DNA from: Sipunculus nudus
Taxonomy: Eukaryota; Annelida; Sipuncula; Golfingiida; Sipunculidae
Assembly (NCBI GenBank): GCA_026874595.1
Contig: CM049316.1
Span: 60,831,676-60,895,675 of the forward strand
Length of the DNA stretch: 64,000 bases
Reading direction: 5' to 3'
Shown here piece by piece: positions 1 through 64,000 of this stretch. A model generated the notes under the pieces. It did not search any database. It saw only the letters and a list, made by a program, of their open reading frames with translations, and had not been told where the DNA came from. The position numbers and the translations under genes are program-made. Numbering within the stretch: the first letter of the stretch is position 1; each line of letters begins with the position of its first letter.

Positions 1-660
1 GAGAGAATTTTCCCTTGTTGTGTTTGAAAAAAATAAATCATGTAATATAAAACGAAATACCTTGCTGACCCTAAAAGGAAGATGACAGTTTATACTTTTG
101 AACTACTAAAAATTAATTATAATCTGATATACTAACTATGGCTTGAATTTCTTCCATAAATCGCTGATTTAGAGCGTGTATAAATTTTGTAGGCCTAACT
201 ATTTAAATTTCTTCATAATTATGGCGAGTCCTTAATAAAATACACTTGTGGTTGTTATATATAGTTTTCGAAATGTTGACCTGCACATAATATACGTATA
301 TAGTCAATCCCAGGATAGGTTATCGGGTGACAAATGGATATGACTAAAATCACAAAAAGGTACGACTCGTCTGTGTTTTGGTTTTGTATAGTACGAATTT
401 ATTAGATGGTAATATCGCAGTAAATGCTAGCGTAAAATCTATTGGCTATGTTTAACTATTCTCCGCACATATTTCAATTTTCATTCTATTTCCATGTTTC
501 GTTCGCATGTGCAGGGGAGAGTGTCTTGCACCCCACAAGGTATTTCCGCATAGAGCTCCAAGCCAGCGAACGATCACGGATAAAGCTCGGAAGCAAAACT
601 GAGATATAACATATGTGCATGAAAGAAATGATAATCATCACCTAATTTCGACAAATACAA
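1..660. other. Upstream region / probable 5' flank of the PTP gene
   Basis: No coding exon is recognised here. The DNA is AT-rich with no clear TATA box or CpG island. A short upstream reading frame, ATG at 613 to TAA at 643-645 (10 codons), lies just before the chosen PTP start. If this stretch is transcribed as leader, that frame could dampen translation. Where transcription starts, and whether a non-coding first exon exists, cannot be seen. Confidence 0.4.
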
Positions 661-729
661 ATGTCTTCGAAACTAGAACAAGAGTTTGCTGACTTTGATA
701 CCCGCGGAACTTGGCCCGCAGTGTACATG
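661..729 (+). CDS. PTPN1/2: PTP exon 1 (start codon)
   Basis: Encodes 23 residues starting [20 protein letters not shown], which line up with the N-terminal helix of PTP1B (acidic EF..D..G.W pattern). The ATG has A at -3, and the exon ends at a consensus GTAAGT donor (730) in phase 0. A 17.7 kb intron follows. Confidence 0.88.
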
Positions 730-3700
730 GTAAGTAAAGTCACTTCATCGCTTAACAATAACATTGATATGACAGAAGACTTGGCCATCTCAGAACTGGC
801 TGAAAAGTTCAACTTGATTACAACAGTCTGTGATGTACCAACTTTCACATAATATAATTCTTTATCCATACGAGTGAAAGCTAATGTTGTATATATTTGC
901 TACATGCCAAACTGAAAACTTAGCAGTCCAGTACTTATTTTAATAAACAAGGATTGCTTCATGCAACGTGGTCTGGCTTAGTTTGGTGTAGTGTATCTTT
1001 TTTTTGTAAATAATTTTATGTTGGAGCTAAGTACCTCCATTTATTAATGCTTGCTTAACTGATTGTATGTGCATAATTCCATTCCAGTTTTTTGACTCCT
1101 TGACAGGGCAGTATCACAGCTTCCAGTGGACCACTCATTTTATATCCAGGTGTTATCCAAGCCCAGTGACTGCTGCACCTGTGGACCCTGGATGTGTAAT
1201 TTTCCTCATTGCTGGGTCATAACACTGAGGAACCACCAAAAGGTGCACTCGTTTATGAATGGAACATGGTCATTGGGCACAACCTTCCCATTAAGCCTGC
1301 AGAGTGCTCACCCTGGGTTGGGGCAGACCATGAAAATTCTCACCGCTCAGCTGAGACTTGAACTCACAACTCTCGGCTTTGAGTTTGGTGCTCTACCACT
1401 AAGCCAGTCTTAATCTGCTTTGTGTGATAGGGAGCATACCTCCAGGGGTAGTGTTCCTAACCTGCATAACATAACACTACCAGTGCCCACCGCAAACATG
1501 GAGGTGGTCACAGTGGCAAAGCTATAGACTGCTACTGACCTAGGAATTTCGGAGATAACCATGGCAGTGGTTACAAATGCTCGGGGTTGCTTACATGCAC
1601 ATGTAAAGAGCACATTTGACAGCATTATGACAGTTGCTTAGCAAACATTCATTACTTTCGAGCGACATTGGTATTCAGTTGAAATGCCTTATGTTTTCTT
1701 GTGATACAAGAAATATAAAGTGTTACACATATAATCATTTAGCTCTTTCCTAATTATGATTTTATAAATGTATAGTGATAAGTGTTAATTAACTTCGATC
1801 CCAAACCCTTGTCGCAAACAGCAGGCCCCTTCCAGTGACAAGGTGGAGGTCCCCTGGTGTGCTGGAGCATGACTGATAATGTTTAAGGGGGAGGGGGGTC
1901 ACAGGAAGGAAGCTTAAAGTATGCTCCGTTGAATTACTTATTTTTTTCTAATGAGGCAAAGATTATAGAGTGACACACTTATTTTCATTTTCCTTGAGAA
2001 CTCCTGAATCCCTGTGATAGTTGATGACATATGTGATATAGTGTTAATTAACTATGATCCAAGACCCCTGGCACCGAAGCAAACCCCTCCCTGTTACCAG
2101 ATACAAGTATTCAGGCTGCACTTGTGTACTGAAGCATTCCCCCTCCCACCATCCACCCCCATATCATTGGAAAGATAGCCATGAAATATGGGTTGGTTTT
2201 GTGAGTGTAAGTTTTGCTGAGGTTGTTTTTGTAAATATATCTGAAAGTGCATGATTGGGATAATGATTTCTCAGTTTTAAGGCTTAGTCCTCATATCAAA
2301 GATTGCATGAAACAAAAAAAACTGCATATTAAAGATGTCACCATTTATTGACACACCTGCAAATGATGTCCATGTGTCCAACAAACATCTGACTTGGTTA
2401 AAATGATGTGCCAACAACCATATTTTTAAGAAAGGATTTACATTAAATAGTGAAATGCCATTTATTCATTTAACTAACAAGTAATCATATTATATTTGTT
2501 CAATACAATAAAAATTTGGAAATTTAATCTGCCATTTCTGCCTGGCAGAATCGTTTTCTGCCTTATTAAGTTATTATATATTACATGGCTAAAACAAGGT
2601 TTTAACCACTTTTAGCCAGTTTTAGTCGGCTAAAAGTTGGCTAAAACTGTCAAATATTCAGTAAGAGCGAGTAAGCGCATTTTAAAATACACAAAAACAG
2701 AGTAAAATGTTTATTTTAATTGAAAAAAAATAAAGTTTATTGCAGAAAATAAATAAATTATAAATACACATAATACCCATCAGGGTTGGGTCCTTGTTGG
2801 CTAAAACCTGTTTTAGCCATGGCTGATGTCTAAAACAGGTTAAAACTTGATTTGAACCACATTTTGACAGTTTTAGCCAACTAAGCAGCTTAAAGCCTAA
2901 AACTGTCAAATATTCAGTAAGAGCTGGTGTAGTGCTTATTAAAATACAGCAGTTGTGAGAAAACAAAAAAGAGTAGGATCTTATTTTAATTTAAAAAATA
3001 GAATTATAACATTCATGTAAAAAATAAATAAATATATTAATACACTTAAAATTCATGGTACCTCTCTGTGAGAAGCGGCTATAAAATTTCAAATAAATGT
3101 GATATTGATTGCATCTACATATTTGGAAACTTGTCCATATAGAGTTTTTCTCATTGACTAATAATCCGGCTCCTTTGGTCCCTAAGATTTCTATATATAA
3201 ACACCAGCTTTGCTGCTTTCTGTATGCCAAGACTGTTGTGTAGCTAAGTCACTGTCAGCACAAGCCTGCCGATGAAGGCACTGAAGAATTGTAGAACATT
3301 GTAGAATCACCATCAAGTCAATGAAGCAATCAGGCAGGTCAGATGTCGAAGACCTTTTGATCTCAGACTGATTAAAAAATGTCACCCAAAACACCCTTTG
3401 TGCTGATACCTCAAAATAACAGACACAAATCATCAGATGCCCCTGAGTGATCATACTCGGGTTATTAGTTAGGTATGGTTTTTACACAACGGAGTCTCAA
3501 CACATATGACACCTTGTACATGGTATGACTTCTATTTAGTCCATATATGTAGATCAAATGCTGTAATATGTAGGGTTAGGACGGTTACCGATATACAGTA
3601 TTATCACGATATCTGACAGCTACGGTTATCATACCGTCAACTTTCCTTTTATCGCGATACCACAATATCAATTTTTGTTCACGATTTTGGTTCACAAGCA

Positions 3701-6700
3701 AGCCCTTGAAGTACAAAATAAATTTATTTCAAAGAATCACATTTATTTATTTTTCATAAACCACATGTATTTGAATACACGCGTGTGGGTGGAACCGTGT
3801 GCTTACAGACTTTGGGATTAGTCGGAAATGTCCGGAAGTAGCAGGATGAATCGGAGAGGACAAAAGCTTGAGAATTCCAGGAGAAAATAACATTATAATG
3901 AAAGAGCAATAAATACACATATTTATGCTTTTATTGCATGGAACGAAAATGTCAACATAAAAGTGTCACCACTGAATCGAACATTCCATACAGGTTCCAT
4001 ATTTTGCCATATAAAATTGAGATGGTTTATTTAGCCATGATTGGTATGACACGCTCTCCGAAAATTCGCCGGGATTCTTTGGCTTTTATGTAGCTATAGG
4101 AAACTGATGGAAAGTTGTGTCAAGGGTGATTCGACGATGGGGGCAGGACTTCCCGTGCCTCAAGCTTGCACACCTGCAGGACCTTCATGCAACTTACATC
4201 ACTTAATGAGTCATTCTGTGGTACTGGCACAATAAGTATAAATGTTATTAATACTTAACTCCTTCTATAAAGTCAAAACTTTAAGGGTGGTTGTTATAAA
4301 TACCATTATTGATGTGTTAAGAATGCCATTATATATGATTAAAAATATCACAATATCACAGTATATCGCGATAAAATTTGAATAATTATCATGATATCAA
4401 AAACCCATATCGTCCCAACACTAATAATATGACCCTGAAATGGATTACAGGGCTTCAACCTGTCAGTCACTTTTGGTTGATTAAACATTTGGTGGCTAAA
4501 ACTGGTGAAAAAACTGTCTCAGAGTATGGGGTTTTAACCATGTTTTAAATGGCTCAAACAGCTGGGTGGCTAAAACCTTGCACCCCTGACTCGCATTCTA
4601 ACTTATGTTCAGCTGCTCAGAGCTCACCACTCTCAATTACAGGAATTATACGGGTAAAACCTATTTTACCCAACCCAGGTTTTACATGGGTAAAACCCAT
4701 GTGTAGCACATTATACTTTACTTCCAAGGTTACAGAAACAATGGAACATCAACAGATTTAACTTTCATATGAATTCTCAAATCATATGAAAAGAACATCC
4801 TACTGGATCAGAGTAAGTATTAGAAAAGACCCTCTTACTGGATCAGAGTTAGTATTAGAAAAGACCCTCCTACTGGATCAGAGTTAGTATTAGAAAAGAC
4901 CCTTCACTGGATCAGAGTTAGTATTAGAAAAGACCCTCCTACTGGATCAGAGTAAGTGTCAGAAAAGACCCTCCTACTGGATCAGAGTTAGTGTTAGAAA
5001 AGACCATCCTACTGGATCAGAGTTAGTATTAGAAAAGACCCTCCTACTGAATCAGAGTTAGTGTTAGAAAAGACCCTCCTACTGGATCAGAGTTAGTATT
5101 AGAAAAGACCATTCACTGGATCAGATTAGTGTTAGAAAAGACCCTCCTACTGGATCAGAGTTAGTGTTAGAAAAGACCATCCTACTGGATCAGAGTTAGT
5201 GTTAGAAAAGACCATCCTACTGGATCAGGTTAGTATTAGAAAAGACCCTCCTACTGGATCAGAGTTAGTATTAGAAAAGACCCTTCACTGGATCAGAGTT
5301 AGTGTTAGAAAAGACCATCCTACTGGATCAGAGTTAGTGTTAGAAAAGACCCTCCTACTAGATCAGAGTGAGTATTAGAAAAGACCCTCCTACTGGATCA
5401 GAGTTAGTATTAGAAAAGAACATCCTACTGGATCAGAGTTAGTGTTAGAAAAGACCCTCCTACTGGATCAGAGTTAGTATTAGAAAAGAACATCCTACTG
5501 GATCAGAGTTAGTATTAGAAAAGAACATCCTACTGGATCAGAGTTAGTGTTAGAAAAGACCCTCCTACTGGATCAGAGTTATTGTTAGAAAAGACCCTCC
5601 TACTGGATCAGAGTTAGTGTTAGAAAAGACCCTTCACTGGATCAGAGTTAGTGTTAGAAAAGACCCTCCTACTGGATCAGAGTTAGTGTTAGAAAAGACC
5701 ATCCTACTGGATCAGAGTAAGTATTAGAAAAGACCCTCCTACCTGATCAGAGTTAGTATTAGAAAAGACCCTCCTACTGGATCAGAGTTAGTGTTAGAAA
5801 AGACCCTCCTACTGGATCAGAGTAAGTATTAGAAAAGAACATCCTAATGGATCAGATTTTGTCCTAGAATTAGAAAAGACCATCCTACTGGATCAGAGTT
5901 AGTGTTAGAAAAGACCATCCTACTGGATCAGAGTAAGTATTAGAAAAGACCCTCCTACTGGACCAGAGTTAGTGTTAGAAAAAACCATCCTACTGGATCA
6001 GAGTTAGTATTAGAAAAGACCCTTCACTAGATCAGATTAGTGTTAGAAAAGACCCTCCTACTGGATCAGAGTTAGTATTAGAAAAGACCCTCCTACTGGA
6101 TCAGAGTTAGTGTTAGAAAAGACCATCCTACTGGATCAGAGTTAGTATTAGAAAAGACCCTCCTACTGGATGAGAGTTAGTGTTAGAAAAGACCCTCCTA
6201 CTGGATCAGAGTAAGTATTAGAAAAGAACATCCTAATGGATCAGATTTTGTCCTAGTATTAGAAAAGACCATCCTACTGGATCAGAGTTAGTGTTAGAAA
6301 AGACCATCCTACTGGATCAGAGTAAGTATTAGAAAAGACCATCCTACTGGATCAGAGTTAGTGTTAAAAAAGACCATCCTACTGGATGAGAGTTAGTGTT
6401 AGAAAAGACCCTCCTACTTGATCAGAGTAAGTATTAGAAAAGACCCTCCTACTGGATGAGAGTTAGTGTTAGAAAAGACCCTCCTACTGGATCAGAGTAA
6501 GTATTAGAAAAGAACATCCTAATGGATCAGAGTTAGTGTTAGAAAAAAACATCCTACTGGATCAGAGTTAGTATTAGAAAAGACCCTTCACTGGATCAGA
6601 TTAGTGTTAGAAAAGACCCTCCTACTGGATCAGAGTTAGTATTAGAAAAGACCCTCCTACTGGATCAGAGTTAGTGTTAGAAAAGACCATCCTACTGGAT

Positions 6701-9700
6701 CAGAGTTAGTATTAGAAAAGACCCTCCTACTGGATGAGAGTTAGTGTTAGAAAAGACCCTCCTACTGGATCAGAGTAAGTATTAGAAAAGAACATCCTAA
6801 TGGATCAGATTTTGTCCTAGTATTAGAAAAGACCATCCTACTGGATCAGAGTTAGTGTTAGAAAAGACCATCCTACTGGATCAGAGTAAGTATTAGAAAA
6901 GACCATCCTACTGGATCAGAGTTAGTGTTAGAAAAGACCATCCTACTGGATCAGAGTTAGTATTAGAAAAGACCATCCTACTGGATCAGAGTTAGTGTTA
7001 GAAAAGACCATCCTACTGGATCAGAGTTAGTATTAGAAAAGACCCTCCTACTGGATCAGAGTTAGTATTAGAAAAGACCCTTCACTGGATCAGAGTTAGT
7101 GTTAGAAAAGACCATCCTACTGGATCAGAGTTAGTGTTAGAAAAGACCATCCTACTGGATCAGAGTTAGTGTTAGAAAAGACCATCCTACTGGATCAGAG
7201 TTAGTGTTAGAAAATACCCTCCTACTGGATCAGAGTTAGTGTTAGAAAATACCCTCCTACTGGATCAGAGTTAGTGTTAGAAAAGACCATCCTACTGGAT
7301 CAGAGTATTAATTAGAAAAGACCCTCCTACTGGATCAGAGTTAGTATTAGAAAAGACCCTCCTACTGGATGAGAGTTAGTGTTAGAAAGACCCTCCTACT
7401 GGATCAGAGTAAGTATTAGAAAAGAACATCCTAATGGATCAGATTTTGTCCTAGTATTAGAAAAGACCATCCTACTGGATCAGAGTTAGTGTTAGAAAAG
7501 ACCCTCCTACTGGATCAGAGTTAGTGTTAGAAAAGACCATCCTACTGGATCAGAGTAAGTATTAGAAAAGACCATCCTACTGGATCAGAGTTAGTGTTAG
7601 AAAAGACCATCCTACTGGATCAGAGTTAGTGTTAGAAAAGACCCTCCTACTGGATCAGAGTTAGTGTTAGAAAAGACCCTCCTACTGGATCAGAGTTAGT
7701 ATTAGAAAAGACCCTTCACGGGATCAGAGTAAGTATTAGAAAAGACCCTCCTACTGGATCAGAGTTAGTATTAGAAAAGACCCTCCTACTGGATCAGAGT
7801 TAGTGTTAGAAAAGACCCTCCTACTGGATCAGAGTTAGTATTAGAAAAGACCCTCCTACTGGATCAGAGTTAGTGTTAGAAAAGACCCTCCTACTGGATA
7901 AGAGTTAGTATTAGAAAAGACCCTCCTACTGGATGAGAGTTAGTATTAGAAAAGAACATCCTCCTGGATCGGAGTTTGTCCTAGCAGTAGAAAAGAACAT
8001 TCTACTGGATCAGAGTTAGTTCTAGTTTTAAAAAAGACCATCCTACTGGATCAGAGTTTGTCTTAGTATTAGAAAAAACAATCCTACTGGATTAGAGTTT
8101 GTCCTAGTATTAGAAAAGACCATCCTACTTGATCAAAATTTGTCCTAGAAGTAAAGACCATCCTAATGGATCAGGGGTTGTCAAAAATCAAAACTCAGTC
8201 TCATTTGATCATAGTTTTACTTAGACGAAAACAAATTCTCCTTGGTTTGTCTTAAAGTGACATATATTGGGGTTGGACAAATATTTGCATCTGTGCATTT
8301 GAGGAATTTTATCATGCTAAATCAGTAACCACTGACCTGGAGGTTAAAAAGGAAGACTGATCTTTATCAGTGTGCTTTGTTCCATTACATACCGCACAGG
8401 AAATTTGTTACTTTGTTATTTCTCATCTCTTTAGCTCCCTTTCAGTTTCAGCTGTTCCGCTGATTTTCACAGATTACTAACATTATTTCCAATTAACAGT
8501 ACCTCTACAGGATACAAGAAAACCACATTTTTAAATTTCTTATGTCATTGTGTGAATAAACAAGTGATGTAAAATCATTGAGGTAACAGAAAAAAATTAA
8601 TTTGTATAGGTCATAAGTCACTTGAGTATAGGTACAGATACTACAACAATGAAATGTTGATACTGTGGTCAGAGATATGAACGCAGAGGTAACAGAACAA
8701 TTTTAGTTTGTATGGTTCAGAGGTCACTTCGGTACAGATACCACTGCTACAACAATGAGATGTTGACACTGTGGTCAGAGATATGTATACAGATACTAGT
8801 AGAACAGCCTTTAAATTGTTCTGCAAGCTGAAGTATTTCCTCGTGTCCTGTTCAGGACCTGATGCCCCTTGTTCCCTACTGCTGTGAACCATAAAAAATG
8901 AACTTGTGTTGCATTTTGACTAACATGTGGGACATGTTATCTGTTTTCTGTAGAATTATATATACACGAGGTAACTTTTTCAGGATTTTCCGTTTTTATT
9001 ATATACACCCATCTAAGATTGGTCTTATCATGGCATGGGTAGCATCAGGATGTCCATTAACTTTCAATTCACTGTTGTCACAATAAATAACCAGGGATTT
9101 GATGTATTTTCATGCTACTCACTATATCTACTTACCCATAGATAATCTCAGCTGAGTTGGATTATGGACAAAATCCACACATATATAATATGGTCAGAGG
9201 TCACTAGGTGACTTTGTGGTGTCGCAGCAATAACTTGCCAGGAATATGATGAATTTTGATCAAACTCAATAGAAATATTAAGCAGTATAATATCTCGCCT
9301 AATTTTCATTTCTGGCAAAATCCATGCATAGTTAATGAGTTCAGAAATCACCAGACTTTGGTGGAGCTGTGATGACTTACCAGATTTCTGATAGATTTTA
9401 GTGAAAATCACTATAAATACTTACCAATAGAGTTTCTCACCTGAATTTAATCCTAGCAAAATCCACACCTGTTTATTGAGGTCAAAGGTCACCAGGCTTC
9501 TTTGTGGTATTGCATTGATAACTAGAAATTTGATGGGTTTTGATGACACCGTATGAGAGTTTAACCATAAAAGTAACTCCCCTGGGTTCAATTGTCTGCA
9601 AAATATTTAATAAAGCTATATAATTTAAGGTCCAGGGGAAGCAGTCCAGTGTTTTGTGTTGCCGGTCTGGTCCAGCCCAAAATTGTGGACCAAACTGCTC

Positions 9701-12700
9701 CAAGCCATCCTGTCTGTTCCTCTACTTCTGAATTATTCCTGGCCCCGTGCAATTAAAACCTCATATCTAGAATACAAAATGATAATTTAAATCATTCTTA
9801 ATGTATTGTTACTTCATTCAATAGGTATTAGACAGTGCCACCGATGGGGCTGAAAAGAGTACTCAAGTACTCGAGTCTGGATGATATTTACCTAGTACTC
9901 TAGCACAAAATTTTGACTTGATCACTTTTGTCTGTCTACAGGCATGTGAATTAATATTACTGCGAACATACGGGAAGTCTTTACCTTGGAGCTACCTGTG
10001 CCAGTTTATTTAACAGAGGTCGGTCATGACACTTTTTTTCTTTTGTTACATGGAAAATATTTATTATAAAAATATCAGCTTGCTCTCCAGTGAATTCCTG
10101 CTTTAGGAGAAGTTTAAAGTATCACAAAATCAAAGTTGGTTTATTTAAATATTATTATGCATCAGTAAACAAATGCTCTTTTATATCTCCATTGTGTTGC
10201 CATGACGAGTAATCAAGTCTGGGTCAGTAAATGCATGTAGAGTATTTGAGTCCAAAATTTGGTACCCATTTCAGCCCTAGCCACCAACAAGCCATGGATC
10301 TTTCCTTTTAGACATACAGATACAGAAAGTAAACTTTAACCTATAGTTAACCTGTAATAATCCCCACATTTAGTACCACTAGGACTGGGCACGTTGGCTT
10401 GGCACAGGATATACTAAAAGCCATGATATATCAGGGACAGTGTGTGCCATATCTACGGGAAACCCTGCACTGTGTACAGCACCACAAATGTTTTTTTTAA
10501 TGTGTGTGATTTATTCTGGGTACTATCTTGTATATACTGGTATATTATCAGGACCTGACATTAGCACTTGTCTGTTTAACTGAGGCTAGTAAAACCATTT
10601 TTCTGTTTGAATCCATGAATTGTGCAGGGGAAAATGTAATGGCACCAAGGCCAGTTGACAATGGTTTCACCAGTAAACATGACATGAAATAAACTTGAAA
10701 TGGTCATATTTAATTTTAACAGGTAACCTAATGAATGATTCTAGCCCATATAGTGAATTGAACAGAAATCAATAATGATATGATTTTAGCACACAGTTGT
10801 GTGAATGATTCAAGCTATGGTCCCTGACTTTTAAGTCCTACTGGTTCTAAATTAAACTAGAAATTTGCTCTCAGAGAGCACGTACCTCCACCATGACAGC
10901 TAATTACTCCATATGGCATTGTCAAAAATGCAGCATTTTTCTTTTTAGAGAACCTGTGAGCTTATGCGATGGTGTGGCGTCGGCCGTTGTCCGTCATCTG
11001 TACGTTAACCTATACTATCTTGAAAATGGCAAGAGTTAGCATCACGAAATTTTATGCAAAAAATTAGTCTTAAAAAAAAACTCTATCAGATTTCCCTTTT
11101 TTTTTGGCTATTGCATTTTCTTAGATTTTATAGGGAAAAAGCTAAAATGCTCAAAAAATCTTCTTCTCTGAAACAGTTTAGCCAAATTGTCCAATATTTC
11201 ACAGAAATGATTCCTGGAACAATCTCTCTCAAGTTTGTTCGAATGGTTTAAGTTCGGTGAATTTTGGCCAAGTTACAGGAAGTTGAACTTAGTCATCTGT
11301 CCAAAAAAGCATACTAAATTTACAATCCCAGAAATGGCACGAGCTTTCATCACCAAATTTTATGCCAATGTTGGTCACATGAGTCATATCTGAAATTGAG
11401 GTATTGGTGGCGCCACCTGCATCGGCCTTTTTTGTACGGGGGTCATCAGTGCCCGTATCATACTGACTGCTATAAAAAACTTCTTCTCTGAAACCATAAG
11501 GCCAAATTGTTTATTTTCGCACAGAAATGATCCTAGGGTAGTGCTTTCTGAAGTTCAAATGGTCTCAGTTCAGTGACTTTTGGCTGTGTTATGGGAAGCT
11601 GAATTTAGTCATATGCCCATTTTAGCTTAGTGGCTACAAAGAACTTCTTCTCAAAAACCACTGGGCCAAATTCTTAAATTTCACACATAAATTATCCTTA
11701 GATGTAGATAATTGAAGTTTGTTCAAATGGTTTTGGTTCAGTAAATTTTGGCTGAGTTATGGGAAGCTTAACTTAGCCATTTTGCTGTATTTTCCCATAT
11801 GAGTTATAAACCTGCAAAACTTTTTTCAACTGATGCCACTGAGGCCAATTTGTTTAATATTTTACAGGAATGATCCCCTGAATAATTCTTATAATAATTG
11901 TCTTTTATGGTTCCAAAGAATGAATTTTGGCTGAATTATAAAGATTGAATTGAGTCATTTTACCATATATGTTTGCTGTGTGAAGCAGATACATCTAGCC
12001 TGGCACCAGTTTATCAGCATCCATTACATAATGCCTCTAGACATTTAGATTTCAGGTTATCTATGGTTAATATTGACAAGAATGTTTTTAAAAAGCTTTT
12101 AAAAAATGTAGATTTATGCTAAATAAATGCTGTGTTTACAATCACACGTATACAGCTCTCTGTGGGTGTATAAAGATGGCTGTACATGGTTTATAAATAA
12201 TTGGTATCCATACTCAACTTTATTCAAGATTTTGCCATCAGTGAGATGTATCTGTATTATAATTTGCATTCAATATGCATCTGTAGTAATTTTTAGCAAA
12301 CCTGAGAGCTAATGCAATGGTTTGGCATTGTCTGTCATCGTTAACCCATACTATTTCGAAAACAACTATTGCTAGTATCATGAAATTTAATGCAAAAAAT
12401 TAGCCATCTGAAAAACTGCATTTTCTTAGATTTTATAGAGAAAAGGCTAAAAAACCTTTAAAAATCTTCTCCTTCGAAACAGTCAAGCCAAATTGTTCAA
12501 TAATTTACAGAAATAATCTTTTATACCATCTCTCTCAAGTTTGTTGGAATGGTTCAAGTTTGGTGAATTTTGGCTGAGTTACAGGAAGTTAAACTTAGCT
12601 AACTGTCCAAAGAAAGCATACTAAAATGGCAATCTCAGAAACAGCTGGAGCTATCATCACCAAATTTTATGCCAGTGTTGGTCACATGAGTCATATATAT

Positions 12701-15700
12701 GAAATTCAGGTATTGGTGGCGCCACCTGCATTGACCTTTTTTTGTACGAGGGTCATTGGTCATCTGTACATTAACCCATAATTTCTCAGGAATAGCAGGA
12801 GCTACCATCCCTAGATTTAATGCAATAATATGTCACATATCAAATGTTGTGGGATTCTGCTTATTTTTTTGCTGTCTGCATTTACTTAGATTTTATAGGG
12901 AAAAAGCTGAAAAACCTTAAAAAGTCTTCTTCTTGTAAACAGTCCAGCCAAATTGTTCAATATTTTACAAAAATGATCCCTGAGGCAAGCCCTTTCAAGT
13001 TTGTTCAAATGGTTTGCATTTGATGAATTTAAGTGGTGTTACACAAATTTGAACAGTCATTTGGCCAATTAAGCATACTGACATAGTAATCTCAGAAATG
13101 ACAGAAGCTAGCATTACCAAGTATTGTGCAAATGTTGGTCACATGACTCACATTTGAAGTTGCAGATTTTGTGGTGCCATCTACATTGACCTGTTTTTTA
13201 TTAGCAAAAACCTCGTAATTTCAGCCTCTTTCAGCGTAAAATGTTTATGATGAAACTGTCAAGTTGAATCGTTCAATTTTTCAAAAGAATTATCCTAGGA
13301 AATGGTTCTTTCAATCATATCAGAAAAGCTTAAGTTGGTCTTATGGCCATTATTATGTCTATTTCAAACTGAGGACTGCAAAACTGTTCTTCTACAAAAT
13401 TATTGTTTCAATTATAACTTCTGTAACATTGCACAAAAATTATTCATAGGTGGCCTTTGTTCAAGTTTACCTGAATGATTTTTGGCAGAATTATTGGACC
13501 TTTAACAATGAAAGAACTGCATCTTTTGTTATTTTAGATATTTTGATAATAATTTTATGAATATGTCAGCTTGAAAAAAAGCATTTTAGCCAAAGTCTTT
13601 CAGTATGTGTAAACAGATTGACCAACAGACCAAGATTGTGTTTGTATCATAAATAGGTTGAGAAACTGCTAACTGTTTCAGATTTGGATACAGATCAAGA
13701 GTTCATTCAGTGCAGCCAGATATGGGTCAATAGTTCAGTCAGTGCAGCCAAGCACAAGGCATGTGATCACCTCATGGGTGACATGTGAACACCTCATGGC
13801 CACCATGTGATCACCTCATGGGTGTCATGCCCCTCAGGGCTGCATGTGGACTACCAACTGTGTCAGATTATGCAACAGGTCAAGAGTTCACTCAGTGCAG
13901 CCAGGTACAGGTCGAAAGTTCACTCAGTCTAGCCAGGTGCAGGTCATCAGTTCACTCAGTGCAGTAGCCTGAGCCAGCTAGCAAATTTGTCACAGTTCAC
14001 TCGGGGCAACTGCATTTCTCACCTAAACCTGGTCAGCCCCATGCATCAGACTCAAGGTAAGTTTGATGTATTGGCCTGATATTTTGACCAGTCTATGTGT
14101 CTTTGATGGCTTTCTCGTTCACAAGACGGGTGTCGCTACCTACAATGACTTTTGCACAGTGTATGTGCCTGCTTATTTCTACAGAGGAATTTGATATATC
14201 AGCCTGAAATTGGGCATATGTATATATCTCTGATAGCTTTGTTGTATACAAGACTGGTGGTGCCAGCTACAATCATTTTTGTGTTGTGTGCACCCATGCC
14301 AGAATTTCAGCAGTGATTTTTGTGTAATTGTTTCTTATTCAAAATGTTTAGTACTTGCATTGTTCATATACATGAGAAGTAATGGTCCAGCATTGAAGCA
14401 TTATACCTGGTGTATTTCCCAATGCACAGGTTCGCACTAGGCCTATAGGCCTTGTTTTTTTTTAAATTCCTGGATCTAGATGGGGATGCCAGATCTGAGT
14501 CACTCCCAAAATATAATCAATTGTTCCTTGTATCATTGCCAAGCTATCCTGAAAGTTTCATCTAATTGTATCCGCCAAAACGAAGTTTTGCGGATACTTT
14601 GTTTTTGACCGGGTTCCGCCGCCGCCGCCACCGCCGCGTTCGTTTCCGGAGAACTCCTCTGAGACTACTGGACAGATTTTTCCGAAACTTACACAAATTA
14701 TCGGGTCACATGTGAACTGGTGCCTAACCAAGTGACCTTGACCTCTGACCTTTCGTCTCTGCCCAGCGTCCGTTTGTGCGTCTGTTTCCACACATAAACC
14801 CATATATCTCGGGAACCGTTTGACCGATCCGGAAAAATTTTTTACACAAATGTAGCCCTGGGAAAGCTTTATAACATACACAACAAAAGGTGGCGCCACC
14901 TGCAACCATGTTTGCACAGTGTCCATCTGTTCATCTGCCTGGGGTTAAAATCACTCATATCTCTGCAGTGATTTGACTAATTCACCTAAAATTCGGCATG
15001 CATATACATCCTAGATAGCTTTCTCGATTTTGTGACAGGTGGCGCCACCTACATTCACGTTAACGCTCCACACATAATCCCATATATCTCGGGAACCGTT
15101 TGACCGATCCGGAAAAAATTTTTACACAAATGTAGCCCTGGGATAGCTTTATAACATACACAACAAAAGGTGGCGCCACCTGCAACCATGTTTGCACAGT
15201 GTCCATCTGTTCATCTGCCTGGGGTTAAAATCACTCATATCTCTGCAGTGGTTTGTTTAATTCACCTAAAATTCGGCATGCATATACATCCTAGATAGCT
15301 TTCTCAATTTTGTGACAGGTGGCGCCACCTACATTCACGTTAACGCTCCACACATAATCCCATATATCTCGGGAACCGTTTGACCGATCCGGAAAAATTT
15401 TTTACACAAATGTAGCCCTGGGATAGCTTTATTACATACACAACAAAAGGTGGCGCCACCTGCAACCATGTTTGCACAGTGTCCATTTGTTCATCTGCCT
15501 GGGGTTAAAATCACTCATATCTCTGCAGTGGTTTGACTAATTCACCTAAAATTCGGCATGTGTATACATCCTAGATAGCTTTCTTGATTTTATGACAGGT
15601 GGCGCCACCTACATTCACATTAACACTCCACACATAAATCCATATATCTCAGGAACCGTTTGACTGATCCGGAAAAATTTTTTACACAAATGTAGCCCTG

Positions 15701-18700
15701 GGATAGCTTTATAACATACACAACAAAAGGTGGTGCCACCTGCAACCATGTTTGCACAGTGTCCATTTGTTAATCTGCCTGGGGTTAAAATCACTCATAT
15801 CTCTGCAGTGGTTTGACTAATTCACCTAAAATTCGGCATGTGTATACATCCTAGATAGCTTTCTTGATTTTATGACAGGTGGCGCCACCTACATTCACAT
15901 TTATGCTGCAGACATCCAAGCTCATATCTCGGGAACCGTTTGACCAATCAGGAAAAAAACTTTACACAAATGTAGCCCTTGGATAGCTTTATAACATGAA
16001 CAAAAATGGTGGCGCCACCTGCAGCCATTTTTGCACAGCGTCCATCTGTTTGTCTGCTGTGGGATAAAATTACTCATATCTCTGCAGTGGTTTGACTTTT
16101 CCACATGAAATTTTGCATGTGTATATATCTTGGATAGTTTCTCGTTCAAATAACAGGTGGCGCCACCTACAATCATGTTTATGTGGCAGAGATCCATTCT
16201 AATATTTAACACATGTAACTCTTTATCCCCTTGCCACTCAATCAATGCCTCACTTCACCCGTCCTTCTCTGATTTTGGCGGATACACGTAGTCGCTTGTC
16301 GACTACCCGTATTCTAGTTCTAGTAATAATTTTTTAGTTATGTTCCTAACAGACAAAAATGGCAAACAGTGCCACTGAAAGTGAAAACATAGCCCACACC
16401 ACTTAGCAGAGGTAATAAAAGCCAATTGTAATAGGGTTCTCAGCCATCATAAAGTTAGGTTAAACCTAGAAAATGAGTTTGCCTTTAATCCTGTCAGGGA
16501 GTTTAAGAAAAATAGGCCCTAAAACTAGGAAATTTCAGGGATTTGATTGGCTAAAAAGAACAATACATATAGGTCAGTTTGTTATATTTTATCTGAATCA
16601 TGTTATATTTTAAGTCAGACAACATATCCTCTATATTCTTGACCTTATTAGTTTTTTAACCCAGGAGTATATGAAAATAATTGTCATGGAGTTTTGTTAG
16701 TGAAAACTTAGGTAATTTTATTTCATGAAATGCTAGGATCTCTTTTGTATAGAATGGCAACTTAACACTTATTTTTAATTATAAACTTTTTTCATTTTAC
16801 ATGGATTGTACAACTAGTTATCATAACTAATACGACACACTCTGCATGGCTTTGATGATAGCATTCTTTAGTCTCTCAAGATGGGGAAACAGATGGACCC
16901 CGGAGAAAACCACTGACCTTGGACAGGGTATTTTAACCCTCTCTCATAGCCTGATCACAGAAAAAACTTGGGTTGCCAGTGGAGAGAGTCGAGCATTTTA
17001 CCCCTCAACTATCCAGGCCCCTTTCTCCTTAATAATTTGGTTCTGCTAGTTCTTTGGGCCAGTTATACCAAACTGAATTTCAAACCCTTGCACTGACTGT
17101 ACTTGACGTTATCATCCCAAATCTGCCAACCTTGGATGAAGAATTTGAAGCACAATTAGATATAATGGTTGTTCTGACCTGTTGGTCTGTAACATCCAGA
17201 TACATTATTTTTTAACACGCCTTTTCAGTCAGCTTGATCAAATAACCCGCAGGCCATAATAAGCTGCAATTATATGTCACTGTGGTTTTTTCCTGTGGTT
17301 TGTTTTGGCAGCAAAGGTCAGACCAGTTATTTCTGACTGTGCTGTAAAACATTCAAACTGATGCTGTGATAATGTATTGTCTCTTATCACATTTCACAGA
17401 TAATGTTAAAATATAAATTATCATGAGTATTTAACTCTAATTTGATTCATAATTATTTGATTTACTGTGATAAGTAATGATAAATAATTTGATTTTCATA
17501 GTGATACAAATAAATCAGCTTCAACAAACCTTGTATTAAGTGAAACAGGGTTCTTGCAGCGTCTGGCATGATTTAAATCAAGTGATCAAACCTTTAATCA
17601 TAATCAAATCATGATTTAAAATACTATGAAGAAAGTAATATAAATTTTACTTTGTTTTAAGCATCACTGGTCAGTATTACCTAACTAAATATAAAGTGAA
17701 AATCATTTGAGTTTCATGGAAAAATATGATATGAACATGCAGATTTGTTAGGCCACCAGAAGGCAACTTGTGTTCCTTATAGTATTTCAAGCCTCACTGT
17801 GACCAGTTTATTTTGAGCTTGCATACTCTTAAAGGGACCTATTCACATACAAGGTATTTTAAATGTACATGAAATATAGTATTTTCTCCTAAACATTTGT
17901 TGGTATCTGCCAGTATTTTGTACTAAAACATTTGCTTACTCCTGTACACAAGTGGAAGCAAATTTGCACCTGGTGCAATCAGTGGTACAAACGAAAACTG
18001 TGTACCTCACCTGGTAGCTCATCTGTAATGCACAACTTCGCAAATCTAGATTTTTCAGGCTTCCAACCAGTTGTTTCATCTGTTTTCTTCTTTAATGTTT
18101 CATCTCCTTTTAGATTTGTTTTCCAAGAACATGATTGGACCTTTGGTCAGGTAATCTTGTTATGGTAAACAGACGCACGTGGGCTGTGTATAATCAAACA
18201 GAAAACCATAACAACATGTAAAACAGGTTGATTGGAGAAGCTTGTGTGCCAGGATGGTTTTACCAGGGGCCTTTTATATTTAGCCAGAATGGTCTGATTG
18301 TGTTAAAAAATAAACATAATATTGCATATGTTTAGAAATTATTTAAGTAAACGTCATGAAAGCTTTCAGTACTGTTGTGCTAATGTTTGTGTGGTACTTT
18401 TGTTTCAGTAAATGATCGGCCTCAGATCCTTCAGATTTTTAACATGCTTTTCAAGTTGACTTTTGTTTGTTTCAGAAAATCAAGCTAGAATGTGCCAAGA
18501 ATCACAATTTCTCCATCAAGGATGCAAAAAGGCCAGACAATCGAACAAGAAACCGATACAGAGATGTCAGCCCATGTAAGTTGCAAGTAGAATCAGCAGA
18601 TAGACTTTGGTGTTTGATAATGAACACTGTGTGTGAAAATGTGGAACCCATTTTTTTCAGTCTGAAAACTCTGAAGTAATTTGTTGTGAAAACTTGAAAA

Positions 18701-21700
18701 CCCAATGAAATGTTGGACAGGGATTGCTGTCCATCATGTGTTTCTATATTTTGTGAAAATCACACATATCTCAGGAATGGTTTGATGTATCAGCCTGAAA
18801 TTTTGCATGTTCAGTGATCTGTGATAGCTTTTAAGTTTATCTCATACACAAGGCTGTTGGTGCCACTTACACTAATTTGTGTAGTTTTGTCTGTCCATGC
18901 ATCTTGGGATACAATTTTGGAGGGATATCATGCCATTACTCATTTGACACATCACTTGTGTGATTTGGTGGGTACAAATTGTCGCTTGTTAGCTTTCCAT
19001 ATTCCAGTTTAATGTGAGGGTTTTGTGCAGATTGGGTTTTCTCACATTACATTATTCAGTGTCATTGTATCCTGTAATTATAATAATGTTAATTTCTTGT
19101 GCAGCTTTTTCTAATGTAAATGTAGCCATGTTTTCTTTCTTGTTAGAGTCACTTGTAGTATTTGTTTGAAACTAGTGTGAATTATGTCACAATTTGTATT
19201 TATAAAAATTAATATCAGTTAATACATATAATTTTAATCTATATATTTTTAAGAACTTTATGCTGAGAATTTTTGTACATTTAATCATTCATTTGAGGAT
19301 TTCATGTATACTTAAAAAAATAAATTGAACCTTCATGTTCAGTTTTAATGGAAAATGTGTTCAATAGTAAATCTGTCAAGTTACAGCGTTACCAGTCAGT
19401 GATCACGGGCCGTTAATATTCCGAGTAACAATTGATCGGACTAGGAAGTGAACCAGAACAGTACTTGACAATACGACATTTGTAATGAATGCCTGCTACA
19501 TGTATAGGGGACCCTTAGGAAGTTGACTATAAATCAGGCACTGATAAGTAGGTTGAGATAATGGCGGAAGAGGCAGTAGTCAAATATAAATCTAGGTTTA
19601 CTTGATATTAGAGTGATTAGACATACACCCTTAGTCTTATCACATGTATGTCACTCTGTACTTTGGAATTTGTTCAGTTTAGAACATAACTAATGCACAT
19701 TACAATACAATTAACCCCAGGTGCACATTAGGATTCCATTATTACCTACAGTAGTTCCATTAAAATTCTGAAGTGAATGATTTATCTTACAGTTCTATTC
19801 AATGCTTGTTAACTTTTGTTTTAACAGTATCTAAAGGCACTTAGATACTGTTAGACATCTTGAAGCGACCAAGTTTCCTTGAGGATACTATGATTTACTG
19901 AGAGTATCTTGGTGTTACTACTGTTTCAGTTTTCATTTAACCTCTTCTGCTATTTATTAATGAAAAACCCAAATGTTGTAGAGTCCCGTCTTTCCGATTT
20001 CTCTGACAGGACTCTTGACAGATTTGTTCTGGTTGATATGACTTCTTTACATGTACATACATCATCGTTTGTTATAAATTTTTCAACATGCAAGAAATTT
20101 AATTGATTATATTATTATAAAAGAAAACAACCAATCATCAGTATGATTGATTAATTGGTACACCACTACTATAAATCCTTTACTTCTCACAGGATCACTA
20201 AAGCTTGATTTAGATTTACACCTGGAACTCCCTGACTTGGCTAGAATATCTAAAGTCAGACTTATTGCATATTTATTTTTCAATTCAGAAGATGTCAAAT
20301 AACCTAAAACAAACTCTCTCAGTAGTAACTGCTGAAAATGTTTAAACTCTATATTTTAATATGAACTGTGCTAGGAATTGTCTGTATCTGATATAATTCT
20401 GAACAGGAGAGGGTTTGATAAACAGATTAACAGACATAAGTGAAAAAAAAAATGGTTTTATTTTATGCCTATCATCTGTGTATATTATGTTTGTATATCT
20501 TCTGCAGATGACCATAGCAGAGTGAAGTTACAGAGAGATAGCCTTGACTACATAAATGCAAGCCTTATACAGGTCCCACAGGCTGACAGAAGGTATATTC
20601 TCACACAGGTCAGTGAAATCATATAACGGTAGAATAGACAATATGTGATCAGTTTTGTGGTCAGTAAGTTATCAGCCACTTACAGTTTACACCTGATTTG
20701 TATATCTAAAGTTATCATACATTTGCCAAATGAGCATCTTAGTCACATTTTGGCGAACCTGTGAGCTTATGCAATGGTCTGACTTTGTCCGGCATCTGTC
20801 GGCCGTCGTCCGTTGTCTGTATGTTTACCCATACTATTTTGAAAGTGGCAGGAGTTAGCATTACCAAATTTTATGCAAAAAATTAGTCATCTAAAAAAAC
20901 ACTATCGGATTTTGCTTATTTTTTGGCTAACTGTATTTTCTTAGATTTTATAGGGAAAAAAGCTAAAAAAACCAGCAGAGATGTTTGTGTAATTGTTTCC
21001 TGTTCAAAATGTTTAGTACTTGCATTGTTCATATACATGTTACACATGTATTTGAAAAGGAATGGTCCAGCATTGAAGCATTATACCTTGTGTATATCTG
21101 ACTGCACAGGTTCGCATTAGGCCTGTAGGCCTTGTTCATAAATGTATGTGGCGCCACCTTATTAGGACTAATTGAGGTATTCTTTAGGTCCCTGGACGGG
21201 CTGAAAAATTGAACCCGCACCCGCCCCACATCATGCCCTGTCAGCCCACACCCCACCCCGCAATCATAGAAATAAATTCAGACTGCCCCACCCCGCAGTT
21301 ACTATGATTCTTTCAGCCCGCACCCGGCCCCCCCCCCAAATTTTCTTTCAGACCGCACCTGCCCCGCCCCGCATTTTTCAAGTTTCCGGCCCGCAGTCCA
21401 GCCCGTTAAATAATTAAAATAGTTTTTGGATCCAAAGGTTTACATATCAAGATATTTATCAGCACATATATAAGACACACTTATTATTGATATATATGAA
21501 ATGTTTGATGATTGGAATGAAAAAATACGTTTTTGCAATAATTCAAACCATAATTCATGAAATATTTTTAAAGACATGTTTGATTGGTTAGATGGACTTA
21601 ATATATTCATATCAATTTAACACACCTTAAATATGTTTTCATTGTTCATATACATGTTACACATGTACTTTAAAAGGAATGGTCCAGCATTGAAGCATTA

Positions 21701-24700
21701 TACCTTGTGTATATCTGATTGCACAGGTTCACATTAGGCCTGTAGGCCTTGTTCATAAATTATGTGGTGCCACCTTATCAGGACTAATTGGGGTATTCTA
21801 CTATTCCTACATGATACACCTGTGCCAAATTTTATAAATGCTCAGCGGCTTGCCAGAAATGTTGATGATGTAAATATAGTTTGAAAAGTTCTAATAGCTG
21901 TAAGGAGGATATACTGTGATTAGCTACGATTCAGAATTTCTAACTAGTTAGCGTCATTTCGGCCCTCTGACATTAGAGTTTTTGACCAGTGTAACACTGG
22001 CTGTCAGTGCTGATCAAAGATTATAGTCAACTATTCTTCCCAATACTAAGTATTTATGGCAACATTATTAGCTCTTCAAAGCCATGATGAATCATAAGTG
22101 AAGTAAATCTGTCCAAAAGCTTAGATATAAATCATTCACATTTATTGTTTATGTAAAATATTGCATTTTAATACTACAATATAGGGTATCACATAGATTG
22201 AGTGCCATAATTTTGTTCAATAGCCTTTGTCAATGAGCACTTGGGTTGTATTTGCAAATATGACATTTATCACAACAGACTGCAAAACTGGTGTTCATAT
22301 AGCTGGACCAGTGCAGTCATCTTAGTCGTGTTTCTGTTGTAGGATGAATACATCTGATATTTGGGTGCAAACCCTGTGCCAAATATAGTTCTCAAAGTTG
22401 GTGCCCTGGAATGTTAATTAAATGGTTTTAATTTAAACCTGTATTTTTCCCGAAAATTTTTAATTGAAATAATTGAAAGACAACCCTAGACGCCCTGTTC
22501 TTCAGATATCTTGCAGCAACACACAGAATCAAGTGGAAACAATAAATGTCACTTCGCGCAGAGTAAAATATGTAAATTATTGGAATTTTTGGTGTAAAAT
22601 GGGGCCCATTTAATTCTATTAAAGATCTTAGATAACTATGTCTTGTTTGGGAGACTGGTGGCTCCACCTATTTTCTTTTTCTTTGATTTTGTGTCTTTTA
22701 ATACCCTCGTCATTCACATTGGCACTTTTAAAGTAGTGTGAGCATTATAAGCAAAATACTAATGGACAGAAATAATAAAAGATGAAATAATAAATGGTTG
22801 TTATGTATTTCATCCTGATTATTGTATTCAGTATTGCCATTGCTATTTTATTTTACAGGGTCCATTGGCCCACACGTCTGGTCATTTCTGGCTCATGGTT
22901 TGGGAACAAAATACAAAGGCAGTGCTCATGCTCAATAGAATCATAGAAAGAGGACAGGTAAGGCACATCACATGAGTGTACTCCTACTTTTAATTGAACG
23001 ATAGGTCATATTACACTGCCACTTTGTTCCCGCTTCATCCACCCGTCATGACCTTGAAACAATCAAACATGCTGTACAAATTTGCCCATGCATAATTAGC
23101 AGTTTCCAACTTCTACCGCTTGGCGGTGTGCACGTTGGGGAGGATCGCTTCGGTATTAGAATGAGTGTTTATCTTAATTAATTCAAGTTTTCATCGAGAT
23201 GTTGTTTTTAATGAAGCACTTAATAGTTATTGACATAGAATGACCAGTAAAAGATTGTTATTTGCGAAAAATAGTAAAGAATTCCACCCTTGACCATGAT
23301 GCCGCTTAATATCAGCGTTGGAATGTGAAATTTCTGTGAAATTCTTGGATAAAGTTTATAAAATCGCATTCTAGATGGGCTTTTCTTCACACTAGTATGT
23401 ATTGATACGTTAACCAGTGAAGAATAGGTAATTTATTTGTGCAGGGTACCAGTCAGGTCCTGCCTTTTATTTCTGATTTAAGGCCTCTCAGGGCAAAATA
23501 ACAGCTGGTGACATGCTCATAAGCAGATTACAAGTCCATGAATTATGTCATATGTCCCCATCTCTTATTAGTTCTTTGCAGGTCATGCCATATTCATGAG
23601 ATGTTCATGTGATAGGCAAATACATGCAGCCTCCATAGGAAAGTTTTGTATGTGCTTGAGACTTTAATAATAGCCATGTATAAATTTGCCAGCAAAACTG
23701 ATACCAGCCCAGTGAGCAGTTCCCAGAGCCAATATTGAAACACTCACTGGCCACCTTACCCTAGGTGTTAATTTCAAGCAAAGGGTTAATGCTGATTACT
23801 TTGGTCCGTTCCACTACCCCTCTCCACCTGATTTTTAGGGATCATCTCCTCATAGGTAAACTTGCCAAACAAAATTTGTACCAATTGCAGAATGAGGAAA
23901 ATACATAATTTTTGGTACCCTTCCTGCTTATGATATAAATATTATTCACTTTACGGCATGGTATACATGTCTCATATATCCCTGATTCGTGGTGTCCTGA
24001 ACATGTGACCATTATTTATCCTGGTTGGATATGGATATGAAGAAATGTGACTTAACACTGAAGGGCATGCACAAGGAGAATACAAGCCACTCTGTAAACA
24101 GGTCAGCAGCTCCTGATTATTGTTCCAATGAATGTGGATGAATCTTTTGTGCCCAACATCTGTTATGTCATCATCACTGTTCCCTGCCAGGCCCATTTAA
24201 TAGATTGGTGGTAAGATGTCGCTACAGAATAGACTATTTCTCATTAAATGATTTTAAATTGTTAACAGGAAAATGAAATATGTAGGCTATTATTCCCAAA
24301 ATAGTTAATCGCACATTTTCCTCTTTCTGAAATACAGGCAAAAAGTTTTCGGCTTTCATTGACTTGCAAAAAGATAATCGACAACAAACACATGGACAGG
24401 GATGGTGGAATGGACTAAAGCGCTCCATTAAGGGGGAACATGACACTTTACTGGCACCCCCTACTGATGACACTGCAAATTAAAAATATCTGGTTTAATT
24501 ATATTATCACGAGGCTACATATTTTGCCGTTTGTGACTTTTGTTGTCATGAACAACGTCATCGCTTCAGGGCATCATTTGAGAAAAGTAACTAAGATGAA
24601 CAATTATTGTAGGAATGCTCAGTGTGACTGCTTTATTTAATTATATTTTCAAATAGTATCAAAGTTTTACAAAGATAATTTCACCAGAATATCACCAGAA

Positions 24701-27700
24701 GAGGCTCAAGTGCAGGAATATGCCAATGGCTATGTTGTTTTGACAGTTGCAAGGAGATGACAAAAAAGAGCATAAATATCACCATATGATTGTAAGTGAC
24801 ACTGATGGTGTAATTCTGAAGAGATATTTAGTATATACCCATAGTTTTTTAGTGCTGATATTTATATTTCTTTTTATATGGGCATTTTAAAAGCTGATCA
24901 TATATTGTTGACGCCAGAAGCCATTCATGTGTAGACAGCGCCACCTTATGGGTTTTTCCTAAACTAATAATGTCCAAAATTTTCATATTTTGGCCTAATA
25001 TTTTAAAATTTAACCCATTGACATACACATTTTTGTCTATAAATAAGATTGATATTTAATTCTGCATGTTTATTTAGAATATTATGAAAAATACATTGAT
25101 CAGTTTTCTAAAATATGTAACTTTTCCTTTCCCCTTAGTTATAATATCATATAAAAACCCACCACAAGTGTCAATTTTCAACTTCATATACTGCAAAAAT
25201 AAGCACATTGACCCCCAGATTTCATTTCATAATTTTACAAAGTATGTCTTGTAGATATCATGTGCAGGCTATCTAAGAAATTCCATTGGTAGTTTAAAGT
25301 GTCATGTTCCCCCTTAAGAACCCTCTGGATCACCAATTATTCTACTTTGTTTGATATTTCAGCTAAAATGCCACAAGTATTATCCTGCGGGTGAGGAGAA
25401 CGGTGATGAAGATGAAATCGTTTACGCGGATGTCGGGCTCAAAGTACAATACTTAAAAGAAGAGGACTACAGACACTTTGTTATCCGTACACTCAAGTTG
25501 GAAGACATAACTGTGAGTGTTATTGATATGGCCTTAACAGTGACGTTAGATAAGAAAAGCCTAAAATTACTAAAACACAACACACTAAGACTAAAGACTA
25601 AAGACTAGAACATGTATCAGTGACTAGACAATGGATATACACTCAAGTTACTGCATAAGTGATGCACTGACATTCATTTGATTGGTATTACACATCAATA
25701 TGGAAGTTGGCTCAAATGATGCGGCATTCCTCCGTTTTGCATGCTTGATTCCTCTAGTCCCTTACCAGATGGCAGCAGCTTATATTGCACATTCATTGGA
25801 TGACTAACATCACATAAAATGTTACAAATGTAGTACAGCGAAACCCCTCTGTAGCGGACATTCACAGGACCGGACAATTTGTCTGTTATAGCAGGGTGTC
25901 TGCCCCAGGGGGGGCAGGTCATCCATGAGAAACTTTTTCTACTGTATAGCTATTTTCAGCAGCCATATTGTGTGAATTAATTCTATTAAGCCTTGTTTTT
26001 TATTTTAGTTTTTTCCTACACATGAGGATGTTACATGGATTTTATTTGAGTTGTGAACGTCAGTATCTGTTGGAGCATGCATGGAATTTTCCAGTATTGA
26101 CTGACAATGGCAGTATTCACTTGTAGATACGACGTATATTGTCTTGGCGTATTTCCTATATAATCATAAAAATCTCAAAAGAACCATATATTAAATAAAA
26201 CTATTTTTGTTTAGTTCTCATTTGAATTTCTAGTTATACTAACATTAGTTGCTATCGTAAAGTTAAAAACATATAAATAAAAAAGAATGAAGGTGTGACA
26301 AGGCCTTTGTGATTGGTCTGTGTCACTTGTATTCATCAGGTGTCTGTTATAATACTATCCATGATTGGTTCCTGTCAGGGTCATCGGTCAAGTTTTTATC
26401 CGAACAGGAAAAGAATCTTTATTTGAAGGGACAGACATGTCAACAAGCTTTGAAAATATTAGTTCTCTTTCTGAGCTATGATTGCCCATATAAGTCGCCA
26501 AACTGGTTAATAATTAGCGTCTTGATCACCTTTAATCTAAAATCAAACCAAAAATCTGCATTCAGTGAGAGGTCATGACCCATGACCTGTCATATGTTTT
26601 AACACCTGGCAATGATGTTACGTTGATATCCTCTGTTCTGGGCCTGTGGCAGAATAATGTCGAACGAAATCAGGATGGCAATGTCACTTCAGTGAAAGAT
26701 CGGCATAAGAGAGAAACTCTGCAAATACAGTCGCTGTTGGTAACACTTTGAATAAGAATGAAAATTAAAAGTATAAAAGTCACAGAAGGTAAATGGAGCG
26801 AAAAAGATTGTTTTGTGCCATTGCTACTTGTCTAAAGAACAAGTTAAATTTACAGTTGTGAGAAGGGTACCAGAAGCTGAACATTGAGGCCATTAGGTGT
26901 CCGGTAGTGGGGGTAATTTTAACTGTTTGCGGATAAAAAGTGTCTGTTGTCCTGAATGGCAGGGTGTCTGCCCCATAGGGGTTCTTAAAGTAGTGAAAAG
27001 GTTTGGTCGTTCTAAAGAATGTCCGTTACACAGGGTGTCCAATCAGAGCTGGACTTGGACTCAAGCCCATTTGTAGCGTCAAATTGACCCTCTGGCATTA
27101 CGACCAGATTACTGGCGCCAGAGTGTCAAGACATCTACGTCTGAGGATCGCATTATAAGGCCTTATGAAGATGCAAATATTTTCGTCATTTCTGACACCC
27201 TTCATGGACCACAGGTACACTGTCAATCAACATAAACCAGACCATTCGTTGGCATTTTTTGTGTACTTTCTAATAATACCAAATATGAACGAGAAAAGTT
27301 CCTGTTTAACCCAGCACATTGGTAAACCCCTCGGCATGTTCGTTGAATTTATGACCGCATGAACACAAGCATTGCTCGCATGGGTTACAGGACGCAGGCT
27401 ACTTGCAGGCGACACAGGAAATGACCCGTGTCCATGGAGACGGTGTTTCAGTTTGGGTTGCGAGCTCACATATACTTTATTGTGTTTATTCACCATTCTA
27501 AGCATAATATTGAGAATATGGGCCGTTTACCACAATATGAATGCAACCAGATGCAAGACCACTGCGATACATTCCTCCATATTACTAGTATCACGACTTG
27601 AGTAGGCTTACCAGCCCAATTATCCGATTGCTTACTGAGTCGGGTTGTCACGGCTAGCCCATTTGTCAAGGGACTCAGACCCTAATGGTCAAGGACTCGG

Positions 27701-30700
27701 GCTTGTTCTCTTACTCGGAGGAAAGGACTCGAGAAATCAAGCCCTGTTACCTCGAGTCCAGTAAAAAGATTCTGCCATAAAAATTCACACAGTCTACCAC
27801 TGTCATTGTTATTGTTTTTGTTTTATGTAGTTACTACATATCAAAATAAAGAAAAATAGAAAACTGCTGAAACAGATCTTAAGATTTCCTAAAAATAGAT
27901 GCAAAATTTCACCATTGTCAGACCACTGTGACTTGCTTAGCAAGGTTGTTATAGTAAGGTTGATTGTCTTTGTATGCAGCTGATTATAATACTTTGTATC
28001 TCCACAGAATGGTGCCTCAAGGGAAATACTACAGTTCCACTATACAGACTGGCCTGACTTTGGTGTCCCCCACTCTCCGTCAGCATTCCTTAGTTTTCTG
28101 TACCACGTACGAGAATCAGGCTCCCTTGAGCAAGACGTGGGACCACCAGTCATCCACTGTAGTGCAGGCATCGGGCGCTCAGGGACTTTCTGTATGGTAG
28201 ACTCGTCATTAGTACTGGTAAGTACAGATAACCATCTTCATACTACCATGTCTGTGGCAGCTACACATTCACAGACCTTGATTCTGTGAGCTGCTCTGGT
28301 GTCTATGTCATGAATGAACAAGCCTGCAAATGTTCAGGCTGAAATCAAAACTGCTAATCAGATCCAAGGAAACAAAATGTAAACAATGCCTTGTTCACAT
28401 GCCATCTGAATAAGAACCCATGGTCTAGAAATGGAACAGGATTACATGGCTTTATTTGATTGGTCAAATTTATTCTACATGCCCTGTAGACAATGCTAAA
28501 TGTTTGGCCTGGAATGAGCACTTCTAGTGCTGCGCCAGCAACCTAAAACACTTGTTTGATTGGTTCAATTGCCTTGTACATTATTTACAAAATACTGTGG
28601 TTGCCTTTTTTATCTGTGAGGGTTTTAATATTGTGATATTCGCGAATATTAAATAATTGCGAATATTAAACTCTCAGGAATAAAATGGTTGATCAACCAA
28701 GATGAATAAGAGGGGATTAGTTATCCCTCCTTTGGAAACAACATAATCAGAAAACTAATCAGTATTGAAACACGTGGTAATCACATGCAATATATCAACT
28801 GTTACACAGGTCATAAGTGAATGACTGAACCAGAAATGAGTGAGATATTGTAGGATTTGTTCTCAATTTGAAATCAATACAAATACAATGTATATGTATA
28901 CTGCTGTGCTTAAATGGTATATGTTCTGCTACAATCGTGAAAATGAAACCCTCGCAAAGCACTCAAAATGAAGAAATCACGAAATTTCAGCCTCGCGAAT
29001 ATAAAGCCAACCACAGAAGATGCCAGAGCTGCTAACTTATTCAAGGTCTGTGAAAGCGTGGCTGTCACAAACTTGCTGGTATGAAGATGCAGATCACAAG
29101 TTTTATGTGACTGTATCCCTAGATACCATGGGGGATACTGTGGTTTCCAGTACCAGGCAGCAGCCTCCTGCATACATTCCTTGCTAGGGAGATAACCAAA
29201 AATACCAGGTCATTAAATAAATGTTCATAAATCATCCTGTGATGTCAGCTACTCTTGTTTTCCTTTCAAATTTAAGTTAGCAGAAATAATTTAAAAAAAA
29301 AACAGGTGGATTGGCTTGTTGGGACAGATTATTTAAGGTGCCCATTCACCTACCTTTTGAAAAAGAATTTATGTGATTTCTGGCTTCCTCTGTGTATAAA
29401 TTAATGACCTAAGGGTAATGTTGGTTGTGAAAAGTTCTTATAAGGCCTTCATGAAGGATGTATGAACTTGTTTATCAACAACATGTTTGTAAATACAGCT
29501 TTGTTAACAAATGGGAAAAACATGTAACTTAAGGTGGTAGGTTGCATATATGTGGAGGTAGAAAGGTTACTTGTTGCAAAATGCCATTTGCAAAACTCTG
29601 GCTTATCTGACTTGCTGCCAGATGCCCTTTTTGATTTAGTTTATATTATTTAATTAAAAAATGTTGATGTAAACAAAACAAGCAGTCTGTGTGCAGTGAT
29701 ATTCACGTTTTCTGGCCTATTTTTATGAAAGCTCCAAGGGATTACCTTTAGTTTATAAAGCTCAATAGGCGATTTGGACCCTTTGAGTATTAAGTGTAAA
29801 TATTGAGCTTTGATATAACTGAATGATGCAAAAATATCTTTGAACATTCATACCATTATAAAAAATGCCAATATAAATTAGAATATGACTGTGTTTTCAG
29901 ATTGAGCAGGGAGGCCATATAGATTGTGTAGATATCCGGTCCCTTCTACTGGATATGAGACAGTACCGGATGGGTTTGATCCAGACTCACGACCAGCTCC
30001 GTTTTACCTACCTTTCTGTCATAGAGGGAGCGCATGGCTTATTGGGAGACCTCGACGACAGCTTAGATATGGAGAAAGATCAGGTATAGTGACTGAGTGT
30101 GAAAAGGCCAGAAAAAAATGTTTGATTTTTTCTAAAACAGTGCGGGAGGGAGATTTTTTTACCTTTTTAAAACAATTTTTTTTAAGGATTTCTTATAATC
30201 AGTGGACAACATGATTATAACGGAACTGTTTTACTTAACAGGAAGAAGCACATCATAACAAGATGGAAAAAGAGTGATTTAGTATCATAAAAATTACATA
30301 CATGTATCATTTTGTGTGTCAAATCATCAATTTAATTATTAATTAGCACATTAGAAATTACCCTTTCAAAATGAAGTGACTTAACCCATGGTGCAGTGCA
30401 TGTGTATTGATTTTCCATAAACATTACAGATGTCATTGATTAGGAGACAACATGCATGAAACACAGCTAAAAGTTTATTAATTCTCATATATATTCAGCA
30501 GCCTGTGAAGGTACCTCCACCAAAACCTCCTCGACTCATGCGGGAGATCGCAGTGATGGAGGACCGTGAAGAACCGGAAGCAGATCAGAAACAACCAGAA
30601 ACAAATGGAGAGTGTGAGGAGGTAAAATCAGATGGTACGGTGATGCCAAACAGTATGGCCGAAGTAATCGGAGCCAGGGACGGGTGGGAGGAGCCAGACG

Positions 30701-33590
30701 AGGAGCCACCGCCTCTCCCACCTCGTAAAAGACCGTATGTCAGTGAAGAAAATAACGTGACCAGCCTCAGTGAATCTAACGGCAGCAGTAGTCCCGTGAA
30801 GGAAGAACCACCGCAAGACGGTCAGGAAAAACGAAGGAAGCAGTAGGTGCTATTTTTATGTGCCCTCAAAAATCCTTAAGTAAATAGCCATCTGATTTGA
30901 AATACGAAGGTTTCATGCAAAAAAGTTATGACGTTTCAGAAGATTTCAAAATTCATGAAAACATCTTGAAATTCTTCTGAAAACGTTTTGAAATTGAATT
31001 GTCATTTCAAGGTGTAACTGTTTGAGGAAGGCATACCAGTTTAAAAATTCAATGTCCTTAACAAATTAAAGGTTTCCGAAAAGTCCTGAAAACGTCCCGA
31101 CGATCCTCTTGAAGTGTATCAAGCATGTGAATGTGCTACAGTTCCTCAGCATTTGCAAATACCAGGAAAGCTGTAATTTTCGTAATAAAGAAAACCTTAA
31201 CGAACAAGCAAACCTTTGTTAGTTGATATTGTCCAGTTGTATGACCTTCAGTACCAGCAGGTTGAGGGATAATTGTATCCCCAGACAATGTCGGGGGATA
31301 CTATGTTTTCATGACGGTCCCCCCGCCGCCGCATATAAATCTTGTTGGCGCGATAACTCAAAAAATATTTCACTAATCTTTACCAAACTTGGTATATTTA
31401 TAGATATGGGTGAGAGGACAAGGCCTATTAAAAATGAGGTCATGACCTTCACTAGGAGAGTGTCCTTGACCTTAAATAGGTCCAATTTTGGGGAAAATCA
31501 CACAAATTCTTAAAGAATTTTTAAATTCTCAAGAAATCTTGCATGGATTGATCCCAAAATCCTGTTGATCAAAGATCATGGATAGGGTTGTCATGTTCCA
31601 GAAACTGGTGGCGCCACCTATTATTCTTTACTTGTTTTTGTGCCTTTTAATACCCCCAAAATTGCCACTTGACAGTACTGTGAGCATTATAAGTCAAAAA
31701 CTAATGGACAGATTTCTTTTATATTATGCATATACATAAATATGGGTTATAGGATGATGTTTATTTAAATTGGGGTCATGACCTTTCCTATGAGAGTGGC
31801 CTTGACCTTGAATATTCCCATATTTGGTGAAATTCACACGAAATCTTTAATATCTCAGTAAGGGATACATGGAATGATCCGAAAATCAAATTGACCGAAG
31901 TTCTTGGATAGCTTGGCCTTTTGCAGAAGACAGGTGGCGCCACCTTGTGTAGTTTCCTTGTTAAAATGATGTTAACCCAATAACTTTGTAAGAATTCAAG
32001 GTACAGTCACCAAACAAACAGGTTTTGATGCATCTTATCAACGGCTAGGTCAAGTTTGAACATGGATGACCTTGATGCATCTTTTCAAGGTCACAGCAGC
32101 GATTATGCTAAAATGATGTTAGCGCAATAACTCAAAAAGAATTTATGGTACAGTCACCAAACCTGCAGTCTAGATGCATCTTATCAAGGGCCAGGCCAAG
32201 TTCGAATATGATGACCTTGATGCATTTTTCAAGGTCACAGAGGCGATAAAGCTGAAATGATATTAACTTAAATATATCACTGAGGTATGCATGGATTGGT
32301 CCAAAATTCAAATTGATATAAGAACTTTGCCACTAGACAGCGCTGTGAGCATGATAAATTGAAAACTAAAGTACAGATTTCTTTCTTATCATGCATATAT
32401 ATATTTTTAAGTAAAAAAAAAATAAGTAATTTTTTTTTTTTAAATCTTGGATTGTTTGGTCTTCTGCAGAATACAGGTGGCGCCACCTTGTGTAGTTTTC
32501 TTGCTTTCGCACCTTGTAATACCCCACCATTGCCACTTCACAGCAATGTGAGCCTGATAAGTTGAAAACTAATGGACAGATTTCTTTCATAACATGTATA
32601 TAGACATGGGTTACGGAATGAGATATATTTCAGTTTAGATCATGACCTCTCCTATGAGAGTGACCTTTACCCTAAATATGCCCAAACTTATAAGAAACTA
32701 TGGTGGCTTGCCAAGTGTCAGTCTCTGCATCTGAATTCAAGATGGGATCCTATTCTTCGCGGCTGGAGGGAGGGGGGGGGGGGGGGGGGTTAATTGTCTG
32801 GGGATACTATGGCACCTGCGGTGCCAAGAAATATCTAGTTATACTAAAAAGTTTGTTAGACAAAAACAGCATTGAATTGATTTTTTAAAAGAAAATTGCA
32901 TTAAATGTATTTCAAAGCACGTGTAAATAGTGTAACATAATTGCTCATCAAATTTTGATACAACTAGTGTAAACAAATTTGATGTTTCCGATATGTACCC
33001 ATCACATAATGTATTTCAGAGGTATGTTATGATCATGTATTACCGAAAAGTCTACATTAGTTCATATGCTGCATTACATCATACACCCTATTTAGTTAGG
33101 TTTATTAGAAAAAAAATCACTGCAATAGTCACTGCCTCAATGGTGATTTTTGCAACCTGGTCAGCTTGTATAAATGCGTTGTTTTATCTATCACATATCA
33201 GTTTTAAAACTAGTGCATATGTAAAGCTTATCACCATATTTAAGCCATGTAAATACATTAAATTCTAAACAAAATGTGAACACAAGAGTTGTTGTTGATT
33301 TTCACCCTAGCTTTACTGTTAAAGTAACTGTGTTCTGACCATTTGCTTTGTAATAAATTCTTTGTATAAATGATTGCATATTTTTTTATAGACAAACAGA
33401 AGTACGTCGACGAAACAGGGAAGAGCGTATACGCAAAACTACAGAGACAGTGGAACGCATGAAGCTCAAGCAACAACAGTCAGAGAAATGGCAGCGAAGA
33501 AGGTCACTAGTTCAGCCTGTTACCATGCTAGGTGTTGCACTGTCAGCTTGTATAATTGGTTATGTGGTGTACGCCATGTACTACAGATAG
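661..33590 (+). CDS. PTPN1/2: Non-receptor protein tyrosine phosphatase, PTP1B/TC-PTP type (nine exons, complete)
   Basis: Exons 661-729, 18476-18575, 20508-20608, 22859-22957, 25363-25512, 28008-28217, 29901-30083, 30499-30842 and 33392-33590 join in one frame of 1455 nt (484 residues). The family removes phosphate from phosphotyrosine on receptor kinases, JAKs and other substrates, usually from the ER surface. The catalytic domain covers about residues 5-295: NRYRDVSP phosphotyrosine loop with Tyr51, WPDFGVP loop with general acid Asp190, [11 protein letters not shown] with nucleophile Cys224, and [12 protein letters not shown]-loop with Gln271. The linker has two proline/basic SH3-type motifs (PPPKPPR at about 310, PPPLPPRKR at about 374) and many acidic residues. 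Residues about 462-481 form one hydrophobic helix ending in YYR, the tail anchor that defines this subfamily; vertebrate PTP1B is about 435 residues. All introns are GT-AG. A single invertebrate co-orthologue of PTPN1 and PTPN2 (fly Ptp61F type) is the best reading. Confidence 0.95.
1125..1412 (-). mobile_element. tRNA-derived SINE (minus strand)
   Basis: Read on the minus strand, the element begins near 1412 with TGGCTTAGTGGTAGAGC, a good pol III A box (1390-1406). About 30 nt later comes GAGTTCAAGTCTC, a B box (1353-1365). This is the spacing of a tRNA head. A non-tRNA body of about 200 nt follows towards 1125. The 3' end and any target duplication are not clear, and the head is too diverged to be a working tRNA gene. 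Confidence 0.65.
3571..4423. mobile_element. hAT-like non-autonomous element with 8-bp target duplication
   Basis: The left end reads TAGGGTTAGGACGGT. The right end, reverse-complemented, reads TAGTGTTGGGACGAT. It is flanked by GTAATATG (3563-3570) and ATAATATG (4424-4431), a 7/8 match of the 8-bp size typical of hAT insertions. Subterminal DNA is rich in ATATCGCGAT-like inverted motifs. There is no transposase frame. The insertion is in PTP intron 1. Confidence 0.75.
4791..8180. repeat. 35-bp minisatellite array, about 95-100 copies
   Basis: Head-to-tail units of about 35 bp with the core CTACTGGATCAGAGTTAGT then RTTAGAAAAGACC. Units come in recognisable types: GTATTAG or GTGTTAG, ACCCTCC or ACCATCC, a shortened CCCTTCACTGG form, and a rarer CCTAATGGATCAGATTTTGTCC form near 5841, 6230, 6794 and 7428. 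Blocks of types recur in order, so the array grew by copying multi-unit blocks. Units near 7960-8180 are the most diverged, as expected at an array edge. The period is not a multiple of three and TAG recurs, so it is not coding. Confidence 0.95.
8580..8790. repeat. Two-copy tandem repeat of about 108 bp
   Basis: The run TACAACAATGARATGTTGA (8641 and 8749) and its flanks, including AGGTAACAGAA and GTGGTCAGAGATATG, occur twice about 108 bp apart with scattered substitutions. Confidence 0.7.
9120..9600. repeat. Diverged tandem repeat of about 140 bp
   Basis: The motifs AAAATCCACAC / AAAATCCATGC (about 9170, 9309, 9459), GAGGTCA and TTGTGGT recur about every 140-150 bp in three to four strongly diverged units. 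The reading frames here are shadows of the repeat. Confidence 0.5.
9845..10279. mobile_element. hAT-like MITE with 8-bp target duplication
   Basis: The left end is TGGGGCTGAAAAGAGTACTC. The right end, reverse-complemented, is TAGGGCTGAAATGGGTACC. Both ends are followed by ACTCAAGTACTCGAGTC-like subterminal sequence. Flanks are GCCACCGA (9837-9844) and GCCACCAA (10280-10287), a 7/8 target duplication. The element is 435 bp with no coding capacity. Confidence 0.75.
10948..14455 (+). mobile_element. Helentron-like non-autonomous element, family B, 3.5 kb with internal repeats
   Basis: The 5' end GAGAACCTGTG (10948-10958) matches, inverted, CACAGGTTCGC near the 3' end (14425-14435; 10/11). The 3' copy is followed by the perfect 14-bp palindrome AGGCCTATAGGCCT (14439-14452) and a T run. 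Inside, diverged units carry CACCAAATTTTATGCC then GTTGGTCACATGAGTCA and TGGTGGCGCCACCTGCAT (around 11330-11430, 12640-12740, 13095-13190). A second 5'-like start at about 12296 suggests an internal duplication of about 1.35 kb. Short related copies lie at 20753-21132. The ends resemble DINE-1/HINE-type Helentrons; no helicase frame is present. Confidence 0.6.
14568..16306 (+). mobile_element. Helentron/'pearl'-like element, family A, with five 280-bp internal repeats
   Basis: A perfect 13-bp subterminal inverted repeat, GTATCCGCCAAAA (14568-14580) and TTTTGGCGGATAC (16273-16285), brackets the element. The left end itself folds back (GTATCCGC with GCGGATAC at 14590-14597). The right copy is followed by a 7-bp stem hairpin GTAGTCG-CTTGT-CGACTAC (16288-16306). 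Internally CATATATCTC occurs at 14801, 15081, 15361 and 15641, with CTCATATCTC at 15921, so the period is exactly 280 bp. Each unit has two GGTGGCGCCACC palindromes spaced 149 and 131 bp. There is no transposase frame; minus-strand frames in the array are shadows. Confidence 0.75.
14801..16200. repeat. Five-copy 280-bp tandem array inside family A element
   Basis: Units share CATATATCTCGGGAACCGTT, a TTTACACAAATGTAGCCCTG stretch, two GGTGGCGCCACCT sites and CTGGGGTTAAAATCACTCAT. The first four units differ by few bases. The fifth (from 15921) is clearly more diverged and may be the founding or edge copy. Confidence 0.9.
16331..17830. other. Intronic AT-rich DNA, no gene seen
   Basis: There is no splice-bounded conserved frame. 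The stretch at about 16880-17010, with CCCCGGAGAAAACCACTGACC, is more GC-rich than its surroundings and could be a decayed SINE body. No A or B box is recognisable beside it. Confidence 0.4.
17832..18150. repeat. Dispersed repeat, copy 1 (partner at 59301)
   Basis: Begins AAAGGGACCTATTCACATAC and can be followed for about 300 bp alongside 59301-59610. Shared landmarks are GCTTACTCC, TACACAAGTGGAAGCAAATT and TCAAACCAGT / TCCAACCAGT. There are no obvious inverted ends and no pol III boxes, so its class is unknown. Confidence 0.6.
18476..18575 (+). CDS. PTPN1/2: PTP exon 2
   Basis: Preceded by TTTGTTTCAG and followed by GTAAGT. It is 100 nt long and ends in phase 1. It encodes residues 24-56 including [11 protein letters not shown], the conserved phosphotyrosine-recognition loop with Tyr51 (Tyr46 in human PTP1B). 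Confidence 0.95.
18770..19012 (+). mobile_element. Decayed 3' part of a family A element
   Basis: ATATCTCAGGAATGGTTTGA and TGGTGCCACTTACAC resemble the 280-bp unit at 15641-15890. The stretch from 18962 (GATTTGGTGGGTACAAATTG) follows the family A 3' end at 16271-16310, with several substitutions that destroy the hairpin. Confidence 0.55.
19013..20507. other. Rest of PTP intron 2, nothing recognised
   Basis: AT-rich intronic sequence without a conserved frame, clear repeat or inverted ends. Confidence 0.5.
20508..20608 (+). CDS. PTPN1/2: PTP exon 3
   Basis: Follows TATCTTCTGCAG; the donor GTCAGT starts at 20609. It is 101 nt and encodes DHSRVKLQ...DYINASLI...YILTQ. The DYINASLI strand and the RRYILTQ segment before the GP turn are invariant PTP core elements. 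It ends in phase 0. Confidence 0.95.
20753..21132 (+). mobile_element. Helentron-like non-autonomous element, family B, short copy
   Basis: A perfect 11-bp subterminal inverted repeat, GCGAACCTGTG (20753-20763) and CACAGGTTCGC (21105-21115), is followed by the hairpin AGGCCT-GT-AGGCCT (21119-21132) and TTGTT. The interior matches the starts at 10955 and 12298 (CATACTATTTTGAAAGTGGC, TTATGCAAAAAATTAG). It is about 380 bp with no coding capacity and lies in PTP intron 3. Confidence 0.7.
21024..21185. repeat. Local duplication, copy 1 (partner 21638-21797)
   Basis: About 160 bp covering the 3' end of the family B element plus about 50 bp of its right flank (TGTGGCGCCACCTTAT, GGACTAATTGAGGTATTCT) recurs 618 bp downstream with about ten differences. 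Because flank outside the element is included, this is a segment duplication and not an independent insertion. Confidence 0.8.
21187..21420. repeat. GC-rich CCCGCCCC-type repeat, possible hAT fragment
   Basis: A sharp GC-rich patch of CCCGCACCCGCCCC-like runs alternates with AT-rich spacers, sitting between the two copies of the local duplication. The same style, on the opposite strand, occurs at 51885-52080. Paired ends and a target duplication were not found. Confidence 0.4.
21638..21797. repeat. Local duplication, copy 2 with family B 3' end
   Basis: Carries CACAGGTTCAC (21722-21732) and AGGCCT-GT-AGGCCT (21736-21749). It matches 21024-21185 base for base apart from about ten changes, including G to A in the inverted repeat and a lost CpG in TGGTGCCACC. 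Confidence 0.8.
22655..22790. repeat. Fragment of family C element
   Basis: GGTGGCTCCACCTATT, TGTGTCTTTTAATACCC and GTGAGCATTATAAG...CTAATGGACAG follow the same landmarks, in the same order, as 31605-31715 in intron 8. The palindrome carries a G to T change here. Confidence 0.65.
22859..22957 (+). CDS. PTPN1/2: PTP exon 4
   Basis: Acceptor TATTTTACAG, donor GTAAGG, 99 nt in phase 0. It encodes [17 protein letters not shown] then [12 protein letters not shown]. The GPL..T.GHFW.MVWEQ helix and the VMLNR strand are hallmark PTP motifs. Confidence 0.95.
22958..24427. other. PTP intron 4, first part, nothing firm
   Basis: AT-rich with no conserved frame. The run GTGAAATTCTTGGAT (23336-23350) coincides with a conserved 18S rRNA 15-mer, but the flanks do not match rRNA. 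I see no element boundaries. Confidence 0.45.
24432..25313. mobile_element. DNA transposon-derived MITE with 18-bp perfect TIRs and TTAA flanks
   Basis: GGGGGAACATGACACTTT (24432-24449) is repeated exactly inverted at 25296-25313. Both ends abut TTAA (24428-24431 and 25314-25317). TTAA duplication is the rule for piggyBac and Kolobok transposases. The ends do not start with the CCY typical of most piggyBac elements, so Kolobok-like is a fair alternative. The element is 882 bp with no transposase frame and lies 49 bp before exon 5. The perfect TIRs suggest a fairly recent insertion. Confidence 0.85.
25363..25512 (+). CDS. PTPN1/2: PTP exon 5
   Basis: Acceptor GATATTTCAG, donor GTGAGT, 150 nt in phase 0. 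It encodes [20 protein letters not shown] and on to [14 protein letters not shown]. The C.KYYP motif and the TLKL strand are conserved. The acidic EENGDEDE stretch is a few residues longer than in vertebrate PTP1B. Confidence 0.95.
25834..27040. mobile_element. Decayed TIR element (TACAGCGAAACC end)
   Basis: TACAGCGAAACCCCTCTGTA with GCGGACATTC (25834-25863) is matched, inverted and with several mismatches, by GAATGTCCGTTACACAGGG with TGTCC (27018-27040). The phrase CAGGGTGTCTGCCCCA recurs near both ends (about 25893 and 26961). This end type is common in Tc1/mariner-like and related MITEs. The right tip appears replaced by the next repeat. No transposase frame is seen. Confidence 0.45.
27045..27760. 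repeat. GGACTCAAG-rich repeat, decayed hAT-like
   Basis: Repeated GGACTCRAG / CTCGAGTCC words cluster at both ends (27050-27070 and 27640-27760), with AATCAAGCCCTG near the right end. Similar word clusters occur at 40180-40320 and 43640-43720. Clean ends and target duplication are not visible. Confidence 0.4.
28008..28217 (+). CDS. PTPN1/2: PTP exon 6 (WPD loop and catalytic signature)
   Basis: Acceptor ATCTCCACAG, donor GTAAGT, 210 nt in phase 0. It encodes [17 protein letters not shown], a VRESGSL segment, and [20 protein letters not shown]. All catalytic residues are intact: Asp190 as general acid, Cys224 nucleophile, Arg230 of the P-loop and Ser/Thr after it. The enzyme should be active. 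Confidence 0.97.
28595..29016. mobile_element. MITE with CTGTGGTTG ends
   Basis: CTGTGGTTGCCTTT at the left end (28595-28608) matches the inverse of AAAGCCAACCACAG (29003-29016) with one gap. Inside each end lie GCGAATATT-type motifs and TTTCAGCCTCGCGAAT, giving a longer imperfect inverted repeat. It is about 420 bp, non-coding, in intron 6. Confidence 0.6.
29331..29560. repeat. Possible dispersed repeat
   Basis: TAAGGTGCCCATTCACCTAC resembles the first 20 bases of the repeat at 17832 and 59301. It is less similar downstream. It may be a distant copy of the same family. Confidence 0.3.
29901..30083 (+). CDS. PTPN1/2: PTP exon 7 (Q-loop)
   Basis: Acceptor TGTGTTTTCAG, donor GTATAG, 183 nt in phase 0. 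It encodes [20 protein letters not shown] then [14 protein letters not shown], containing Gln271 that positions the catalytic water, followed by the acidic [14 protein letters not shown] at the end of the catalytic domain. Confidence 0.96.
30499..30842 (+). CDS. PTPN1/2: PTP exon 8 (proline-rich linker)
   Basis: 344 nt encoding residues 305 to 418 plus two bases. It holds PPPKPPR and [10 protein letters not shown], candidate SH3-binding sites comparable with the Cas-binding proline motif of PTP1B, in an acidic, low-complexity linker. The acceptor is a CAGCAG tandem, so use of the second AG would drop one Gln. The donor GTAGGT at 30843 overlaps an in-frame TAG (30844-30846): if the intron is kept, the protein stops after KRRKQ and loses the membrane anchor. 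Confidence 0.92.
31275..32826 (+). mobile_element. Helentron-like non-autonomous element, family C
   Basis: A perfect 15-bp inverted repeat, GTATCCCCAGACAAT (31275-31289) and ATTGTCTGGGGATAC (32793-32807), brackets the element. The left end folds on itself (GTATCCCC with GGGGATAC at 31294-31301). The right copy is followed by the hairpin TGGCACC-TGC-GGTGCCA (32810-32826). Three GGTGGCGCCACC palindromes (31607, 31933, 32476) sit in diverged internal units with GTGAGCATTATAAG...CTAATGGACAGA. A run of about 20 G lies just before the right repeat. The first 60 bp (ACTATGTTTTCATGACGG and a CCGCCGCCGC run) resemble the starts of family A elements. Confidence 0.7.
33392..33590 (+). CDS. PTPN1/2: PTP exon 9 (tail anchor, stop codon)
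   Basis: Acceptor TTTTTTATAG. It starts in phase 2 and ends at TAG 33588-33590. It encodes a very basic, helix-prone segment ([16 protein letters not shown], then QRRRSLVQ) and a hydrophobic stretch [20 protein letters not shown] ending YR. A single helix at the extreme C-terminus with basic flank is the signature of ER tail-anchored PTP1B and TC48. Confidence 0.95.
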
Positions 33591-35177
33591 AGCTAATCAG
33601 GGGGAGCATTTCAATCTCAGTCCCTAGTAACATTCAAGCAATTCAAGGTATATGCCAAAGAATCAGAACTCTACAAATCAGGATTTCTGACAAAATTTGG
33701 CATTCCATAACAACAGCAGTGTCATCTAAATGAAGCAGCAGAGTGTAAAGGAGAAAATAGACCTCCTCAGCTTATGCATAACAGCTGATACTGCTTCAGA
33801 GTACTAGTAGGGCAGCAGGACGCTCATCCTTTTAAATGATTGTCTTTTAGCAGTGAATGTGAGAACTTTTATGAGTGATTGACAGCCGGTGTGAGATCTC
33901 ATTGCTATTTTTAGCTTGGCAAACTGCTGATATGCTGAGCTTAAGTGATAAAACCACCTTTATCTCCCCCACCTTCATGCAGCTGTCCAGGACCCCATTC
34001 TTAATGAGCCAAACAGCAAAAGGAAGTATTTTATTGAATTTAAAATCAACACAGTACCTATTAAATACCTTATTTTCCAAAGTTTAAGCAAAAATGATCC
34101 ATATTGTTTTCACAAATTGACAGCCATATTTTACAAATATAATGCATGCCATAACTAGTGTTAATCTGATTTTATGTATAAAGTAAAAATTAATCAAGTA
34201 AAAAAACATTCATCTTAAATCCGTGACCTCCTTTTCCCCAAGTTTCACAACTGTAAATGTTCATTTCTGTAAAACCATGAAAAGTGATACTATTTCCGAA
34301 CATATCATAATATTTATAGCTGCAGACTTCCAAGTGAAGATTTAAAATGCCTTTATCGGAAATTTAGATGTACAATCAGTGTTCCTGCTGTGTCACTTGT
34401 TTGCCACTAGGGGGCTCTATATGTCTGTCCGATACTTCTAAGTAAGACACATAATGAGTTTTGTTCATACTGTGTATAATGCCATAAATATGCCTTCATG
34501 TAAAAGCAGCTAAATGTTGTGGCCCATAAGTGTAGGGATTAGTGTGACAGCTGTTTTCAAAATAAGCTTGAATGAAATCACTAACTGATGATTTGTATGC
34601 AATTTGAATTGGGGAAAGGCTACAGGGATAAACTAAACATTTTATACTTAACAAGTGTGGTGAGGGGTGTGGAGTTCACCATGTTTTTAATGAATGGTTT
34701 GTATTTTTGTATCACAGGGTTATGCTCAGTTGTGGGGTTTGGTTCGAGGAAACTCAGAATTGCGATGTCTGACCTGGGTTTTGATTTTATATAATTATAC
34801 GATCAGGGAGAGTATCTATAATGCTTTGATCATATCAGATAGCCTTTAATATCCATGTGTATATAATTAACTGGTTTGTCGTGAACCTATAGTCCAAGCA
34901 CGAAAAAAAATTGGATCAGTACAATGATTATCACAATGGTCAGTAATGTAAATTTGCCAAGGTTTGTATATGTTTTTGCAAAGGTACACGTCAGTGACAT
35001 ATTGTAAATAAATGATTGTTAAATCATCATGTTTGATATCTTTTATACACAAAATCAAATACACATTTCATTTCTAATAATGCAAGCATTGATCAGTCCA
35101 AATCAGCTGATTTGAGCTGAATTTCATTTAATTAAATTTTTCATCATCTTTAACACTAAATACTCTCTACCTTTAAA

Positions 35178-35260
<83 letters not shown>

Positions 35261-36216
35261 CTGAGTTAGAGTGTCCCAAGGGGAAATGATATGTGTTCAA
35301 TTGTAAAGGATTGTGTAAAGTTTAACCCTTTTATTATTTTATGTAATTTTCTTATCATTATAAAATTAGACTTTGTGTCATTATATGTTTAAAGTGAAAT
35401 GTAAGCCTCAGTTACCAGCGCAGTGTTTACACAACTGACGGGTTTGTTTAAGGCAGTCGCTTATGGTCATTGACTGCAACAAGGTCCTAAGTCCGGAAAT
35501 TTGTGCATCCCATCGGAGGTTAGGGCCCTCAGAACCGAGCGTCTGTAATAGATTTTGAGCATTAGAGATGCTTACCCCCGCTTTCCTGAAAGCTAATAAT
35601 ATATATAAGTTTATAGTCATTTATTAAAAAGGTTCTGTTGATACCAAAGGTTTTTAAATAAAAGTAAAATGATATATTGAATCTTAATTCTTCTAGCCAC
35701 AGGATGCTGGATGCTTTACCAAAAGTAAAATTAGAAGTTCTAAGTGACACAGTGACATACTACATTGCTACATGCATGAGAACTTTTATTTTATGGACAA
35801 CTATTTCTGGATTAATCCAAGTAATATTCAGTTTGGAACCCTTGCGAAGAGCTGAAAAAAAGTGAAAATTGTGAAGTTCAAACCTGTGAATATGAAACCC
35901 AACAACTGTATTTTCTTCAATATCAGACCATTCCCAAACAAGTATTGTTTGCAGGAATTAGGAGTGAAAGTAAACATCAAATGGTTCATGCCAGGTCTTC
36001 TGTTGATATGGCTATAGATAAAGCAGTGATCTTTAATGAGGAAGCTTTATTATATAGTCCTTCTTTAGGCTTATTAAAAAAAGTGCATCTTATCAGTGAA
36101 TACTGTTTATGTTCTCTGAAAAGAAATTATAGTGACTTCCTATAAAAAAAGCAAGTACTTAATAGATGACCCTAATTCAGACATCAGGGCAAGCATGTAT
36201 CATATAAACTGGTACA
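33591..36216. other. PTP 3' flank / probable 3' UTR
   Basis: No coding exon. The first AATAAA that I noticed after the stop is at 35007-35012. A TA microsatellite lies at 35181-35258. Where the transcript ends is not determined by the sequence; a long 3' UTR is possible. Confidence 0.4.
35181..35258. repeat. (TA)n microsatellite, about 39 units
   Basis: Uninterrupted TA dinucleotide run. Confidence 0.95.
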
Positions 36217-36221
36217 TTATG

Positions 36222-36476
36222 CAGGGCTAGACATGGACAATCAACCACTTTCCCGAGGCAAGTGAAAGTTCCAGAAAATAGTGGTAGGGCAACTAGAAGT
36301 CGCCTTCTACTTGCCCAACTGGGCATAAACTTTTACCCTAAGCATGAAAAAGGATCTTTGTGTTCTTGAAATCAATCATATTTGAAGGGCAAGTAAAAAT
36401 TCATGTAGGGCAAGTAAAAACTAAATGTTACTTGCCTTGCTGGGCAAGTACTTTCAAAAGTTAATGTCAAGCCCTG
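36222..36476. mobile_element. hAT-like MITE (CAGGGCT ends, 5-bp direct repeat)
   Basis: CAGGGCTAGACAT (36222) pairs with ATGTCAAGCCCTG at the right end (ends 36476). TTATG directly abuts both sides (36217-36221 and 36477-36481). The interior has recurring GGGCAAGT motifs (GTAGGGCAAGTAAAAA and similar). Ends starting CAG with 5-bp duplications fit the hAT5-type group better than classic 8-bp hAT. Confidence 0.7.
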
Positions 36477-36481
36477 TTATG

Positions 36482-39400
36482 TATGTAGCTTACTGATTAA
36501 GCTAATATGTATAAATAAATGGATACCAGCATAACCACCATCAACTTGGAGCCAGAAATAAATCTGTGTAAGACTCAACATGTTAAGGATCTTTTATGAT
36601 GAGTCAGTATTGAGGTCCTGGGGGGGGGGGGGGGGTTCCCACTCCACAATATCTGCCTATTATTGGGTGACGTGTCATGTTGGTCTGTTGATTTTACTTA
36701 ACTTGCCTTTATATGAAGTAGTACTCGCAAAAACCATTAAGAATTTCTAACATTCTCAGATGTAACAACGACATATGGATCCCTGCTAAACACCACACAG
36801 ACACTATAGATGCACAGGAAACGTCTTGTTTACCTATTTTACGTGGTAGGCATGTTAGCATTTCTAATGGCTGACAGTGAACCAGTTGTCCTAAACTTGG
36901 TGGTTTCTTAATATGAATATAGGCTGTGCTGAAACTAAAAACATAGGTCAAGTTGTCTTAATTTTCTTTTTTCTACAATTATGAGATTTTTTTGGCAACT
37001 GTATCTTTCATGAAATTGGCTTTTGCAGAACAAAATCAAAAGGGGTTATCATATATATTCTTCTAAAAGCAATATTTAGGTTTTATCATAATTTTTTTTT
37101 TTACCTTGTGTTAAGGTTCTACGTTTGATTTTCCAATGTGTTGGACATCCCTGTTTTATTTAGTATTAAGGTGTACAAATTTATGTGATTACTATTTAAT
37201 TAAGTTTCATTTATTTGATCAGGACGTATATTATGCCTTATTTTAGATCTGTTATCGTAAGTTAATGTATGTTTGTAAATATTTTGATCATATCTAATGT
37301 GATTTACTGATATGTGGTAGCTATTAAATGGTTTTGACCACAGAAGATGAATTATATTTCTAACCAATATTTTATTTAACTGTTGATTAAGTTTGATTTA
37401 TTATTCAGATCTTTAACTCAAGATATTCTAAATATTATTGATACAATAACAAAGTAACATTCTTTTCCTTAAATGCAACTTAAAATGATGTTGATGCTAA
37501 TAGTATTAACAAGTACAGTTAATTGATGAAACATTACATGATTAAAATTGTAATAACCCTAGCACATGTAACTGGAATTTTATCACATTGATATTCCAGT
37601 TGATATTTTCAAAGAATAAATGAAAATTCCTATTTAAGTAATCATATTCGTAACAACAGTGCAACAAATACATATAATCCCTGACTCTTCATATTGCTAT
37701 CAATAGACTGTTTCCCAGCACAATTGTAAGCCTCTTATTGATATAGACTGGTACCCTTCACTTATTTCCTGTGATGGGCATGAAAACTCTCATAAAGAGG
37801 GACACTTTAGACACAGTTTGTGGCTGTTATTTGCAAGATTTCATTGTGCCTGATTTCACATGCCTTTTCCCTTGAACACTTTTTTTGAAGACTTAAACAA
37901 TAATTATGTCATAATTATATCATTTGCAGGCAGATAAAAATCTGACTTTGAAAATCCTGTCATAGCTTCGTCTGTAAGGTTTTAACATAAATTAACCTCT
38001 GCTATATATATGTGATAACCAGTTTTGTAACTATTTTTGTATGCGTAAATTGCTTTATATTAATATATCATTATGCTGATTGGTATGAGCTATTTGAGCT
38101 TAGATCCCTGTAGTTTTACATTTTTAATGGTTTCTAGAGTATAAATGACAGTACAAATACAGGAATGCATCATTTTGTGTTACACTTCTAACACAGGCTT
38201 CTTGGTAATGTATGCCCTATGTTGTTGTATTGATATTAAGTCATCATAATTTTGTCAGCGATGTCATGTGATGCATATTTGAGACTGTTGTTAGGTCCCT
38301 GGCCTAGAATTACAGGTTGTCTATTCAGTTGCTCAGCACCAAGAATCCTTGCAGCGCTAAATGTATTTTTGTGAAGATCCTGTGCCAAAGGCTAAATTAC
38401 CTTAGCCAAGGTTCCTTCCAAATTGATATATAGTATTTTACTAGTATATTGAAGTTCTCATCCTTTTAATGTTACATGGAAAGATATAGTTTGAAAACAG
38501 CCACCTAATAACAGGAATTTTCAAGGAAGGTTCCTTCTTGAGAAACAAGTAATTATTTGGTTAATGTCCTTTTGCAGTGATGCAAAAAAACTACTGCATT
38601 CATAGCTTGGTTCCCAGCCTCTCTGCTTACAGATTGAGAGGCTGGGTACCAACCTATGCATCATTTGAACAAGAGCTCCTTATATTGTGATAAGCTTAGC
38701 CATCACTGTCATCAGTTTTCAGTAAACAGCAGATGATACACTTAAACTTGCAGAACACTGAACAAGGACTTATGTAACGGCCAGTAAAGTATGTTACATT
38801 AACATGAGTATTTCATTTTCAGAGATAGTAATGTTTGACAGCTTTTGGACCACATATGCTGCAAATGATTGTATGGAGTCTTACAAAGTTTTCACTAGGA
38901 GTAAAAGAGATCTTCCAAAAACTTTATTTCAAGTCGGCTAAAACCATGATCTGTAAGCTGTTTGAAAAATCTCACATAACACAGTCAAAGACCATTTATG
39001 TGTAAATTACAAATCACCTTTTTCAAATAATTCAGAAATTGAAGATAAAATATTTTACACATAAATATGTGTTTGGGTTTTATTCATGAATGTTGAGTGT
39101 TTATGAGGGATTTTTGTTGGAATGATTTGTGATGTAACTGCGATAAGGACAGGTAATTTAGATAAATTACCTTTTGTACTGACAAGTATGATTAGAAAGT
39201 AAACTGGTGTCTATGCATGGTTAATTATGAGCTAGATTTTGGCAACTTGCATCACCGAAAAGAAAATGGATAAAATATAACCCGCTCTCTGATACTGTGT
39301 TATCCAGATTAACCCCAAGGTCAGCTGCAAGAGCAAGAAGTTCAAGGTCAGCAGTGATGATTGAAGGACAATTTTACAAGCCATCTACATCACAAGAAAG

Positions 39401-40170
39401 CAAAGGGTCAAACAGATGAACCCTTCTAGAACATTGACTAGACCTTTTATAGTTTACTGCCAAACATGCACTGTGACGCTATATCAAGACATTGAAAGAA
39501 TATTATCTGTGCATGAGTAAAGCTTCCAAAATAACAGTGTTGTAGTAGCAGGTTTTTGCCAGGGCTTCCATTACAATGAGATAAACTGAGAAGAAAAGCC
39601 CAAAATGATATAAACTCAAAAGTTCAAAAGGTGTATTATGCTTATGCTGTTGTATCACTGTGTATAGCATTACATTGAAAGAGTATACCTCAGAGTCACA
39701 TAGCAAAGAAGGGAGTCTCTTACCTCAAAACAAGGTGGAGATTTATATCATAAATGGGATAAACAGTAAATTGGATACATCTTGCATCCATGGAAGGTTT
39801 ATTAAAAATGCCACAAATGTATGAAGCTTACCTGCAGATTTGTTGTTGTTGCAAATCATACAGTACAGTAGTTTTATGGTGCTCACGGAAGTTAATTTAA
39901 ATAAGTGAAGCTATTGTTTGGCATGTAAAAGGATGCAATAAACCATACCATTTATAGTATACAAACATACATTTTACTCTGTGCTGGGAGGTGTCTTCTG
40001 AGTGAGATGGAACCATGTTGATTTGAAAGTTTTGTGGTAAATCTATAGTGTGTATTTTATGGAATTAGCATTTGGATGTTTATGTCTGTGAAGGGACATG
40101 AAGAAGACAGTGTTTGGGGTCCTTTCTGTCATGGTTGTATTGTCCTGTTGTAAACTTTTTCTCCGTGTAT
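36482..40170. other. AT-rich region, no gene seen
   Basis: No conserved frame or splice-bounded exon on either strand. It is poorer in repeats than the rest of the window. It contains a G run at about 36620-36636, an AATAAA at 37615-37620 and a strong hairpin (listed separately). It may be partly a long PTP 3' UTR, or intergenic. Confidence 0.45.
38601..38658. ncRNA. Strong short hairpin, pre-miRNA-like
   Basis: Arms 38601-38623 and 38636-38658 pair at 21 of 23 positions, with single mismatches at positions 6 and 12 and a 12-nt loop. Arm contents include GGTTCCCAGCCTCTC and GAGAGGCTGGGTACC. The size, pairing and loop fit a microRNA precursor. The sequence is not one I recognise, and a tiny foldback element would look the same. 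Strand cannot be decided. Confidence 0.35.
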
Positions 40171-40179
40171 AGGGCATTT

Positions 40180-40330
40180 ATGGGAGTCTGGATTTGGACT
40201 CAGAGTGCTGATTCGAGTCCACGTTTTCAGGGACTCAAGACTTGGTCTTGGGACTGGATGGTCATGGACTCATGGAGGTCAGGATTTGAGAAATCAGGCC
40301 TAGTCCATCTAGAGTCCAGGCTTAAACAAG
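40180..40330. repeat. GGACTCAAG-type repeat
   Basis: Dense GAGTCC / GGACTC words (TTTGGACTCAGAG, GATTCGAGTCC, CTAGAGTCC) resemble those at 27045-27760. Ends are not defined. Confidence 0.4.
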
Positions 40331-40339
40331 TGGCCCATG

Positions 40340-43300
40340 GGCCATGACACTCAGCTGAATTCAAGGAGCCTTGAACAATAGGTGAAATGACTCCCAGAAA
40401 GCTTAAAATCATGCAGTTTATCAATAGACCTTAGGTGTAGGTTACAGTGACCTAATTCCACGTCAAACTGCTACCATTTGTGCAACTGACAAATAGAGTG
40501 TTAAAATCATGTTCTTACACACAGATTGCAGAATATTGGTCAAGGTGAAATTATTTAAGGTTTCCAAGGAGATTTTGTATGGACCTCCCTGAAAGTCCTG
40601 TATGAGGATTCTATGCCAAGTGGATACAATTTGTGCCCGATCTGACCTACTGAATGCTTAACTGAATGACACCATAGCTAAGAAACTAATTTTGTCGGTC
40701 TGAAAAATAGAGAAAAAAATTGCATAAAAACTAGAATACAGGCAGTCCATCAAATCACAGGAGCATGGGCTGAGGCATGGAATGTCTCCTGATCTGTCAG
40801 CCCTCAAATCTGCTGGTATGGCAGATGGCAAAGTGTAGCAAGACTTTGGAAGTACCAGCTTTTGCAGAGGTGTAATATGTCAAACTTATAAATACATGTA
40901 AAAATACACAACTAGATGACACCACAGCTAATTAAGAAACTAATTTTGTCAGTCCCAAAAATTTCTCAGTCCAACCGTTATGATTTGTCTGGTTAACAGT
41001 TGACCACATCGAAAATTCGTAAAAATTGGAAATAAAATACAGGTAGTGCCACCATTTCTGCAGAAACTGAAGAAAGAGTCCATGATCAATATGCATGCAA
41101 GAATCATGCTGATTCAATGCATTTTATCTACTGGAGCTTTTGTATCAAATTTTGTATCAAATTTTTAATTATTCTGAGGGGTACTTCTGAGCCCCATAGC
41201 TCGGAGAATATGGGTAACAGAGACCTAATTTCAGGTTTCCACAGAGATATATTCATGAACCTGCTTTGATGTCTAGTTAGAAGATTCTAGGTCCAGCGGT
41301 TAAGAATTGTGCCATGTTAACAGTTGAGTTTCATTGCAGATCTAAAAAAAAAAAAAATCATAAAAAATGGAAAAAAATACAGGTGGCACCACCAGTCTGC
41401 AGGAGGTGATGGAACACCCAATGATCAATGTTCATGCACATAATCATGGTGATTAATGCAGTAGTTATTCAGATACTTGAGTTTTTGTATCAAAATTTTG
41501 ATTATTCTTGGGGGTACTTCTGAGCCCCATAGCTGGAAGAAAATGGGTAACAGAGACCTAATTTCAGGTTTCCAAGGAGACTTTTCATAGGCCTCCCTGC
41601 ATGTCAAGAGAGAAGATTCTAGGTCCAGTCGTTATGATTTGTGCCCTGTTAACAGATGACCACATCTTAAGAGGTCTCAAAAATAGAGAAAAAAATTCGT
41701 AAAAATCGAAAAAATACAGGTGGCGCCACCATACTGCAGCAAATGATGACACATTCCATGATCAATATCCATGCAAAAAATCTTGGTGATCAATGCATTA
41801 GTTGTTCAGATACTTGATCTTTTATATCAAATTTTCCATTATTTTGGGGGTACTTCGGAGCCCCATAGCTCAAAGATTATGGGTAACAGAGACCTTATTT
41901 CAGGTTTCCAAGGAGACTTTTCATGGGCCTCCCTGCATGTCAAGAGAGATGATTCAATGTCCAGTCGTTACGACTTGTGCCCTGTTAACAGATGACCGCA
42001 TCTTGACCGTATATTAAGAGGTCTCAAAAATACAGAAAAAAATCGAAAAAATACAGGTGGCACCACCAAAATGCAGAAACTGATGAAACATTCCATGACC
42101 AATATCCATGCAAAGAATCATGGTGATCAATGCAATAGTTATTTAGTTACTTTAGCTTTTGTATCAAATGTTCCATTATTCTGGGGGGGTGGGGGGGGGG
42201 GTTTGGTTACTTCGGAGCCCAATAGCTCAGAGGTTATGGACAACAGAGACCTAATTTCAAGTTTCTAAGGAGAACTTCCATGGGCCTCCCTGCATGTCAA
42301 GAGTGAGGATTCTAGGTCCAGCCATTACGATTTGTGCCCTGTTAACAGATGACCGCTTCTTAAGAGGTCTCACAAATAGAGAAAAAAATTCGTAAAAATC
42401 GAAAAAATACAGGTGGCGCCACCATACTGCAGCAACTGATGACACATTCCATGATCAATATCCATGCAAAGAATCATGGTGATCAATGCATTAGTTGTTA
42501 AGATACTTGATCTTTTGTATCAAATTTTCCATTATTCTAGGGGGGGGGGGTTCTTCGGAGCCCCATAGCTTAAAGATTATGGGTAACAGAGACCTCATAT
42601 CAGGTTTCCAAGGAGACTTTTCATGGGCCTGCCTGCATGTTAAGAGAGATGATTCTAGGTCTAGTCGTTAAGATTTGTGCCCTGTTAACAGATGACCACA
42701 TCTTAAGAGGTCTCACAAATAGAGAAAAAAATTCATAAAAATTGAAAAAATACAGGTGGCGCCACCAGGCTGCAGAAACTGATGAAACATTCCATGATCA
42801 ATATCCATGCAAAAAAACATGGTGATCAATGCAATATTTGATCAGTTACTTGAGCTTTTGTATCAAATTTTTCCATTATTCTGGGGTGTACTTCAGAGCC
42901 CCATAGCTCAGAGATTATGGGTAACAGAGACCTCATATCAGGTTTCCTAGGAGACTTTTCATAGGCCTCTCTGCATGTCAAGAGAGAAGATTCTAGGTCC
43001 AGTCGTTACGATTTGTGCCCTGTTAACAGATGACCACATCTTAAAAAAAAATCGTAAAAAAATCAGAAAAATACAGGTGGCGCCACCAGTCTGCAGAAAC
43101 TGATGAAACACTCCATGATCAATATCCATGCAAAAAATCATGGTGATCAATGTATCAGTTGTTCAGATACTTGAGATTTGTATCAAATTTTCCATTATTC
43201 TAGGGAGTACTTCGGAGCCCCATAGCTCGAAGAATATGGGTAACAGAGACATGATTTCGGGTTTCCAAGGAGATTTTTTATGGACCTCCCAGGATGTCAA

Positions 43301-43412
43301 GTTAGAAGATTCCAGGTCTAGTGGTTACGATTTGTGCCTGGTTAACGGACGGACGGACGCCGGACAAAGGGTGATCGCTATAGCTCAGATGACTTTCAGT
43401 CAGCTGAGCTAA
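40340..43412. mobile_element. Family D element: tandem array of about 340-bp units with 3' hairpin
   Basis: Landmark GGTGGCGCCACC or close variants recur at about 41041, 41382, 41719, 42056, 42412, 42755 and 43076 (spacing 321-356 bp). Each is followed by CTGCAG, AATATCCATGCAAA, ATCATGGTGATCAATGCA, a G run of variable length, GAGCCCCATAGCT and TTTCCAAGGAGA. Older, more diverged units extend left to about 40540. The right end has GGACGGACGGACGCCGGACA followed by an imperfect hairpin whose outer arms are AGCTCAG (43382-43388) and CTGAGCT (43404-43410). Such TGAGCTAAAA ends are typical of bivalve 'pearl'/Helentron-like repeats. A CTCAGCTGA at 40350 may be the left end, but it is too short to prove. 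Confidence 0.65.
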
Positions 43413-43420
43413 AAACCTCA

Positions 43421-45173
43421 CACCAGGCCTGACTTTTAGATTGGAAATAGCTAGAATTAAGACTTATAGTGTGTACTAATGACAAAATATTAAAAAAAAA
43501 CCATATTTAGACTATAAACTCAGTCTCTGCATAGGGGGAAAAATGTAATTCAATATTAAAGTGAAATTCATGTGTAAAAAATTGACATAGGTATGTGCAT
43601 GATCTCTATTTCCTATTTAAAGTGCCTTTAATTAAGACATTTTGAACTTGGACTCAAGGTAGGTGGACTTAGACTCTAACCTTAAAGACTTGGACTAGCG
43701 TGGCTTGGACTCCCCGGGGGGGGGGGGGGGGGGGGGGGCTGTTATGTGGACTTGACTATATCACTGGTATGGGGTGTGACATTTCAAATATAAATTAAAA
43801 CTGAAAAAAATCTAATCATACAGGAACAGATTGTATACAGGCTATTGTTTTTAAAAAAGTTTAAGGATTAGTATTTAAAGCACTAGATGGCCAAAAATTC
43901 ATTCTGTCTGTAAAATACAAAGGAGCTACCAGCCAATGAGATTTTCAATAAAAATTTGGTAGGAATCTTAATCAGACCAAAAAAAAATTTTGGAAATGGC
44001 AGCCAACTGGTGGTAGGAAATTAAATTAAATTAATTGATAAAGAGCTTCAACACCAGTGATATAAGGCTGTTCTTGTCCTTTCCAGAATCCAACCAGTTT
44101 CATCTATTTCAAAATGAGAGATTTGCAATAATTGACAAGATTTTGTCAACACCTTTTGTTTACTTTTGTTATTTTATTACTTGCTTCAATGTATGCCTTT
44201 CATAGAGTACAAATTCCTCCATTAGATGGCTTTGTTAGCAGCAGTTCTTCTCATTCAGACAGAAGTACCAACAAAAATATAATTCAACATTTCTGTCAGG
44301 CTCAACGTACTCTCCCTGGTCTTCCGTGAAATTTCGGGACTAACACGGTCAGTAATACCAAGCTTTTGATGGGATCGCTGCCCTGTTGACAGTGCTATAT
44401 CCTAATTATTGCCACATCTGTATGGATAGGGACAATGTTCAGCACAACCGCATGTGTATTTTTTGTGGAAAATAAATAGAAGAAAATGATCAATATTAAT
44501 GATTTTAATATAATATAATGAGATTTGGAAAACGTCTGCTTGACCTTAAATTCATCTACGAGCTTTATTTGTAAGACTTGACATTTTAATTTGTCTAAGT
44601 GCAAAAACGACCCGGCAGATGTCGCTCTCAACCCATTTGTCAACAAGGTTCGGAAATAAATAATTCACAACCTCCCCGGCAGATGTCGCAAATCCAACAG
44701 TGGCTGAACACCAGGTTGCCATTGGCAACTGGACGCGTGTGACGACTTGCCTGACATATACAATACTGTTAAATGGCAAAACAAAGCTCCATTTTTGTGT
44801 GATATTTAATGTTTAACTGAGAAACTCGCTTCCTAATTCACAACCAAATGTTATAATGAAATATGTTTCAATATGAATATGCACGCCATGACATGCGTAT
44901 TAAACCCGGTAGTTGAGTGAGTCTGTCCTCTCAAATCTCGGGTCACCTCGCACTGTACTTGCACAGGGCAGTTAATAAACAACTACAGACGGGGATTTCT
45001 CAGATATATGGGGAATAAGACGAAATATTACGAAACCGATGGAATAACTACTGTTTGGTATCGCTTGCAAACGTTGACAGAGGGTCTATGGTGACGTTAT
45101 TTGTCTCAGACCACCTTGAATACGCCTAGTGGGTTACAACACTACTATACACATATTGTACTTCATAACAATT
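43421..45173. promoter_or_regulatory. Probable promoter region of CUB/LDLa gene, copy 1
   Basis: Non-coding DNA before the first ATG. It holds a G run (43718-43738), two CGGCAGATGTCGC boxes (about 44612 and 44679), GCCATTGGCAACTGG (CCAAT-type, about 44717) and GGTGACGTTA (CRE-like, about 45089). There is no clear TATA box. The same sites recur in copy 2 at about 48045, 48110, 48147 and 48517. The core promoter position is inferred only from nearness to the ATG. Confidence 0.4.
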
Positions 45174-45273
45174 ATGGCGAAGGGTTGGTGGCAGGTCCGG
45201 TCTGTTGCGGGGATTTTAGCAGTGACATGTCTGGTGAACGCTAAATATTATACCAAGGAGCCCATACCTGAAG
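45174..45273 (+). CDS. Alternative first exon of CUB/LDLa gene, copy 1
   Basis: 100 nt encoding [20 protein letters not shown], then [13 protein letters not shown]: a signal peptide with likely cleavage after VNA. It is identical in protein to the exon at 48601; the only coding difference is GGG versus GGA for one Gly. The donor is GTAAAT, weaker than the GTAAGA of copy 2. It ends in phase 1, so it can splice to 53568 in frame. It may be a true alternative promoter/exon or a product of haplotype mis-assembly. Confidence 0.75.
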
Positions 45274-45297
45274 GTAAATACACAAATAACAGACCAG

Positions 45298-48200
45298 CCC
45301 TATAGCTCAAAGATTATGGGTAACAGAGACCTAATTTCAGGTTTCCAAGGAGACTTTTCATGGGCCTCCCTGCATTTCAAGAGAGATGATTCAAGGTCCA
45401 GTCGTTACGACTTGTGCCCTGTTAACAGATGACCGCATCTTGACCGCATATTAAGAGGTCTCAAAAATACAGAAAAAAATCGTAAAAATCGAAAAAATAC
45501 AGGTGGCACCACCAGACTGCAGAAACTGATGAAACATTCCATGACCAATATCCATGCAAAGAATCATGTTGATCAATGCAATAGTTATTTAGTTACTTTA
45601 GCTTTTGTATCAAATGTTCCATTATTCTGGGGGGGGGGGGGGGTACTTCGGAGCCCAATAGCTCAGAGATTATGGGCAACAGAGACCTAATTTCAAGTTT
45701 CCAAGGAGAACTTTCATGGGCCTCCCTGCATGTCAAGAGTGAGGATTCTAGGTCCAGCCATTACGATTTGTGCCCTGTTAACAGATGACCGCTTCTTAAG
45801 AGGTCTCACAAATAGAGAAAAAAATCGTAAAAATCGAAAAAATACAGGTGGCGCCACCAAACTGCAGCAACTGATGACACATTCCATGATCAATATCCAT
45901 GCAAAGAATCATGGTGATCAATGCATTAGTTGTTAAGATACTTAATCTTTTGTATCAAATTTTCCATTATTCTAGGGGGGGGGGGGGGTTCTTCGGAGCC
46001 CAATAGCTCAGAGGTTATGGGTAACAGAGACCTAATTTCAGGTTTCCAAGGAGACTTTTCATGGGCCTCCCTGCATGTTAAGAGAGATGATTCTAGGTCT
46101 AGTCGTTAAGATTTGTGCCCTGTTAACAGATGACCACATCTTAAGAGGTCTCACAAATAGAGAAAAAAATTCATAAAAATCGAAAAAATACAGGTGGCGC
46201 CACCAGGCTGCAGAAACTGATGAAACATTCCATGATCAATATCCATGCAAAAAAACATGGTGATCAATGCAATATTTGATCAGTTACTTGAGCTTTTGTA
46301 TCAAATTTTCCATTATTCTGGGGTGTACTTCAGAGCCCCATAGCTCAGAGATTATGGGTAACAGAGACCTAATTCCAGGTTTCCTAGGAGACTTTTCATA
46401 GGCCTCTCTGCATGTCAAGAGAGAATATTTTAGGTACAGTCGTTACGATTTGTGCCCTGTTAACAGATGACCACATCTTAAAAAAAATCGTAAAAAATCA
46501 GAAAAATACAGGTGGCGCCACCAGTCTGCAGAAACTGATGAAACACTCCATGATCAATATCCATGCAAAAAATCATGGTGATCAATGCATCAGTTGTTCA
46601 GATACTTGAGCTTTTGTATCAAATTTTCCATTATTCTAGGGAGTACTTCGGAGCCCCATAGCTCGAAGAATATGGGTAACAGAGACCTGATTTCGGGTTT
46701 CCAAGGAGATTTTTTATGGACCTCCAAGGATGTCAAGTTAGAAGATTCCAGGTCTAGTGGTTACGATTTGTGCCTGGTTAACGGACGGACGGACGCCGGA
46801 CAAAGGGTGATCGCTATAGCTCAGATGACTTTCAGTCAGCTGAGCTAAAAACCTCACACCAGGACTGACTTTTAGATTGGAAATAGCTAGAATTAAGACT
46901 TATAGTGTGTACTAATGACAAAATATTAAAAAAAAAAACATATTTAGACTATAAACTCAGTCTCTGCATAGGGGGAAAAATGTAATTCAATATTAAAGTG
47001 AAATTCATGTGTAAAAAATTGACATAGGTATGTGCATGATCTCTATTTCCTATTTAAAGTGCCTTTAATTAAGACATTTTAAACTTGTACTCAAGGTAGG
47101 TGGACGTAGACTCTAACCTTAAAGACTTGGACTAGCGTGGCTTGGACTCCCGGGGGGGGGGGGGGCTGTTATGTGGACTTGACTATATCACTGGTATGGG
47201 GTGTGACATTTCAAATATAAATTAAAACTGAAAAAAATCTAATCATACAGGAACAGATTGTATACAGGCTATTGTTTTTAAAAAAGTTTAAGGATTAGTA
47301 TTTAAAGCACTAGATGGCCAAAAATTCATTCTGTCTGTAAAATACAAAGGAGCTACCAGCCAATGAGATTTTCAATAAAAATTTGGTAGGAATCTTAATC
47401 AGACCAAAAAAAAATTTTGGAATTGGCAGCCAACTGGTGGTAGGAAATTAAATTAAATTAATTGATAAAGAGCTTCAACACCAGTGATATAAGGCTGTTC
47501 TTGTCCTTTCCAGAATCCAACCAGTTTCATCTATTTCAAAATGAGAGATTTGCAATATTTTACAAGATTTTGTCAACACCTTTTGTATACTTTTGTTATT
47601 TCATTACTTGCTTCAATGTATGCCTTTCATAGAGTGCAAATTCCTCCATTATATGGCTTTGTTAGCAGCAGTTCTTCTCATTCAGACAGAAGTACCAACA
47701 AAAATATAATTCAAAATTTTGTCAGGCTCAACGTACTCTCCCTGGTCTTCCGTAAAATTTCGGGACTAACACGGTCAGTAATACCAAGCTTTTGATGGGA
47801 TCGCTGCCCTGTTGACAGTGCTATCTCCTAATTATTGCCACATCTGTATGGATAGGGACAATGTTCAGCACAACCGCATGTGTATTTTTTGTGGAAAATA
47901 AATAGAAGAAAATGATCAATATTAATGATTTTAATATAATATAATGAGATTTGGAAAACGTCTGCTTGTCCTTAAATTCATCTACGAGCTTTATTTGTAA
48001 GACTTGACATTTTAATTTGTCTAAGTGCAAAAACGACCCGGCAGATGTCGCTCTCTACCCATTTGTCAACAAGGTTCGGAAATAAATAATTCACAACCTC
48101 CCCGGCAGATGTCGCAAATCCAACAGTAGCTGAACACCTGGTTGCCATTGGCAACTGGACGCGTGTGACGACTTGCCTGACATATACAATACTGTTAAAT

Positions 48201-48725
48201 GGCAAAACAAAGCTCCATTTTTGTGTGATATTTAATGTTTAACTGAGAAACTCGCTTCCTAATTCACAACCAAATGTTATAATGAAATATGTTTCAATAT
48301 GAATATGCACGCCATGACATGCGTATTAAACCCGGTAGTTGAGTGAGTCTGTCCTCTCAAATCTCGGGTCACCTCGCACTGTACTTGCACAGGGCAGTTA
48401 ATAAACAACTACAGACGGGGATTTCTCAGATATATGGGGAATAAGACGAAATATTACGAAACCGATGGAATAACTACTGTTCGGTATCGCTTGCAAACGT
48501 TGACAGAGGGTCTATGGTGACGTTATTTAGTCTCAGACCACCTTGAATACGCCAAGTGGGTAACAACACTACTATACACATATTGTACTTCATAACAAAT
48601 ATGGCGAAGGGTTGGTGGCAGGTCCGGTCTGTTGCGGGAATTTTAGCAGTGACATGTCTGGTGAACGCTAAATATTATACCAAGGAGCCCATACCTGAAG
48701 GTAAGATACACAAATAACAGACCAG
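45298..48725. repeat. 3.4 kb tandem duplication, copy 2
   Basis: A second copy of 41861-45297 with the same order: array units (palindromes at 45847, 46193, 46511), hairpin end (46818-46846), single-copy upstream sequence and exon 1. It ends at ACAGACCAG 48717-48725, after which unique intron sequence continues. Confidence 0.93.
48601..48700 (+). CDS. CUB/LDLa gene exon 1, copy 2 (proximal)
   Basis: ATG in context AAATATGG. It encodes 33 residues plus one base, a hydrophobic signal core [14 protein letters not shown], and ends at a good GTAAGA donor. This is the copy nearest the downstream exons. Confidence 0.88.
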
Positions 48726-50007
48726 GCATGGGTTGGGTGTACCCTTTTGAATACTAGTGTTTACTGGAAGTCTGTAACACTTATAATTGTGTTTGTATGT
48801 ATGGCAGTATGTTTGTGTGCATGTGTTATATTTATATATAATTAATGCTTGTTTCCAAAATGGCACGATTATAAAACACCACACGCACCTTATTAATAGC
48901 AAAACGTGCCCAAACTGAGGCTTATATAGTATAGAATCTTAAGTTATATTTCAGTACAACTATGACTCAAGATAGTGTTTATCTTGCATGACATATCCAT
49001 ACTACCAAAAAGTGAAATCATGATGCCTCTGATGGTCCGTGAGTTGTTCAAAAGTAGCTCCTTTAAAATTTTAATTTAAAGAAAGAATGAATATAATTGT
49101 TTTATCGGACCTGTCTGTGATATAACCTGAATGAAAGCACAATTTAAGACCTTCCTGGCCTACAATATATTGTGCTTCAAATATTGAATTAACTTTAGGA
49201 CGGGTGGAACCACAGGTGCCCGGGGGGGGGGGGGGGGGGTTATTACAGGTCTGTACAGGAGACGATTTATTATTACATGTTTTTTTACCAACATGATGCT
49301 TGGAGCTCGGACCCACGTGTGTGTAATTACAAGTCTCCCTCGGTAAAGTTGTCTTCATATTTTTATGACATCTGAAATATTACTCAAGTCGTGTTTAACT
49401 GGCATTTTCCTTGTCCTATACCAATACATTGTTTGTTTACTCCTGTGTGATAAGAGGATAGCCTCCCGCTCTCGCTCTAAGTGCTCCGTCCGTACACATG
49501 GGCGGAGGGATGAGGGGGCCGGATGCACGTGTCCAAATTTGTCGACCTAGAAATTTTGGGAAATAGGAAAAATAAATGTCTAATACGAAAAAAATTGGGG
49601 TTTAGCATCATGATGCATATCGAAACATCCGAGACTGCATCATTGGCATCGCCATTGCAACCTAACTTTTCAAAATGTTTCTACACTTAGTTACTTAAAT
49701 GAAAGCAAATTTTAAGTCTTTCATGGCCTATAATATATTGTGCTACAAATATTGTATTAACTTTAGGCCGATTAAACCACAGGTGCCGGGGGGCTGGGGG
49801 TTGTTATTAAAACAGGCCTGTGCAGGATACAATATATACAGGTGCCTTTGTTTAAATTTTCTAAGTCTAAATTTTCAAAATGTTTCTATACACTAAGAGG
49901 GATAGTGTTATGGTGTTATGGGTTTCAGTGGCGTTTCCAGGATTTGAAAAAAGAGGGCGCGCAGCCCTATAAAGTCGGGTATAGGGGGCTGTTCTGCGTC
50001 TTTTAGA

Positions 50008-50066
<59 letters not shown>

Positions 50067-50286
50067 ATTATATTGATATTCCACAAAGCCCAATTAGTAG
50101 GAAGCAAGCATATTTTAAACTTGTTTGAACACACTGCGTGGCTGTTAAATTGTCTCCTACTAAACATATCAAATATTGTTAGTTCGTTCATAATTATTAT
50201 GGTCGTTATATGTTATTTTGTAAGGTATTTAGTTCAAGTTGTTTATTATGTTAACCGTGGAAACCTCATCTATATATATATATACA

Positions 50287-50328
<42 letters not shown>

Positions 50329-53300
50329 GCATTATTTGAACAACAGAAAAATACATGCATCAATAAATGTAGTGTTGTAACTTAATTGTAACTTTTAAGT
50401 AGAAGATGGTCAGCACACATGTAAAAGAACTGAAATGGATTAACTATTATATGTCACTGAATCTGTCAAAGGATACTTCATCTATTTTTCATGTAGAGCT
50501 TCTGATAATGAATTCGCCAATATAGGTTTTCGTAGATAAATTATTTTTGCAGAAATAAAGTTCGAACTATAGACAGTGGGAGTTAAAAAGAAATAAAGCT
50601 AGTCTGACCTGAGGTAATTAAAGTACATAAACACAAGAAATATTAGAAGTGAAAAATACTCATTGACTGTTATTTGCATACCATTTTCAGGTTTATATTA
50701 TTATTGAAAATGCAGCTTTCTGACATATAGCCTGGCCATTTAGCTCCAGTGACAGTAGCTGGGTATATAGAGGTGATTTTTATTACCCAGAATCAAGAAA
50801 CCGGAAGCTTTCATATAGTCTCTTGGTGTATTCCAGGATTAATGTTTAAAATGAGACATAGCAAGCGTGAGACATAGCAAATAGCTTACATGGATTGTTT
50901 AACAGTTTTTGGCCATCCTCCATCATGTTACAGAACAATCACAGGCTTTGAAGACTTCACTTCTGCAAACAAACAAAATAGAAAAGAGAGATAGTAAAAA
51001 TCATGAGAGAAAGTTGAAAGTATATAATCCATTTACTGTTTAGATTTATTTTAGAAATTTTCAAAGTCTGACACTCTTTACATTTACATTACGAACAATA
51101 TCTTGCTACGCTTTTGTTCTTTCTTCACAAAAGTTCAACAAATACAACAAAACTAGTTATTCTTTAGGTGAATAGGAACCTTAAGAACTGATAATAAATA
51201 TACATTGTTATATAAGATATATATCTATATTTACATTACAGACAAGATCTTTTTTGTTTTTCTTCTTTCTTTTCCATTTGGGAATAACATTACCATAACC
51301 GCGCATAGAGAAACATGAAAATATCTTTTTACTTAAAACGCCATATTTTATATCTATGTGTGTGCATATTCAATTAAAATAACATAAAATAAATATGAGT
51401 TAACAAACATTACACTTGCCAGTAGTTGACTGGTATAAGTGTTAGCAGAATTTTAGGGTGGGGGCGCGCGCCCCTTTGCGCCCCCCTATGAATACGCTCC
51501 TGGGTTTTAATTAAAATAAAGCCCGGTTCACCACGCATTGCGTAATTCAGAACCGTGGGCCATCTCTTGACGGAAATAATAAAATATACCATGGCAGTTC
51601 TTGATCAACACAACCATTTACTGACAGTAAAATATACTTAATTTCACTGTACCGGTATTGAGGCAGTTTTATTCGATTAAAAAATGCAGCAGGCTTTTTA
51701 ATTGTCAGATAGCAAAAGTGCTAATACCCATAGAACCATTCAATCGACCTAGTCCTGGATGCTCTGGAGGTGCAAATGTGTACCCGATAAGGCATCTTTG
51801 GATATGACACTATATATGTTAACTCTATCACAACAAGTAAGGCCTATGTTAATTCAAGGTAGCTAAAGCTACCATCTGTACTAGAGCCCTGCGCGGGCCA
51901 GAACCCGCCCCACGGGCTGCGGGGGTGCGCATACCGCCCCGGGCCTACTTTTTTTATGATATTTCGGGGCGGGGCGGTCCCAGTTTTTTTTTACTGCGGG
52001 GTGGGTTCGGGTTAAAGACTGAAAAGTACGGGGCGGGGCGGGCTGCATGAATTCTTAGGCGTGTTCTTGCGGGCCGAAAAGTTGTTTTATGCAATGCATT
52101 TCTCAAATAGTTCCAACTGGTAATAGACTGTTATACAGAAATCACATTTCTTTGTTTAAGTTTGTATATATGTGACCATGTGTATATATACAATGCTATA
52201 TAATATATATTTATATATAGAAAGAGATGATTACATTTATTTAAATGTAAAGCCATGCAGGTCTGTTTATGTAGGTCAGATTCTGTACTGTTAACTATCG
52301 CGCTTACCCGTGAGGGACTGGCAGTATTTTCAGATTTGGCGTAAGGACAATATTTATTCTTAGTTTTGACAACTCTGCGACCCCTTGGCGATATTTCTTT
52401 GTTGATTGTGTTATTTTCATTTGTATGACAATTTTCATTTGCATGACAAATCCAGTGCACTGGCGAGCGGTGCCAGCTTACAAATCGCTATCTGTATGTT
52501 GTGCTTTTATTCTTCATTTCAGCATGTTAATCACACTATCTTTAATAACACACGCATCTGATTAAAATTATAAATTACCAAGTATCTGCCTCATGTCCGA
52601 GGCCATGCAGCTGGCCCCAAGGCCACCACAATTGAAACCAGAACGCCCTTTTCTCCCATGCATTCGCGACATCCGGGTCCCCCAACTCATTTTGTCGAAA
52701 CAACAGTTCTTATACTCGCCCTCCATATAATGTAGAGACCCAGAGCTGTTGTAACCTCATTTTCTCCACTGAGCGGGGAATCGTCAGTTTCACAATGATA
52801 TAAAAAATGAGATGAAAATTCAATACAATATTACACAAAAGATAAATTGTTCAATACATATTCCATGGAGGCCTATACTATACACACGAAGTGTACAAAC
52901 GTACAAACGTATACATGCACAACATATAAAGATACATGTGCAACCCTCACTGATAAATGCACCGTGTACACACATTTTTGATTACACACACGTTCTAATG
53001 AATTCCCAGGTAATTAGAAACTTCCAATTCAAACAAGTGTCATATGTCGTAGTCACTATTGTGTCCTTCGCCTTCAAAATAAATTTGACAGATTCATACA
53101 AAATACAATGTTTTTTTCATGTGCAAGTAAAACATACCGTCATCAGTGATATTATTGAAATAAGCACTGATTTCAACATTAAAAGTATCAGTTATAAAGT
53201 CAAAGAATTCATCTCTGTCAGCAGCAGTGCTGTAACAACTAAAAACGGCATGACTGAAAATTTCCTCTATCATAATGTAATAGACGCGAATATACGAGAT

Positions 53301-54290
53301 TTCCGTATCGAGCAGGGTTTAAGACACGATATCAACACCAGCGCCACCTAACTCTCGTTTAATTGCGGTGGCCCCAGTGCGAGCCTCTCGCCGAGACAAT
53401 TAATGCAACCCCCGGGAACCGAGAGATAGGTGGCGCTGGTGTTGATATCGTGTCTTAAACCCTGCTTGATAAGGAAATCTCGTATATTCGCATTTATTAC
53501 ATAAAATGATGTGAACACAAAATCAACATTAACATATTCAGGAATATATGTGATGGCTCATTTGCAGATTACATGAACAAGAAGTGTGGGCAGACGATCG
53601 GCGGGGCCGGCGCCAGCGGCCATCTTGAATCCAGCCACGCACTGACGTATGATAATCTGATGAACTGTGACGTCACCCTCTCTGTTACTCCGGGCCAGCG
53701 AACGCTTATTCACGTAAATCGCTTCGAATTGGAGGAAGCAATGTCCGGTTCCTGTGTGGACTCTCTGAATTTGTACGATGGGTCCAGAGCTTCCGGTCCT
53801 GTGCTCAATCCATCTCCTCTCTGCGGGTTATATAGAGATCCGTTTAACTACACTTCGTCCGGGGATAAAGTTACTCTTCGCATGGTCACGGATAACACTG
53901 CTGTCTTTCGAGGGTTTGAAATTGTTTATGTGGCGTTCACAACAGGTAACAAAGTGAATGAAAGTAATTTTATGATAACGATAAATTATAATGAATAATT
54001 CATGTATGATTCACTCGTATTTTCATACATTACTACACGAATGTTTTCTGCAGTAAATGGCAAGAAAGAACTGAAAAAATTGAATTAATCGCATGTATAT
54101 AGAACGATGTCGAACGGAATATACAAGCTTTCATTAAATGTATAGAAGAGATTTTTTCAGTGCAGTTCAGGAAATAATGATAAAAACATATTAAAATCTC
54201 ATGTTTTTTTTCCACTCAATGAAACGTTTCATTATAATATTACCATATTAAAACTAAAATGAAACCGTGATATTGTAATTATATACACAA

Positions 54291-54335
<45 letters not shown>

Positions 54336-56015
54336 ATATATATATATATAATATTAATATTATTTAGATTTTTTTTGCCGTGATTTGGTTTCTTGATTAT
54401 CAGCTGCATGGACAAAATAATACTTGTGCATGGTAGTTTCTTTTGTGTTTGTCTTTTTTTCGGGTTTGAATGCTTTGAAAAGCTAAAGTCTGATTAACAA
54501 AACGATTGACTTATTTATGAACATGAATCGGATAAGAAATTATTGATGGTGTCACGAAGGATTAAAAATAGTATTACATTTTATTTATTTAAAAAAAAGA
54601 ATGAAATATAAAGCAGAAAAAGTACGTCTCTCGGTCACTTTTTTCAAAATATATTGCAGGTTTCACCTTCTCATTGTAGGTTTTCGATAAAAAAAATATA
54701 TGGTTAGTAGACAATGTTATAGTAAAATGATAATGATTGGTTTGATAAACAAATAAATATACAACATAACAAAGGGGGGAAATGTTAACTTATATTTGTT
54801 ATCATTAATTTCTTGAAAGAAATGACGGTCAAAGCGGCTTGAGATCAGATACAATATAAATATCGACTGAAAATGAAAATTAAACCTACCTTTTTTGGCG
54901 CAACAACTAGAGTCTTTCAATGTTATACAAATCTTTACAGCACCATGTGGAGGGGACCAGTTCACCTGCGGCAATGGGTACTGTATTGCGTCAAAATTGG
55001 AGTGCAACAGGGTCAACGAGTGCGGTGATGCCACGGACGAAGCAAACTGTGAAGGTAAATTTCATTTTGAAATTAGTTATGTAATTTACTGCCAGATGGC
55101 AGAACCCACGACTGTTTCACATATGTTTAGCGACAGTAAAGCATGCCGATTTAATCAGTCTAATTTTTTGCACCATTGTTGATTTTTGTGCATGCAAATT
55201 AATCAGAAGATATTAAGCTTACTTTGGTTAAATATAGATAATATATCATGAAAAATGCAAAAAAGACTTTCTCCACTGAAAAATTTCTACCCTAAGACTG
55301 CAATCATCCTATTTTCGTCAAACCCAGATCTCCAAAAACTCCGAAACGATTCATGGGGGCTGCCATTTTTGCACAGACTAAAACGCGGATGTCGCAAGTC
55401 GCATATCAGAATTAAGGGTATATGCGGCTTGTCGGGTAAAAATTTGGAGAGGCCCCGAGTGAGGTTTAGAAGGGTTTAATCGATTTTTAAAAAACTGCTG
55501 AGACTATCCACGTCATATAGTGTGTAACTACTGATCTCAGACTACAGTAAGGCCTTCTCTAAGTCTCTGTGAACTATGAGGTAATGATTTAAAAAAAAAG
55601 ATAACCTATAAATTCTAAATCCCCATTTAAATTTTCCTTTCCTTCCTTGTAAAAGATATTTTCAATGGGCCATGCTTGTTTTTACAATTAATCCTAAAAT
55701 AGGATTAAATATGACCTTGACCTTGCAGAAGAGGACGTGACCCAGAAGCAGACGGACGTGGGGCTGATCATCGGGTTTTCCATCCTCGGTCTACTGTTAA
55801 TCATCATCCTGTGCGTGGTGGCCTACAAGGTGTACCAGTACTACATGTGGAAGAGGTGGATGCGGTTCGAGGGCCGGGTGTGGGAGACGGACTACGACAG
55901 AGTCTACCCGGTTTCCGACAAGTATTCCCGGTTTGATGAGAGAATGTCTGGACGGAGGGCGCCACATCCCGGTTGGGAAGATCAACAGATCAGCGCTGTA
56001 CCATCTTCTTCGTAA
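48601..56015 (+). CDS. Type I membrane protein with CUB and LDLa domains (four exons)
   Basis: Exons 48601-48700, 53568-53945, 54941-55054 and 55729-56015 join into 879 nt (292 residues), with every intron in phase 1. Order: signal peptide (1-23, cut after VNA), short linker, CUB domain (about 40-155) with four cysteines ([27 protein letters not shown]), one LDLa repeat (about 160-197) with six cysteines and the acidic NECGDATDE calcium motif, one transmembrane helix (about 210-232, [20 protein letters not shown]), and a cytoplasmic tail of about 60 residues with several tyrosines. CUB and LDLa modules bind extracellular ligands, so a receptor or co-receptor role is likely. The architecture recalls LDLRAD2 and a cut-down NETO, but I cannot assign orthology. 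Confidence 0.9.
50013..50063. repeat. (TA)n microsatellite
   Basis: About 25 TA units inside the hAT-like element. Confidence 0.95.
50270..50326. repeat. (TA)n microsatellite, interrupted
   Basis: TA units with one CATC interruption. Confidence 0.95.
51885..52080. repeat. GC-rich GGGGCGGG-type repeat, possible hAT fragment
   Basis: GGGCGGGGCGG runs alternate with T runs; it begins TAGAGCCCTGCGCGGG. It is the mirror-style counterpart of 21187-21420. The other end and target duplication were not found. Confidence 0.4.
53275..53502. mobile_element. Foldback MITE with 83-bp arms
   Basis: Arms 53275-53357 and 53420-53502 are inverse repeats, matching at about 78 of 83 positions. They carry GAATATACGAGATTTCC, AGCAGGGTTTAAGACACGAT and CACCAGCGCCACCT. 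The 62-bp centre contains TCTCGCCGAGA. It ends 65 bp before the CUB exon. There is no coding capacity. A transcript across it would form a long hairpin just upstream of the splice acceptor. Confidence 0.88.
53568..53945 (+). CDS. CUB domain exon
   Basis: Acceptor CATTTGCAG, donor GTAACA, 378 nt, phase 1 to phase 1. It encodes nearly the whole CUB domain. The C...C pairs, the central SLNLYDG motif (CUB xLxIYDG type) and a GFEIVYVAF final strand are plain. A symmetric phase-1 exon is typical of shuffled extracellular modules. Confidence 0.94.
53946..54940. other. CUB/LDLa gene intron 2
   Basis: AT-rich, with a TA-rich microsatellite at 54296-54352. No exon or element ends seen. Confidence 0.5.
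54296..54352. repeat. TA-rich microsatellite
   Basis: TA units interrupted by AATATA steps. Confidence 0.9.
54941..55054 (+). CDS. LDLa repeat exon
   Basis: Acceptor ATCTTTACAG, donor GTAAAT, 114 nt, phase 1 to phase 1. It encodes [18 protein letters not shown], then [19 protein letters not shown]: six cysteines in LDLa spacing and the acidic C-terminal calcium cage. One exon per module, as in LDL-receptor family genes. Confidence 0.95.
55055..55728. other. CUB/LDLa gene intron 3
   Basis: No exon recognised. The stretch 55370-55480 is locally more GC-rich (GTCGCATATCAG, GGCTTGTCGGG) and could be repeat debris. A pyrimidine tract and CCTTGCAG precede the last exon. Confidence 0.45.
55729..56015 (+). 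CDS. Transmembrane and cytoplasmic tail exon (stop TAA)
   Basis: 287 nt. It encodes an acidic stalk ([12 protein letters not shown]), the transmembrane helix, a [12 protein letters not shown] juxtamembrane stretch with positive charges, and a tail with [18 protein letters not shown] ending AVPSSS. Tyrosines in DYDRVYP are possible phosphorylation or sorting sites. The exon is noticeably more GC-rich than its surroundings, supporting coding. AATAAA signals follow at 56183 and 56358. Confidence 0.93.
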
Positions 56016-58170
56016 AACACAACCCATCATAGACATTGTTTCGCCTAATGGGAAATGTTAGGGAGACATCCGTAGGGGTATATAGACAGAAGAACCTCCT
56101 CCTCCCCCCCCCCCCCCCACACACACACACTCCCTACGTCGGCCAGAAGCCCCCTTATGAAAAAGAAGACAATAATCCACCTAATAAAATATATACCATT
56201 CCATGCCAAATCATGAATTTTCTCAAAGAGAGATCCTTAACTAAAAGATTAAACTATTAACTGGATGAAGAAAAATTATCTTGCAATCGCAATATTCGAA
56301 ATTATAAATTTTCTCCTAAAAAGTGAGAGACAAATTAACTTTTGTCCTTCACTCCTGAATAAAGAGGGAGACATGGGCCCCAATCCCCCCATGAAGCAAA
56401 TCCCGTGCAACCCTTTGAAACAAATGTCCCCGTCAACCTAAGCAAAATTTTTTTGCTAATACTATAGGTACTCTTCTACATTCCTTTACAGTATGTGCTG
56501 ACCTGTTTTTATCGTTGCCATGGCATTTATATTCTTAAAATTGAATTGAAACTCAATACAATCATATCTCTCTTATACTCCGTAACACTCCACTGTCTAC
56601 GATGTACAGAAGACCGAACAATACATGAAATCCAGAGAATCGCACAAGATATTTACTTTATTAACTTGCATTAAGTAGGTTCCTTTTATTCCTTTCAGTT
56701 ATCTTAACAAAGAAATGAAATGGTAGATGGAATGTGTATAAATGTCGAAAATTGTCCGGAAAGACGCTGGTCTATATGAATCATTTTCTTATTCAAAGTC
56801 TTCAGATGTACTGGTGGGCAAATGTCTCAGAAAGGGACTAAAAGGTACTCATGTAGTCATCCCTCCTTTCGACTGGGGACTTATTATTTAAAATAACACG
56901 CCAAACCTCGACAGAATCCTTCTATTTAATTGGGGTCTTCCTTGCTGTGTCCTTTTAGAGGTGATTCTAAGATATACTGAACAGTATTTCCGGTATACCT
57001 GCATGTTATAGAAACGAATTTCTTAGAGCAAGACTGAGCTTTTTACTACATTATCAGGGTGTCAACATTACAGAACAGTTGACGTGTTTTTACATTTTAC
57101 GTAATATATATTATCTGAGTAAAAAAGAAGACATGTTAGAGTCAGAGAAATGCCCGAGTTGTTGATTTTATATCGTTTAAACATTTATCACAATAATATA
57201 TCTTGTCTTTTCAATTTCAACAATGGTACGCACGTCGATTGAATTGTACTCAGACATACTATATAGAAAGAATCTCCTGTGACAGGCGAACTATACTTGT
57301 GTAATTGTCTGCCATTATTTAGCAAGATTAAAATGACCAGAGATTAAGACCATATAATAATTGTTATTAATATTGTTATCATCGGATATATACTTTCAGA
57401 ATGCATCGACGTTTAACCGTCTATATCATTTGAAAGACCTTAAGAATATCTTCTGAATATGAACAGTCGACATTCATACGATATGCACAGGTCACTATGA
57501 TTTTGCACTAAGTTATTGTACCTTATATCAACTATATTTTTAGACCATAAACTGGTGACATTTAAATCAGGTATCGACGGAATCGGCCAATATTTATATT
57601 AAATGTAATGAATGGTTTTTAAAGTTACACCGTATAGTTTTGAATATAGTGTCTGCAGTTTAAAGCCCACCTTATAGATAAGGAAATGCTCTGTGGTCTT
57701 TAGTTATGCCCCGCGGTGAGTTATGCCTCGTGTGGGTCTATGTATTGCATATTTTATACATCTGTACATATTTGATATATCGGATATATATGATAAGAGA
57801 TCTCTCCGATTACATGCAACTGCATTCGCTGGTCGAATGAACTTTTACAAAGAACGATTAAATGGTTTACCTGGTATCCGTGTTGTGTCTTCATTGCCTG
57901 TATATGAACCACACGCTTAAGACGTGGTATTCATATCGGCCAAAGAAGTGGAATGAGTAAGAAAAAAAGCACTTTATACAACAGTTTTTCAAGACTCGGA
58001 ACTGCGTTTTGCGTGGTTCGGAGTCATGGCCTCCGAATGAAAGAGGATTGAAAGAAGTTAATGAAAGTCTTAAGAAAATCCGACTTACCAAATAAAATGA
58101 ACGATAAATGTTTACTCTGACTACATTTTAAATTATCAAGGCCATGTTTGATGTCCATGCTATCGTTATT
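56016..58170. other. 3' UTR and intergenic AT-rich DNA
   Basis: Begins with the likely 3' UTR of the CUB/LDLa gene (AATAAA at 56183-56188 and 56358-56363; a C run then CA run at 56103-56130). Beyond that no gene is seen on either strand; the short frames lack splice context and composition bias. Confidence 0.5.
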
Positions 58171-58600
58171 GTATCCGCCAAAACAGAGTTTTGCGAATAC
58201 TATGTTTTCACGCGGGTTCCGTATTCGAGACTTATGGCGCCACCTACAATCTTTTTTTTTTTTGCGTTGCATCCATCCATGCGTTTGCCATCTTTTCGTC
58301 TTAGTGATTGATTCAATGTGTTGGGCTGAAAGTATGCATGTCTAAAGGCTATAGATCTTGGATATCTGCATCTCCTACTCAAGAATGGTAGCGCCGACCG
58401 CAATCGTTTTTGTGTGGCGTCCATCTGGGCATCTGTTTTGGGTGAAAATTGCTCATATCTCAGGAGTGGTTCAATGTATTGGTCTGAAATTTGGCATTTC
58501 CATCAATCTTGGATACATTTTTTGTAGACCCGACATTTGGCGCCACCTACCTCTCCGATATCTCCATCTCTTATTCAAGACTGGTCTTACTCTACAATAT
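58171..58600 (+). mobile_element. Family A element, left end with truncated body
   Basis: GTATCCGCCAAAA (58171-58183) is identical to the family A left end, with the same fold-back (GCGAATAC at 58193, one change) followed by ACTATGTTTTCACGCGGG. Internal units carry ATGGCGCCACCTAC and TTGGCGCCACCTAC and the CTCATATCTC AGG phrase. It stops at a short TA run near 58600 with no right inverted repeat or hairpin. Confidence 0.65.
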
Positions 58601-58611
58601 ATATATATATA

Positions 58612-58730
58612 TCAGAGTTGGGGCCAAATACTTTTAAAGTAATCGATTACAAATTACTTCTTAATGTAATTGCTATTACTTTTGCAATTACTTTTGAGCT
58701 TAAAGGCCATTTACATTATATAATAAGAAC
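58612..58730. repeat. hAT-like end fragment
   Basis: CAGAGTTGGGGCCAAATAC followed by AAAGTAATCGATTACAAATT, a common subterminal style of hAT-derived MITEs. The other end was not found. Confidence 0.35.
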
Positions 58731-59300
58731 AGCAACTGGGTTAAGAGATTGGTTTGGGCTCTTAACATTTGTGACAGTCTCAACAAATTAATAAAGTATA
58801 ACTATGCAAATATACTTCCATCAACAATTCTGATCACGAGATCCGGAATATTGACAAAATCATGATTAAGTTTTTATATATTGATTGTCAGCACTACAAA
58901 TATATCAATCAATGCAAGATGAAATGTGTGTCACAATTCCAACTCTGTGGTTGCATCACAGGTCACTGTGCCCACTGGAACAAAGGCGGCTTCAATTAGG
59001 CTTAATCCAGGCAGTGTCAACTGTAACCTCAGTCAGAAACGTTTCATATGATAAAAAAGTGAATGATAATGGCCTCGAGTACTCTATCTATAAAACTAGT
59101 AAGGAATCCGTCAAAGAAAACATTATATGGTGGTCCAGATTACCTCAACAAGTTTACTGGGTTGTCTCTTAAGTGTTACCCTAAACGAAAAAAAAGTCAT
59201 CAAAGCCTTTCCTTTTTCATAGTAAAGTTGCCTACAAAAAAACAACGAATAATGACAGGGACATATAAAAGTATCTCTTGTACCTTTTGGAATTATAATT

Positions 59301-59610
59301 AAAGGGGCCTGTTCACATACAAGGCATGATAAATAAACATGATGTATAGTGTTTTATCCTTTAAAAATAATATCTACAAATGTTTCGTTCTGAAACTAGT
59401 CGCTTACTCCTCTACACGAATGAAAACAAATTTTCACTGGTCGCCTTCAGTGGTTCAGAACATGCATAATCTGCGCACAACCTGGAGGCCATACCACGCA
59501 ACGTCACAAATTGAGACTTTTCGATCTTCAAACCAGTGTTTCTTCTTAGACTGGCCCTTCAAAACACTTGTTTCTACATGTTTATTTCCATAAAAATTCA
59601 TATTGATTCT
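59301..59610. repeat. Dispersed repeat, copy 2 (partner at 17832)
   Basis: Begins AAAGGGGCCTGTTCACATAC, like 17832, and shares landmarks for about 300 bp. It is in the same orientation. Confidence 0.6.
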
Positions 59611-59753
59611 ATCTTTGAATTTTGTATATTTCACGTGATGTGTCATTTCATTAAATCAGCCGGGGGGGTTGGGTTAATCTAACCAGTGTGGGGTGACCTG
59701 TAAGTATGATAAGAGTACACCGGGGTATAACCTAAAATGAGTTAAGACTACAC

Positions 59754-59755
59754 TT

Positions 59756-59817
<62 letters not shown>
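59754..59817. repeat. (TA)n microsatellite
   Basis: TA run with one early CA interruption. Confidence 0.95.
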
Positions 59818-59818
<1 letters not shown>

Positions 59819-61770
59819 TTGTTAGTGTCTGTTCATAGTGAACGCATAAATAGCACCAAAGTCTATAATTCTAATTATTCATTTATTCTATTTCCAATAT
59901 AAAATTCTCTAAATAGCAGGGGCGAATACATATGTCATTGACCACCAAATGACGCCCCTGTCTACAGGTAAGGACCGCAAGTCCTGTAAATGAATGCATT
60001 AGGTGCGCGATGATTGTGAATTACTTGTCCTTGGGGCATCGAGCATCTGGATAAACCGAGTTAAAGTAAAGGAGTTGCTTGTACTCTTGACAGGAATTAA
60101 ATTTATCCAGTAATCTAACAAATTATAGAGATCTACGCTGGACCGATGTTTAAACGAAACGTGAGTCGTCAAAGATCAAGAATTACCTTTAAGAAACTCT
60201 TGATGAATCTTGGTTGCCTTCTTATATAACAAATAGTGACTTCACTGTCATTTCATTATATGTTTTTGAATATTCATAGTTTGGATGTTTTCTGCTGTGA
60301 TACAGGACTCCTACGCCCTGAAAAGTCGTGGATTTCGAAATGATAAATTTTTGGTACTTTATTCGTAATGATTTGTCTAATTTTCAAACAGTCATCAATA
60401 GTCATGACATTTTATTTGCAAGCTGTCCAAAAATGTCTCAGCCATGCCCCCCCCCCTCTCTCTCTCTCTCTCGTCTTTTCTCCTCTCTCTGTAAGTAAAT
60501 TAGTAATGAATTGAAATAACTAAATGTATGGGGGGGGGGGGGGGGGGGGGAGGTCATTAAGTTTCGTTGAAGGTTATGAAAGAATCTAATGAAAACCTGA
60601 TCTTTTGGAAGTTTTGGAACCTTACGATAAGATTTCAGGTAAACTGAAACTTTTTATTGTGACAATATGTAATTATACGTTGTTATTACACATATATTCT
60701 CAAATAAACTATCACAAATAAAAAATGTTATATGTGATTCAGTGGAGTGAACACAGAAGCATTCGTTTATAATGTATTATATTAAAAAAGGCTTAATTTA
60801 ATAATAAAATTATATATTAATTCAGTAAGTTTATTCTGATCACTACGGAACTATATTTTTTAAACAAGAGCCAAGTTTACATATGTTAGGCTGTATATAT
60901 GTAGCCTGTTAAGTCCCGAGGTTCACACTGATATATACAAGTACTAATTCGATTATCTTGCATGCTATATAAGCTTTTTTTGTGCCATTTATATCATAAA
61001 CAAAGTGGTGTTCTGTTTGACCATGAATAACGACTCCACAAGCATTTCTATTGGACTGATAGTGGCTGATAGAGTCGTGACTACAGTATTCGTCATACGT
61101 AAAAGGGACTGCCATGTCCATCCATCCTATTGTGTCTCGATAAACCCGAAAATGTCAGAGGGGCAAAGTGGTGCAATATCATGTTATTAATGTTATTATT
61201 ACGTTTTATTTAACTCATTAAAGGCCTACATTTGTCAGATGGAGGTTCTGTTTTCCCCTTTATTTCGGCTGCCTGTTAACTACTCTATGCTAACGATTGT
61301 CAACAAATTTTAATAATGAAACATTGTGAAGGAGTCGGGGACCACCCAACGAACAATCTGGTAAATGTGTTAGCTTATCTGAATCGGCTTTATGTTTAAA
61401 TTCAATTTTTTTTAACATTCGAAAGCGCTGGCGCAATTTTTAGGCGCAACTTTTACCAAAGCTTGTAGCGGAGTGACCTCTGGTGGAGATTACTGGCAAA
61501 GGTTCATTTGGCGTTGCCACGGTTATACATCTGACAGATGGATCTGTGAACGTTTGTCAAAAGTATTTTAAAAACAGTGGTTTATTTTTTGTAAAACTGA
61601 TTACTTCTTATGTTGCAAAGTAGGGCCGGGTGTCTCGTGATGTATTTCATCCACCCACTAGTCGCTTCATGCACTCAGAAGCAAACAGGTGGCGCCACTG
61701 TTCTGAGTAGCGTACAGACTGGTTTCCTGCTCTTTCTGAAAAAAAAGTAGAGAACCGGTCTTGCGTATCA
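59818..61770. other. Intergenic region, no gene seen
   Basis: AT-rich; contains a (CT)n tract followed by a G run (about 60450-60551). Between about 61420 and 61760 GC content rises towards the Rab promoter, with AGGTGGCGCCACTG at 61688. No coding exon recognised. Confidence 0.5.
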
Positions 61771-61931
61771 CATGACTCATGAATTGTGTCAAAATGGCGG
61801 CGCCCTAAGCACTTCCGGGAGGTGTGCGAGTTAATGAATCAACACAAACAAGCGTGCCTCACGACCAGCGGGGGATGAAAAAATACATACCTATCTCATT
61901 ATTATAGCGCACTTATAGAAATCTCTGGAAA
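61771..61931 (+). promoter_or_regulatory. Probable CpG promoter and 5' UTR of the Rab gene
   Basis: CAAAATGGCGGC (61790-61801) is a YY1-type site and CACTTCCGG (61810-61818) an ETS-type site. A TCACATGACTCATG block lies just upstream (about 61769-61782). This YY1 plus ETS pair with local CpGs and no TATA box is typical of housekeeping promoters. It lies 115-140 bp before the ATG. Confidence 0.6.
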
Positions 61932-61967
61932 ATGGCGATCCGGGAGGTGAAGATTTGTTTGTTAGGG
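61932..61967 (+). CDS. RAB22A/RAB31: First exon of a RAB22A/RAB31-like small GTPase (partial gene)
   Basis: The 12 codons read MAIREVKICLLG and stop at a GTAGGT donor (61968) in phase 0. This is the N-terminal first beta strand of Rab5-subfamily GTPases of the Rab22/Rab31 type, which begin MA.RE.KVCLLG. As I recall, the vertebrate genes place an intron just there, before the P-loop GDxGVGKSS. The ATG has a strong context (A at -3, G at +4) and a promoter-like region upstream. These GTPases act on early endosomes and in endosome-to-Golgi transport. The P-loop exon is not in the remaining 2 kb. The match is short, so the call rests on motif plus splice plus promoter together. Confidence 0.72.
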
Positions 61968-63508
61968 GTAGGTGAACCATTCTCGTTAGTCTTGTACCCA
62001 GTGGCAGTGGTGTGTTTTTCATAAAGAGGCGTCTCCAAGACTATTTATAGACCCTAATCAGCTGTCACGAGCCACTTATCACTAGATTGTCTCTTGACCT
62101 TTTCACATCCTACGTAGATATGTTTTGCCGTAAATAATTATTGATACTTTGTTCTCATGTACTTCCCCTTCCACAACGGAATAATTTTACTGATTCTTCA
62201 CTTCAGACAAATGTATTTAATTTGAGACGTACTTCTTCATTATTGAAACCCAACACTGTCCTGCTTGAAAGTTCATATGACCAGGGGTCGAAATAATCAA
62301 AATTTGTTACATTCCCTCTCGAAAATGCAACATTTTTTCTGGCATTCCCACCAGACCTATCACATTCCCTCAGAAACTTTGAATGTTGTAAGCTGAAAAA
62401 AAACAGAATAAGCAATATCCCTGTGACTAATCAGATGACACTAAAACATTTTTCTTGTCAAATGGAATATGTATGTATAGAATAGAAATGTAAATTTAGA
62501 AAAAGAGCAACAAGGTGTATACATCTTAATGATTTATTGAAGCAAAAGATAAAGGATAATCTGATGCAGCATGCTTTGACAGTGTTCACCATATAAAAAA
62601 AACTTTATAATACAAATAGTATTCAGTGAAATGTGATTCTTGCAGGATTGGGGTCAAACACCTATTTATATTTAAATACAGCTACATTGTGTATTTTTAA
62701 TTGCATTTGTGTTGTGTAAAATTATAATATTTGTATTTGCATTTGTATTTGGCCTCCGCACTGGATGTATCTAATCAAGTACTATACAAATACACGTAAA
62801 TGCGATGACAGCATGCAGGACCCACATATTTCAAAAGGGTGCCACAGGAAAAAAATTGGCATTAGGGTATTGTACCCGGGATCCAAATGAATGTTCCCGC
62901 CAAAGTCAAATGACACACGTGGGCCAAAAGAAACTCAAGTGCAGAAATTCAGTGGTTATATGTTCGGACAAGTTTTGTTTAATGATTTCCGTTCACACTA
63001 TTTGCATGGAAAAAACAGCAGAAGTTATATTCATTTTTTAGATAATAAATTGTACGTGGATTACCTCAGATTTTCTAATGATGTGGTCCACTCTTCTTGA
63101 AAAAGTACAATGTACCTGATTTCCAGTTTTATAACCCTTGTTAACCAATTCACTGGCACTTTTCACTACAGTTGTCCCAACCAGAGATTTGGGCAATTTT
63201 AGCACTGTGTCTCTACGGCTGCTGACATGTACAGGAAGACGTTTGGAAAAGTTCTGTTGGACTAAATGGATATCTTTCTTTTTATCGGACGGCGATTATC
63301 CATCAGTGCCCGTGTGAACATCAATCACATCATGATACATATTTTTCATTCATTAACAAGCGTGCAGTTTCATTTGATCCTCGTACTAGGGTTGCCGGTA
63401 TTTTTATATGCTCAGGCCCGTATAATGTGAAGATGCAAGCCCGGGTTCGTAAAATAAAAGTCTGCCTTCACATGCTAGAATAATAGCCCTCTATATTTAT
63501 ATTCTTAA
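61968..63508. other. Rab gene intron 1, start
   Basis: No further Rab exon is visible. CAGGGGTCGAAATAATC (about 62282) and GCAGGATTGGGGTCAAAC (about 62643, with TTTGTATTTG words nearby) look like ends of decayed hAT-type elements; neither could be closed. Confidence 0.45.
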
Positions 63509-64000
63509 ACTCCCTTGGTCTCCAAGTGGAAGATGTTCCTAATTTATGAATGGTGTAAATATGATGTCTTTAGTGACAATGAGGTAACTAATAAAATAGT
63601 TAAATTAGAATACACTCTAATGACTGACATAAAAAGTGGAGCAGAACAGTTAAGAAACTTAATTCTCTACATAGAAGAAAAAACATTTGTCAAAATTGAG
63701 AAAGAAAATATTAAGAAGACATCTCAACCAGAATGGTGGAATATGGCATGTACTAAGTTAAAAAAGAAAAAGTATGAAGCTTTAAACAAATTTAGATGTT
63801 CAAATAATAATAATGATTTTATTGCATATAAACAAATGAAAGCTAAATTCAAGGCAGAATGCAAAAGATCTCAAAAAGAGACAGTAAAAGGTAAAATTGA
63901 ACAAATAACTTTTTGTTCTACAACCAATGAAATTTTTAGAAAAATAAAAACTCACAAAAGAAAGCAAGTTAAAAATAATATAACCGGGGAAGATTGGATA
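63509..64000 (+). mobile_element. LINE ORF2 fragment (endonuclease-RT linker), runs off the window
   Basis: An open frame starts after TAA 63506-63508 and stays open to the last base (164 codons; first ATG 63533). It reads QPEWWNMACTKLKKKKYEAL, then a lysine-rich YKQMKAKFKAECKRSQKETV segment and IFRKIKTHKRK. The WWN..C pattern followed by a basic helical region and an IWRKIK-like motif is the linker between the AP-endonuclease and reverse transcriptase domains of Jockey/CR1-type LINEs. There is no endonuclease domain upstream, so the copy is 5'-truncated, and it lies in the sense direction of the Rab gene. The reverse transcriptase would lie beyond the window. Confidence 0.8.

Follow-up and report, generated by a model that had tools for sequence, protein, structure and literature searches.

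A conserved 13-bp box, a candidate protein-binding site, in the central repeats of several HINE families of Sipunculus nudus

The window analyzed here is a 64,000-nucleotide stretch of the Sipunculus nudus genome containing 21 exact copies of the 12-base palindrome GGTGGCGCCACC, all at the coordinates listed in the original prediction. The arrays that carry this box are the central tandem repeats of non-autonomous Helentrons (HINEs), which supports a transposon setting. All four families in the window (A, B, C and D) have paired subterminal inverted repeats (subTIRs) and a 3' palindrome or stem-loop, starting at 16288 in A, 14439 in B, 32811 in C and 40331 in D. The subTIR pairs are exact over 13 bp in A and 14 bp in C; the pair of B spans 11 bp in a short copy, with a 9-bp exact core in the window element, and that of D has a 9-bp exact core within 13, in keeping with the pair of about 11-15 bp by which HINEs are recognized. 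An inverted repeat adjoins the 5' subTIR in A, C, D and an A-type remnant (those examined). A microsatellite precedes the central tandem repeats, namely a GTCC run in D and, by eye, GCC runs in A and C and a GTC-rich run in B. Judged by frame length, none of the four elements has a frame of more than 128 codons, as expected of HINEs. HINE end motifs were also present in all seven random 10-kb genome stretches holding exact palindromes, in further support of this setting.

Element B (10950..14452, forward strand), recognized by its end motifs, repeats and a decayed unit, has the 5' subTIR GAACCTGTGAGC (10950-10961), repeats with exact boxes at 11406 and 12715 and a decayed box at 13170, two A-like units (14129 and 14256), the 3' subTIR GCACAGGTTCGC (14424-14435) and the 3' palindrome AGGCCTATAGGCCT (14439-14452). 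Element A follows on the same strand (14568..16318, ending in CTAG/T), with a 5' subTIR and inverted repeat (14568-14597), an array of 280-bp dimers (14787-16179), a 3' subTIR (16273-16285) and a stem-loop (16288-16306). Also on the forward strand, element C (31275..32839) has the 5' subTIR GTATCCCCAGACAA with its inverted repeat (31275-31301), three boxes (31607, 31933 and 32476), a 3' subTIR (32794-32807) and the stem-loop GGCACCTGCGGTGCC (32811-32825). Element D (40331..43410) lies on the reverse strand according to its end motifs and units as well as masked profile hits. It reads from a 5' subTIR (43398-43410), inverted repeat (43382-43394) and GTCC microsatellite (43347-43358) through units of about 340 bp to a 3' subTIR (40348-40358) and the palindrome TGGCCCATGGGCCA (40331-40344). 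Its units hold an exact box at four places (41719, 42412, 42755 and 43076) and a decayed one at three (41042, 41382 and 42056). The box has been lost from one C unit and from the outermost D repeat.

The 21 window copies are a non-independent sample. Nine lie in the dimer array of element A, together with one CpG-decayed box (15729). Three others (45847, 46193 and 46511) are second copies produced by a 3.4-kb tandem duplication (41859-45297 versus 45296-48725, 97% identical over 3455 columns), which left a second, truncated D copy on the reverse strand (45296..46846) with a 5' subTIR and a decayed box at 45502. Four further pieces, all on the forward strand, are an A-type remnant (58171..58600) in which a 5' subTIR with its inverted repeat (58171-58200) is followed by three decayed units (58233, 58387 and 58536), and for which a search found no 3' end; a short B-type HINE without central repeats (20753..21132) that retains a 5' end, a 3' subTIR and the palindrome AGGCCTGTAGGCCT; an old A-type remnant (18729..19012) with one unit, a decayed box at 18856 and a degenerate 3' end; and a solo C-type unit (22618..22770) with the decayed box GGTGGCTCCACC at 22657.

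The palindrome is far more abundant than chance would allow. Dinucleotide shuffles of the window gave no copy in 100 trials. Across 1,426,538,692 bases of the genome, 111,729 exact copies were counted, compared to 14 for the same pattern read backwards and 5 for GTGGGCGCCCAC, a control palindrome with the base composition of GGTGGCGCCACC and one central CpG. A count near expectation had been named as grounds for abandoning the idea, and the observed one is thousands-fold above the controls. The two CpG transition forms number 22,806 and 22,877 in the genome. Lost copies had been described as mostly CpG-decay forms; the CpG is indeed lost in 8 of the 13 near copies in the window (one or two mismatches), while the two forms specified, GGTGGTGCCACC and GGTGGCACCACC, account for only 4 of the 13. 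In 95-100% of the units sampled, the base after the palindrome is T, and the kept unit is therefore the 13-mer GGTGGCGCCACCT in element sense, as in unit C1 of element C (31607..31619, forward strand). Only 1,182 of the 111,729 genomic copies have neither an A before nor a T after the palindrome.

Conservation between families peaks at this box, with 88-89% identity at the palindrome versus 38-41% elsewhere, and none of 20,000 permutations matched the difference in between-family identity (0.883 versus 0.377). Family similarity is thus not uniform, and the palindrome is specially kept, as originally proposed. In a random genome sample, all 39 exact palindromes fell in cores that were detected with the palindrome masked. 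Conversely, 81 of 82 cores detected in this way retain it within three mismatches, compared to at most 2 of 137 at places 30-45 bp away. Within families sampled across the genome, the palindrome is better kept than the remaining non-CpG columns of core types A-a, A-b, C and D, four of the five compared, with p-values that are too small since units of one array are related; for the B core the genome-wide excess is not significant (p = 0.10, n = 7). In A-a and A-b, the CpG of the box also survives better than the majority of CpGs elsewhere.

Both arms are kept about equally, including the left arm GGTG. Among 24 arm pairs with changes, none was compensated, so the sequence rather than a hairpin seems to be conserved. 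A hairpin or structured RNA was rejected on this result together with a consensus fold of 13 cores that had three weak pairs and no covarying ones. An Rfam search returned no family at gathering scores, and a tRNA search found none.

The four families had been called unrelated, which is wrong for three of them. With the palindrome masked, the cores of A, C and D still detect one another, with register and strand in agreement, and they are homologous outside the palindrome as judged by these alignments. The B core gives no match to the other three under the same masking. Descent from one ancestral unit is accordingly supported for three of the families (A, C and D), and B may or may not share it. 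In a comparison of five element loci, no 12-mers were common to four apart from the palindrome and three words overlapping it; we place no weight on this, since random segments that were free to overlap gave the same degree of sharing in 8 of 300 control trials.

Overall, the interpretation in the original prediction is partly supported. The explanation we favor is that the palindrome is an ancestral core-repeat box of several HINE families, held by selection on the elements as a putative protein-binding site, and we regard this as about evenly balanced between right and wrong. The palindrome would lie in the middle of an old core-repeat module, and a protein, either a host factor or part of the Helentron machinery, would bind the double-stranded 13-mer. 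Selection would act on spreading element lineages because the bound 13-mer would aid replication, expansion or retention of the element. A binding site is plausible, though gene conversion or locally slow mutation could mimic the effect of selection. The lack of protection inside the single D and B arrays, the B core without significant excess and the boxes lost from C and D also weigh against this explanation. A bolder form, which we hold only tentatively, is that several HINE families with different ends, including B, most of whose repeat lacks demonstrable homology, carry one candidate protein-binding box of 13 bp that is needed in cis for propagation, and so have seeded more than 110,000 copies of the site of a single protein. 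A box that stays constant across families amid changing surroundings speaks for a function of the arrays, and it bears on why non-autonomous Helentrons so often have satellite-like arrays. The 13-bp box could also be used as bait to identify that protein. Should a host protein bind it, transposons would have spread a very large set of its binding sites through a single genome.

Passive common descent, where the palindrome is the residue of one ancestral repeat with nothing acting on it, is unlikely in our judgment. It accommodates the homology of A, C and D outside the palindrome, and also the behavior of single D and B arrays, in which the palindrome is unprotected and decays like its surroundings (57 of 309 windows in the D array and 153 of 353 in the B array match it in conservation). 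It is at odds with the between-family peak at the 13-mer, the within-family peak in four of five core types, and the persistence of the box CpG in A-a and A-b.

Rather improbable is a recombination or template-switch signal, by which the palindrome, through breaks or replication pauses, would make repeat boundaries, so that arrays grow and modules are exchanged. Several boundaries do lie nearby: homology stops 17-30 bp past the palindrome in B units, 16-18 bp past it in unit C2 relative to C1 and C3, and 38 bp past it in the last A unit. In addition, a different 147-bp repeat begins 15 bp after the C2 palindrome, and the A-type remnant at 58.2 kb has its 5' end joined about 13 bp before one. 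In the clam satellite DNA phBglII400, 13 of 16 reported junctions fall within a 12-bp palindrome (PMC5139131), which is not clearly the case here, and stem-loop models of array growth have been published (PMC8268682). However, conservation downstream of the palindrome is so poor that homology would fade there without any break, and the arms are not compensated. The reading is further weakened because D repeats run on past the last palindrome and the apparent end, and the hotspot suggested originally is not supported as stated, with boundaries near the palindrome in some elements and not in D.

Less probable still is a CTCF-like host site, with the elements spreading a half site, GCGCCACCT, bound by a CTCF-type zinc-finger protein. 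The CTCF consensus has CCA upstream of AGRKGGCRS. Every family has an exact half site with the conserved T, but the CCA half is missing, and every reading of all 21 window copies has 2-5 mismatches to the consensus. The left arm GGTG, conserved about as well as the right, would also be left unexplained by a CTCF half site. In favor of this reading, a guide for the CTCF site upstream of EGR1 contains all nine bases of GCGCCACCT (PMC6344568), and CTCF sites are reported at domain borders in a cephalopod (PMC10658181). An E-box (CACCTG) was rejected because the base following CCACCT differs between core types.

HINEs with such central arrays are already known in bivalves. Cg_HINE elements of the Pacific oyster are described as non-autonomous Helentrons that, as here, have a subTIR, inverted repeat, microsatellite, satellite-like central repeats, 3' subTIR and palindrome, with modules common to several elements (PMC7492417). 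Their central repeats are mostly 140-180 bp, whereas units in S. nudus also reach about 340 and 460 bp. Two conserved segments are common to otherwise dissimilar Cg_HINE monomers, and the 13-mer may or may not be among them. DINE-1 and mite HINEs likewise have subTIRs, a 3' palindrome, central repeats and no coding capacity, and the portions of their descriptions covered here mention no box common to the central repeats of different families (PMC4067079). Among the repeats treated in PMC5139131, phBglII400 of clams has its 12-bp palindrome inside the monomer as here, DTC84 of clams has a conserved palindrome near the repeat junction, and diverged monomers of the BIV160/Cg170 satellite family keep two motifs and have a Helitron-type link; all three are likened by description, not letters. 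CENP-B-box-like motifs, cited in the same source, are short motifs kept across different satellites and thought to bind protein, as proposed here, but have another sequence and 17 bp, whereas the present box lies in dispersed transposons.

The box was not found in the main texts, supplements apart, of the literature covered on bivalve Helentrons, satellites and palindromes. Two patterns searched in viral contigs gave no match, and a match in a prokaryote contig (L001) was dismissed as chance, its surrounding sequence being unlike the cores by eye. The letters of GGTGGCGCCACC do appear in print in an unrelated paper, and printed 11-base pieces of it, in the parts of the papers covered, include genome-editing guide or target sequences.

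The 12-bp palindrome GGTGGCGCCACC was found at every one of the 21 positions listed in the original prediction, and was absent from 100 shuffles of the window, in line with its estimate of well below one copy per 64 kb by chance. These copies are not independent, as nine share one array of 280-bp dimers and three are duplicates from a recent 3.4-kb tandem duplication (41859-48725, 97% identical, one breakpoint within the D array). Across the genome (1,426,538,692 bases, window at C11:60831676-60895675) exact copies number 111,729, or roughly 78 per Mb, compared with 14 for the same pattern read backwards and 5 for the control palindrome GTGGGCGCCCAC; density in the window is about four times the genome average. 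Thirteen near copies with one or two mismatches occur in the window. Most lost copies had been described as CpG-decay forms, which holds for loss of the CpG (8 of 13) and fails for plain transitions, found in four of those eight and thus in only 4 of 13. Genome-wide there are 45,683 transition forms (22,806 + 22,877), and 11,860 copies (5,842 + 6,018) differ by one change at either outermost position.

Judged by their end motifs, all four arrays are inside predicted non-autonomous rolling-circle elements of the Helentron type (HINEs). Element A begins with GTATCCGCCAAAA and an inverted repeat (14568-14597) and ends with TTTTGGCGGATAC (16273) and a stem-loop (16288). Element C carries GTATCCCCAGACAA (31275), TTGTCTGGGGATAC (32794) and a stem-loop (32811). 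Element D, on the minus strand, has AGCTCAGCTGACT with an inverted repeat and GTCC run beside it at its 5′ end (43398-43410), a partial match to the 3′ subterminal inverted repeat (40348-40358) and the palindrome TGGCCCATGGGCCA (40331-40344). Element B has GAACCTGTGAGC (10950) and both GCACAGGTTCGC and AGGCCTATAGGCCT (14424-14452); a second, short B copy (20753-21132) lacks the repeats. HINEs of mites and flies (PMC4067079) and of the Pacific oyster (PMC7492417) are described with this anatomy. Two A-like units (14129 and 14256) lie near the 3′ end of element B, and modules therefore move between families. Element C also contains, at 31959-32265, a distinct repeat of roughly 147 bp that lacks the palindrome and starts 15 bp after the one in unit C2. 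B-type 3′ sequence is present in two copies 94.5% alike, with TGTGGCGCCACC (21147) and TGTGGTGCCACC (21763) just beyond their 3′ ends and outside the element end as placed here.

The same association is evident elsewhere in the genome. Exact palindromes were present in 7 of 20 random 10-kb stretches, all seven of which contained HINE end motifs with no more than one mismatch; an A-type end pair encloses palindromes in six of them, for example at 7828 and 9783 in L014, 8236 and 8909 in L017, and 5322 and 6367 in L029. Another random stretch, L011, carries D-type ends but lacks the palindrome.

As predicted, the motif is kept while the surrounding sequence diverges. Aligning 24 units gave a between-family identity of 0.883 for the palindrome, compared with 0.377 over 110 other columns; leaving B out changed these to 0.893 and 0.408. 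The best conservation window was matched by none of 20,000 column permutations. Because these units were partly chosen for carrying the motif, the test was repeated blind, with masked profiles of A-a and A-b (the two core types of A), B, C and D. Besides the window, the search took in the 20 random stretches (L010-L029) and four loci close to the beginning of contig 1 (L002, L003, L005, L006); it omitted L004 and L007-L009, which overlap, as well as the bacterial L001. Among 137 core units recovered, the palindrome was exact at the expected place in 69, and had one mismatch in 35, two in 20, three in 10 and more in 3. At positions shifted by 30 or 45 bp in either direction, no more than 2 of the 137 came within three mismatches. 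Of these units, 82 came from the random stretches, where the palindrome was exact in 39, differed at no more than one position in 60 and at no more than three in 81; each of the 39 exact palindromes in those stretches belonged to a blind-found unit.

Conservation was then compared by column in 126 of the 137 units, dropping short matches and the duplicated D array and using the ten non-CpG palindrome columns. Palindrome columns exceeded the other non-CpG columns in A-b (0.946 vs 0.798, p=6e-5), D (0.961 vs 0.807, p=0.001), A-a (0.959 vs 0.855, p=0.006) and C (0.875 vs 0.748, p=0.015), with no significant excess in B (0.943 vs 0.868, p=0.10), these p-values being too small because units within arrays are related. 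Of about 110 windows, 1-6 scored above the palindrome in A-a, A-b, C and D, and 22 in B. Within single arrays the box is prominent in A (2 of 132 windows as good) and C (2 of 57); 57 of 309 windows were kept as well as the palindrome in the D array and 153 of 353 in the B array. The palindrome CpG survives in four of seven D units, and other CpGs in three to four of seven. Such uneven protection may reflect selection that acts on lineages while they spread, with inserted copies then decaying neutrally.

In every core type, 95-100% of units have a consensus T after the palindrome in element sense. Only 1,182 of the 111,729 genome copies have neither a preceding A nor a following T, where a GC content of 0.376, as in the random stretches, would predict about half; since the count does not record which strand each copy is on, it supports the T without copy-by-copy proof. 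Since the T is nearly always adjacent, the kept unit is the 13-mer GGTGGCGCCACCT. None of 24 changed arm pairs was compensated in 14 decayed window copies (three of which lie beyond the cores of the four families), and no covarying pairs were seen in an alignment of 13 cores, which favours recognition of the duplex sequence over a hairpin.

The four families had been regarded as unrelated, which does not hold for A, C and D. With palindromes masked in profiles and window alike, the A profile matched one C unit (E 0.086) and, with a best E of 0.028, minus-strand D units; the D profile matched one C unit (E 0.073). Combined profiles gave stronger matches, A+C to D (E 0.0012), A+D to C (E 0.0021) and C+D to A-type units (E 0.002-0.02). 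The matches were in register and fell largely on the upstream side of the palindrome. Homology rests on this recurring register and strand, given that single-family matches are weak, that the duplicated D array yields non-independent ones, and that a presumed chance match (20031-20065) reached E 0.079. In anchored alignments of consensus flanks, upstream scores among A, C and D were reached by only 0-7 of 1000 shuffles, and downstream scores were no better than shuffles. For B, no clear relative emerged: its masked profile matched none of the A, C and D units in the window at E below 1, and the A+C+D profile reported just one of eight B units, with a score reached by 20 of 1000 shuffles. Its upstream flank scores were reached by 15-155 of 1000 shuffles, and its downstream flank scored above all 1000 against A-a. 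B may have diverged too far, or may have acquired just a short piece.

We give about an even chance to the best-supported reading, in which the box was part of an ancestral core repeat and was kept because a putative protein binds it, binding that would aid the spread or persistence of the elements. Passive descent, which leaves the conservation peak at the 13-mer unexplained, is unlikely. A recombination signal, quite unlikely, has a precedent in phBglII400 satellite DNA (PMC5139131), and in B, C2 and the final unit of A homology stops 16-38 bp past the palindrome. D does not fit this pattern. The CTCF consensus includes a CCA half that is absent, with 2-5 mismatches in all 21 copies, and the left arm is kept about equally well. 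A CTCF-like site, suggested by the half site GCGCCACCT, which is also contained in a guide targeting the EGR1 upstream CTCF site (PMC6344568), is very unlikely.

Bivalve HINEs with satellite-like arrays are already known, some of their repeats with conserved motifs or palindromes. The 13-mer, the fact that families differing in their ends share it, and its genome-wide count were not found in the main texts consulted; the two BIV160/Cg170 motifs, or the phBglII400 or DTC84 palindromes, could prove identical to it.

In apparently single-copy sequence at 61671-61712, GGTGGCGCCACT is flanked by an inverted repeat, ACTCAGAA / TTCTGAGT; about 100 bp further on comes a G+C-rich stretch that includes AAAATGGCGGC. 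This could represent host use of a similar site. About 96 tandem copies of a 35-bp unit (89% matches) occupy 4788-8174. Exon-like frames match a protein-tyrosine phosphatase (27990-28289; PF00102, E 2.4e-21), with the C element about 3 kb downstream, and CUB and LDL-receptor class A domains (53510-55182).
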